Origin: Tribonema minus
Lineage: Eukaryota > Sar > Xanthophyceae > Tribonematales > Tribonemataceae
Length of the DNA stretch: 64,000 nucleotides
Assembly (NCBI GenBank): GCA_017506865.1
Contig: JAFCMP010000177.1
Span: forward strand, 1 to 64,000
Direction: 5' to 3'
Shown: positions 1 through 64,000 of the stretch, piece by piece
Numbering within the stretch: position 1 is the stretch's first letter
Layout: each line of letters opens with the position of its first letter
Position numbers and translations under genes: made by a program
Notes under the pieces: generated by a model
Seen by the model: the letters and a program-made list of their open reading frames with translations, nothing else
The model's database searches: none
Told to the model about the DNA's origin: nothing

Positions 1-3000
1 CCCTTAGCAGGCTTCTGCTGGATCATGAACCAGGTCCCCAACTTAACCTTCATTGCGCGCTGACCGCTTCATTAGCCTTGTCAACTCTGCGCGCCTTGAT
101 GCCATATGCCTCATCAATAACCTTCTGTGCCATTTTGAGGTTGACGCGCTTGCGTTCAATCTCAGAATGTAAGTCGCCACCATGCACTTCATCAGGGAAG
201 GTTTCGAACGGCAGGGACGGCTCGCGGCCATACACACAGTAGAAAGGGCTCAGGCCTGTTTCTTCTCTGGGGGTGGACCGGAGAGCGAACTGCACAGCCT
301 CAACGCCCTCATGCCAATTCTGTTGGGTCTTGTCAACCCAGGCAGTCAGAATGGCCATGATGCGTTCATTTTGCCGTTCAGCGACCCCATTTGCCTGTGG
401 GTGGTATGCACTTGTGTCAATTTTCATGATCCTGAAAATTGAGCACAAATCGCGCACCACAATGTTCAGAAACTCCTTGCCTTGGTCCGACACCAGCTCC
501 TCTAACATGGATCCCATTTCTAGGATTACCTTGTACAAGAGCCTTGCAACCGTATGCATGTCCTTGTTTTTAATTGGCATGAGCCAGCAAAATCCAGAGC
601 GTGCCTCAATTACTGTCAGCAGCCCTATGTGCCCCTCTGAAGACACCACCGAGGTCATGGTGATGTCAGTGTGCGCTCGCTGAAACATGCGAGTTGGCAG
701 TGTTAACATCATCTTGGCCTTGCCAGTCGTAGCCTTCTTGCGCTGTAGGCAAGACATGCAACTAGTGACATACGTGTGTACATCACTGCTGATGCGAGGC
801 CAGTAGAAGCGCTCAAACAGGCGGACATACGTGGCGCTTGCGCCGGCGTGACCGGCCGTGGCGTCGTCATGCCCCAGCCTCAAAACCAGAGGGCGCAGCG
901 CGGCGGGTACAAACCATTGGCGCAGCACCATCCCGCGTTTGGGGTGGCTGGTGGCCAGATGTACCAGCAGGCCGTCCTCCTCGTGACAGTACCAGTCACG
1001 GTTCACCATTAAGTGTGCAGCCAGCTCACTATCCTGCGGGTATATATTGTCCCTCAGAGTGCGTGACACTGCCTGACACAAGGGGTCCCGCTGCTGGAGC
1101 TCAATAAACGCTTCCCGGCTTAGCATTGCCGGCACAGGCGTGGTCCCGTCAACTGGTTCAGGGACCAGTTCATGGCTGGGCCTGCTGAGTGTGCGCTTAC
1201 GGCGTGGCTCCGACACCCCCTCTGTTCGCTGCGGGGGGATGGCGCCCCCTGGTAGCGGTACAGCGGTGTTGGCAGCGACCCGGCGGCGCTTGGCAGATAT
1301 GCTCGCAGTCTTGCTAGATGCCGAGGAGTCCCAGTCAGACTCTGCCGCCTCATCCATGCATGCATTAGCATACATATGCAAAGTAGCTGGACTGAAAGAC
1401 ATCGACGCAGTCTCTCCATCCGTCACGAAGAGTCTTCCTCGTCCAGCTCACATAGCAAAACATTGACCTCTTGGACCGTAAGCGTAGCCAGCCTGGCTGC
1501 TATGCTTGAGTCCTCACTTGCATTCTTCATGGCTAGCTCATTGAGCGAGAAGGGAGTGCCCCACTCATTGCTCACCAGTTTACCCCTGAAGTTGGCAATT
1601 TTAATTGCCGCTGCAGAAACATGTGACCCATGGTTGGTCGCCTTTGCTTGGTCAGCAAACTCCCCTAAGGGCGCCGCAAACTCTTCCACAAAATGTGCAA
1701 ACTTCACCCCTGAAGGTGGTGCTGCAAAGCATGGAATTGAGTCTGACCATTGCTCGTCTGCTTGCTCATACTCTCTAGGAGCGTCCAACTCTTTTTGCAT
1801 AGGGAGCCTGGACAGGCCGTCTGCATTTGAGCTCACCAGGCCTGGTCGGTGTTGTACGGTAATGTCGTACTCCAGCAACCTCATAGCCCACCGCATAAGC
1901 TTACCATTGTGGTCCTGCAAAGTCAGCAGCCATCGTAGGGCCGCCGCATCTGTAACCACTGTGACTGGGTTGCCCCACACGTAAGGTCGGTAATGGTTGA
2001 GTGACAGCACGACGGCCAGGCACTCTAGCGCGGTAGCGCCAAGTTTGGCGTCTTGTGTGGAATTAATTTTGAGAAGTAACCCACTACTACTTCCATTTCC
2101 TCCTTCCCATTTACTGTGCGCCTGCGGCCTGCCGCGGGGGCAGCTTCTTGCCACTAAGTGCCTGCACTGGTTTAAATTGCGTCAAAATGCCACTAGTGGC
2201 AGTTTGAGATGCATCAGTGTACAGCACAAATGGTAGTGAGAAGTCTGGGTGTGACACCAGTTTTGCCTCGCACATTGCCTTTTTTAATGCCTCAAAGGCA
2301 TCGCGCCTGCGCCTATCCCATACCATTTCTGCATCACTTTTGGTCAGCTCCACAAGTGGGGCTGCCAATGTCGCAAAATCTTGAACATACCGCCGGTAAT
2401 AGTTGAAGCAGCCCAGTACTGTACGTACTAGCCCCTTGTCAGCTCTCCCTTTGGCATTCAATGGCGCGCTCATGTCAGACATTGCCTGAACCTTTTCTGG
2501 GTCCGGACGAATGCCCCCTGATCCCACAATGTGACCAAGGAACTTGATCTCAGTTTGGAACCATTGGCATTTGTGCCGCGCCACACTTAGACCAGCGTCT
2601 TTGATGCGTGATAGGACGTCACGGATATGCGCAAGGTGCGTTTCCATGGAGTCATCATATATCAAGACGTCGTCGACGTAAACCATGGCATATGCACCTA
2701 GGGCAGCGCCCAAAGTGTTGTGCATCAAGCGTGTGAATTGCGCAGGCAAATTCACAAGCCCAAAAGGTGCCACTGTGTACTGCCATAGCCCTCCATCAGG
2801 TGTGCGGAATGCCGTTTTAGGCTTGTCACTTTCGCGCAATGGTATCTGATGGTAGCCCGCGGCCATGTCGACTGAGGACACGTACCGGGCGCCCTTCATT
2901 TGATGCACCATATCATCGATGTTGCCTAGACCTCTGCTGTCGCGCTTCGTGACAGCATTGAGACGGCGGAAGTCCACGCAAAATCGTATCTTATCACCTT

Positions 3001-6000
3001 GCCTTGCTAGTACTGGGTTGCATGCCCATGGACCATTGCTAGGCTCCACTTGCTTGCGCACATGCATGGCCTTGACATGTTCCATGATGTACTCTGCCTC
3101 CTTTTGCGCCCACCTCCTAGCCTTTTCAGCGATGGGCATTGCATCACCAGTGTCAATCTCAAACTCCATGAGGTTTGTCACTGTCGGATTTTTGGGGTCC
3201 TTTGCAAACACGCTCGCGAATTCGTTGAACACATCCATCAGATGCTCAGCATATGGCCTACCATCGGGGGCTTTCATATCATGAAGGTCACCTTTGGTGG
3301 GTAGCATCTCGCGTAGCTCTGCTTCAGTGCAGGGTTCCTGTGTGGTACGAGTGCGTTCTGTGCCTGGTGTAGCAGCAGACACATTAGCAGCACCATAGGT
3401 ACCAGCAGCCTTCCCCAATGCAATTGCTCGCAGCGCCGCGGTTGCAGCGTAGCTGAACTCGCTGTTCGGGTGGTGAGCTGCAGCCACCTGCAAGAGCTGT
3501 TGCTCAAGCTTGGTCGCAGATGCGTCCTCCAACTCAATGATATCCTCAGGCGAAGCCGGCCGTGCCTCACCAATGAAGGTGTTTCTGGCCATAAGCACCG
3601 GCTGGTCTGAGAAGTTCACCATGCGTGCGCGCACAGGGTTGTGCGCGCCAACAATATCCACCGACATGGCGGCCTTTACGCCCCTTTCTTGCAACTTCAA
3701 CATCGTCTGAGACATTGCGGGTTGTATTACTGCCGAGTAGGGGCTCAGCCCTTTCACTGGTGGGTGTAATACAACTTCAACGTTCACCTCGGTGTGCGCT
3801 GGAATGAGTATGTCATTCACCAGGCACACGGCACGATGCGCAGGGGGGGCTGGTACTTTGGGGCTAATTTTCACAGCCCCTGCGGTCTTAGCGCCTTGCC
3901 ACACCGTCCCATGCGCTGCCTCGCTGCCTAGCATCTTCAACTTTGGGCCGTCCGAACCTAACGGCTGGTATGTCAAATCCTCATAGTCAAAGAGGGTTTT
4001 GTACATGCCAAAGAAGTCGCTGCCTAGAATGGTGGTGATGGCCAAGTCCACAATGTAGAACTTGTGCCGCACCAGCTTGTTACCAAACCGTAAGGTGAGG
4101 TGCAAAGCGCCCACGATCTTGACCTGTGTGCGACTGTCTGCCAGTTCTATGACTGAATGGTCCCCCTTCTCAAGAGGGCATGTCGTCCCTGGAGATAGCT
4201 CATCCGCCGTTGCTTTTGCCATGATGCCTGCCTCAGCGCCGGGGTCCAGCAATGAGACAAAGTCTCGTTCTTTGAACCCACGTTGGTGCTGCACGCGTGC
4301 CTTCAGCCTGGCAAACCGCTGCTTGCTGGGCTGGCCACTTGGCAACACAACTGTCTCTCCCGGCCTCACCGAGGCGGGATCCACTTCAGCGGCTTGTGAG
4401 CGGCTCGCTTCATCGTGTAGCTTGGCAGCCACAGCGCTCACGCGAGGGTTGCCTAGCCCACGCCTGCGAGTTGCCTCATGCACCGTGTCGTCAAAGTGAT
4501 GCTCGTCTTCACTGGCGTATGCACCTTGTGAGGAGCCGCTAGGGTGTGACTGCACAAGTTCCTCTTCCTCAACTTCATCAACATCAGAGTCTGAGTCATT
4601 GCACGAGTCATTGAGCGCTGTGCAAGACCAAGGACCTGTGTTCAAACCTTCTGCACATATCATATCAGGGGTGACTGCATACTGCCAAGCACTGTATCGT
4701 GCGGTGATGGCCGCAACCCTAGCCTGCACCTTGCCTTGCTCAGTAGGAGTCTCTGCCACATGCATGTAATCTTCAGACCCTGGCAGCATCCATTCAGGGG
4801 GGGGTGCACTAGGGTCATGGTCCAGGCGGACACCCCGGGGACAAGGGGCGCCTACTTGAAGATCAAGCATGCCAGATCCCACAAGCCCAACGGCAATGTG
4901 AAAAGCCATGCGTGGCATGACTAAGTTTACAAGCCATAACTTCATGTCCTCAATGGTGGCCTTGCATGGCAAGTCACGTGTAAAGGTGAGCAGGACAGCC
5001 ATTTCACGCAATGACAGTACTCTTGCATTTTGCACAGGGCCAGCATCATGTTCATCATCAGCCACATAGTCAGCCAGATCCACTGGTGGTTTTCCAGGGT
5101 TCCGCCTGACCGGGCTGGGCATGCAGTCATCGGCATCATACACACTCTTGGTACCCTTCACGCGAGATTTCCAAAAGAAACAGCGCTCAGGGCAGCGAAG
5201 AACGCGCCGTACGGACATGGGTAATGATGAACGCTGAATTGCATTAATTAACGCCCCGAACCGTGCCATAGCGGTCGTGACACCAACCCCTGCCCGCGCA
5301 ATCACCACATACAGCCGCCGCCGGTGGCACGGTATGCTAAAATCCGACCCCTTCAGCTTGCTGACATAGAGACAGTAGCCGTGGGCCAGCAGCAAAGCCT
5401 GCGCGCGCGCCCACGCCTTGGAGCTGAGCATGGATACCACATTCTCGATGACACAGCAGCGCAGCTTCGCCCTCACAATCAGCCGCGCCGCCATGATCGT
5501 CACCTCCGCCGCTGCCCCCTCAACGCCACTCCCGTTTGCATAATCTGTGCACGGGGGGGACATTGTGGTGAGGTCAGGATCCAGTTCAGCCAGTGCTATG
5601 GCTACTGCATCATCGCTCAGGCACGCGTTTAAAACCTTGTGGGTGCCAGGGTGCAGTTCGTGGTACGCCTCACACACGCGGGGGCACTTGTCAACAGCAA
5701 GTTGAGTGTCCACCACAAGGCCTGCCACACTTGCCTGCTTTAAACCCTCGTCCCAGCCACCAATGCCGCAGCATATGGAGGCGTGTGTCACATGCCGCGC
5801 TGCACCCGCCACTGGCATGCCAGCATCAGGGTCCTGTGTCACAGCGGTAGCACAGACAGGCGATTCGCTTGCATTAGGTATGGTAACCGTATGCGGCGAA
5901 CCAGTGTTTGATGGGGGAGTATCGTTTGCACTATCACCTTCAAGTTGCATGTTAGCATCAGCCGTAGACTGCGACACTTCCGCGAGGGAAGGTACGCTGG

Positions 6001-8221
6001 GTAACGAAGGATGCAACATAGCCAGCAATACGGCGTCATTGTGCCCAGGCGCGCGCTCACGTGGTGAGGTTGCGATGGACGCGGAGACGCACATATCACG
6101 TTGACCAAAAGCATGTTCAAGTTCAACTGCGGCGCGCGCACCGCTGGTGCCACCCCCTGAGAGGGCCGCACGCGCGCGCGCGAGCGAAGTAGACTCACCC
6201 TGAGCCCTCTGCCAGGCCACAAAGGCCATCATCTTGTGATACTCGTCCGCCTCCGCTGGCGTTGGCGCAGCGGCAGCAGCCGCCGCTGCCACGACCGGCG
6301 CCTGCGGCATAGCAGCCGGGGGCGGAAAAGGGGGGCGGGGACCGTACCGCGTGTACTGATTCGCCTGATGCGCCGGTGGCGCGCCGCGCGGCTCACCGCG
6401 CGGCCCGCCGTACGGTGCGGCGCGGGGGCGGCGGGAAGGATCAAACGCCGGGCAGTTGGGCGTGTTGCGATGCATGTCAACGGCGATACCGCGCGGCAGC
6501 GTTGTCTGGCAGTCAAAGCATACCCAGTGAGAACGCGGGTTGAACTGCACCATGCCTGAATTGTCATGCTCAGGCGCGGGGGGCCCACGCCTGGCGGGCG
6601 CGGCTGCCGGAGCCGACTTGGCGGCTACAGCAGCAGCTCGCACCTCCAAGGCTTTCTCCTTTTTGGCGAGGCGCCTCTCCTTGTCCGCCAGCGCCCTCTC
6701 CTTGCGCGCAATCTGCGAGGCAGAGGGCGTCTGGCGCGGCGCGTCACTTGCTTGCGACGCGTCGTCGCGCAAACTCTCGCGGTCAGAACCATCCTGCGAC
6801 GTGGGTCCGCCCTTGCTCGCGGCATGGGCTTTCCCGTTCCAGGTGCGCTCAATGTGCTCCTGAATGCTCGCAAGACCAGCGTCCTGCCAGCCCCTCCCCA
6901 GTGCAACCCTAGCGGCCGTCCGCTCCTTGGATGAGATGAGGCGTAAGTAGTGAAGCTTTTCAGAAAACTCACGAGAACTTTCGCTACCACCTGCCTGTAC
7001 AACCATGTTCCGCACGCGGAGAGCCAACTCCCCAGGGCTCTCGCTCGGGAGACGCCTGGCTTGAAGTAGAGAATTGTACACCTTCTCTTGGGCAGCTTCA
7101 GAGTTGAAGTGCTCAATTATGGCTGCACAACGTTCTGCGTACGTTAGCTGCTCCCACCCCTTCCGCTTGCCGCCGACCTCTAGGGACAGTAGGCGCACAG
7201 TTGAAAGTAAGGGTTTGTCCTTCGACGCCTGTATGGCCACACTTAGAGCGTGGACCTTGACGTCCTCTGCCATGGAGCGCAGCGCAGCGGTGAGTGAGTC
7301 AAGCCTGGTGACACATACACCTACGCGAGAAGAGAGGTCGGCTACGCCGGCAATCCTACCAGCCTTCGCATAGACGTCTCCCTTGCCCCTGTTAGCAGCG
7401 TCAGCGCCGTCCGCTCGGGACGGTTCACTGCCATCGTCGCTGGGGGTCGTGGTGACCCCAGTGCTCGACGGCGCAGTATGAGACATCTGAATCGAGGCCG
7501 CCACGCCAACGCGGGGCGGGGCAACCTGGACCAAACGCCCTGCCTGCAAGTGCTGCACCAGCTGCACCTTCTCGAACGCCTTGAGACGGCGCAGTGTATC
7601 TGCATCGCCAAGATCGCGATCCATGATTGCGTCGAGTTCTATGCGAGCAGTCTCCAAAGCGCTGAATCTCTGTGAGTACGCGCAGCGGTCAACTTCTACC
7701 TGCTCCATGCTCGCCTTAAGACGTGGAAGCTGGTACGTGATCGCATAGAGGTCCGTCTTGTACATTGTACGTTCAGGGGAACCCTCCTTGCTAGCATCGC
7801 GCAGGCCACGCAACACCTTAGCCTGGGCGTCAAGGTCCTGGAAACGTTCTTGCAGCTGTACCTCGTCTGCAGACAGTCTCGCCGAGGCAGATGCCCCGGA
7901 CTTGTGCGAGGCCGTCAACAGCTCGAGCAGCCGGGTATAACGGGCTCTGGATACGGTTAGACCGGCACCAGTCTCACCCGCATCAGAGCTGGCGTCGTCA
8001 CCGGCGCCAGCGCATATCTCGTCGTCGAGCTCCGCCTCTCGCTCGCTACCGCCAACGGCCGGCGCAGGAGGGGTTGCGGGCTCCTTTGACGACTTGGACT
8101 TCTTCGCGGGCTTCTCCGGCTTGTCAGCCGGTGCCGCATCAGCCTTGCCCTTACTCCCCTTTCTTTTCGTGGAGGAGTCCGAGTCTGCACATGGAACAGG
8201 ATCATGTGTTGAGTCTCTCAA
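1..8221 (-). mobile_element. Ty3/gypsy LTR retrotransposon carrying a DNA cytosine methyltransferase (fossil, truncated by window edge)
   Basis: This is the internal region of a Ty3/gypsy element read on the minus strand. Parts in order: a Lys/Ala-rich gag with a coiled-coil-like stretch and a Cys/His knuckle (about 8220-6100, knuckle near 6450-6525); a C5 cytosine methyltransferase (about 5795-4860); a retropepsin-like protease with DPGA and an ILGSDF strand (about 4290-3940); reverse transcriptase with YVDD near 2670 (about 3200-2400); RNase H (about 2300-1890); and integrase with an HHCC zinc site and a DDE core (about 900-100). The order PR-RT-RH-IN is typical of gypsy. The coding region is interrupted by about two breaks, so this copy is broken but otherwise well preserved. 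Its end lies beyond position 1, so no LTR pair is visible and it cannot be dated; the near-continuous coding suggests a fairly young insertion. Confidence 0.93.
4860..5795 (-). other. C5 cytosine DNA methyltransferase domain inside the gypsy element
   Basis: The stretch between gag and protease shows the ordered motifs of C5 DNA methyltransferases. A motif I-like CCGIGGWDEGL (SAM binding) lies near 5740-5795. The catalytic motif IV, SPPCTDYA, lies near 5530-5570. A motif VI-like IENV lies near 5450, and a motif VIII-like CHRRRLYVV near 5315-5345. A late motif resembling the conserved C-terminal segment lies near 4870-4925. It sits in the same element-borne coding region, not beside it as a separate gene. 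The family transfers a methyl group from S-adenosylmethionine to cytosine C5. Retrotransposon-borne enzymes of this kind are known from dinoflagellates and charophytes. Which DNMT subfamily this one belongs to cannot be told from motifs alone. Confidence 0.9.
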
Positions 8222-9720
8222 ATATACCCCTCACCATCCAACAATAAGGTATCCATCAGCCTGGGAGAACAAAAATTATTATAGTACTCATCAAGAGAGC
8301 CTCTCTTGGAACATGGGATGTCCCTGTGCGCTCGCCCGTGCAATTAGCCAGCCCGGGACGTGCACAGAACACACCGGCACTCCCATGAGATGCATGTGGT
8401 TGCCAATCATAGCCACGCAAGTCAGTAGAACCACGGGCTCCCGCAACCGTGTCAACCGCGGCATGCTATGTCTCAATGCATTTGATTCTAGTGCGGCAGC
8501 GGCAGAGCAGAGTTACTGTTGTTGCTGCGCAAGCACCATATGCACACCTGTTTATCGTCGTAGTTAACGCTGTTGCCTAGCTGATTGTGGCCTGCACCAA
8601 TCCAACACCTCCGGTATGCAACCGTTACCTAAGTTGCTCTGGGTAGCAACTTCAAGCGAGCGTCGACGCATTCGCAAGACGAACTGTGATCATCAGCTCG
8701 ATTACACCATCATCAGATGGTGCCGAGAAACAAAGGGTGGGGGGTGATGGGTAACCTCGCAAGCCCACTAATGCCCGTGCAAGTCAGTACGGGAGAACCC
8801 GTACCGCAGCTTTCGACAGTCAGCCTCATCATCTCAATTACACAGCGTTAACAGCCGACGTCATGCGAAGCAACTACGGGTGTGTGAGCCGCTGCTAAGC
8901 ATGATTCCTCCGACACAGGCACTGGAGCTAGGGCGGCTCACGCAGCATAAAAGCACTGCTGCTCAGTGTTCACTTGGTAGCGACAGCTGGCACAACCAAG
9001 CAAAGGATGCGGCATGCAGGCGCATATTTACAATGTGCATGCACACCGACCCCTGCGCTAAATTCCTCCTCGTAGCTGCCTCCAGTTAGTACGAGCGGTA
9101 ACCAACACTCAGCGCGTCCGCCTCGCGAAGGGCCGATACTGAATGATTGGACGATTTCCTATTCGGTCAATTGGCCTACGTTAAGGAGCGGGAAAGCAAC
9201 GTTGGCGCTCCAGAGCACGTGTTGATGAGGGCAAGCGAGGGCTAACGATACGATATTTAAGGAGCACGTGTAGCTTGGTTCGTCAGGGCCCGCCAGAGCG
9301 AAGCAAGGGGTGGGTAAGGACTGTCTGTAGGTGCCATGAAAAGGAGTTGGGGTTATATTTGTTATGTTAAGCCTGTCTTACTTGTAGATGGGGCAGCGTT
9401 GGCTTGGGCTGATTTAGAAGGGTCCATGATGGTTGATGGTTGTTGGCTTCAGTTGTCTCTATCCTGGAGCCGTGGTATCCTAGCTGACTGACAAGAACCG
9501 AGGCCTTGCAAGCACAACCCTTCATCTGGGGAGACTCAAGGGTCTCACCGGTTAAGGGGTTTTCCTGCAATGTTCCCCTAGTTCGAACCAATTGCCCTGG
9601 GCCCTAATAACGGCCGAATATAATAGAGTTGAAACATCATAAGCCAGAAGGCTACATAAATAGTTTACGTTACATACAGCTGCCCGTGTCATGCGCCTGC
9701 CTCGTGGTATACTGTAGTAC
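8222..9720. other. Flank of the gypsy element; no gene recognised
   Basis: This 1.5 kb adjoins the gag side of the element and should contain its leader and first LTR. The partner LTR is outside the window, so no LTR boundary, primer-binding site or target duplication could be defined. The short open frames here are not convincing. No other feature is supported. Confidence 0.4.
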
Positions 9721-9724
9721 ATAT

Positions 9725-10460
9725 GATGTGGCAGCGGCAGCGGCACTGCAACAGCGGCAGCGCGTGCTACAGGACCAGGGGCAGAGGCCGCAGTCGGCAC
9801 AGCCACAGCGCCTCGGCCGCTAATGGTGCAGCCATGGCACTCTGGCAGCACCATGTGACACGGCGCAGCTGCACCTGGACCTGCAGCCGTGCGGCAGCGG
9901 CAGCGGCACCAGCAGCAGCGGCGGCGCACCGTGTGACAGCGCAGCTATTCTAGCGGCACCAGCAGCTGCTCCATTGAGAGCGGCAGCAGCAGTGGCAGCA
10001 CATGGCGCCGCTGCGCCGGCAGCACCAGCAGCACCAACGGCAGGTGTTGCATGCGCAGGCAACACATGCTTCAAGGGCTGCTGCACTGCTGCAGCAGCAA
10101 CAGGGGCAGCGGCAGCAGGTGGCACCGCAGCCGTTCTGATGGCAGCGGCGGCAACGGCGCTACTAGTTGCAGCGGCCAAATTGAATGTGGCACGCAATGC
10201 AGCTGCCCCGGCGGCAGCAGTAACGCCAGCACTGGCTGCAGCAGTGGCGGCAGGCGGCGCACTGCAGCCGCTGCTCCAGCCTGAGTGCCTGCAGTATGCT
10301 ACAAGGTGCAGCAGCATCAGAGGCGGCGCGTCTGTCCTGCATTTACATGATTGCCACAGTTGCCGCAGCTCTGCATGCGGCAACAGGTGACAAGCTGGAA
10401 CATCAGTGCTGCCAGCACCTCTATCACCGCTGCTGCAGCAGCAGCCACTGGTGCAGCCAC
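9725..10460. repeat. GCN/CAG-rich low-complexity block
   Basis: The block is dominated by interrupted GCA, GCG, CAG and CTG triplets. Several frames on both strands stay open and translate as Ala-rich, Gln/Ser-rich or Leu-rich strings, as expected of triplet low-complexity DNA and not of one conserved protein. An Ala-rich exon of an unrecognised gene cannot be excluded, but no domain is visible. Confidence 0.75.
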
Positions 10461-11080
10461 CTCCGCCCCAGTGGTGCCGTGAGTCTCGCTAGCACCGCAA
10501 GAGCCTGAGCACCGTGACCACCATGGGTGCTGCTTCTGATTGTGAACTCAACCAAGAAGGTTGCACAAGCCAAATACAGTGAACCTTTGTAAACCATGCA
10601 TGGATGGTTATGCTGTTTTGACAATCAACTGAACACGCGCACAGGCTGGCCACGTGCGACAGGAAACGAGACAGATTTGTTTCAAGTCACTGCAATGCCG
10701 TGTGCAGTGCTGACTGACGTTAAATGTTGCAGCAACAGAGGCATCTGCCCAGCACTATGAACATGCATATGCATGTAGCAATCGCATATGCGTGTATACT
10801 GGCACATACAGCAACAGCAAATTTGTTCATGTCATTAAGCTGACTTGCGTGCATCGAAGTGTCGTTATACAAGCAAACAAGTGCACCACCACAATTACTG
10901 CACACGACGTTTGCAACAACATGCAATTGCCTATTGCTGATGCGGCATCATGGCTCAGCGCTGTCGCAAGTCGCATACGCTCATGCTAAGAAGCCGAACC
11001 TGTGGGTGAGCGTAAAGCACCTCGCTATTAGTATCTGTGTTGAGCTAATTGAGCACGTGAAGCTGGAGCGATTGGAACTC
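10461..11080. other. Unassigned sequence
   Basis: I see only short open frames and no repeat or domain in this stretch. Confidence 0.4.
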
Positions 11081-11243
11081 CCAGGTTGAAGAGGCTTTCT
11101 GGAAACAGGAGCGGCGATAGGCCATCCAGTGCCTCCCTATCATCCCCCCCCTCCTCCTGGCATTCATGCGCATGCGCAGTGTTGGTGTCCTCACCAGCGA
11201 GCACACCTAGCGGGGGGGGTTATCATGACGAACTCGCCTGGCT

Positions 11244-13034
11244 TCACGTCGCCAGGAAACCATACATCATACCCATTCTGAGCGCATGTTGTGATGTACA
11301 CGGTGGCATCACATGCGCCTCCTGAATGGTGCGGTGCACAGCAGCTGAGCCATATGATACTGTTGCCTCTTCATTGCGCTGGTGACGACCAGCCTTGATA
11401 TTGGCGACTGCGGTTCTAACGGTCATGGGCGGGAGGCTAAACTCGTCGTAGCATACTCTACTAGGAAGCTGGTCCCCTGTTCTGCCTTAGATGTGGCGCA
11501 GCCTGTTTGCGCCATGCCAACGCCCGCAGTCGCTTCTTCACCAGCGCCACTCACCGCAGGTACGGATGGCAAGTCCCGCTGGTCCGAATCACCAGTGGCC
11601 ACTTGAAGTGGAACGGCGCAGTGCGCAATGGCGCAAATTGTCTTTCTAGTATACATGTTCACAATGTATTTCTTGTCCTGGCTCGTGGGAAGCAGCGCAT
11701 CCTTGCCTCGCGCAGAAGGGGTGAATCTAGACGGTATTTTTGATGGACCTGGATGTCTTTCCACATCTTCAAGTTGAAGTCGGCGTCGTGGCGAGTAAGG
11801 TCAACGGCGAGGGCGTACTCCGACCCGCTGAATCCCTGCACATCAGCGATCACCATTTGTCAAGACAGAGGGAGTGATGCAGGAGGAGTCAGCATGAAGG
11901 AAAGCACAACTCTGGACAGCACAATACGGCCTCGCTTTGCCAAAACATCTGCAGAGGGTGTAGGAAGCCAAGTACCACAGCACTTTGTGTAGCCTGCATT
12001 TCGGTCGGCCAGCTTAAACTGTGATTCGGTACTAAAAAGGTACAACAAAGACTCGCGATGTGAGGAGCAAATCCAGTCATATGTTTGTTTCAGACATGAC
12101 ATCAGAAACTACTGGTAGTACACAATGGGTCCTGAAAACGGGGGGGCGGTGCGTGGATCGCTAATGTAAGGAGTGGTTGTGATGAGGATAGTGAACTTCA
12201 GTTGAACATCTGCTGCTAACAGAGAATGCAACTGTTTCTGTGGCAGCGTTTGCTCTGCAGTTTAAGGCTGGGCCAGGCTTAAAATGTACTGTGACATCCT
12301 ACTGCATACTGAAGCAATCGTAATCTTAACCCTAACCCCCAACCCTAGAAGAAGTGCAGATGACCTGCTGCGCATAGCCCTAAACCCAGCGCGAACCGCA
12401 ACGCTGTGTGCATCGTCAAACACTTCCAACTTCCCAAGTCTTACAGTGCCGCTACATGCCTTGGGGTTTGTAATTGGCAAAGTAGGAGCAGCTGTAATCG
12501 AGCTGCGCCACAAGTGAAACACTGACAGCTTCTGCAGTTGCAAAATGCTTGTTGCAATGGATGATGCACGCCTGCTCTACATTATGTAACGTGCAATCAA
12601 GAGATTGCATACATTGTAAACAACAAGTCAGCGAGCGTCAGTGGCACTTACCCACAAATCGCGGTCGTAGCGACAGCTTGGGACCTCCTGCCACGCTGAT
12701 TGTGGGGAGTTGTGCCTCACGAACAGCAGTCTTGGGTGAGCTTGGCAGTGTGCGCAGGTGCAGGTGCCAAAGCGCTTGAGCACAGACACGCCCCAGCTCC
12801 AGCCACGACTTGCCCCCAGTGATGCTGGCAGAGCAGATAGCATGCGGTCTGCCGGTTGCTGCCAGTACCACTGTGCCGAGGCTTCTGGCCGGTGGAATGG
12901 CGTTGATGGTCAGGTGTCTCCACCTCCAAATGCTGCGATCTCTAATCAGCTCCTCCAAGTTGTACTGACTCGACTTGAAGTGCTTGTCGCGGCTGCTGCT
13001 GTGCAGGGCTTGCGTGAGGACCTCCTGTGTGCGG
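11244..13034 (-). CDS. Possible multi-exon gene of unknown function
   Basis: Several minus-strand open frames follow one another here with plausible splice signals. One exon-like block runs from about 13034 (after a CACACAG acceptor) to about 12650 (before GTAAGT). It contains the string IWRWRHLTINAIPPARS, faintly like a kelch-type W...L...PPAR pattern. Further blocks lie near 12050-11860, near 11856-11660 (containing FNLKMWKDIQVHQKYR) and at 11764-11244. I recognise no family and could not build a chain that keeps frame. It may be a real lineage-specific gene, a decayed gene or chance. Confidence 0.25.
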
Positions 13035-13724
13035 AAACAAGTTGACAGTTCAACGCACTACGATGAGCCAGCAGCTTTGTAGCACGCACAGGTCAGAGAG
13101 GCACCACTAATAAGGCAAGCAATGTTTAAAATAGGTTGTCATGCAGAACTGCACGGCAGCAGCAGCTGACAGCGTCAGATGTTCATGCAGTGCACAGCCT
13201 GCGGCCACGCTGCCTTACCCGTGCGCGCAAACAGTGTGTGCGCCAGCGCTGGCAGCAAATACGATGGCAGCAAAGCCACACACTCAATGCGGTTACATTA
13301 CCGCTCACCTCCACGACCGAGATTCTCTGTGCAGTCTGGTCTTGATGGTGTTGTGGCTGTAACTATGTGTGCCTGTGTAGCGGGCTGTGCCACATTTGAC
13401 AAGATGGCAGCAACACAACGACACTGTTCTTGAGATATCTGTGTGAGCACTGTTTTGATCCATACATACTCCTAAACCCTGTCAGCTGAAGGCAAGAACT
13501 GCGGCCAATGATTCCAAAATGTTGTTACATGGTACCTTGAAGGTGCACATGAGGTCCCCGACACCGGCATCACAATTTCATCAACACGGCAGTGCTGCTC
13601 GTGTAATGTACCTAATGTCATTGGAGACACATGTGACGGCAGATAACTCCATAAGATAATAGCCCTGCGGGCTGGGGGAAAGTCCTAGGGACGCGTGCAG
13701 ATAGAGTGCACCATGGTGCTACAA
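13035..13724. other. Unassigned sequence
   Basis: The short plus-strand frames near 13136-13433 show no recognisable domain. Nothing else was seen. Confidence 0.35.
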
Positions 13725-14390
13725 CAGGGTTGTTAATGACGTGATGACGCCAAATTACGTCAGAGGAAGTCACTAAGTAAGTTACTGCAAATTCATGATG
13801 AAGTACGGCAATGACGGCAGACTTCAAGTTGTGCATGCACAATGCCTTTGTATACAACTGAAATGCGCTTAGCAGTTGCGGTAACTGTGCATACATAGTA
13901 ACTGTGCAATGGCCGAGGGCAGATGCGTTCGCGCTTGGTCACGCAGGAGCTCTGTGCATCTCTGTAGAAAGAGCATCATCATTGTTGCAGATCTTGAAAG
14001 CATATTGAATGCTTTCTGCAAGTACATATGAAGCATATCTGCAGGCCACCTCAGCGAGGTGCAGCCGACCTCACGAGAGAGTGCTTCCACAGAACTTCGT
14101 CCCCACCACTTCTCCACGCCAGCAGCAGCTACAGTCACGGTGTATGCTTGCCAGATACTGATTTTATTGCTATCTGCACACACTAGTGCAGCGAGGGTGC
14201 GCTGTAGCGAGGCACACACGAAAAACGCAAGTTGAAGTTTTAAACGAAGTTGACAAAGGGTTGAAGTTGAACTTCCACTACAGTTGCTTGAAGTTGGCCG
14301 TAGCCGTAAATGCCGCAAGTCAGTCTCACCGAGTGACGGACGTAATTACGCGTAAGTAACTGCCTCGATGTGCCGTAATTAACAACCCTG
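13725..14390. mobile_element. Non-autonomous DNA transposon (hAT-like MITE), 666 bp
   Basis: The left end starts CAGGGTTGTTAATGACG and the right end finishes CGTAATTAACAACCCTG. These are inverted repeats of 17 bp with one mismatch. The 7 bp GCTACAA directly abuts both ends (13718-13724 and 14391-14397) as a target-site duplication. CAGGG-type ends resemble hAT transposons, although hAT normally duplicates 8 bp, so the family call is tentative. The interior has no recognisable transposase; the 149-codon minus-strand frame at 13869-14318 matches nothing I know. Confidence 0.82.
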
Positions 14391-15059
14391 GCTACAAAAA
14401 AGCAACAAGAGCATTGTGTTTGTCACAAGCTGTGGAAATTTGATGGCAGGGTTGTTGAATTGCAAACATGTTTGAAAGCTAGCCATGCAGACAGGCACAC
14501 CGTTGTCAATGCATGCACAGCAGGAGGAAGCAGGGGACACAGGAGGCGGCACATGTGACAATGTGTACAAATGCCCAAACGCTGGTCGCAAAACAATAAG
14601 GGAGCATAACCTTCCCCCTAAACTTGAGAGATTTATTGAAAGCGCAAATGTCAGCCACGCTGAGCTGCAGGTAAGCAGCCATTTTGTGTGCATGAAGGGC
14701 TGCGCGACTCCACTGAGTTCTGCAATGACTGCTCCACCGCTTGGTTATCGAAGGCATAACCACACACGACGCTGCTTCATTGCACACTGCAGTTGTGTTT
14801 GTTGGCAAGCATGGCAAAGCAGGAGTTCACATAAACAATGTAAACATTGTATGTCATGGTCAATGATACCACATAATGTAGCTTCAAGCGCATACACTGT
14901 CCAGAGGAATGCACTTACTCCATGCAGGTTTCTTGGAGTGGCAGAAGTGTGCTAACACGTCCTGCTGTGCCAGCTTAGTCTGCGCCTCAGCTGCTCTCAT
15001 ACCACAAGATGCTGTTGACACCGTGCGTCGTTGGTATCACCTGGCCTCATGAAGAATGC
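14391..15059. other. Unassigned sequence
   Basis: A 156-codon plus-strand frame (14485-14955) has no recognisable domain. A CAGGGTTGTTGAAT string at about 14447 resembles the end of the neighbouring DNA transposon and may be a remnant of a second copy. Confidence 0.35.
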
Positions 15060-15705
15060 ATTACCAGGCACCTGCTGCCAGATGGCAGTCCAATGCTCAC
15101 GAGTCGCCAAGTCAACCGAGCACAACTTGCTGCGTGCTCACTGCATACATGGCCCAGTTTGACAGCATGCACAGGCAGCTCCGCAAGCCTCGCATGTCGC
15201 ATATGTCTTCAGCTGCAGTCAGCCCAAGGCAGTCACCATCGCAAACAGGTGGCAAGGACCGGCAATGGCAGTTCAATGCTCACGAGTCGCCAATTCACCC
15301 GACCGCAACCTGATATGTGCTCACTGCAAACACGGCCCAGTGTGACAGCAGGCACTGACAGCTCTGCAAGCCTCGCATGTTGCACATGTCTTCAGATGCA
15401 GCCAGCCCAGGCTACCAGCCCAGGCCAGTCGCCGTTGTAAACAGTTGGCAACTACCAGCCATGAAAATTCACGACTGATGGGTCGCCAAGTCAATCGATC
15501 GCAGTCTTCTGCCTGCTTACTGCCTTATCTGACAGCATGCGGCTCTGCAAGCCTCAGGCTTGTATGTTGAATCATGGCTCCAGCTTCAGCCAGCCAGGCC
15601 AGTCGCCATTGCGAACAGTTTGGCAAGCACCACACATGGAGGTTCATTCCTGACGAGTCGCCAAAACAACCGACCACAATTTGCTGCATATCTGCATGTC
15701 ACCTT
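15060..15705. repeat. Tandem repeat of about 180 bp, roughly four degenerate units
   Basis: The marker string GAGTCGCC (GGGTCGCC in the third unit) recurs at 15101, 15284, 15480 and 15655, giving spacings of 183, 196 and 175 bp. Each unit continues with similar text: CCAA.TCAACCGA, a lymph of TGCTCACTGCA.AC, then CTCTGCAAGCCTCGCATG and a CTTCAG..GCAGCCAG segment. The long plus-strand frame here (15009-15440) simply reads through the repeat. Confidence 0.85.
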
Positions 15706-17935
15706 GAATACCAGTGTCGTGCTCCTCCTGCTCTCGAGTAGCTTAACTGGTCTTTTCTGTAGCAGCCCACCGTCGGAACACAACACGAAACGCTCCGTCT
15801 GTCAAGACTTCCCACGCCATGGGTACAGCTTGCTCAACAGCTGCACTGGGTTTATGCTGGCAGACACGTGTAGCTGAGCCTTACCAAGCCACACCAAGTT
15901 GCTGCTTCCCCGCCATACCATGCGTTTTATTCGCCGTAATACTAGTCAGCGCCAGGACTTGGTGCCACACGTGGCTCAGCACTGCTTACCGTGAAGCAAG
16001 GACTGTTGCTGAACCTCACTCGGCAACAGTTCTCGCGTGCTGCATTAGGGTGCCTTACCTCGCTCGGCGGCTCCCACTGTGTTGCCACAGAGACTGTCCT
16101 CCGCGAGCTGTGCCGCACGGCTGCTCCTTCGTGCTGTGCGCGCCTACGCTTTGAACAAGTCTCACCACTTGTTACAGGCTCATGATCATCCTCTCCTCTG
16201 CACAGTCTCTGCCCTCCCTCTTCGCGTGTGAACAGCGTGATGATTCATTGATGCGACATGAAATACCGGCGACTATACCGGGTTTTCGGTGCACACACAG
16301 ACACATAACTCTTTTAATCCGAATAAACCCTGTTTTTTGAGGCTTTGTAATTACCCACAGCATCACACAAATGGTCTGCTGCAGATCTGTTGCATCATCA
16401 TTATACCTAACAGTATTGTCTGTACCATGCACCAAACAGGATGAGAAACAGGCTTCTACTTCAGAAGTTATTGCGGTTTGGGTCTTTTGCACGATGTGCA
16501 AACGGAGACCTAGTGACTTCGTCCCTAGGAAATGGGTAACATTTCACCCACATGTGAACCTCCTAGCAGCGACTCGAAAAACTTATCAAATATATGCTCA
16601 ACTGGTCAGTGTGCTTGCTGAGTGCAGCACTGACTGTCGCTTCTGTCTGCAATATCCCGCAAAAAGGGTGAATGCGCTCGCTCTATCTCCATCAACACAC
16701 ATCCGACGAAGGAAGTTTGGTTCAGGCGAAGACGCACGGTTTGTGCACCTGTGGACGAGCCCTTCCGCCCCGTGGGACAGCCGATGCGTCGGCAGCAAGC
16801 TCGATGCCGTAGTTGTGGCGCCTGAGAAAGTGTTCGGGCGTGAGGATAAACCACGTTGGAGAGTCACAGTTTTGCGGTTGCATGGGGGGCACAAGAAAAG
16901 TGCAACTAGCTGGAGGGTACCGCCAAGGTCAATGCTGAAAGCGCAAAAGCCTTTGCGAGACTGCATTGTTGGCGCTGCCCTCGATAGTCAATTGTGCGCC
17001 CCGCGCCTGCATAGGTCAAGATCTCGTACCCGACCCCAGAGCATGCATGAAGCACCTTCGACATGTTGACACTTCTGGAACAGAAGAATAATCTACATGC
17101 ATTGCTTTGCTTTGTTACATCAAGCTCAAAGAGTATGATTAGTGCCATCACTTGGTATGCACATACACCAAGCTCAAGCAATATCATCAGTGTCATCACA
17201 ATGAATGCACATGCCATCCCTCTGCGAACGAACAGCAGCCAATGAAGCACAAGCGATATGCCCCAGCAGCGATGCACACATGCAGCAAAGCAGCTCACGT
17301 CACGGCAGAAAACGATAACGTTGTGGTTCAGAGCCGCAGAGTGAGCCGCACGTGCGGCGAACTGTCAAACAAGGGCCCTTGTGCTATTATGTACTGAGTT
17401 CCTTCCAAAAGCCACGTGGGGGGAGAATGAGGGAGAGCGCCGGCATCATGACTCTCGGCACAACCCGCTGGCCGCGCCAGTCAGCAATTTCAACTTCAAC
17501 TTGCCAGCCCCCCAACGGAAGGGTGTGTCACGCTCTTCCAATCCACACATCTAAGTCACATGGGGGAACATGTCTTGCGCATGCGGGGTGAAGTGTGGGT
17601 GAGAGAAAAAAGAGAAGAATCATCATCCCTGAGGGGGGCCGTGCTACCAGGGGCGCTAGTCTCGTTGCAGACAAAAACAGTTTCGCACACCGACTGCCCG
17701 CGGTCTGGCAGGACCGCAAGGGGGGTGGCACCAAAAATTTCCCCCAGGGTCACCGGGGGTGGGGGGGGGGGGGAGGGCGGATCGTGCAGCGCTAACCACT
17801 AGTGCTACATGCCTACTCAATACGCGTTCCATCCCAACAAGTCAGTCCCTGGCCATCCTATCAAATGCTCGTCTCTCGCTCTTGCCGCCGCTGGCGCTCG
17901 CTCGCGCCGCGGCGGTCCCGCTCTTCACACAAGGC
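15706..17935. other. Gene-poor region; one unidentified 232-codon frame
   Basis: The longest frame is 16371-17069 on the plus strand. It encodes a basic, Cys/Arg-rich string with no domain I recognise, and an overlapping minus-strand frame (16598-16966) is equally anonymous. A G-run lies at about 17754-17774. No splice chain, RNA gene or transposon end was seen. Confidence 0.3.
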
Positions 17936-18282
17936 CGCTACCGCCGCCGCCGCCGCCGCCGCTGCGCAGCGGCGCCAAAGTGCGCGCATTACGCACACGG
18001 GGCCGCGCAGCCGGGCGCTATAAAAACACAATTCAACACTGCGCCGCCGCCACCGCTGCTGCCGCCGCCGCCGCCGCTGCCCGCCGCGCGCGCCGTCGCC
18101 TCTCACCACCAGTATGGGTCTACCCATAACGCGCCGCCGCACGCCGCGCCGTGCGCACCGCCGCTGCCACCGCTCCGCCGCTGCCGCAGCGTCGCCGCTG
18201 CCGCCACTGCCGCCGCCGCCGATCCGCTGCCGCCGCCGCTGCTGCCGCTGCCGCCGCCACCACCGCTGCCGCCGCCGCCCCT
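17936..18282 (-). repeat. CCG-rich low-complexity DNA downstream of the CELF stop codon
   Basis: Interrupted CCG/GCC triplets continue past the stop codon of the CELF-like gene and probably include its 3' untranslated region. Frames on both strands stay open with Ala, Pro or Arg strings, so they are not evidence of coding. Confidence 0.65.
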
Positions 18283-21200
18283 TCAGAAGGAGTCCACGTG
18301 CTGCGGCGGCGGCGAGCGCGAGCCGCGGGCGCCCTGGCGCAGGTGCAGCCCCTCCAGCGACGCCGCCAGCGCCGCGTCCGCCGCGCCGCCGCCGCCGCCG
18401 AGGTGCCGCGTCGGCGTGCCGAGCGCGCTGCCGCCGCCGCCGCTGACGACACCCGCGGGCGACATGGCCGCGACGCTGCCGTCTGCGGCGATGCTGACGC
18501 TGAGGCCGGCGGCGCTGTCAGCGGCGCCGCTGCCGTCGGGCAGGTAGTGGTGCGAGGGCACGCGCTGCTGCAGAGCGTAGGGGGGCGGCTGCTGCTGCCC
18601 GGACGGCTCGCGCTTGTGCTGGACCTGGGGAAGGGGAGGGCAGTGGTGTTGAAGATTAAATTGAAGTTCTATATTTAACCCAGATAAACAGGTGATATCG
18701 ATTTTCATGGACTGGAGTCACTGGACAAGTGAAGGAGGCTCCATCTGGAGATGTATCTGGCGACGGCAACAGAGTGAATCAGGCCCTTGCCCATGTGAAT
18801 AGAGAGGGCCCCTGATTGAACACTCAGGCATACCTTGTCTCCAATGACCACCCAAGCTGCTCAAACTGGGATCTCACGTTACAAATGGCCTGTGCAAGGC
18901 CAACTGCGGTACAGTAACAGAACATTTATAGTGCACTCCCGGTCACATGCGCGAAGGCATACCTTGAGGTGCTTCGATCCAATCTGAAAGCCATTCATGC
19001 GCTGAATGGCCTCATCCGCAGCCGCAGGGTCGTCGTAACTGACGTAACCGAAACCGCGGCTCTCGCCCGTGAGCTCGTCAACAAACACCTTGGCGCTCAG
19101 CACATTGCCGATGGGCGAAAACGCCGTCGCCAGATCCTGCAAGCCGCACAGAGCGCGGTGTTAGGTAGGCAGTGGGCACGCTGGCATGTAGTTGAAAGCA
19201 GTGTGCTGGGCCGTTGGTTATGTGCTAAGTGAACGCTAGACGTGCGCCGCCTCAACATATGCTCAATCTGGGGCAGCAATTGATAGGGGGTAGGGAGTGT
19301 CACAATAGAACTAGTTGAAACAAATTCAGACACCAAAATGCACTGCAACACCCGACCAGAGCTACTGCTGACCAGGAGGCAGTGATCAGAGTCGCTGCCC
19401 AGTGCTCAGCATGCCCCCTAACCCTAACCCCCACCCCCGAAACCGTGATTCGTACTCGGCATGCGAGACAGGTTGCACACTGACACGTCATGTTGGTCCT
19501 TTTTGCCTACAGCGCAGCGCGTTCATATGCACTGTGCCAAGGCAGCATTTTCGACTGTACCACGCCAACCAAACCACAATCAACTGGATTGCATCCGGCA
19601 GCGTCGGTTGGCGTCAGGATGATGCGCCGGCATTACACTGTAGGTATGTATGTATGTGTGCTGCGTTGCCAGCCACTGCAAACCTGCCAGCACATGCAGT
19701 CCCGTCAGTGCATGCATAATGCCAGCAAACACCGCATATATGCGACCATCATGTGTGCAATCCAGACCACAGATGTGTGCTTGACCCGCCATGACTCTGA
19801 CTCTTACTCTGTCTGACAACACTCATTCATGTTGCAGCACGTGGCATATGAGGACGTAGACGGCGTCTTCAACAGCCTAACCCTAGCCCTAACCCCAACC
19901 CTAAACAGCACATCACGCTTCAGCCTACAGAGACTCGCAACACGCTGTTCAAAACCGAAGGCATCTGAGCCAAGCCTGATCAAGTGTCATTCATAATCAC
20001 TGTGCAGTCATCTGCTCTGGCATCAGTGTCGAGAGCATCTGGGTCGGAGCTGCCATCAAGACACCTCCAGCACTAGGCATCACACCCTGTAGGCATATGA
20101 TTTGCCACTCCTGACTTGTCAAAGGCATGCAGCAATTGCGGGAGTCCTCGCTTGCGCCCAGCCCCTGAGCCATCAATCACACAGACTCACTACATCTGTG
20201 CCGCCGATGCAAGGTGTGCTTCCCCCGTTGCTGCCGCCTGCCCTATGCGCACGTGTGCCGACTACCTAGACAAGTACACTTGAACCCATGACTTGAGACT
20301 CATGACTTGAGATCCACGACTCACCGCATCCGTAAGCGTCGGGGGCAGGTGGTACACAAACACCGACGCGCCGCGCGGCCCCGCCTGGTGCCCGCTACCA
20401 TCCAACCCCCCATCCCCCACCCCCGGGTCCACCTCCCCCAGCTCCACCGCCACCGCCGCCGCTGCCGCCGCCGCGTTCGCCGCCGCCACTTCGCTGTCGC
20501 GCAGCGCCTGCTCCACGCCCACGCGGCCGCCGCCGCTGCTGCCGCCGTACGCGCCGCGCGGCGCCGCTGCCGCCGCGTAGCCGCCGCCGCCGTGGCGCCC
20601 GTACGCTGCCGCTGCTGACGGCATCGCATACTGGTGGCCGCCGCCGCTGCTGCTGTGGCGCGGCTGCTGCTGCGGCAGCGGCGCGCGCGCGTGCGACTGC
20701 GGTAGGTGGTGCCGCTGCTGCGGCACGTGCTGCGCCGCCGCTGCCGCCAGGTGCTGCTGCTGCATGTGCTGGTGCAGCGGCGGCGGCGCGCCGTACTGGT
20801 GGCTCGTGCTGCTGTGGCCGCCGCCGCCGCCGCCGTTGTAGTGGCTCGCTGCCGCGCTGCCGTACTGCGGGGGGGTGCCGTAGATCGGCTGCTGCGGGGG
20901 GGGCGCGGGGGAGTAAATGACCCCCTGGGGGATCTGCAGGGGGGACGGATACGAGTACCCCATGCTCTGCGCCTGCTGCTGCGCCAGCTGGTAGTCGTAG
21001 CCCCCCCTGTCCGGCCCCTTGTAGGACGTCACCTGGGGGCTGTCGTAGTAGTACTGGGGGGGCGCGCCCCCCTGGGGCTTCCCCTGCTGGTACACATCCG
21101 ACTGCGCCAGGGGGGCAGGGGGGGTGGAGCCAAGCGGTAGGTAGGCACTGGCGCCCATGGAGCCGCCCCCTGCGGGGGGGAGCGAGGCGTAGGGGTAGCC

Positions 21201-24200
21201 TACGCCCAGGGCAGGCTGGTGCCAGGCGGGGGGTCCCCCCCCCATGCCGCCGAGCCTGCTGGGGGGCTGTTGCCTCTGCTGCGGAAGGTGATGTGGGGGA
21301 GTGAGAAGGGGGGGGGGGGGGGGACGAAGGCACCAGCATGAGGTCAAAGAAATCGCAAGTTGAATCGGCACCTGAAACCACGATGGGCCATGAGTGGTGC
21401 ATCACGCAAGGCCCAGTCAGCACCGCCCAAGTAACAAGGAAGTACTGCCACTGAGAAAGAAGTGGGAGCATCAACCCAAGTTAGGGCTAGGGTTTGGTTA
21501 GATGTGTGCAGTCCACATTTTGCAAACCGCTGTATATAAAAGGATGCTTCAGCGTACTTTGTGATTGCATGTGCGCAGTGTTCCCACGATGCGAGCTTCA
21601 TAACACTTGCTAAGTAAAAAAGTGGTTCCCTTCAACTGCCTGCAGCAGTTCAGCGCAGCTTATACATAGTGAATGAGGGTCACATCACCACCCCACACAA
21701 CTGGCGCTAGCACTGACGCATACACTTTAACGGACGGCGATGACGACTATTGACCGTCGCCATACCATACTCGTCAGCAATGCAGTATGCTGAATGTGTG
21801 CTACTGATCATCGTCATCATCATACGTCATCATCGTCACACCGTGCCACTAGTGTAGCTACATTCATGCACATTCAGGCTATGGCAGGTTCAGCTCCCAG
21901 TCTTGCTGTTGTGCGCAACAACAACAACAGGCATCAAGTGCCCCCTACTGGACAGAGGGGGCATGCGACTGTCTTGATTGCGATCAGGCCTTGATGCGGT
22001 TGCCATGTGATCCATACTGTGGTGATGATGCTCAACTCAAAGCCACGTCAACGACAGCTTGCACGCTCACGAGCAGCAGAATTGGCAGACCAAGCAACAT
22101 GGTGCACCTCCTAACACGCAGTTTAAGCTCTTGAACCTCGTTGAAACTTCAACTCGATTTGCGCTCGCCTCCAAGAGACCGCTTGTGCCTTCACCCTCAA
22201 CCTAATGTGGACTTCTCACATTCGGTGAGAACTGGCATGTGAACACAAGAGGCAACCCTGACCTAACGCTCACTGGGCTGCTGTCGTTTTTCAACTAGGC
22301 CTGTGCGCTCAAAGATTACATGTACTGTCAATATGCGTCCCAAACTTCTTGCAAGCACATCAGAGTATGAGGACCACGGTCATTAATGGAAGGCACTGAC
22401 CGCCAACCACACCTTGTCACTTAGAGCTCTGCGATCTTTTGAATCGTTTCCATGAGGCAGTGGGCAGATGTGTAAACAGCCCTTGGGTCACCGCCGCTAC
22501 TTAACCCTAACCCACACCCCTAACCCTAACCCTAACCCGAAGGCAGTAGCGCTGGACAAGCTTGACCACGCCCCTCATCATTAGCCAATGCCGGTGACGT
22601 TACTCTACATGACACTGGTCTAGACCTTGCGAAGTAGTACCAAACCCGAATTGCAATCCTAACACCACAGCCAAGTAAAATCATCAAGGTACATAGTGGC
22701 AAGAAACTGCCGTATGGTTGCCCTCGCTTGGCATGGAGACAAGACATTGCCCTACTACCGGTACTCGTAGCTACACCAACGGCTTACTGCTAGGCATGAG
22801 CCAGTTGGAGTTGCATCATACATCTGCGATCTGGATGTATAAACTGCATGCTGCTGGCAACTAGCAGGATCTTCAAGCACCAAAAAGACTGGCACCACGC
22901 ATTGACGTAAGGCATCGATTGTTGCAGAATAACAATCCAGCCTCGCCTTACTTGAAGCCAACTTCAAGTACATTATTTGCAAGTGACGAGGACCGCCATG
23001 TTGCACGACATGTTTCGCACCACAGTGGCATCATTAATCATAATAATCATATGGACTCATGTACAGGGTGTTTGACCCAGTGCTTTGACTGTTTCGTTCG
23101 CCTGTGCTCACGCAGTCATTCCTCAAGAATTTCTGCTGGTGACGTTCTTGCAGCGAACGGTTGTGGTTGAGACGATGTAATTGGCTGCTTCATTTTCTCG
23201 ATGAATCATTCATTCATGCTTTGTGCTACTGACCTTTGACAGCAAGCTTGACCACAATGACCCAGTGTTTGGCCGGGTCATTCACTCATTTGATTCATTC
23301 ATGATTGTTGCGCTCATGATTTTGAAAGATCCAGCTTTCTGCTACTGACCTTCTTGTCGGCGAGCTCGACTACAATGACCAGGTGTTTGGCCGGTTCAAC
23401 TACTCATTCAATTCATTCATGATGTTTCATTCATGATCTTGAACGATCATCATATTCATGGCACTACACTAACCTTCTTGTCGGCCAGCTTGACAACAAG
23501 GGGTCGACTGCCGCCCTCCAACTGCAACACAGAAAGGAGAAAGACATTGGCAGCAGGCGCGTCAGTGAGCAAGCAGGGCACAAAGATGACTGCCAGAGGG
23601 GGGAGGTCACACGTTAAAGTCGAAGTCGCAGACACCAAGAACTGCTGATGGCGGCGAGGTGTGAGGTGGAGGCCACTGTAGGTATGCATGTATATCAGTT
23701 GCTGCACCTGAAGTCCGTACAAAAGCTGTCTGCAGCACATGTTGTTGAAACTTGGATAAGTGGTTCGCAGTGATGTCACGATTCTCATGCAGCTCTTCGT
23801 CCTCTTAATGAGGACTGCATCAGCCTTCAGTCAACACTCGTGGTAGCATCGCTTCACATAACATACCTAGTGCGCCCCCCACCCCAAACACCGCAGTACG
23901 TATTCTTCGATTGGCCCTCAATGTGCCTATCCATCAAAAAGCATGACATTCCCTGCACTTCAACCCAAACCTCATCCTCATTTGTCCCTACGACCGTCAC
24001 CTGAACCTGACCCTGAGCCTGGTCCATGCCACAATGTAATGTGCGCCTAAAGGAACTCGTTATGATTGTCAGCGACACGCACAAGTAGGGTTAGGTAACC
24101 CTAACCCTAACCCTAACAGTAGCGCCTCCACCATTGTCGCAGTCAATTTCCATGCCAGGCTGGGGATGATGAGCAGCGGCTTGCACTTTCTATAAATATG

Positions 24201-27200
24201 TGAGTTGTCTATACTTTGATGTTTATGGCAAGTATAAAGCTCCATGTGCCCACGTGTTGCGATAGACGCGCTCTGGTCACCTTGAAAATCGCATTCGGGC
24301 ATTCGCTGGCAAGTGCCACATGCTTCCAGGGACGCGCTCTCCCTGTAATGGTCTCACTGCTGTCATGATGTATTGCTGATCATGCTGAGCACTGGGATTC
24401 ACGCATGCATGCGCGCATACCCACTGCTCAAATTGGCCTCGTGCAATGGCTCGATGACAGCATACGCACACTCCAGCTTTTCATACTGTCACACTTTTAG
24501 ACATGGAAGCGAATCAAAAGGTCGTAGAGCTCTAGGCCGCAAAGTATGGTTGGCCGCCAGTGCCTTCCACCAATGACCGAGGTTGCCGCTGCTGCAGCAA
24601 TTGACCATGAGTCAAACAGTGCCACCATATCCACAGGAGCCCAAAGACTTTATACATGTACCATGCACACCTGCATGCACACTCACAATGTGGCTGACCA
24701 GCCTGAGCACTGGGCATACGTACATGCATACATATGTGCATATGCATTGGCCTCGTGCACAGGCTTGGTGGCATTAGCGCTCTCCAGCTCCTCGTTTCAA
24801 TAATAAGTCCTTCTATACATACACACGTAAACATACATACATACTCACAATGGCCTCGTGCAGCGCCTTGATGGCGGCGTTGGCGCTCTCCAGCTCCTCA
24901 TACTTGACAAAAGCGCAACCCTGCAGCAATTCGCGCACCAGAAGTGAACATTGAGAGTCCATCCATGAGAAGCCCGGGGGGGTTTCAGTACAACACGAGA
25001 GGGAGCTCCGGTAGATGATTGAGCCCTGCATACATGTGACACTCACCCTCACGCTGCTGATTGTTGTGGACGACACTACCTGTGAGAACACAACATCAAG
25101 CTGAATGTAGCAAGAATGTCACTAGGGTAGGTATCATGACAATGGCTTTGTGTAACGAACTCAGTACACGGCGCAAGCCTGATGCACTGCGCCACATGAT
25201 ACCACATGATACATGGCACGTCGGCGACGCCTTGTTGAACTTCAACTTGCTGCTTGCACGAACAGCTGCGACAAGTGCCACCAGCGGAACCCATATGACC
25301 AAACGCACAATGCACGACAGCGCACTGACACCTATGGCACAAGTACACACATTGAGACGCATTCCAGGCATGCCGCTCGTGTACACGTTCCCGTGTTGTG
25401 CTAAAGCCATAACGTGTTTGTATCCCCACTTGCGACAGGTGCCACAATGGTGAAGAGTGTCACTGCTTCACTGCAAAACACCTGCCAGCAGCACGCTGAG
25501 CCACGCTCAAACAGATTGCGGCGTTGAGCACACTAACTAGCTCAGAATGCTTGTACACTGACAGTTACACACAGGCACTTTGCACTCAAGTGAGCAGTTA
25601 CAGAGGCCCTTCTGCTAAATACTTGCAGTTCTGACACGTGGTCTTGGCTGCTGGACGCTCCATCACGCCTCAACAGATACATGACTCATTGCCATGTCTT
25701 GTTGCGGCCCAAACCACCAATCCAGAAACCTGCAGCGGCTCACCTTGGAGGTGCCATCAAGATCTCTGATGACATATATTTCCGTGATCTTTCCGTACGG
25801 CTGGAACAGCTGCCTTAGCTCATCCTCTCCCCACCGCGCTGGCATCATCCCCACAAACAGTTTGTTCTCCTTCACGGCAGCTGCAGCATTGTCACATAGT
25901 AATGGGAACAGGCGCAATATGTAGCGTATGAGTGTCATGCTTCAACATGCGCACTTCCAACGTGACGCCGGCTCGCCCGCACAGCAAGTTTATGGAAAAC
26001 GAATCAAAAAGATCGTTGAGCTCTAGGTGACAAGGGATGGTTAGCTGCAAGTGCCTTCCACCAATAACCGTGGTCGCCGCTGCTGCAGTCATTGGCCACA
26101 AGTCAAACAGTGCCACCATAACCACAGTAGTTGATACTCTTCAAGCAGCTGCACTTGCACAAGGAGCGGCGTGCGGCAGAGATAGGGGGCCAGATGTGGT
26201 AGGCAACCCCCCAACTTCAAAAGGCAAGAGGTGACATGCCATGCTCTTGAGTGATCCATCAACGCGCTACGATACGCTAGTTGAAGCTGTGTTCGCCTCC
26301 GGCCACTGCGCTGACGTGCATCCCCTGGCAAGGGCTCTACTTCTCGACACTCAGTGCATCAGAGCAACAGCAGAGCAACAGCAGTGTTGTCAGCGTGCTC
26401 ATGCGCGTATTGCCAAAGCAGAGGTTTGATATCATTGCAGACAAATCACCGTAACCGCTTAACCCTGGCAATATACATGCGCATGTTGGCCCATCGCTAC
26501 AATCCGCTCATTCCTTGTCTAGTAATCCATACACACAGCATCATACCATCATAGCCACACATACAGTATCGCCCTTCACAGCAGCTGCAGGAGAAGAGAG
26601 CAGTGGCCAGAGCGCGGGCCACGGGCCTCCCGTTGCCAACATGCTGTAAAGGGTCTTGGACTGTTGTGGCTTATGCGCCATGCAGAGGGCCTTCGGCATA
26701 CATACAACCTCGCCCGCGTAAATCCTGGGTGCTATGAGTGATGCGGAGCACTGCTGCTGTCACCGGAGCGCTGCTGACACCTGCCAGGACCATCACAGCG
26801 TATCCCCGACGGTACCAGCACTCCTCCCGTGTGCTAGTGTGTCTGTCTACATGACTCCGGCATTGGCTGGGGAAAAATGTGGGCTCGTGCTTTCCGATGC
26901 CGCCGCCAACAAATAGCGTGCCTTACCAAACCTCAATCTCAGACTTGCTTCCGCAATGCTGCTGCAGTTGCGAGGTTCGCACAAAGAGCAGCCATGACCG
27001 ATTGTTCACACAGCTGATGCTGTATAAACCATGCCTGAATGCTGTTGCTTATCAATAATGACTTCCAGCGCATCTCCTTGCGCCCACCTCCAGGAGTGGC
27101 TTTGGCAGCCAACACAGGCACGTGGTTCGCGCAGCAGCAGCGATGCACACTAGCTGAGCGCATTACACCCATGACTCATACTCAAAGCCTCGGACTCACA

Positions 27201-28302
27201 TGCCATGCCCGCGTGCGAGTCCGCGGGCCGCATCTGCAGGGGATTTTGCGCATTGGGCAGCTTGACGTTGTTGTTGAACATCTCAATGGCCGCCTCCGCA
27301 GCTGCTCTCGTCTGGTACGTGATGAACATGCAGCCTGTCATTGGGGCGATGCAGCGAATGAGGGTCGCGACGCACGTGCGCACAGCAATGGTGAGTGCTG
27401 TTCCGTGCACAGAGACGTCCGGTGTCATGCACAGTTGATGCTACAGGAATGTAGTTTGACAGCAGTAGCACCAGCATTTTGGATTTAAAGCTCAATCAGG
27501 TGTGTCCATCACGTGCAGCAGGCCAAGCATAACACTTGCGAAAAGTGCTCATGTAATTCGTGCCAGTAATGGAACCGAAGAAGCTGCAGAGATGTACTCA
27601 GTTTTCCGATGTGATAATGGCTCCGACACGCACAAGACACTCCTTTCGAAAGGCTGGCAAACATGCCACACAGACGACTTCGCTGGAGTGGCGAGCGCGT
27701 CACATTAATCAAAATCTGTTGTCGACCATGCAACAAATTTATCGTGAAGCGCTAGATCAATATGTCACAGAGCACCGCCAGCGGAGAAGTTGATGTACGT
27801 ACCTCGATGCATCCTGGTCTGTCGATCCCGAATAACCATCAGATGTGCTATGGGCCTGTGAAAGGCAGACATCGGACGAGCAGGGGCGTAAATGGAAAGG
27901 GCCTACCGGACTGTGCGGCAGCTCAGAGGTTGTCATGCTGCAATCTGCGTGTCGCCACGAGGTGGAGACAGCTGGCAAAATGGGAGAGCATCTCTGACAG
28001 TGAATTCATCGAGCCGCGCCAATGCCTCACCCTGCTTTCTCGAATATGGGCCTCAGCTGCGCCTCGTCCATGTGCTTCGGCACCTGCCCGACGAACAACT
28101 TGAGCGGCTGCTCATCTGGCGCGTAAGGCTGCCCTATCTGCTGCTGTTCTGCAGGCTGAGCCGCTCCGACGGAGCTTTGAGCCCCATGCCCGTCGCCGGA
28201 TGGGAACGGAGAGGATGTGGGAGTGCGAGGCACTGAATAATCGCCCTGTTGGGGCGGCATCACGTCACCTTCGCTGGGCTGATGTTGCGCGGGCTGCTCC
28301 AT
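18283..28302 (-). CDS. CELF/BRN1-type RNA-binding protein with three RRM domains
   Basis: Nine exons keep frame with GT-AG borders: 28302-28031, 27855-27803, 27334-27200, 25880-25744, 24920-24849, 23521-23474, 21278-20325, 19136-18963 and 18624-18283, giving 728 aa. RRM1 (about 67-150) has LKLFVGQVP and [11 protein letters not shown]2 (about 158-238) has NKLFVGMMP and [11 protein letters not shown]3 (about 546-618) has SVFVYHLPP and GFGYVSYD. Two N-terminal RRMs, a long linker and one C-terminal RRM define the CELF/Bruno family, which controls splicing, translation and decay of mRNAs through GU-rich sites; plant BRN1 is the nearest type. The linker is one 954-nt exon, rich in Gln, His, Gly and Ala and probably disordered. 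An in-frame ATG at 28344 is an alternative start. Exons 5 and 6 have degenerate copies of themselves in the following introns. Confidence 0.93.
19412..19440. repeat. Interstitial telomere-like repeat
   Basis: Two to three CCCTAA-type units with variants lie inside the intron between the CELF linker exon and... the next exon region upstream of 19136. A second variant tract lies at about 19878-19910. Confidence 0.55.
22381..22455 (-). repeat. Dispersed repeat R1, copy 1 (minus, short)
   Basis: Read on the minus strand, this matches the copies at 24501-24641, 25991-26130 and 51722-51834. The common core runs from GATTCAAAAGATCG through GAGCTCTA and a TGGTTRGC string to CAGTGCCTTCCA. It lies in the intron after CELF exon 6 and lacks the right-hand half of the unit. 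Confidence 0.75.
22501..22538. repeat. Interstitial telomere-like repeat (CCCTAA)n
   Basis: About five CCCTAA units and variants lie inside a CELF intron. Confidence 0.8.
23221..23521 (-). repeat. Tandem donor-side copies of CELF exon 6
   Basis: The real exon 6 3' end and donor (about 23510-23472) is followed downstream in the gene by two degenerate copies, near 23395-23341 and 23280-23224, with a period of about 116-120 bp. The nearer copy preserves a CTCGCCGACAAGAAG exon end followed by GTCAGT. The farther one keeps AAG before GTCAGT. Both copies therefore carry a usable-looking 5' splice site. Confidence 0.85.
24086..24116. repeat. Interstitial telomere-like repeat with an inverted start
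   Basis: A short TAGGGTTAGG stretch is followed at once by about three TAACCC units, so the two halves point in opposite directions. It lies inside a CELF intron. Confidence 0.75.
24431..24920 (-). repeat. Copies of CELF exon 5 in the following intron
   Basis: The 3' part of exon 5 (24903-24849, coding [13 protein letters not shown]) recurs in degenerate form at about 24800-24748 and 24492-24431. Both copies contain the CTCCAGCT and GGCCTCGTGCA strings seen on the plus strand. Flanking text (GAGCACTGGG) is also shared between the two copies. A dispersed repeat R1 lies between them at 24501-24641. Confidence 0.82.
24501..24641 (+). repeat. Dispersed repeat R1, copy 2
   Basis: This 140-bp unit is closely similar to 25991-26130 along its whole length, from GAATCAAAA through GAGCTCTAGG and GTGCCTTCCACCAAT to CAAACAGTGCCACCATA. 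No terminal inverted repeats, poly-A tail or tRNA promoter boxes could be confirmed. Confidence 0.8.
25991..26130 (+). repeat. Dispersed repeat R1, copy 3
   Basis: This is the second full-length plus-strand copy of the R1 unit, located in the intron between CELF exons 3 and 4. Confidence 0.8.
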
Positions 28303-28631
28303 ATGGCGGTCCTTCAGGAGGGGCCGGACACAGGCAATTGACACGCACGACCTGGCTGCCCTAGTGGATAGCGGCGTTGGCGGTGAAGAGTTGACAAACA
28401 GGTGCCTGGGCCCCGCAAGCGACCGCTGGCATGCTCTTCAGCGAGGTTTCCGGAAGGCACACAGGCACAAGGATCTCGGCGTGGCAGTGCGCATTTTTCA
28501 AAATTGTTAGAGGTGAACTTCTATTGGCTGTGCTTGATAGCCTGACATTGACAGCAGCAGCAGCAACAACAGCTGCCGCTAGGTGTTGCAGATCAGCAAC
28601 CACTCGAGCTGCACACGCGGGCGCGGAGAGC
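28303..28631. promoter_or_regulatory. Divergent promoter region between CELF and eIF3d
   Basis: The start codons of the minus-strand CELF gene and the plus-strand eIF3d gene face away from each other across 329 bp. Both promoters and 5' untranslated regions must lie here or overlap the neighbouring gene. No TATA box or named element is evident, so the call rests on geometry. Confidence 0.6.
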
Positions 28632-31600
28632 ATGGCGCAGTTCACCACTCCCAAGGTGCACATCAACACCGATGGCTGGGGACCCACCAACAGGTGAGAG
28701 CCGACGCTGCGCACAGAATGCATGCAGCTGTGTCTGCGCCCTCCGCTCTCTGCTGACCCTCGATACCTGCTCGACCTGCACCGCAGCAACCTGCCGCAGC
28801 AGTTCCTGGATGTGCCCTATGCTCCCTTTGGCAAGTCAGACAGGATCGGTCGCGCAGCCGACTTCACAGCGCCTCTGTACTACCAGAACCGCACATTCAG
28901 AGGAGGACGCGGGAGGGAGGAGGCCGCAGTCAACACAGAGTTCCAGTACAAGTACGACAAGGAGGACGATGCGGAGTTCGAGCTGGTGGACACAACTAAG
29001 ACCACCACAGGAGGCCGCGGCCGCTTTGGAGGCGTGCGCAACAGGTGGCAGCAGGGCAGAGGGCGTGGCGGGGGGCGCGATGGCGGCAGGGGAGGGAGGG
29101 GGGATGGCAAGGCGACGGCGCCTGTGCAGATGCGGTCTATCAAGGACAGGGCCAGGCAGCAGCCTCAGGGCAAGAAGAAGTGGAATGCCCTGAGGAAGAA
29201 CGACAGGCGGCCCTGGCACAGGCGGTATCAGAGGAGCGACAGGCAGGCCTCTGTCAAGATCCAGGCGGACTGGCAGGTGAGATCATGAACTTGTCACCTT
29301 CGGCGATTGTGCGCGATGCTGGGCATCTTTTCTCGCAGTAGAAAGCGCTACAGTAGGCGGCAGTAATGCAGTGGATGGCAGCAGTCAGTGAGCAATATGG
29401 GCACATTGCCAAATACTGATCAGCCGAGACCATCAGTAGTGGCTAATGTGAGGGCAAACTCCGCGCTTAGCAGCACACTGTGCAGCATCTGGACGACCTA
29501 GGGTGGGGGTAGGCTTAGGCCAACCCTACCGAGACCACACCCTAGGTACAGGTGTTGTGAGATCCTATGTCCCTTGTGCGGTCGCGCACAGCGTCTGCAT
29601 GCCAGCGCGCCACAGATGATGTCACGTGCAGCACCTATGGGCATATGGCTCTATCATTTTTCTGGGCAAGTCATATGGTGGATCTTGGGCTGCACATGTT
29701 TGGCAGTCAGTTGCTCGCCTTACCAGTTGCTGTAAAGCATGTAGCAAGCAAGTATCATGGTGGCTGCTGCGTACGCCTCACCGCTAAACAGCGGCATCAG
29801 AGTTTTGCATATATGCACACAATGAAAATCGGCCATGTGTTCAGCAATTGATGAGCCACCTCTGAAGGCATCGTGTATGTGTATGACTTGAGGTATGATC
29901 GCTCTTTGCATCATCCAAGGCCTGGGGCACCTTCTGATTCACCGTCATACAAACACACCTTGTAGCTCGGCACATTCTCAAATGTTTTGTTGGTGCCCTC
30001 ATACCGGACAAAGGTTGATGGTGGCTCGTGTTTTGCAGCAGTGCTTTGACCTGATCTTGTGGGTGCCATTGTCTGGGTGGCAACATGCCGTTGAAGTCTG
30101 TGCATAGTCCACAACCTCATTGACAAGTGTTACTGGCACGAATGCAGCCAATCAGCCTCAACCAAAACAATCAGGTGGCAAAAGAGTCAGTCGCAGACCA
30201 GCCTTACCAGCTCCTTGATTGGTCCTACTGCGCACACAGCACCTGTCCAACATGGTCTGTTGGGGCAGTTGCATGTGATGTGCAGTGCTGAGCAATGCTG
30301 ACCAGTGCTGCAGTAGGGGGCTGTGTTGACTTGCAGGCAGCAGCGCTCCACTGCCGCTAATGCTCTGGGCTCCAGCCTCTGAAGCTCCTGCTCTGCAAAG
30401 GCAGGAGGACAGAAGGGGTAGGGCTTCAGACCTTTCAGTGCTGTGCTGGTCCTTGAGGCGATGTTTTACGCGCTTGAGCGCTGACTTCCTGGCAACTGCT
30501 GAGCACTGCCATGTGCACATGAGACCTGAGCGCTGACACCTCGACATACCCCCCCTTAACCTCAATTTGAGCAAAGCCACCAGTCAACTGTTCACCATCT
30601 CCTGAGCAATGCTGCATGTAAAGCCGCCTGAGCGCTGACCTCTCTGCCACGTCTGCGACGCCCAACCTCCATGCTACTGCAACTTGTGAGCAGTACACAT
30701 CCTGAACGCTGACTTGTCACCACGATATTCGTCGCCGCTGAATTAAACACGCTTGACTTGTTGGTGGCCCAAGGCACTTCCTGAGCAGTGCCACGTGTCA
30801 TCATGTGCCAGTAACGGCACATTAGCGCTGCCTTCTCCGCGCGATGCTCCTCCACCTGAGCGCTGACATGTCAGCACGATGCTTGCCGCCGCCGCTGCCT
30901 CAGGTCCTAGAGGAGCTGGACTGCCCGCGCTTGACTTTTCATTGAGCTTCCTTTTGACCAACGATAACACCTCAGCGATAACTCACTCAGCGCGATTTTC
31001 CCTCGCCTGAGCGCTGACATGTCAGGTTCATTCTCGCCCTTGTCACAGGTCCTGGAGGAGCTGGACCTCCCCGCGCTGACCAACCTCAGCGAGCATATTT
31101 TGACTGTTTTTACGTCTCGAGCACCGCCACGTGTCAGCAATGATCATGTCCGGCATTCAGCTTCATTCTCCCTCACCTGTGAGCTGACATGACAGTTTCA
31201 TTCTCGCCTTCATCTCAGGGGCTGGAGGAGCTTGACCTGCCCGCGCTTGACAGCTCATTGAGCTTATTTTGAGCAGTACCACGTGTCAGCAATACCCATC
31301 TTCAACTTCTCAGCGCGATCCTCCATCACCTGAGCGCTGACATGTGGTAGAATTTTACTTCTTTCCCCCTTGTCTCAGGTCCTGGAGGAGCTGGACCTTC
31401 CCGCGCTCACCAAGCTCACCACGGCCGTCCCCACGGTCACCGACCTGCAGTGGTGCGGCTTCCTCGACCAGTACGACGAGTCCTACGACACGCTCACCTC
31501 GCGCAACCCCAAGCGCCTGCGGCGCCACGAGAACAAGGAGTTCTACTTTGTCACCACAACGGACGACCCCGTCATTGAGAGGCTCACCACGGAGCTGGAG

Positions 31601-34600
31601 AACGCGGGCGCGGTGTTCGCGACGGACGCGATTCTGAGCCACCTGATGGCGGCGCCGCGCAGCGTGTTCCCCTGGGACGTCGTGATTCAGAAGGTCAACG
31701 GGACGCTGTTCATGGACAAGCGCGACAACTCGCAGTTCGACTTCCTCACCGTCAACGAGACGGCGTACGACACGCCCGCGGTCAACGAGGTGCGTTTTTG
31801 GAGAGTCGCGCGAAGAAGTTGATGTTGAAGTTTGTGTGGTGCCTTGCCTGCGGCAGCTGGTGTCGTACTTGAGCGCTGTGGTAGAGGCTATCAAGAGCAA
31901 GCACGGATTTGGCACTTGTTGCTGTTCGACTTCCTCACGATCCATGAGACGGCGTACGACACGCCAGCGGTTAATGAGGTGCGTTTTCATGGCAGTGGAG
32001 TGGAGAGTCACTTGGCCAAGAAGTTGCTGTTGAAGTTTGCGTATTGCCGTGCCGGCCTTTGGCAGCTGGTGTCATACTTAATGCTGTGGTGCCGTACATT
32101 GAGAGCAAGGGCGAGATTGACCCCGTTGCAGTTTGACTGCACCATGGTCAACAAGTTGGCGTGTGACACACCAGCTGTGAATGAGGTGCGTTGCATGCAC
32201 ACTGACGTTGATTCACACTGCTTGGAAGTAACTGGTGATTCTGTTGTGTGTTTGGGCCCCCCATGGGCTCCCATGTTTTGTTTTTTAAGGAGCAGTCTTG
32301 ATGTGAGGTACCCCCATTGTTCCATTTGTCGCTTGCACTTCATAGCTCACCGTAGCACCACTTCCAACCATGTCAGTCTGGAGGCTATTGCAACAATGGT
32401 GCCTTCCCATCACCTAAAGCACTGTGTCGTTCTAGCTGTACCAGCAACTTCCGCATGCACAAATCCACGCGTCACAACACACCTCCACAACCTCAACTTC
32501 AACTGCAGGACCCCGAGAACATCAACAACCCGGACCGCCTGAGCCTGGAGGCCACCATGATCAACCAGAACTTCTCTCAGCAGATCCTCAAGGACGGGGC
32601 GCGCACCACCTTTGACATGCCCAACCCCTTCTTTGGGGACGAAGAGGGGGCGGAGGGGGGGTCGCAGCCCTCCAGCGTTGCGTACCGCTACCGGCGCTTC
32701 TCCCTGGGCCCCGAACTCAACATTGTGGCGAGGTGCGTCTAGAGCAGTTCTTGAGCAATGTACCACCTACTTCAAGATCATCCTTTCTAATTTCCCAGAA
32801 GTTCAACAAACGTCATTCACCAGGATACTTGCGCTGTTGCAAAAGTGCTCACACCATACATCAAGCTTACGATCGGCAAGTCTTGGCGGGGCCCAGAACT
32901 TAAAAATATGGCAAGGTGCGTCGCCGCGCCGCTTGCTGAGCGCTGTTTCACCGTCTTCAACAGTGTACTTCCACAATGGGCTGTACACCAGACGCTCGCA
33001 TGCGCATGGAGCTCAGGTTTGGCAGTTCCTTGCTGAGGCCTGAACACAGTGAGTGCTGCCGGTTTCCCTCTCCTCACACCGCTCCATTGCTCACATCTTC
33101 GCATCAACGACACGTGCGAGCTGCACAGCAAGTCGTCCAGAAGCTCGACAACCAGCGGCGCATTGCTGACTGCACTGCGAGTACAGCATCCCCGTGAGCT
33201 TGCCAAATTTGCATTCTCGTGCCATCTCCTTACATGGGTCGCACTTCAGTACTTGAGCCCAATACTTCAAAAACAAATGTGAGCTGCACGGCTTGTCCAG
33301 AAGCGCGTCGAGCTAACCCTACCCTACCTCTAAGTGCGTGACTCACCGCACTGTGGATACATGCGGCTCATCTCATGAGGAACCCATATGCTCCGCCCCG
33401 CAGCCGCCACATCACCTGATCACAATTCAATGTCTCAACTTTAAAATCCAAACTTCATGCCGGTGCGAGCTGCACGTTATCGTCCAGAAGTGCGGCGAAC
33501 AGCAGTACATGACTCACTGCAGCGTGTACGCAGCTTGACTAATCAAAAAGACATGCGCTCCACCCCCGCAGCCCCCCACATGACCTGTCACACATCAACA
33601 CCTCAACTGCAATTCTTGAATTTCACCTGTAAGCTGCACGGCATCGTCCAGCAGCGCGGCGAGCAGCAGTACACAACAGATGATATACAACAGCATTCCT
33701 CACAAGCTCCACATGCGCGGCTACCCTACAACTTTAACTCAAGCGTCCGACTAACATCAACTTCAACACCTCAACTCCAATGCACAAACTTCATACATAC
33801 ATACAGGTGCGAGCTGCACGGCATCGTCCAGAAGCGCGGCGAGCAGCAGTACATGACAGCGTACGCGCTCAACGAGTGGGACAGCAAGCTAGCGGGTGCG
33901 GTGGACTGGCGTCAGAAGCTTGACTCACAGCGCGGCGCCGTGCTGGCCACGGAGTTGAAGAACAACGCCGCCAAGCTGGCCAAGTGGACGGCGCAGTCCA
34001 TCATCGCGGGCGCAGATCAGGTAATTTAAAGTTCAACCCTACTTCAATATACTGACGCAAGCTTTCGTTTTGAACTACAAGTTTAGCACGCGGCAGGGTG
34101 CTTCGGTCTGCTGCACCTTCGTATGCAAACCTCATGTGTGTGTATACTCGACCTATTGTTATGCGTTAGGTCGTGCGAAGCTCGGATAAGAAATTCAACA
34201 AGCGCCAATGATGCAACTTTTGAGTCACTACTACGTCGGTGCTGGTCATCGGTGCAAAGGCAAACGTCACCTGTTCTTTGTCGCCTAACCGCTGTGTTGC
34301 TGTGTACAGCGTAGAAGTGACCTCATGCGCAGGTGCTGTTCACCTTTTCCGCTTGTTCAGTACACAGATTATGAGGTTTCGCCTGCCCAATACAGAGATC
34401 ATGAAGTTGCAGTTTTGCATACGCCATCTGGCCATTGAAGTTGCACGACGCTTCCCTTCCTCGTGTGATTGCAGATGAAGCTGGGGTTTGTGAGCCGCGC
34501 CACCAAGAGCAACGCGTACGACCACGTGGTGCTGGGTACTCAGTTCTACAAGCCCAACGACTTTGCAAGGCAGATCACGCTGGACGTGCGCAACATGTGG

Positions 34601-35488
34601 GGCATCGTCAAGGAGATCGTCGAGCTTATCCGCAAGCAGGTGCGCCGAGCCGCTGCTGACACGCAGTGGTGAAGTTGGTGTTGAAGTTGCATGCGTCTCG
34701 GTATGGTGGGAGCGGACGCGTGCGGCAACGCGTGAAGCATCGACGGGCAGATTGTCCGGTTTGGTGTGAGCGCTGCTGACACATTGTTGAAGTTTGTTTT
34801 GAAGTTGACTGGGTTTGCCTCACATCGCAATCGCACGTCTTGAATGCGCCCCACTTGACCCTTGCCTACCTCTTTTACCCCAAGGTACCGCTTCATGCAG
34901 GCAAGTTTATCAGCACGGCATTGTCACCGTGCCATCTTCTACATGTATTGTTCTGTGCCTTTCGGCCTTGGTCAGTTGATGTGTAGTCAGCTGTGAATCT
35001 GGCTTGCCAGTGAACGAGACAGTTCGTGCACACCCAGCAAACTACCCTCCCCGCCCTTCTGGGATGCCATGTCACCACACTGGCATATCCTAATTGTACT
35101 GCCCATACTGCATGCATGCAAGCACTTCATTGAAGGAATCCACCTGAACAAGCATACGATTACTATTAAACCGGCACAGTCTTGGCAAGATAAAAGGTAG
35201 GTGTTCGCACTGTCGATTAATTGTCTTGTGTCAGGGCGCAGGAAAGCCAAGTTATCTTTTGGCTGGTCATCTACTGTCGCACTCAGTCTCTTCACTGTAC
35301 ATGGCCTCAATGATACAAGCTGATCATCACCACATTGATGGGACTTTTTCCGCTCGCAGGAGGACGGCAAGTTTGTGGTCATGCGTGACCCTAACAAGGC
35401 GGTTCTGCGCATCTACAGCGTGCCTCTGAGCACTTTCGAGGATGAAGACGAAGAGGAGCAGGAGGAAGAAGAGGAGGAGGAGGCATGA
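28632..35488 (+). CDS. EIF3D: Eukaryotic translation initiation factor 3 subunit D (eIF3d)
   Basis: Seven exons keep frame: 28632-28693, 28787-29276, 31379-31789, 32509-32732, 33807-34020, 34475-34639 and 35360-35488, giving 564 aa (the human protein is 548). The product starts [18 protein letters not shown], matching the eIF3d N-terminus. Family landmarks follow: [95 protein letters not shown] and [14 protein letters not shown], then an acidic Glu-rich tail. eIF3d is part of the eIF3 complex on the 40S ribosome and contains a cap-binding fold. An Arg/Gly-rich insert lies near residues 90-120. Introns 2, 3 and 4 are filled with exon-edge copies, described separately. Confidence 0.97.
30470..31405 (+). 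repeat. Acceptor-side tandem array before eIF3d exon 3
   Basis: The intron in front of exon 3 contains repeated units, each with CTGAGCGCTGACATGTCAG-like text. In the last four units this is followed by CAG and GTCCTGGAGGAGCTGGAC-like exon sequence. Exon-start copies lie at about 30903, 31051 and 31220, before the real one at 31379 (spacings about 148, 169 and 159 bp). Older, more decayed units extend back to about 30470 as CTGAGCGCTGA motifs. Confidence 0.88.
31735..32190 (+). repeat. Donor-side tandem copies after eIF3d exon 3
   Basis: The exon end coding [18 protein letters not shown] plus its GTGCG donor (to 31789) recurs at about 31926-31979 ([18 protein letters not shown]) and 32130-32184 ([18 protein letters not shown]), each again followed by GTGCG. 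The two copies share one open frame that runs from 31832 to 32542. Confidence 0.9.
32706..32925 (+). repeat. Donor-side copy of eIF3d exon 4
   Basis: The exon 4 end (GGGCCCCGAACTCAACATTG ... GGCGAG, then GTGCGTC) is repeated in degenerate form at about 32887-32925, with GGCAAG before GTGCGTC. Confidence 0.8.
33113..33860 (+). repeat. Acceptor-side tandem array before eIF3d exon 5
   Basis: Copies of the exon 5 start (coding [15 protein letters not shown]) lie at about 33113-33165, 33279-33314, 33462-33540 and 33628-33678, before the real exon at 33807. Spacing is about 165-185 bp. Shared intron text with CCTCAACT and ACTTCAT strings precedes the later copies. Confidence 0.9.
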
Positions 35489-36824
35489 GTGCACTGTACA
35501 GTGAACTTCTGCGAGAGTACTCTCAGAGTCCAGTGAACTGTCACTGCAGATCTATTCGTGCGCTGCTTGTGCACTGAGGGGGGTTTGATGGGGCGAAGGT
35601 ATTTTTTGTCGCGGCCATGCACCCTGTGGGACGGCGGCTGCAGAGCAGCAGTACACTCGAGTGCAGCTGTGAACTTTCAGCGCCTGTCAAAGTGTACTGC
35701 CGGTGAACTAAGGCTGCTGCTGCAGTGTGTGTCTCGGTCTCCCACGCTAGGCAGCACTCACTTCCGTGTCTACTGGTCGTGGCTAAGCAGCCAGTGTTGG
35801 GTCTGAATGTTTGCGCAAGCAGCACATCCTCTGTGCATCAAGCAGGGCGCTGCTTCATGGATAGGGTGGGGAAGGGGGAGGGTTGTGTCACTGTGTGACA
35901 CTAAGCATCACACATCACATGAACATGGCCTTCGATTCTGTCATTCCGCCTTTTATCTCGTTTACCTTTGTTGTTTGCTTGTTGGCAACTGTCGTTGCAG
36001 CTCTGTGGTGCACAGACACACATGTTGTGCAAACGCAAGGCGTGGTTCTGCGGCATTTGTTTGTTTGCAGGACATGATGCTCGCGGCTTGTACGCAGTCA
36101 TCCTGCACCTTTGCGGTTCTAAGTCTTTGGAGGCACTGCAGCCATGAACTTGACCATGCAAGAGGAGAACCTGAAGTTCACAGGGAAAGTGTGTGTACCA
36201 GACCTGCCTAAGTAGGTGTAAGGAGCAGCAGCCCCGCATATGCATGCAGCACCATCGTGTGAGGTGCATCACAGCAGCGCCTCAATCCATAGATTTTTTG
36301 TGTTATGTGCCTGGTGCGTGCATCATCAGTGCACGTTTTTCAGCCCCTGCAGAAAAAAAAAATCGTTTTCTTTCAACTGTTTGTAACCGTTTGCGGACCA
36401 AGTTGAAAAAAACACAGCATCATGACCCGACCTATTGGCGCTCATGGGGGTCAAGGCCCGCAATAAGAGGATTGAAAAGCGCACGAGGTGGCACGATGCG
36501 CATATGATTGTGCGCAGATACGATGGTGCGCACTGGCAGATCTGATTGACGTCCGCTTGCAGTTCAGGAACATTAGATGCGTGCGTGGCGGGACCGACTA
36601 GCAGGCCGATCTGGCGTCAGTGATTTGGCCAGGTGGATGCAGGAAGCCAGTGCAGTCAGTAGCGGACCGCTGGATGCTACTATGTTACAGATTATTGACT
36701 CCACTCCAAGACTCTATTTTTGTTCTGAAGATCCGCTCAACGTTGTCTCGCAGCTGAGGTGTGCACTCACAAAGCCTCCACCCCATCAGCATCAGACAGA
36801 TAGCACGCTCTCAAGAAGGCAGTC
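35489..36824. other. Intergenic region between eIF3d and the polyketide synthase
   Basis: It holds the 3' untranslated region of eIF3d and the promoter of the downstream synthase. A TGTAA string near 36217 could be a green-algal type polyadenylation signal, but it is about 730 bp past the stop and is weak evidence. No other gene is seen. Confidence 0.5.
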
Positions 36825-38622
36825 ATGGAGAGACTGATGATCTGCGAGCTGTCGGCTGCCAGGCCCGATGCCTTCGTCGCGTCGTACGGCACGGCTGCTC
36901 CGCCGCGTGTGCCGACACAGCGCTTTGTCGAGGTCATGTCCGCAGCCTTCAGGAGAGCCGGCAAGAGCGAGGACACCATCGCCAAGTTCGCAAGGACCTG
37001 CAAGGCCAGCCGAGTCACCAGCAGGAGCCTGTCGCTGTCGCAGTATCACGCCGGCACCGGGACAGCGGATGTGCAGTACCTCGGCAAACCTGCCGGTGAG
37101 CCGAGGGAGGCTGAGCTGATTGCCGAGGGCCGCAGCAGCCTGAGCGCCGAGCAGCGTGCTGCGCTGTGGGACGACATTGCCCCCAAGCTCAGCCTCGAGG
37201 CCGCCCGCTCTGCACTGGCCTCCTGGACCGAGGGCAGTGCCTCCGACATCACCCACATCGTCACCACCAACACCTCGGGCTGGCGCGAGCCGGGCATCGC
37301 CGCGCACCTCATCCACAGCCTGGGCCTGTCGCTGGACACGCAGAAGGCGGAGCTCAACTTCAACGGCTGCTTCTGCGGCATGACGTGCCTGCGGCTGGCG
37401 CGCGACATTGTGCGCAGCGGCGCCGCCGGCGAGCGCCGCGCCGTCCTCGTGGTGGGGCTCGAGCTGGCTTCCCTGCACGCCGATGAGATGCAGGTGCGAG
37501 TTTCTGGAGTGTTTAATTTCCGCATGATGCATACCCTCAGTGTAATCTAGAAAGCCTTCGACTGGTGATTGAGCTCTGCAACAGCACCAGAAATGTGTGA
37601 CTTGCGCATGCTTTTCTGGATGTACATATCCTGGGAAGCCTTTGACAGATGAGCATCATGATGATCTTGAAGCTTTGCAGCAGCATGTGCGCAGTGACAC
37701 GTGTACAGCAAGACGACATGAAACACGTGTGCATGTGTCTTGCAATTGCAATATGTTCACAAACTGCCCCATCACAGTGGCTATTGTTTCACACTGCTGT
37801 GGTTCACCTTTTCTCTGTAGTATCGTATACCACAGTGTCTTAAGAATTCTAGTGAAATTGTATTGCGGCATGAGCACTGTGTATTGTGGCTCGCTTGTTA
37901 CTTCAAGATCTGACTGCAGCATGCTCACACACACACACACACCCGCCGCCCCGCTCTGCATGCAGGACGACCCCAGCACGCTGGTGGCGCTCTCCCTCTT
38001 CTCCGATGGCGCGGGCGCCTTCATCATCGCCACCGCCGGCCCCTGGCGCTTCGCTGACGCCGGCATGTCCCTCATCCCCGACTCCACAACGCTCCTCGGC
38101 ATGGTCCCCCACTCCGCCCCCCACGAGCCCCCGCGCCAGTCCTTCCGCATGCACCTCAGCCCCGAGGTGCCGACAGCGCTCGCCGCCTACTTCACGCAGG
38201 GCGCGGGGCGTCGCCTGCTCGCGCGTCTCGCCGGCGGCGCCGCGGCCAAGTACAGCGGACTGAGCGCTGCTGCTGTTGACTCGGACTCCGACTCGGAGCT
38301 GCCCGCGCTCGCCGTGCACCCCGGCGGGCCGCGCATCCTGGACGCGCTCGCGAGGCCGCTGACCACCAACTTCAACTTCAAGAGCGACGCCCTCGCCGCC
38401 TCCTACGACACGCTCTTCGAGCACGGCAACCTCGGCTGCACGGCGATCCTGTTCGTGCTGGCGCGCGTGCTGAGCACTGCTGTGGAGGCGCGCGTCGCGT
38501 CGCTCGCGTTCGGCCCCGGCGTAACGGTAGAGTGGGGCGCGTTCGAGCGCGCGCGGGCGCCCACGCCGTGCATGACGCCCGTCGCGGCGTGCGAGGGGGC
38601 GTCGCCGGAGATGTTTCAGTAG
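36825..38622 (+). CDS. Type III polyketide synthase (chalcone synthase superfamily)
   Basis: Two exons, 36825-37493 and 37966-38622, join in frame to 441 aa. The catalytic Cys lies in GCFCG (Cys182), matching the GCFAG signature. His341 sits in AVHPGGP, Asn378 in EHGNLG, and the family-typical GPGVTVE lies at about 406-412. TNTSGWREPG (about 149-158) corresponds to the conserved TTSG..MPG stretch, and LFSDGAGAFI to the LFGDGAAA segment. These enzymes condense malonyl-CoA units onto an acyl-CoA starter without an acyl carrier protein, giving alkylresorcinols, pyrones, phloroglucinol or similar products. The starter and product cannot be read from the sequence. A Ser/Asp-rich insert (VDSDSDSE, near 327-334) precedes the active-site His. 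No exon-edge copies occur in its 472-nt intron. Confidence 0.93.
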
Positions 38623-41186
38623 GCGGTGCTGAAGTTGAGGTTGTGGGAAGTGGGGAAGGCGTGAGCGGCAATGTGTGAAGTTGCAGTTGGCAAACGAGAT
38701 CAGTGTACATACGCGCTACAGTATAATGTATGCGGGCGATGGTGAGAGGCATTTGTGGATCCTCGATGAGGTTAAGCCTCACTGGTGGCGTCGAATGTGC
38801 GAATGCAGTTGCAGATGCGGGTGACAACTTGAAGAATTTATCAGTAGCTGCAATGTCCACATGTCGGTGCATGCGACATGGCAGTTTTAGATCATTTGTG
38901 AGCCTAGATATTGAGTGTAGCTGAGAGCAGACATACGCATGCTTTCCAAGTTGTTGTACAGCACATAGCTTGTCCGAGCAGACCTTTTAATGGCAAGCTG
39001 TCTGTGCACTGCGCCGCGATTGGCATGTGTCGTTGGAACTCTTGTTGTGCTCCTATGCATGGTGCTTGGCACTTGGCATCCTTTCAGATTGGGTTGTGCT
39101 ATCAAACCCCCTGCAATGGCCTGTACTGCCATGGAGCTCTGCAACGTTAATTGCATGCCCCAGTGACTATCATGTTACGCTCTGCAAGTGCAGATTACTC
39201 GATACTTTTTCATAGCTAGGTGTCAGTGCTTCTGACTGAACCCTTTGCACGTTGTGAGGTCTTGTATGACGTACCCAACGTATGTCTTCATGATTACAAG
39301 CCGAACCTTGGTCTCACATGTGCTACACACATCAGCAATTCTGCCTGCATGTATATGCCAAGAGCTGCTCTGCAATCCACACCCTGACCCTTGCTCATGC
39401 CTTGCACTCTTTGAACAGTACGCTTCCAGACTGTCACAAGACATAATTCCGTACAGCAAGCTTCAAGTTAGATGCCATCATCTGGGCTTTTTCGCGCCCT
39501 GAGCGAGAATTGATTGATAAAAAGTACACTGTACCCGGTTGCCCGGCGCCCATCAAATGCAAGTACCTAAGCCCCATTATGCTGCCGCAACAGGTGATTT
39601 GCAAACGGATATGATACGGAGTAGCTCTTCCCAGATACAGCGCCTTGCCGTATAAGTGGCAACGTGCCACGGTTGTGCTGCCAGATCACATTACCATCAG
39701 TCAGCATGACAACACACTGACGAGATGACTCTGTTATGGAAGACCTTCATGCCAGGATGCAGACATAGATTAACGTTGGTCATGGCCCCAGGGGAATGTT
39801 TATTTGATGAGTTCAGTGGGAACTTGTGGCGCTTCTGCTCCTGCTACTGTAAGTTGGGCTGTCATGCAATCCTATCGATGTGCCTGGCAGGTGGACCGGC
39901 AATGAGTCATTCACCTTATAGGCAAGTCACTGACAGGCCCAATGACATGCCATGTATGGTTCGCAAAGGAGCGGCGCGCATACATGCCGCCACTGCAACG
40001 CACAAAACACACACTGTCAGATCCGACATGCATCTTGTGTACATTGTTTGGCCTACACCCCCAAGACACAGCCAATCGTAAGCTCGTTTCTAAGCCTAGG
40101 GGACTCAGCGGGCCTTCAAAGCGGCGGCAAATTCTCAAACCCACTGGGCCCCCTGACCTTCCCCCATTCCCCTTCCCTTCCCTTCTCCGCATGCCATGTG
40201 TCAACACACCAAGTCAACTCGGGTCCCCTGTCATAATGCAGTCGCAGCATCCCAGTGTACCTAGAGTGTGCTGGTGCCGCTGAAAGCAGTTGGGCGCCAT
40301 GATGCAGCGCATTGATGGACTGTGCTTGTATTTTCCTTCACTCCGCCTCCATTCTCTCCTCCATGTCAGCAAGGTACCTAATGGGCAGTGCCAGATAGAT
40401 GCGGCAATATGTTAGTGGTTGCGATTACATTATGGCCATTTCATGTATGCACAATGAGTATGCAGGTATCATGCAGACACGCTTCAGCAGGTGTCTTGTT
40501 AACAGCAGAAGCTGAGTGGTCGCAGATGCGAAGTGAATAATCAGTTCTCACCAAAGGTGTGGGCGCAAAACGGCGCGCATTATCAATTGGCAAAGAGCAA
40601 GATCACTGGCTGTAGTTGTAGACACGGCAATGATGAGAGAACTCTCTGGCCATCGTTACGACAAAAAAGCAAGCGCCACACAAACAGCAAACGAGCGAGT
40701 ACTGCATGTTGATCAACTCTGCGACATTCCACTTCAGACTAAGGTAAGGCTCACTCAATATCAATGGGACCAACGCAGCATACATCGACCCTTTCAAACT
40801 ACCTTTAGCATTATCCTTACAACAGTAAGGCTAGAGAAGTCGATATTGTGAGTCTGACTCTGACTCGCTGTCCCCTATCCTGTCACATGCCACCGGGCTT
40901 AACCCACTGAGGTCAGATGGATTGTTAATATTCTAAACTCGGTGACAGTGACGCGAGCCTGTTGTGCCCAAAGTCTACCTTGTTTACTTCCGCTTGAGGG
41001 GCGGAAACGCAAAATGCAAGATATGAAAAATGCAAGATATGAAAAATGCAAGATATGCAGCTCTTGTGCTGATGCCCTACATGAGCTAGACTGTCACATT
41101 AGAGCTGAAGTTGCAGTTTACGGCTCGTCCGCTGCTCCAGCACACAAGACACGAAGCTCTAGTGCGATGCCGAGCCCCAGGCACAC
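38623..41186. other. Intergenic region; repeat R2 and otherwise nothing recognised
   Basis: Only short open frames occur between the polyketide synthase stop and the CKS1 3' region. The R2 repeat at 39429-39528 is the one clear feature. A short direct repeat of AAATGCAAGATATG lies near 41010-41060. Confidence 0.45.
39429..39528 (+). repeat. Dispersed repeat R2, copy 1
   Basis: About 100 bp match 58558-58653. The core from CATCATCTGGGCTTTTTCGC through CCCTGAGCGAGAATT is identical over 36 bp in the two loci. The flanks (GTCACA.GACAT, TTCCGTACAGCAA, then TAAAAAGTAC) are similar with small gaps. It could be a SINE-like or MITE-like end, or a conserved small RNA; no terminal repeats were found. 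Confidence 0.82.
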
Positions 41187-41221
41187 TAACCCTATCCCTA
41201 ACCCTAACCCTAACCCTAAGC
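41187..41221. repeat. Interstitial telomere-like repeat (CCCTAA)n
   Basis: About five CCCTAA units with one CCCTAT variant lie just downstream of CKS1. Confidence 0.8.
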
Positions 41222-41285
41222 GCAAAACGCGCACACCACACATCATCAACGCATGCTGCTTGTCTATTTGCAGGTGCTCATATAG

Positions 41286-41497
41286 ACCTGACTGACCACT
41301 GCTGCCATTGGCACGTCACCTCTGCCATTGGCTCATCACCTCCGAATCTTCAATGCTGCTACTGTTGGCACGTTACCCTTGAATCTCCACTGCTACCATT
41401 GGCACGTCACCTCTGACTGAGCACTACCATTGGCACGTCACCCTCAAAATCTGACTGAGCACTGCTACCACTGGCACGTCACCTCTGAATCTCCACC
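41286..41497 (-). repeat. Tandem copies of the CKS1 coding end and 3' flank
   Basis: Strings such as CCATTGGCACGTCACCTCTG, with AATCTCCA or GACTGAGCAC variants, recur five to six times at intervals of about 35-60 bp on the plus strand. The unit nearest the gene spans the last codons and stop of CKS1, so the array looks like expansion of the end of the last exon into its 3' flank. Confidence 0.75.
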
Positions 41498-43455
41498 TCC
41501 CGCAGCTCCGGGTCCACTTCTCCAGTGGTCGGGTCCGTTCCCAGCGGCCGCCGGAAGAGCAGCACGTGAGGTTCGGGCCTGTTCAACATCAAGTTTAACA
41601 TCGAGCAATAGAGCAGCACATGAGGTTTGGCCTGCTCAACATCAAGTTCAGCACCGAGCAAGAGAGAGGCACATGAGGTTCGGGCCTGTTCAACATCAAG
41701 TTCAACATTCAGCAAAAGAGCAGCACGTGAGGTTCGGGCCTGTTCAACATCATGTCCAACATTCAGCAAAAGAGCAGGACGTGAGGTTCGGGGCCTGTTC
41801 CACATCAAGTTCAACATCGAGCAATAGAGCACGTGAGGTTCGGGCCTGCTCAACATCGAGTTCAACACCGAGCAAGAGAGAGGCGCAGCGCCATGATGTG
41901 TCTGATGCGTGTTTGCGGCACATGAGGCGTCGTTTGCTTGAAGTGACCATGCAGCATGCGTTGACCGGCATCGTATGAAAGGTATGTGATGGAGCGCTGC
42001 AGGGGAAATGATGGATCAGCGCACACACACATTGCCACATGGGCCATATACAAATAGCAGTGGTGTGGTGCCGACACAGACTCAACACAACAATAAACAT
42101 GGAGTGGCCTGTGAAATTGATTGATAGCTCTCTGCTACCAACACTATTGCTTCTCATTGTTTTGTTAGGCTCCACACACAATCTTCCAATTGGTGTATCT
42201 GACTACAACAGCTTGTGACATCCTCTTCTGATCGAGCATTTAAACTTGCCACAAGCAAGCCATGGATGTTGTGTGGTGTCATGCGGTAGGCATGACCCAC
42301 ACCTGGACATGCGCTCGTCTGGCTGTTGCACGTGTAGATTGTTGCAACTGTTATGCTGACAAAAAGGGATCCTGCTAGCAGAATGGATAAAATTTCACCA
42401 GCGCGTGCCAGGTACTGCATCACAAACTCCACGAATGATTCATAATCTGGGGCTCGGAGTAAATCAAAATGATTTTTCCAAATTGACATATGGCAGTACT
42501 CCGGGTACCCAAAGCAGGCGGTGGCATGCATTCTGCAGGTGTGCCTGAGCTCTTGCATTTCCAGTTTGATGAACAAGCTTCAGCACTCACTTGTGGATCC
42601 CTGTGCAGGCGTGACACGACACACGTATGGTCCCATGGCAGCGGCAAGCAGCGGCGGCAACAGAAGCAATGACACAAGGTCAGTTGGACAATGCCTGCAG
42701 GCGTCGCCGCTGTAACGCAACGTGGCGACCCGCACGAGCGTATAAACCACCAAGTCATGAGTAAACGCGAAATGTGAAGGTCCTGTTTCGCAGTGTAGAC
42801 TACAATGCTTGCCTGCAGTGCACGCCTTGTTACCATTTGACCACTGCGACAACCAGCACCCGATGTGGTTTTTCGTCATGAGAAAGGCGGGCCGCCGAGT
42901 TGAATATCAAATGCTCCATAGGTGCATATGCTCAAGCCAGTATTGACAAAATTGTTGACAACATCAGCAGAAGAAAGCTCCTTGGAGCTGGACTGCTGAA
43001 TGCATTTCCCTGGTTAGGCACCGTGATTTGCCGACCCTTGAACACGACACATTCCTGAACGTATAGGAAGAGTAGCCTCACCATACATCGGCTGCAACAG
43101 TTGGTTCACGTAGGGCCATGGCAGCAGCTCACCGTAGTGCTCCCAGCCTCTGGACATGGTAACCTTGTACGTGTGCCTCCACTCCGCCTCCGTCAGAGTC
43201 CTGTCCTTGGGAACGCGTTTGGCTTGCTCCTTAGGAATGAACACGTGCCTGTACTCTACAGGTGCAGACAAGACAGACAGCAGGAGATGTAAAGCAACGT
43301 ATGGAGCAATTGGCGCGCGCTCCGAGAGGCAAGTGATGCCTGGAAGCGAGCTCAACGGCCAATTTCTCAATCAATCCTCTAAGACTGTGCACTGGTTCGT
43401 ACTCACCGTAGTCACCGTCGCTGTATTTGTCAGAGTATTCTATGGCGTTGGACAT
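41479..43455 (-). CDS. CKS1: Cyclin-dependent kinase regulatory subunit (CKS1/Suc1)
   Basis: The product binds cyclin-dependent kinases and phospho-substrates in cell-cycle control. Family landmarks are present: IEYSDKYSDGDYEYRHVFIP, EAEWR, SRGWEHY and PEPHVLLFRRPL. Exons that keep frame are 43455-43407, 43255-43133, 43091-43082 and 41578-41479, giving 93 aa. The third exon is a 10-nt microexon reached by a 41-nt intron (43132-43092). It is supported because it yields HYADVWPEPH, the same length as HYAVHRPEPH in plant CKS proteins. The alternative reads through that short intron and ends exon 2 at 43087; it also keeps frame but adds about 12 residues not seen in the family. The last intron contains six tandem copies of the exon 4 acceptor. 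Confidence 0.9.
41568..41885 (-). repeat. Six tandem copies of the CKS1 exon 4 acceptor and exon start
   Basis: On the plus strand GAGGTTCGGGCCTG or a close variant occurs at about 41569, 41622, 41674, 41729, 41782 and 41835, every 52-55 bp. On the minus strand each is a TTGAACAG or near-identical acceptor followed by GCCCGAACCTCACGTGCTG-like exon sequence. The unit at lowest coordinates is the real exon. Confidence 0.92.
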
Positions 43456-43873
43456 GGCGCGCTGCGGTGTTGTTGATTGTCTATCAGACACACGCGGTTT
43501 GTACCCAATTCAGGCCTTCTCGCCGGTCCAAACTGTAGATGTTGTGGGGCAGCTGCGGGCGAGCTGTGGGGTGTCTCAGCGGGTAACGACACACAGAACC
43601 TCCACGGCCGACCTTGATGCGCCTAGCTTGCTCTCGTCCGCTAGGGCAAATGGCGGGCTTAATTTGAACACGACAATAGGGTCAACCCTAGGGTTCAAAA
43701 ATGGCCCAACGGCATCATCTTTGCCAATTGCCTGCACACTCACACGCAGCCAACACAACGACCCCAGTAGCGTGATCGCTGAGGTCTTCACAGCGCAAGG
43801 TCAACAGCGCAACCGCTAAGGCACACACGCTGCTACATCAGTGGCCCAACCTGGCAGGAAGCGGGGACAAAGA
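43456..43873. promoter_or_regulatory. Divergent promoter region between CKS1 and CSE1
   Basis: The CKS1 (minus) and CSE1 (plus) start codons are 418 bp apart, head to head. A shared or back-to-back promoter is inferred from this spacing. No specific factor site can be named. Confidence 0.6.
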
Positions 43874-46800
43874 ATGGCAGCAAATCCAGCAGATCCGCTG
43901 GGTCAGCTCCGCCAGCTGCTGGTGCAGACGCAGAACCCCAGTGCTGACCAGCGCAAGAATGCAGAGCAGTACCTCGTCAACATGGAGAGGCAGCCAGGAT
44001 ACCCTCAGCTGCTCGTGCAGCTCATCGAGTCCCACTGCTCTCGAACGGGGGCGGAGGACAAGAGCCTGCGAACCCTGGGCGCCATCATGTTCAAGAACCT
44101 GGTGAAGCGGTGCTGGGTGCCTCCAGAGGATGGAGATGGCAAGGAGAACGCCCTGGGAGCGGACGACAAGGCTGCCATCAAGGCCAACATGGTGCACATG
44201 ATGTGCATCGTGCCTCCGGAGGTGCAGCGGCAGTTCAGCGAGGCCCTGACCATCATCAGCAAGCACGACTTCCCGCACGACTGGCCGGCTCTGCTGCCGG
44301 ATCTGGTGCAGCGCATGAGGAGCAATGACTATGGGGTGGTGCTGAGCGTGCTGGTGACAGCCAACTCCATACTCAAGAGGTTCAGATATGGCTTCAAGAG
44401 CGATGCCCTGATGATGGAGCTCAAATACGTCTTGGAGCACTTGGCGGTAAGATATATACACAATTGCTAAGCTAGCTGCTTTCCTGAGCACCTCACAGTT
44501 CTGCAGCGTACAGGTCACAAATTGTGCAAAATGTCTACCAGCTATGAGAGATTACAACAGAGTTGCAGTTGTGTGATGTCGAGTTCAATGCCTAGTAGTT
44601 GCTGATGTCAGTTGGCAAAAATGTACAATTGGCCACCTTGGCTGGGGAGCATGGGGGCCAATGCCCACCCAATGCGGGCTGCCTTGACACATGAAAGGGC
44701 CAACGTGAACCTTGCGCCCTATAACCCACACACGAGCATGACAGATGCATGTATGTACCGGGAGCATGTCACAAACGACCTCAGCTGCGTGCCTAACATG
44801 CACGCGGCGCCATCACATCCGCAAGGTGCGCGTGCTGATCTGTCAATGTGCATGCCCCCCAAATAACCTCTGCAGGCGCCTCTGACAGAGCTGCTGCAGC
44901 AGACCAGCCAGGCAGTTGCGGCGGCGGCGGGACAGCCACAGCAGCTGGCCACGCTGTTTGAGTGCTTGCGGCTCATCTGCAGAATATATTTCAGCCTGAA
45001 CTGGCAGGTATGGACTATGGCTTGCCAATTGAGTGGGCGACCTGCTGCTGCTGCTGATGTGCACATTGGTGTCAGTTGAAGTTTCACCAATGAAGTAGCA
45101 GTTGTAGCTCAGCCTTGCTAAGCGCGAGCGCTTGTGGCTATGTTGGCAGTCATCATGATTTCACGCGTGCCTTCGCCTGGCATCTCAATGGAGTACCTTG
45201 ACCTGAAAACGGCATACTGCATAATATGCTTGACGACTGCCGCAAGTTAGATGACTGGAGTACTGCTTGACTCAACACACAATCAACGTCAACCATTGAC
45301 GAGGGATTGTCCATGCAGCTTTTGCATGTGGACTTTTAGACAATGGTCACAATGGTCACCCCAGGATCTACTTCTGACATTGCCGTGTCATTTCTGAACA
45401 GTTCAGAACAGACAACAATTTCTTGAAAGTTGGGTTTGCTGTGCCTCCCACTGCAGGACTTGCCGGAGTACTTTGAGGACAACATGGCGATATGGATGGC
45501 GGAATTTGGGCGCTATCTGGCGTATGATGGACCGCAGCCACCGGAGCCCACCATGGAGAATGAGCCAGGCGCGCTGGAAAAACTGCAGGTATGTACGTAT
45601 AGATGCTACATATCAGCAGGTTTTCTGGAATGGTGTATCTGTGGAGTATTGCTGTGAAAATTAGGACCGCTGCTGAGCATTGCTGTGCACTTGCGTGGAT
45701 TACATCACACATTTAGTTTGCCGCTGCTGCAGGGGTTTTGGATACTTGCAGCAATAACAATCATGGTGGACAATTGGGGGCGTTGCTGATGGTGATTTAG
45801 TGGAGAACAAGTATGCACATAAGCACATGCAGATGCCTCTGCTGACGGTCAATGATACGGGGGGGCACAAGGTTTGTAGGGTAGATCTTGTTGTGTAACT
45901 AAGTTTGCGACCTGCTTCCCATTCGACAGTCCGCCGCAGTCATGAAATGAAGCAGTCAAGTATGTTGAAAAGGCCTTGCATTCACAAAATTGAAGCAGTC
46001 ATGTATGTTAACAGGCTTGTTGTGTTTCAAAATTGGGTGCCGATCAGCAGTCAATGCAAGGGGTTGAGCATTGTGCGCAGTGTTGTTTGTTTCTCAGAAT
46101 GCAACTTAAATGGCCACAATTTGCTGTGATTGCAATGGCGTGGGTCTCAGTGATGTAGTAGGCCCTTTGAGTAGCACGCAGTGCGGTAGCTAGTCTTGAC
46201 ATTTCAACATTCTGCAACAGAAAAATGTGTAGTTGATGATGAGAAAGCCTACTGTTGACTCAATGTAGCATGCATGTTGAACGGCCTACTGCTAGCCCTG
46301 GTAACTTCGGGCTGCTTTGAGGCACTTGCGCACCGCTAGTGACATTGGTTACCTTGAAGTCTTGTGCTGCATGTCTGGCCATGCCAATGGTGATGATTCC
46401 CTGTTACGGCAGGGATAGGGTCAGGGTCGAGGTTGATGTCAGGTAGGGCTTGCCTAGTTGCACCCCTCTGCAAGCTGAGGTTGGTGGCATCATTGATCCT
46501 GAACCAAGCGGCTTGTGCAGCATAGTGGTCAGACCTGAATGGAAGGGTGCTGAGAGTTTTGATAGTGTTTTTTGAGAGCTTGACTCCAATGACTTGGCAT
46601 CTGCGGCCACTTTGCAAACTCAATTTCCTGTTCTGAACTCGGAACTTCAAGTCTGACTGTAACCCTCTTGGCTCCCATGTAGACTTGGCCTGTCACATGC
46701 TGCTGACACATCCTTGCTAGCTGCTAATAGTCAATCTTTACTGGGGAGAACGCCAATGTGGATGCATAAAGTGTCACGAAGAGCCTTTCACATGTTGGCC

Positions 46801-49800
46801 ATGGCTGGTACGAGCACCTGACATTGTCAGTTACCTGGGTAATCCATCCATACATACCCCGTGTGTTCCATACAGGCGGCGATAGTGGAGAACATCAACC
46901 TGTATGCGAGCAAGTACGACGAGGAGTTCCAACCACACCTGGCAGGCTTCACAACTGCCATATGGGCACTGTTGGTCAAGGTGCGGAACAGCCATATGCA
47001 ACTGCCATATGGTACACGTCGATGTCTTGCGGGTGATGTCTCATGTAGTGATTTGCCTCTTGACGGAGGTGGTGTTGATGTCATGAGGTGATGCACATGA
47101 AGCTGGAACGCAACCATGGGTCAGACTGCAGCTGCAAGTGCTCAGAAGGGGGTCTTGGCTTTGCCTGACCTTTGTTGAAGTTTTGCATGGCACTTGAAGA
47201 TTGCGTTTGAAGGTTCGTGTCTGGCATGCAATGTCTGGCTTGGCGTTGCTTCGACCTATTGGGTCGATTGAAGTCTTTTTTGCAGCAACAAGGTGCATCC
47301 GCCTTTCCCTGCTTACTGATGTATCCGTATGTTCATGACTTCATCCAGTCAGGCAGATTGGAATACAAAAAGCAGTGCCATGACGCGCTGACTATGAGTT
47401 GCACCCGCTTTCACCTGCTTTTTCAATCATTCTTGCTGTTCGTGGTAACACTGGAGCAGCGCCACAACGCGCATGCGCACTGAACATTTCACACGTGGGC
47501 CTGTTGCATGAATTCATTGATTGATCCATCTTTTCATGATTTTACTCCATGAAGCAGGTGGGACCGGAGCAGCGCCACGACGCACTGGCCACGACCTGCA
47601 TCCGCTTCCTCACGTCGATAGTGAGCAAGCAGATGCACAGCGCGCTGTTTGCCGAGGAAGCTACGCTGCGCCAGATCACGGAGAACATAGTTGTGCCAAA
47701 CCTGGGTCTGCGCGACAGCGATGAGGAGCTCTTTGAGGACAACCCCTCTGACTACATTCAGGTATGTACGTTTTTGATAGTTGATTACCATTATGACATA
47801 CAGGTATGTAGTTGATGATGAAAACGCGCGCATGAGTGTTGAGCTTGATCATCATTCTGTGATGAGCCCTCTGACTACATACAGGTATGTATGTATTTGA
47901 TAGTTAATTACATACAGGTATTTGTTTGATGATGAAACACGTGTGTGAATGTTGGTCTTTGCTGTCACCATTCTGCGCTGAGTGAGATGAGTGACGTCAG
48001 TGACAATGCTTCGGGGATCATATATCAATGGCAAATAGCTTCGGCTTTTTGCAGGGTCCTGACAAACACACTATTGCAGCTGAGTGATGCTGCTGGCCAT
48101 GCACCTGCAACTCCTTTGAAACACGTGACTCATGCGACATACTTTCATACTTTCCAAGCCTGCATATACTCTCAAGATATGCATCACAGCACCACATGTG
48201 CAGGTACCTGTCATGGCTCTTGTACAAACACAATATGCTACATTTGTATGAAACGTATACTATATTCAGTGCATGGCATCTCATCAGTGGCGCTCACTGT
48301 TTGAGGCTGAGGGATACCCAACTTAACTTCGATGTTGCCTACACCTGACTGTCACATTGTAGCATTGAACCTGGATATTTTGGAGCGTCGGAAAACTGCC
48401 TTCATCGCCCCCCTGCACCCGCGCAGCACAAGGAGGGCAGCAGCGGTGATGCAGCGTTGGGGTTGTTTGATGCCCAACCTAACCTCAACATTACCTAAAC
48501 CCTGAACTGTGACGTTATTAGCATGTAACCTACAAAACTGCGCCCTTCCCCCCCCCCCCCCCCCGCAGCGCGACATGGAGGGCAGCGACAGCGACACGCG
48601 GCGGCGCGTGAGCTGCGACCTCGTGCGCGGCATGTGCAGACATCATGAGGCCGCCACCACGCGCATCTGCAGCGAGCTCGCGGGCACGCTGCTGGCGCGC
48701 TACGCGTCGGATCCCGCGCAGCAGTGGCGCTGCAAGGACGCGGCGCTGCAGCTGCTGCTGGCGGTGAGCGTGCGCGCGGCGAGCGCGGCGCATGGCGTGA
48801 GCGAGACGAATCAGTACGTCAACGTCATGGAGGTATTCTCCTCGAGGTATGTATGTATGGAGGTTTGTATTGACAAGATCAGTCACTACAGCAATGTCAT
48901 TACCACCTCGTACATCAACGTCATGTGGGTTTGCGAGACCAACCAGTACGTCAACGTCATTGAGGTCTTCTCCTCAAGGTATGTATGCATGTATGGAGGT
49001 TTGATTCGTAGGGGCCAGTCAGTACAGCAATGTCATGTAGTTTGTGATACCAACATGTGCATCAACGTCATGTGGGTTTGCAGCACCAACCAGTACGTCA
49101 TCGCCATGGAGGTCTTCTCCTCAAGGTATGTATGTATTTTCCTCCAGGTGTGTGTTGCATGGTGGTTTGGTTCAACAAATTAGTGAGTACAACAAACTAT
49201 TGTGAAGTTTATGATATCTACAACTCGTACATCGACGACGTGTGGGTTTGCAAGACCAACCAGTACGTCAACATCATGCAGGTCATCTCCTCCAGGTATG
49301 TATGTATGTATGGAGGTTTGTTCAGAGGCCAGTCAGTACAGCAGCTGCATGCGTGTTTGTGATGCCACTGTAAGTCAGCGCCAGGGTGTTGATCAACGTC
49401 AGAGGTGTTCTCGCGGAAGGATGCTCGTATGCAAGACCAACCAGTACCTCAAGGTCACTTGTCAGATCAATCAGTTCATCGACATCATGGAGGTGTTTGC
49501 CTAACCCTAACGCGCGCGCATGCCTAACCTTAACCCTAACTCTAGTGTCTTGACCCTGGATCTAAGTTACCTAACTGCCCATCACCCCCTTCCCCCCCCC
49601 CACCATCGACTTCCCTGAGATCTCAATGCCCGACGTGAACACGCGGCCCATTGTGCGCACTGACTGCAAACACGTGACATAATTGTGCTTCATGTTGCTG
49701 CTTTCACTGGAGTGGTCTCCGCATATGCGTCCCAACCCTGACCCCAAGTTTGTCCATCCCCCCTTTTTCCCCCTGCACCCCCCCCCAGCGTCCTCTCTGA

Positions 49801-52800
49801 GATCTCAATGCCGGACGTCAACACGCACCTCATCATGCGCGCCGACTGCAATCACATGACGTGACTGTGCTTCATGTTGTTGCTTTTGCTGGTTTGACCT
49901 GCATATAGTACCCCTAACCCCCAGTTGTCAATCACCCCCCCCCCCCCAGCGTCCTCCCTGAGATCTCCACGCCGGACGTGAACACGCGGCCCATCGTGCA
50001 CGCCGACTGCATCAAGTTCGTCGCGACGTTCCGCAACCAGTTCACGGTGGAGCAGATGCGCGCCCTCGTGCCCATGCTCATGGCACACCTCGCCAGCGAA
50101 GCGGCGGTGGTGGCCACATACGCGGCGATGGCGATTGAGAAGCTGCTGCTGGTGAAGGACAGGGGGGCGGGGGCGGGGGGGGCGCGCGTCGTGCAGTCGC
50201 GATTTGGGAAGGCGGAGCTGCAGCCGTTCCTGGGGAAGCTGTTTGAGGGGCTCTTTGGCGTGCTGGACAACGCGGACATGCCGGAGAATGACTATGTCAT
50301 GAAGGTATGTATGTATATGTGTGTTTGTGTATGTATGTATGTGTGATACAACTGTGTCGGCTAATGTATGTACATGAGTGACCGACAAGTGTGTAGCTCT
50401 TTGGCGTGCTGGACAACGCGGACATGCCGGAGATTGACTACGCCATGAAAGTATGTATGAATGTGTTCAAATGTGAGGCATGTGTGTCGGCTTATGCATG
50501 TACACCAGCAGTACCCCCCAGAGGGGCGGGGACAATGCGGACATGCCGGAGAATGACTACGTCATGAAGTTATGTATGTATATATGTGTGAGATGAGTGT
50601 GTCGGCTAATGTACATCTGTAACAGACAAGTGTGTGGGCTACAAGAGCATTTGCAGTGAGTGTTCGGTCAAGAGTTGTATGCCCAGTGCTGCAGGTTTAT
50701 GTGCAAGTGGGGGCAGGTACTGCGTCATCCAAGGCTGTACGTCAACCAGAAAGCCAATGATAATGCTTGATAGTGGGTACAGAGACTCTGTGCGGATGTT
50801 TTCAATTGCTTCAGACATGGCAACGTTCAATATAATCTCTGTCATGAACAGCGCACATTCCTCTCTACAGCATTGGTGGTGTCAATCACCGTCGCTGAAA
50901 GCAACAGCGATGAACCTGTTCGCATAGTAAATTGGCATAGTAAAGTGGACAGTGCGCACACAGGCACGATAATGGCAAGCGCGTATGTACAACAGGTGGC
51001 TGCGACTCATTAGCAGTATGACGATCGGAATGCCACCGGAACACACACTGACAGCCATACTCGCGACAGCTCACAGAGCACAGCAGCTTTCCCAATCTGC
51101 ACTGTGTGACCTACACTGCAATATATGCCAGCATCCGGAGGGGGCAGCACAGTCAAATGTACTTTTGCAAACGTACATGTACATACTGAGTGCATACATG
51201 AGATGACATTCAAGGAGCTTATCTGAAGATGTACATTGAAACCTCGTCTTCATGCCATGGTATTTCTATCATGCACTTGTTGTTGCAGAGCTGTCGCGCT
51301 GCACGTTTACAGGGCAGCTCCAGAGGCAGACGTTGCTGAGATTGATGGGCAGGTTCGATTTGAAGTTGAGACTGCTGCGTCTCGCAGCTCATTAATTTGC
51401 ATCATTGATTGCATCAAATCTGTGATCGCTACAGCTGGATGATGAGCCGTAAGCAAGGCCAAGAGAAGCAGCAGTACGCGCTCCAACTGTACCAAAGAGC
51501 AAACTTCAGCATCTCATATTACTGCATCATACAATTGCGATTGCATTGCAGGCCATCATGCGCGCGCTCAGCACCGCGCAAGAAGCCGTCTTGCGGCCCA
51601 CTCATCTAATATCATCTGTAATTGCTATGTACTGCATGCCATATTGAGCCGTCAGCAAAGCCACAAGAAACAGCAGTACGCGCTTCAACTGTACAAAGGA
51701 GCAAACTACGACAGCTAATGTTACTCGTGGCCAACTGCTGCAGCAGCGGCGACCACGGTTATGGATGGAAGGCATCGGCGGCTAACCACACCTTGTCACC
51801 TAGAGCTCTACGATCTTTTGATTCATTCTCATGGCTGCATTTTACAATTGCCATTGCATTGCAGGCTATCATGAGCGCGCTCAGCACTGCGCAAGAAGCC
51901 ATCGAGCGGGTCATTCCTTAAACTTATCTATGATTGCTTCTGCATGCCATTTTGAGCCGTCAGCAAGAAACAACAGCATGCGTTCCAACTGTACGAAGAG
52001 CAACCCACACAGCTCATATTGCTACTGCAATGTACTATCATGTATGCGCATTGCAGGCCATCATGCGCGCCCTCAGCACCGCGCAAGAAGCCATCGTGCC
52101 GGTCGCCACCGAGGTGCTTCACAAGCAGGCGCAGTACCTGGCCAAGGTCTGCGCCAACCCCGCAAATCCGCAGTTCAACCACTACCTCTTTGAGAGTATT
52201 GCGGTGCTGGTGGGACGCGTGTGCCAGGCGGACGCTTCGACCGTTGACATGTTTGAGGCAGCGCTCTTCCCGCCGTTCCAACAGGTATGTATGTATGTAT
52301 GTATTTCGTAGTATGTGGTTGTTCCTGTTCAGACGAGCACTGAGGCCTTGACATGTACAAGGCAGCGCTCGTCCGGCCGTTCCAACAAGTACTGCGAAGT
52401 GTGTTATTTGAAGTATGTATTTGTTTGTGTGCAAGTGGGAGTTGTGGTCTTGACATGTTCGAGGCGGCGCTCTTACCGCCATTATGATGGGCGTGTATGC
52501 ATTTCCTCATGTGCAGTAGAGCGCCGTGATGACATGTTTGTCGCAGCGCTCTTTCCGCAATTCTACAAAAGGAGGCACTTGAGTGTTGAGCTCGAGTGGT
52601 GTGAAGCAGGCGCAAGCGCAGCTCGTAAAGCGTTACCGTTATCATCGGGCACGTCCCTGCACTTGCACACACATTATCACGCATTGACCAAGGACATTGT
52701 GGTCCTGCCTAGCTCGTGTGTGCCGGTGAATTGCCCAAAGGAAGTCCCTGTGACATGCACGGTGCGAGGCTCCAGCACCACATACAAGTATACTTGTTGA

Positions 52801-54798
52801 AAGTTGTTGCGCACTCTAGTGTGAAGGCTATTATGACTACGGAGCACATTTGAGGCACACCTATGAAGTGTGTGAGCAGTGAGCATGTTTTGCAGGTGGG
52901 GGAATGTATGCATGTACTTCTATGCTTATTATGGTTGAGGCGCCATCCAGCTCTCCCCATCAGGCATGCGTGTAAGAACTGCCTGGAGAAAGCATGGCCT
53001 TTCTCTGCTCAACTTCAATCGCTGCATCCACTTCTAATCGACTTCTGAAGTTTCATATGGTTATATTTGGTGTGACTGCTCGCCCAACACCCTCAATTTG
53101 CCCCTGGGGTAAGCCGGTGCCCCCATGTCTGACCTCTCCGAACGCTTCCTCTCTCAAACACCTTGCGCAACACCAGGTTCTGGCCCAGGACGTTGTGGAG
53201 TTTGCCCCCTACGTCCTCCAAATACTGGCGCAACTGCTGGAGTTGAGACCGACGGTCACGGGTGGAGCCTCCGGCTTCACACCCGCGTACACGGCGCTGT
53301 TCCCCCCTTTGCTCAGCCCTGTGCTGTGGGAGCGGAGGGGCAACGTCCCTGCGCTGGTGCGCCTCTTGCAAGGTATGGAAGAACATGATTCGCGTCCATG
53401 CGCCTCTCAGAAGGACGTTCCTGCACTGGTATCTTTTAAATAAAACTGGTGCTGCACGGGGCCCGCCATTGGGAAGGTTGCAAGTGCGTAACAGAGCATG
53501 TTTGACAAGCTCTTTGTACGTTGATGACACAGGAGTACAGACGGTGCAGACATGCGCAGTGAAGGTCTACACTGCAGAGGGGTCAGGCACACACTCACAT
53601 GTATTCATGTTCCTTCTTGTGTCGCAATCTTGTAACAATGTTTGTGAGTAGTAGTGGTACAGTAGCGGTCGCAACAGCTGCAGTGGCTTGCAGTTGTCAC
53701 ATCCTTCTCTTAACCTGGCCCTTGTTAAGATGCATGCCATGCGCGCACAGCTCACTTCATCGCGTACACGCCCCTGCCGCTGCTCGCTGCCACCTCAGCG
53801 TACCTGCGCAAGAGTTGGAAAACACATTGAACTTATTTGTTGGATCTATCTTCAGTCATCGTTGTTACCAATTTTCTTGTGCAACGTAACAAAGCCAACG
53901 TCGCGAACACAGTGACCACAAGCATGCCATGTGTGCGCAGCTCGTATTCATCGCGCGCATGCCCCTGCCGTTGCTCGCTGCCACCTCAGCGTACCTGCGC
54001 AAGGACGCGGCAGCGCTCGCCAACGCGGGCCACCTTCCCGCCATGCTGGGCGTCTTCCAGAAGCTCCTGGCGACGCGCGCAACGGAAGAGCATGCGTTCG
54101 CCCTCCTCAGCTCCATCTTCACCTACTCGCCCGTGGCCGCGCTCGACCCCTACCTCAAGGACCTCTTCAACCTCATGCTGCTGCGGCTGCAGAGCCACAA
54201 GACGGTCAAGTACGTGCGACACCTCACGCACTTCTTTGCGCTGGTGGCCGCGCGCCACGGCGCCGCCTTCCTCGCACGCTGCCTCGAGGCGTGCCAGCCG
54301 GGCCTCCTGGGCATGATTCTCGCGCAGGTCTGGCTGCCCAACTTTGAGCAGGGCCTCGTCCTGAGCTCGCGGGAGGAGAAGGTCTTCTGCGTCGGCATGA
54401 CGAAGCTCGCGTGCGAGTCGAGCACGCCGATCAGCGCCAACTCGGAGGTCTTTGCGGGGCTCATGCGCTCCGTGGTCGCGATCCTCTCCCCGGAGGAGCA
54501 GAGCCGCGCCGACAAGAAGAAGGAGGGGGCCCTCGAAGAGCCCCCCCCGGACGCCTTTGAAGACGAGGAGCGCGGCTTCGACTCCACCTACAGCAAGCTG
54601 CACTTTGCGACGACGGAGGCGGGGCAGGACCCGCTGCCGGACGTGCAGGACGTGCCCGCGTTCGTCGCGCGCGCGCTCGCCGCGGCGTGCGCCGCCGCGC
54701 CGGGGCAGCGCCTCACGGTGCTGCAGCGCGCACTGTCGCCGCAGCAGGCGGCCGCGCTGCAGGGGTTCTGCGCGCAGGCGGGGGCGTCGCTGGTGTGA
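43874..54798 (+). CDS. CSE1: Exportin-2 (CSE1/CAS), importin-alpha re-exporter
   Basis: Ten exons keep frame: 43874-44446, 44876-45007, 45457-45588, 46876-46980, 47558-47761, 48569-48846, 49950-50304, 52057-52284, 53177-53372 and 53990-54798. The product is 1003 aa (human CSE1L is 971). It starts with an importin-beta N-terminal region ([14 protein letters not shown], then FKNLVKRCW), continues as HEAT repeats, and contains CSE1 signatures: [65 protein letters not shown] and LGVFQKL. It ends in the CAS/CSE1 C-terminal region. With RanGTP it returns importin-alpha to the cytoplasm. Donors of exons 5-8 begin GTATGTA and run into TATG microsatellite. From exon 5 onward most exon borders have copies in the adjoining intron. 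Confidence 0.96.
47280..47920 (+). repeat. Copies of both edges of CSE1 exon 5
   Basis: Upstream of exon 5, partial copies of GAGCAGCGCCACGACGC-like exon start lie at about 47370-47420 and 47453-47480. Downstream, the exon end CCTCTGACTACATTCAG plus GTATGTA recurs at about 47868-47890 (CCTCTGACTACATACAG, GTATGTA). Short TACAG/GTAT copies occur nearby, with a shared TTGATAGTTAATTA-type spacer. Confidence 0.75.
48805..49495 (+). repeat. Donor-side tandem array after CSE1 exon 6
   Basis: The exon 6 end, coding [14 protein letters not shown] followed by AG/GTATGTATG (to 48846), recurs at about 48937-48979, 49083-49124 and 49249-49297, with a more decayed copy at 49430-49492. The first three copies keep a CTCAAG or CTCCAG end and GTATGTATG donor. 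The frame stays open from the exon through the first two copies to about 49183. Confidence 0.93.
49503..49546. repeat. Interrupted telomere-like repeats inside a CSE1 intron
   Basis: TAACCCTAAC and CCTTAACCCTAACTC pieces are separated by a GCGCGCGCATG string. They lie between the donor array of exon 6 and the acceptor array of exon 7. Confidence 0.6.
49590..50010 (+). repeat. Acceptor-side tandem array before CSE1 exon 7
   Basis: The real acceptor (poly-C, CCAG, then CGTCCTCCCTGAGATCTCC) at 49949/49950 is preceded by two copies at about 49593-49670 and 49779-49855. Each has a C-run and the GAGATCTCAATGCC.GACGT exon start. The nearer copy retains CCAG/CGTCCTCTCTGAG; in the farther one the AG is CCACCATC. 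Spacing is about 165-190 bp. Confidence 0.92.
50240..50580 (+). repeat. Donor-side tandem copies after CSE1 exon 7
   Basis: The end of exon 7 ([18 protein letters not shown], then GTATGTATG, to 50304) recurs at 50397-50451, nearly exact and followed by TATGTATG. It recurs again as the shorter 50522-50574 (GACAATGCGGACATGCCGGA onward). Confidence 0.92.
51430..52100 (+). repeat. Three tandem units at the acceptor of CSE1 exon 8, one carrying an R1 insertion
   Basis: The exon start coding [13 protein letters not shown] is at 52057. Copies lie at about 51552 ([13 protein letters not shown]) and 51866 ([13 protein letters not shown]). The intron text before each copy is also shared (GATGAGCCGTAAGCAAGGCC-like, GCAGTACGCGCT.CAACTGTAC). 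Unit spacing is 191 bp for one pair and 314 bp for the other; the extra length corresponds to the R1 repeat at 51722-51834. Confidence 0.92.
51722..51834 (-). repeat. Dispersed repeat R1, copy 4
   Basis: Read on the minus strand it matches the R1 copy at 25991-26130 from GAATCAAAAGATCG through GTGGTCGCCGCTGCTGCAG. It interrupts the middle tandem unit before CSE1 exon 8. Confidence 0.8.
52240..52580 (+). repeat. Donor-side tandem copies after CSE1 exon 8
   Basis: The exon end GACATGTTTGAGGCAGCGCT ... CCGTTCCAACAG (to 52284) recurs at about 52351-52390, 52454-52490 and 52531-52575, at intervals of about 104, 103 and 77 bp. Decay increases with distance from the exon, and the donor itself is not intact in these copies. 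Confidence 0.88.
53730..54005 (+). repeat. Acceptor-side copy before CSE1 exon 10
   Basis: The segment CATGCC...GCGCAGCTC...CCCCTGCCG.TGCTCGCTGCCACCTCAG/CGTACCTGCGCAAG at about 53923-54005 has a close copy at about 53731-53815, including the CCACCTCAG acceptor and CGTACCTGCGCAAG exon start. A smaller copy of the exon 9 end (GACGTTCCTGCACTGGT) lies at about 53412-53430. Confidence 0.9.
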
Positions 54799-56440
54799 AG
54801 AACCTCCCGCTGCTCTTAGGAGTGCCCTGCCCCCCCCCCTTCCTTGAATGCTGCTGAATTCAGTCGCCGCTGCAAGTAGGAGAGCCTCCCCCCCCCCTTG
54901 TTTGCTGTTTTAGTGGGGCGGGGGGGGGGGGGGGGGGGGGGCACGCCGCGCGCCCTAATGCATACCAGTGGGGATTTTGCTGCACACCCACTGCTCTCTG
55001 CAGCTGGTTCCCTGTGGGGTTGTGTGCGGTGACTCTGCTTTAGAACTGCGCTGCCACTGCTGAGGTAACGGTAACAGTGGCGGCGGTGCAGCGCTGAAGC
55101 AGCGTCACAGCATGCACTCCCTGCAGAGTATGCAGAGGGGGTAGTGCTGGTCATTCAACAACACACATGGTTCCCCATGGCGGCTGCCAAGCACCGTCTG
55201 AACAACGCAATTGCACAACATGAATGCACAAACACACTCTCCAAGTTGCCTTTGTGATCTGGCTCAGGCAGGCAGGTGTACATGCGACCACTGCACCGCT
55301 GCTTATCCTCCACGCCTCATCTTACCTTTGATGTGGGACGGCATGCACAACACACCTCATGAGCGAGTGTTCTGATGATTCTGTCCTGCACCAGCTTTAG
55401 TTTATGCACTGTCAAAACTCGTGTGCTGGGTGTCTGTAGTAGTTCAACCATCACGTGCAACAGCTGATCCCCCGGAGTCTGCTGGAAAACGGCGCCAAAA
55501 GTTTTGGAATGCACTTGGACTATGTGTAATGTGGCCAACGCCTCATGTGGGGCCTTGGAAATGCTAGCCAGTTTTTCACAACGTGGCAGACAAGGGGAGC
55601 GCTTTCTGCATGGCTCAGCAATGTCCGTTCACGTCACTTGATGACCTGTGTTGATGCAGTCAGCATGTGACAATAGCACGTCCAGTAGCTGTTCAGAAAC
55701 ATCATTTCCATGTAGAGTCTGTTTGAGTTGCCATTCCTTGTAGAAATTTGTCAACCCAAGTATACGTGTGTGCAGAGCAGGGTTTAAAGGCTACAATATG
55801 GCTTGCAAGCATCACAATCTTGCTGACCCCCGAACATGGCACGTGGTGCTGACGGAGCGCATTGCGCCAAATTGAATGTGGCACAATCGCTAACCCTAAC
55901 CCTAACCCTAACCCCTAAATTAGTATGCTAACCCTAACCCTAACCCTAACCCACTTGACTGCAGGTCCAACGATGCTTTGCAACAGCACCACATGTATCC
56001 TCTTCATCAGGCACCCTCGTCATGAACCTGCGGCATATGCGCATGTATGATATTGCACCTGTTGGCAATGATCCATGGGTATGTAGCAGCACAGTGGCAC
56101 GTGTCCACTTCTGGTAGACTAGCACCATGCAATCACAATGCTGTGTAGCTGTTTACACACTCATGAGCTCAGAAAGTTTCACAGGGGTCCATCGATATGT
56201 CAGCCGCTGCCAAGAGTGGTAATGCACTCATGGTCTCGATTTCATACTTTTACAAGATACTGCTGATGCGAGGGTATAGAACTGCCAGGCTGGTTGGAGC
56301 AGCGCAGCATAACCTCCTACACGCACGTTGACCGAAATGACATCTAGAATTTGAAATAGGTCATATTTGTTGACAAGCAAGTCCATGGACGCAAGTTTCA
56401 GTGACAAGTTTAAGGATCAACAGGAAAGTACACCACTGTC
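54799..56440. other. Intergenic region downstream of CSE1
   Basis: Just past the stop codon lie C-runs and a long G-run (about 54915-54942), followed by anonymous sequence with short frames only. A telomere-like tract lies at 55890-55952. No gene was recognised. Confidence 0.5.
55890..55952. repeat. Two adjacent interstitial telomere-like tracts (CCCTAA)n
   Basis: Two CCCTAA tracts of about four units each are separated by a short AATTAGTATG-type spacer. This is the longest telomere-like region of the window. Confidence 0.88.
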
Positions 56441-58235
56441 ATGAAGTCACACCTGCTGGCCGCCTGCACTGCTGGTGACAATGAGGAACTTCAAGCCAGT
56501 AGTGGCAGCGTGCTGGTACTGCCGCGCTTGGGCCCGCCAGAACTCACGGACATCGCAGTGCCACTGCCGGCGTCACGGTTGCCGGAGCGACGAGGCGGTC
56601 TGGGCATGCCGCTTTTGGGGCTACTGGCACCAGCCGCATACACGGCCCAGGCATGCACAACACTGCGGCCTGCAATAATTCATGCCACTGTGGCAGCAGG
56701 GGCCCTGAGGCTCGGCGCTGACGAACACGGCGCAGTCACCTGGTTCGCGCAGCACTCATGCGCAATACGCGAGGACCAGGGACTGCCGCCAATCATCGAG
56801 GCCGTGCGACGCGCTACGCGAGCGCTGACAGCTGATGGCGGCGAAAAATCATGCACAGCTGTGGCCGAGCAGCTCCCAGCATCGTTGCTACGGTGGGCAG
56901 CAGATACGACGGCCGCAGCGTTGACGCTCCCCACTGCGGTGCAAGCGATCTACGCCGCAACTGCCGTCACGGAGACGGGGACCACTGAGCCAGCCCCACA
57001 CACCCACGGCATTGTGCCTGGCGCCGAGGCGGCCGCTGCGGCGGCGACCGTACCTGGCCCTCAAGCCGCTGCCGCGGCTGCCTCTTCCACGCCCGCTAAA
57101 ACACAAACTAGCGCGGAAGAAAGCAGCTGCAGCGGCGGGCAGGAGGACGACGACGACGACTGGGAGGCCTATGCTGACGAGATCTGCAGGAAGGTAGTGC
57201 CCCGCCGCCGGCGCGGTCACTTCACGCACGGACTACAAGCCGGCCTTTCAAATGTTCTTAGACGTCAACACGAGGACTGCCTGGTGGAGGACCCAGAGGC
57301 TGCCTCGGCTGGTGCCGTGGGCAAGCCGACGCAGGCTACACTTATTGGTGACTCGCGTGACACCAGCCGCCGCCGCCAACAGGCTAGCGCGCGGGTCCTG
57401 GCGCAGCTGCGCAGCCAGCGTGCGTCCGGGGCAATGGCGTGGATGAGCGTGCCACCCGCTGCCAATGACCGCCCGGGTGCGGCGCCCTTGTCCAGTATGG
57501 CAGCAGCCACGATGATTTTGGTTGCAATCTTTATAGACGGGTGGGGCATACAGGGCGAGGTGTGCCCATGGCGGTGCAGTGACGTGAGCCCCACCTCCAC
57601 GTATGCGATCAGCTGCCCCAGCCAGCACATACGGGGGCACAACGCGACACACACTGCCCAAAAGCGGTGCCTACAGCGCATCTTGAGACAGCACCATGTC
57701 TCTATTGTCCGCAATGAGGACGCTAGCGTCTTCAAGGTACCGGGGTATCGGGGACACAGTCATTGACCCAGGGTGTCTACACTTTAGCAGTGCATACCGT
57801 AACAAGGGAATAGTGCTAGACACAAGTGTGCGCGCGCCCACAGCGAGCTCGTACCTGACAGGCAAAACAAATGCCTTGAACACGGACGGCTATGCTGCTG
57901 GGGTGGGGGAGGACGCGAAGGTCAAGCACCACACCGGCACCTTGACGTCATCTTGGGCTTTTGTGCCATTCGTGCAGGAGTCGTACGGACGGCTGGGCAA
58001 GCAGACAAGCCTTTTTGTTAAGGAGTTGGCAATGCACTCAGCACTGTGCTCAAAGGGGGGGAAGGCAGAAGTGTTACGCAAGGCCGGGTTAGCTAAGCGT
58101 CAGATCCACATTGAGCTGAGCATATCGCTGGCGCGGGAGTTGGCGGAGCGCGTCATGGCATACACACGTGGAGCGCGAATGCTGGGCTGTGTTGCGGCGC
58201 CGGTATCCAAACTCCTAGGGCACAGCGCAGACTAG
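56441..58235 (+). mobile_element. 5'-truncated LINE (non-LTR retrotransposon), C-terminal pol remnant
   Basis: The first part contains LPERRGGLGMPLLGLLAPAA, the pattern that follows reverse transcriptase in many algal and invertebrate non-LTR elements. It is followed by an Asp-rich linker and then AISCPSQHIRGHNATHTAQK, resembling the Cys/His segment before a restriction-like endonuclease. The second part has DTVIDPG and SWAFVPFVQESYGRLG, like the endonuclease/C-terminal FVPFVVE.FG..G motif. The two parts are in different frames, overlapping at about 57696-57766, which implies one frameshift. The reverse transcriptase core is absent, as in 5'-truncated LINE copies. A host protein derived from such an element is less likely. 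Confidence 0.7.
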
Positions 58236-58557
58236 GCTGCTGCGTTGACGCAAGCTTTTCGATTGCATAGGCAACCCGGCCTCCCTTGGGCCTTTATAAA
58301 TACAAGTCCATACGTACACCACTGTTCAAGCAGCAACAGCAGCGGATAAGCAGTGCCATTGACACGTACAGGTACCTACGCTTACCTACGCTTACGCTCG
58401 GCACTGTCAGCAGCGCTCCACATGGCGTACTCTGGCCGTGTCATGACACACATGGCAGAATCCAGGGGGGGGGGGCACATGGAGGAGGACGTAGGGGAGG
58501 ATCCCGAGATGCCATTTGGCGGCGGCGGCGTTTGAGTGGTTGTCGTTGAGACACTTT

Positions 58558-58653
58558 CAGAAGTCACACGACATGCAGATTCCGTACAGCAACATCAAGT
58601 CAGACCATCATCTGGGCTTTTTCGCGCCCTGAGCGAGAATTAATAAAAAGTAC
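58558..58653 (+). repeat. Dispersed repeat R2, copy 2
   Basis: This matches 39429-39528 with a 36-bp identical core and similar flanks. It lies about 320 bp past the LINE coding end, so it might belong to that element's 3' untranslated region. The other copy has no LINE beside it, which fits a mobile tail or an independent element. Confidence 0.82.
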
Positions 58654-59015
58654 CTACTTGCAAAAGAAATCGCCAATTGGACGCAAAATTCGCCGGCGGA
58701 GCGAGAACCTTTTAAAAACAAGTTTATTTTGCCATGCATGGCACAATGCGCAGAGCTTAAGAGATCAAAGATGTTGTTTCAGGGTCGCGTCCCAGCATCG
58801 AAATCCATAGTCTACACATTCGCCAGGAAGCTCGTTGGCCGCAATTTCATCATACTTCTATGACATGTGCAGATCATACTTCTAAGACATGTGCACAATG
58901 GTGTGTCTGTGTCGCCGCCAACTGCGCCTATTGACCATGCAGCCGCTTCCGAAATCACTCTTAAGATATAAGCAGATGTTGACGCTGCATGCAGCACGGC
59001 AAGCAATGTGATGCT

Positions 59016-59057
59016 TTAGGGTTAGGGTTAGGGTTAGCCCTAACCCTAACCCTAACC
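59016..59057. repeat. Head-to-head telomere-repeat junction
   Basis: About three TTAGGG units run directly into about three CCCTAA units, joined as GGGTTAGCCCTAACC. The inverted arrangement is perfect and has no spacer. Confidence 0.93.
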
Positions 59058-59464
59058 TTGAACGGTCACACAAGCGGACTGCGCCAAATGCAGGCACGAG
59101 GTGTCATTGGGTACGGACAATGGCATACAAGTATGCACTGCAGCCAACACGACAGTTCAAGCTCCGCATCACGAACAAGCCAAAAACAAACAGTGCAGCA
59201 TGATGGTGTAGTAATAATGCCCTCGCAACACATGTGACGTCAACATACAGCAAACATCAGCAGAAGGCTCGCTCATGCGCATGTTCTCTCTGCACAGTTT
59301 CTTCAAGAGCTGATTCAGTCATGGCCTGATGAACAGTCCACGTGAGTGAGAAAGGGTCAAGAGCACACTGTCAACGAAAGAGTTGTCTTGATTCTGATGT
59401 ATGCACCCTCCGTACGTATGCCATGTATATATGAAGCATGCCGCCGTTGCTCACTGCCGAATTA

Positions 59465-60936
59465 TCACTCGCTTGACGCGTCTGCAGCACCCGCAGCGAG
59501 CCGATCTAGAGCCAGCCGAGCTGACTGCGCTGCGTCACTATGATTGGAGCATCTGGGGATGGCATTAGCTACTGCTTTGTGGGCGCCTGCGGTGTTGAGC
59601 CGTGCTGCTGCACTTGCATCAGCGCTCAGCGCGCATATCGCTTGCAGCACCGTGGTCAACGCTTTGCTGCTGCTAAGAGCCGGTATGAGCAGCACCGCGT
59701 TCAAAAATGTTGTCGCCGCTTCACACGCTCCAGCCTCCACCAGACTGAGAGCCATGTCCTGCGAGTGTGCCTCGGCTGCTGCGGCCAGCGCTGCGAGTGC
59801 CTCCAGGCCAGGATGGTGCCAGAGCCAACTCGTATCGTTGCGCCTGTGGTGGTATTCTTTGAACAGCTGCACAGCCCTCACGACGGCATCACATGCGCCT
59901 GCGGCGTAAAACCGGGCGCTGTCGGCAGGCGCCTTTGTCGCAAGCGCTGCGATCGCCATCGCAGCCAAGAGGACCCAAACGCATTCAGAGTCTGCGCTGA
60001 ACGTCCCGCCTCTGGTGCACAGCCTGTCTACAGCCGCCATGATGGCCTCAGCGACACCCGCTGCCAGGAAGTGCGCAGCACTGCCGCCGTGATGTACCAG
60101 CGCCGCCAACGCAATGAGCGTGTGTCTGGCAGCACCATGTGCTGTAGATGCTGCGAGAGCCTCCATGAGTGCCTCGCCTGCGCCTGCATCGAGGAACTGC
60201 TGCGCAATGGCGGCGCCGACGCCACCGGTGTTGCGCTGCGTGATCCCTTCAACGGCTGACGCAGCTGCGGCCTGCAGATCCTGCTGAGTGATGTCAGTGC
60301 GCATGGCGGCGACGACTGCTTGTGCAATCTGCGCTGCATGAAGCTGCTGCGGCAAGGTGATGTCCGCTGGCCCCAAGCAAGGCACAGCCAGAGTGTACAG
60401 GGCGTACAGCGCCTGCTTCGGCACCGTAGCGTGCTGGACATGTGCTCGCACCGCTGCAACCAGAGCATCAGTGGCGCCAACTCTCGCTAAGTGAAGTGCA
60501 CGATCAACTCCAGCAGAGCCGGCACAATCAGCAACACTTGCCATTGCCACACATGCGATTGCTTGAACGTCAGCATCGGCAGCGTGTGTGTGCATGGCAG
60601 CAATCAGTGCTGTGCCGATGCCAGCGTCTTGAAATCTGCAGCAGTTTGCGGGGCAATCATCAACCAGACTGCATACTGCTCGGAGGGCTGTTGTCTGAAC
60701 GGTGGCGTCAGGGAGTGGGTGACAAGAGTGGTAGCCAGCGCAGCACACGCCCCAGCCTGCCCTAAGCTGCGCCCGATGATACTAATACTATCATCGTACG
60801 ATTCGCCTGCGGTGAGCTCAGTAATAGCATGGGTAGCCCACACCTGAATGCCTGCATCCTCAGGAAACGTTCGCATCATTCGCACCACCTGTGCCTCACG
60901 CGTCAAAGCCGGGTGCAGCTGGGACCCTTCCTCCAT
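59465..60936 (-). pseudogene. ARM-repeat-like gene with one frameshift (left copy of an inverted pair)
   Basis: The product starts MEEGSQLHPALTREAQVV and is an Ala-rich helical repeat protein of about 490 residues. It has armadillo-like units (AVCSLVDDCPANC, LIAAMHTHAADADVQAIA, LEALAALAAAAEAHSQ, GACEAATTFLNAV). It is intronless and closely similar to 61432-62926 over its whole length. Against that paralogue one base is missing at about 60701-60722, after LVTH, so the N-terminal and main parts lie in different frames. This may be a pseudogene or a sequencing or assembly indel. Armadillo-type repeats mediate protein binding; no specific role can be given. Confidence 0.65.
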
Positions 60937-61431
60937 GATTACACCTGCTCCTCAAGCAGAAGCTGGCCGCAATGCAAAGCCCCTCGGATAGCTTGAGAAA
61001 TGTTGACACCTTTGCGACGCAGTAAGATGCAGGTCAGCGCTGCTGTTTGCTGATGCCAGGAGTGCCATGAATTCTTGAGTGTTATATGATTGTGAGACAT
61101 CATGCAGCAGTCACTTGCGCTGCGGGCTCGTAGCACGGAAAGCGACTTTGTGGTTGGAAAGCGACGACCACTGCCGCCCTGCAGTTCGAGGTCAGGAAAC
61201 GTGTCGACGTCAGGAAACGTGTCGAGATGAATGGTGTCGGCCGACGATGTGAGTGAGCTTACCTGAGTTACGCAGCAACCAGCCGCACATGCGGCTACTC
61301 TTTTCTAGATCTCCGAATCTTCAAGTTTGAAGATCAGAGTTGAAGATTTTTTCTGCGTAGTTCGAACAGAGCACAGCCCAATATCTCAAAAGGCTGGTTT
61401 TTCTCAGTGAGGAGCAGAAGGAGGCTCGCTC
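60937..61431. promoter_or_regulatory. Centre of the inverted ARM gene pair (divergent promoter region)
   Basis: The 495 bp between the two divergent start codons contain an internal direct repeat of GTCAGGAAACGTGTCGA (about 61190-61222). The region is not itself obviously palindromic, so the inverted homology appears confined to the genes. Promoter function is inferred from position. Confidence 0.45.
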
Positions 61432-62926
61432 ATGGACGATGGGGCGCAGGCGCACGCGGCTTTAACGTTTGAGGCGCAGGTGGCGCGGATGATGCGGTCG
61501 TTTCCCGCTAATGCCAGCATCCAGGTGTGGGGCGCGCATGCGATGTGTGCGCAGATCATGGACGACGTAAATGATATCGAATTCAAGGACAGGTTGGGTC
61601 AGGCAGGGGCATGTGCCGCGCTGGTTACCGCTCTCGTCACGCACGGTCACAGCGCCACCGTTCAGACAACAGCCCTCCGAGCAGTATGCAGTCTAGTTCA
61701 TGATTGCCCCGCGAATTGCTGCAGATTTCAAGACGCTGGCATCGGTGCGGCACTGATAGCTGCCATGCGCACACACGCTGCCGATGCTGGTGTTCAAGAG
61801 GCCGCATGTTCCGCCATGGCAACTTTTGCTTATAAATAATGTCCGTTCTGCAGAAGTCGATCGTGCGTACAGGACGGCGGCAGCTGGCGCCATTGATGCT
61901 CTGGCTGAAACGCTGCGAGCACACGTACAGCACCCGAAGGTGCTGCGTCAGGCCCTGTACGCACTGGGCGCCATGGTTGTGTGTCGTTACCCGCCAGCAG
62001 ACGTCACCTTGCCGCAGAAGCTTCATGCAGCGCAGGCTGCACAAGCAGTCGCCGCCGCCATGCGCACTGACATCACTCAGCAGGATCTGCAGACCGCGGC
62101 TGCGTCGGCCATTGAAGGGATCACGCAGAACAACAACGGTGGCGTCGGCGCCGCCATTGCGCAGCAGTTCCTTGATGCAGGCGTAGGCGAGGTACTCATT
62201 GAGGCGCTCACAGCGTCCACAGCACATGGCACTGCCAGATTCACGCTCAAGGCGTTGACGGCGCTGGCGCATCACGGCGGCAGCGCTGCGCAGCTTATGT
62301 CAGCGGTTGCCGCTGCGGCCATCATGGCGGCTGTCGGCAAGCTTTGCACCAGAGGCGGGACGTTAAGTGCAGTCTTTGTATGCCTATCGGTCCTCTCGGC
62401 TGCGATGTGGGCGATCGCAGCGCTTGCGACAAAGGCGCCTGCCGAGAGCGCCAGGTTTTACGCGGCAGGCGCATGTCAAGCCGTTGTGAGGGCTGTGCAG
62501 CTGTTCAAAGATGTCCACCGCAGGTCGAGTTGGTTCTGGCAGCATCCTGGCCTGGAAGCGCTCGCAGCGCTGGCCGCAGCAGCTGAGGCACACTCGCAGG
62601 ACATGGCTCTCAGTCTGGTGCAGGCGGGAGCGTGTGAGGTGGCAACGGCCGTGCTGAACGCAGTGCTGCTGGTGCCGCTTTCTGACGCCGGCTATAGAAT
62701 GCTGACCTCGGCGCTGCAAGCGATATGCACGCTGAGCGCTGATGCAAGTGCAGCAGCACGGCTCAGCGCGGCAGGCGCTCGCGAAGCAGTAGCCAGTGCC
62801 ATTCCCAGATGCCGTGAAGGTGATGACGCAGCTGCACGGGCGGCGCAGCTGGCTCTACACCGGCTGGCTGCGGGTGCTGCAAACGCGGCAAGCGAGCGAG
62901 GTTCATGGCGTAGCAAGCATCGATGA
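61432..62926 (+). pseudogene. ARM-repeat-like gene with one frameshift (right copy of an inverted pair)
   Basis: This paralogue starts MDDGAQAHAALTFEAQVARM and ends GAANAASERGSWRSKHR, about 497 residues if read across the disruption. It shares the same repeat units (AVCSLVHDCPANC, LEALAALAAAAEAHSQDM, GACEVATAVLNAV). Around 61815-61850 it carries four extra bases relative to the other copy, which moves the frame and brings a stop just after MATFAYK. The rest of the frame is open and protein-like. Each copy is intact where the other is disrupted, which argues for recent function or for sequence error. Confidence 0.65.
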
Positions 62927-64000
62927 CAGGCCGCGTAGCACACATACGAAAGGGACAACTGTATCAGCATCAGAGCATGCACTTGCGGAGAGGGCACTTT
63001 GTCTTGCGGTAGATTTGTGATCCATGCAGTGACGCAACCGCTCGTGTTTGGCCATGACTCAAATCTGTCACCGAAAGACACTCCTGATTGAGTTTACCTG
63101 CATGCAGCTCAGCATGCTGCTGTTGTTTGGGGCTGTTGTGATATCACTGTCTGGCTGCAGAATCTGCTCGTGGTGCATGGTTGGTGCTGTCATGTTGACT
63201 GCAGAGTATCGTTACACCATCACATCTCCAGCCGCTTTCCTGACAGTACTAGTATTTGTGGGTGCAGAGCGCTTCTGGCAACAACATTACATGAAGTGGC
63301 ATCAGCACGGAACTCCGGCTAAGGTACAGGTATCACAGCATGCTGCCTTGCCCTCTTGCCGGGCATATGTATGAGGTGTTGCAGTTACTAGTAGCGCAGT
63401 GTTTACAGACTGGATGCAATGTCTGCCTTGTTCATGGACAGCTGAGCTGACGCTATCACCTGCAGGTATGATGTCACATGTGTCAAAAACGCTGAGCGCA
63501 TGTTTGCAGCATGCTGTTTTTTAAATGATGTGTGACATCGCAGCACGCATGGGCGCAAAGCTGCGCCCAACAGGCAGTGGCAGGACTGCTGCATCACTGC
63601 ACTGGTATCATGTGAACCACAGATCAATCGATTACAGCAGGGATCTGTCTGAACACTATGACTGCAACTCTTGCTGTGCCACTGCGCTGTTAGAAATGAT
63701 ATGGTTCTAGGCCATTATGTTCACCAGCCTCAGAGGGTGCCCCTTGTTGAGATTGAAGTTTCTTGGACAACGGTCCCATGGGGTCTTCCAGGCAGGATGC
63801 GAGGATCGCCGGGGTGCACAGCCAGCGGGCCGCTTGGCAGCATTGCTCATACAGTATTATTATAGTATGTCATTCTGCCGAATGGCAGCAGAACATGATC
63901 TAGATGTGCAGGACGTGGCAATGACAATCAGGCAAGAATATGAAAGGTGTTGCTCACTATACTGAAGCACTGTCGGATCAAGCAAGTCACTCATGTATTC
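62927..64000. other. Right end of window; one hydrophobic frame, no recognised gene
   Basis: A plus-strand frame at 63048-63374 (108 codons) has two hydrophobic stretches (LLLFGAVVISLSG and AAFLTVLVFVG) and could be membrane-embedded or part of an exon of a gene running out of the window. It matches no family I know. The rest shows only short frames. Confidence 0.3.

Follow-up and report, generated by a model that had tools for sequence, protein, structure and literature searches.

Transposons and drift are the usual explanation for the lengthening of introns. The gain of whole introns by tandem genomic duplication has reportedly been worked on by Gao and Lynch in 2009 and by Hellsten et al. 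in 2011. Sequence stuttering, including the stuttering of exons, has been described on the dot chromosomes of the chicken (Hron et al. 2026, GBE, PMC12954441). According to the available portion of that report, exon stuttering copies a lateral exon segment along with its splice site, the source lying no more than one base from the border in >90% of cases, with an exonic part of 20–187 bp (median 36) and 1–44 copies (median 4), and it was found in 190 of 5,572 dot-chromosome introns (3.4%) (PMC12954441). The same portion places stuttering mostly on dot chromosomes, gerbils being mentioned with data not shown, and gives great variation in the length of stuttering introns between individuals as one of three main features; stuttering confined to introns is found as well and is expected to be the more frequent form, and does not figure among the three main features as listed there (PMC12954441). 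In the AGGT model of intron gain by tandem genomic duplication, as outlined in the accessible part of a review, a new intron arises from one exonic duplication (PMC3443670), while introners, in the section of the source at hand, are dispersed families shared between introns (PMC9860276).

We have analysed, from sequence only, one 64-kb stretch of DNA (the window) which, judging from its spliced genes and GT-AG introns, is eukaryotic. We assembled gene models manually, with GT-AG borders and open frames as guides, and obtained five genes with 26 introns (total length 23,085 bp) and 52 exon edges:

18425–28302, minus strand: CELF-like gene with three RRMs, nine exons, the last partial (Pfam RRM_1, three stretches).
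28632–35488, plus strand: eIF3d, seven coding exons (phmmer to solved eIF3d, E 6e-149).
36825–38622, plus strand: type III PKS-like gene, two exons (Pfam).
41479–43455, minus strand: CKS1, three exons (Pfam CKS, E 6.9e-29, with the pieces joined with XXX).
43874–54798, plus strand: CSE1 / importin-alpha re-exporter, ten coding exons (phmmer to solved importin-alpha re-exporter, E 1.3e-156).

Alignments of the eIF3d and CSE1 translations to their solved homologues extended over the exon joins (phmmer). The join between exons 2 and 3 of CKS1 is out of frame in the model, which may lack a microexon at that point. Scans of the genome-contig and viral-contig collections with the eIF3d protein found no relatives.

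Copies of exon edges are present in the adjacent introns. BLAST of whole exons against the window returned sense copies inside the neighbouring introns, at or near the exon border, and comparison of the window with itself gave 49 direct repeat pairs less than 1.5 kb apart against a single inverted one. The original prediction had proposed self-alignment with a shuffled-intron control as a check; run here on the window's models, with 60-nt exon edges compared with their own intron and with 200 dinucleotide shuffles of it, this left 17 of 52 edges (9/26 donors, 8/26 acceptors) that beat every shuffle (p floor 0.005), where 0.26 would be expected. The antisense control reached a top score of 22, and for all 17 edges the own intron outscored every other intron. 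The best match ended within 2 nt of the border for 13 of the 17, and at 5, 7, 10 and 15 nt for the rest. Three edges are doubtful, with matches of only 12, 14 and 17 nt (CSE1 exon 4 acceptor and donor, CELF exon 7 donor); setting them aside leaves clear copies at 14 edges, in 12 of the 26 introns. The copies predicted at many exon borders are thus real, at about a quarter to a third of them. The four genes named in advance, CELF, eIF3d, CKS1 and CSE1, all carry them, as opposed to the PKS-like gene, whose only intron (472 bp) held no significant exon-edge copies in the edge test. The arrays and weaker duplications are the following:

23218–23499, minus strand: CELF exon 6 donor array, real edge plus two copies (BLAST, self-comparison, masked comparison, mapping).
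24375–24904, minus strand: CELF exon 5 donor array, real edge plus two copies (BLAST, self-comparison, masked comparison, mapping).
30701–31418, plus strand: eIF3d exon 3 acceptor array, three clear copies with AG intact, weaker repeats upstream.
31732–32192, plus strand: eIF3d exon 3 donor array, two copies, both with intact GTGCGT.
32706–32922, plus strand: eIF3d exon 4 donor, one copy (self-comparison; edge p≤0.02).
33110–33859, plus strand: eIF3d exon 5 acceptor array, four copies, AG lost in all four.
34639–34807, plus strand: eIF3d exon 6 donor-proximal duplication, exonic part marginal (edge p≤0.01).
41288–41496, minus strand: CKS1 coding-end array (self-comparison and exon-masked comparison).
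41555–41887, minus strand: CKS1 exon 3 acceptor array, 54-bp unit, five copies beyond the real edge.
47371–47607, plus strand: CSE1 exon 5 acceptor, two partial copies (47371–47410, 47450–47470) plus real edge.
47744–47982, plus strand: CSE1 exon 5 donor array, one copy (BLAST, self-comparison, masked comparison, mapping).
48392–48590, plus strand: CSE1 exon 6 acceptor, weak copy (loose-threshold pair; edge p≤0.015).
48801–49497, plus strand: CSE1 exon 6 donor array, three clear copies with GTATGT intact, a fourth decayed.
49585–50011, plus strand: CSE1 exon 7 acceptor array, two copies.
50250–50635, plus strand: CSE1 exon 7 donor array, two copies.
51418–52104, plus strand: CSE1 exon 8 acceptor array, two copies, one spacing of 313 bp against about 192.
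52244–52562, plus strand: CSE1 exon 8 donor array, three copies.
53732–54003, plus strand: CSE1 exon 10 acceptor, one copy, exonic part only ~14–16 nt.

Alignments showed that the repeat units hold exon end, splice site and flanking intron jointly. Neighbouring copies are spaced 52–207 bp apart, with exceptions of 313 bp (CSE1 exon 8) and 314 bp (CELF exon 5), where units of about 50–200 bp had originally been proposed; the number of extra copies per array is 1–5, where one to six or more had been proposed. The expected one-sidedness, donor copies downstream and acceptor copies upstream of the exon, is true but follows from the definition, since a copy joined to the exon body counts as the real edge, and so it constitutes no independent evidence. 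The copies are imperfect and decayed, the exonic parts diverging by up to 0.28 from the exon and the copies by 0.05–0.30 from one another, through both substitutions and indels. An artefact of assembly or of merged haplotypes would have to account for this accumulated divergence, for its recurrence in four genes and for the interruption of two arrays by a dispersed element, and we consider it the most improbable of the explanations weighed here.

The dispersed element, of ~100–140 bp, occurs in four copies, at 22422 (minus), 24515 (plus), 26006 (plus) and 51801 (minus), all in model introns. Two of these copies interrupt exon-edge arrays, whose spacing they enlarge: at 24503–24639 the element lies between the two copies of the CELF exon 5 donor array, and in the CSE1 exon 8 acceptor array it fills the extra length of the 313-bp spacing. 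A pattern taken from this element had 12 matches in genome contigs (bacterial records), against roughly 7 expected by chance (an estimate from 18 fixed bases, 257 Gb and two strands), and none in viral contigs.

How closely these arrays resemble exon stuttering could be assessed by rerunning the blastn-short screen in the available part of the chicken report (PMC12954441) on the 26 introns, without its manual review. The screen returned 22 proximal and no distal matches, and 12 proximal matches, in 6 of the 26 introns, exceeded the published bit-score cut. All 12 confident matches were sense, the maximum over 20 shuffled runs being 32.2 bits; seven lay within one base of the border and all 12 within seven, though BLAST ends are trimmed at mismatches. 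The share of introns, 6/26 against 3.4% of chicken dot introns, has to be read with the present window having been chosen because it shows the pattern, and the median exonic match was 42.5 bp here against 36 bp in the chicken. As far as the accessible text of that report goes, both systems consist of imperfect tandem copies of the lateral part of an exon plus its splice site, proximal only, in the adjacent intron, and of imperfect blocks of tens to hundreds of bases, which here are spaced as given above. They differ in that purely intronic clusters also occur in the chicken, whereas none of the 14 intronic arrays here is interior, in that the copies here are fewer (1–5 against 1–44, median 4) and more decayed, and in that the present lineage is another one, perhaps algal. 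Taken together, and as seen in one assembled window and in the available part of the chicken report, the arrays appear to look and work closely like chicken exon stuttering. With the AGGT model, as the review presents it in part, they share local tandem duplication and the conversion of exon sequence into intron, but that model creates a new intron whereas existing introns appear to lengthen here; its signature, an intron that terminates on its 3′ side in a duplicate of the end of the upstream exon, was not seen, since no donor-edge copy listed by whole-exon BLAST abuts the acceptor. Introners, in the section of the source considered, are likewise a repeated process shaping many introns, but the exon-edge copies here, the only sequences compared in this respect, match only their own exon, with no distal matches. 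Among the literature matches listed, which covered few subscription journals, there was no report of anything like exon stuttering outside vertebrates.

The clear local duplications within these introns are anchored at exon borders. With all model exons masked and the remainder compared with itself, 43 direct and no inverted pairs remained less than 1.5 kb apart, and these included 14 intronic arrays, every one with an end 0–59 nt from an exon edge, in support of the junction-anchored duplication into introns that had been predicted. Thirteen of the 14 include exon sequence when unmasked, the eIF3d intron 6 array doing so only marginally. The remaining pairs comprise three that span the CKS1 coding end, one formed by the dispersed element in two introns, one that joins short donor tracts of two arrays, and six at two places outside the models (9.7–10.3 kb and 15.08–15.69 kb). 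At the latter place a degenerate tandem array (15082–15687, unit ~183 bp) adjoins no recognised exon and could lie at the border of a gene that escaped recognition. When the 14 array spans were placed at random within their own introns, the combined Fisher p was 1e-10, with spans entered by hand and two introns holding two arrays each. Since all 14 arrays still lie at an exon edge once exons are masked, a general tandem duplication visible only through exon conservation is ruled out. Outside the listed arrays no same-intron pair, direct or inverted, was found at E≤0.1; with inverted pairs as the null and some listed arrays given generous borders, relaxing the threshold to E≤1 brought up six direct pairs and one inverted pair, and to E≤10, 27 and 19 respectively, a small excess of weak pairs. 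By inspection, three of the six direct pairs (23130, 48313, 48392) extend junction arrays and three (20097, 25267, 30288) are of 13–22 bp. There may therefore be a weak excess of interior duplication.

This anchoring could reflect a mutational hotspot specific to the border, with breaks and local re-copying occurring there and interior duplications hardly arising; transcription or replication pausing, or a step in GC content or nucleosome occupancy at the border, could be its cause. We regard it as the main rival and as possible, if rather doubtful. The lack of interior arrays fits it, as does the border bias of the exonic parts, which span 16–63 nt in 15 arrays, the intronic part being mostly longer, and have a mean relative exonic share of 0.26 against 0.5 for uniform breakpoints (p 0.0005; lengths entered by hand). 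Against a hotspot tied to splice junctions, one of nine coding start or stop edges, the CKS1 coding end, carries an array as well. That edge may be a stop codon or an unrecognised donor, and it hints that a splice site may not be required for an array. The bias might otherwise be a relic of short ancestral introns, in which no tolerated duplication of 50–200 bp could have avoided an exon edge. Introns of 93, 151 and 175 bp are indeed still present, and in CSE1 intron 6 (1103 bp) two junction arrays take up 648 and 354 bp. However, other array-bearing introns have long array-free stretches in which interior duplications should have arisen, as in CELF intron 6, where 2195 bp contain only a 231-bp intronic array, and a relic origin appears unlikely to us.

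The explanation that we favour, to which we would give an even chance of being right, is that introns here grow by recurrent border-straddling tandem duplication with the exon as a standing template. Local duplications of segments of ~50–200 bp straddling the exon-intron border would recur, each taking 16–63 nt of exon and usually more of intron. Such duplications would do no harm, since a working splice site stays with the copy attached to the exon body and the remainder becomes intron. The copies would then decay without visible constraint, while the exon, held constant by selection, would stay available as a template and seed new copies or overwrite old ones. A purely intronic array would have no constant member, and arrays would persist at exon edges because the selected exon remains an unchanging template. 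In the window, the tandem arrays are anchored at junctions and decay, splice sites included, and clear interior arrays are absent; we infer that template switching, slippage or unequal exchange took place at the DNA level and that the exon acts as a standing template. A point against the model is that persistence alone seems too little to explain 14 arrays against none: by our reasoning, an exon-anchored array should stay recognisable no more than about two times as long as an intronic one.

Several observations agree with border-straddling duplication from a standing exon. The arrays are direct, tandem, local and border-spanning, the 14 that remain after masking all lie at an exon edge, and exon matches occur in adjacent introns only. 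In all 11 arrays with at least two intronic copies, the exon-derived part has diverged less between copies than the part taken from the intron (Wilcoxon p 0.001; a second analysis gave the same direction in 11/11), a difference that alignment error in the gapped intron parts could have inflated. Likewise, third codon positions of the source exon are over-represented among the columns in which intron-resident copies vary (52/161 against 71/313, rotation p 0.002; without CpG, 34/113 against 53/259, p 0.019), a signal that may partly be a base-composition effect, the excess sitting at G/C positions. Neither feature would be expected if one founding duplication had simply been multiplied, and both suggest repeated use of the exon as a template, by copying or conversion. 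Other observations go against the model. The nearer copy is not the younger, as it resembles the exon edge more closely in just 15 of 29 comparisons (16 of 31 when judged from the intron part), so that strict serial outward growth with the youngest copy nearest is unsupported. Moreover, three copies of CSE1 exon 6 share several states unlike the exon, and therefore no recent re-seeding is seen in that array.

The fate of the copied splice sites bears on whether the copies are kept by selection, as decoy splice sites or as alternative exon ends. Overlap between neighbouring copies threw the MAFFT alignments of several short-unit arrays out of register, and counts were therefore taken from pairwise alignments, in which two CKS1 copies are still misregistered. 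Of 34 copies, 20 retain the splice dinucleotide (10/16 donors, 10/18 acceptors), or 22 after re-registration by eye of two CKS1 losses that look like registration errors. Neighbouring exonic dinucleotides up to 14 nt from the border are identical in 324 of 442 cases (73%). As GT/AG survives no better than these, the selection for decoy sites raised in the original prediction is unsupported, though it may act on single sites, and the copies look unconstrained, including their splice sites. Outside CKS1, splicing at 15 of the 17 intact copy sites would introduce a stop or shift the frame, and AG is lost in every copy of eIF3d exon 5. As usable alternative exon ends, only 2 of the 17 fit: these are two intact CSE1 exon 6 sites, where the frame would be extended without a stop. 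Such sites, the survival of GT/AG in some copies and the lower divergence of the exon-derived parts are what speaks for maintenance by selection, an explanation that we find very improbable in view of the counts above. By eye, several donors in the CSE1, CELF and eIF3d introns continue as GTATGTATGTATG, some acceptors are preceded by CATACATACAG, and the two motifs are mutually complementary, so that a pairing of intron ends is possible.

Other repeated and mobile sequences accompany these genes. On the minus strand, a 2039-codon open frame at 2114–8230 with reverse transcriptase, RNase H and C-5 cytosine DNA methylase domains neighbours a frame with integrase domains (53–1447), and from its domain content the pair looks like a retrotransposon bearing a DNA methyltransferase. 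Short interstitial telomere-like CCCTAA tracts occur at 19416, 22518–22535, 24099–24116, 41196–41219, 55894–55949 and 59016–59055, some of them in introns, with 16 exact 12-mers against 0 expected; at 59.0 kb they stand side by side on opposite strands. The AACCCT motif, which these tracts match, is cited for Chlamydomonadales in the available part of a paper on Haematococcus lacustris (PMC7617258), which gives no more than a hint at the taxon.

Our observations suggest outward stuttering from exon borders as a way in which introns can lengthen; here, intron growth is anchored at those borders. More tentatively, and with somewhat less than even confidence, we propose a junction-specific, lineage-wide process that re-copies exon borders outward with the selected exon as a permanent template, which would have arisen independently in birds and in the present, perhaps algal lineage and would represent a general, overlooked route of intron growth, in this lineage the main form of local intronic tandem duplication. 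Finding the same signature at such a distance from birds would show stuttering to be no peculiarity of GC-rich dot chromosomes, and any well-assembled genome can be examined for it by a simple screen. Each array is moreover a built-in clock, with one copy under selection and its neighbours not, and the pattern bears on how spliceosomes ignore near-perfect decoy sites.
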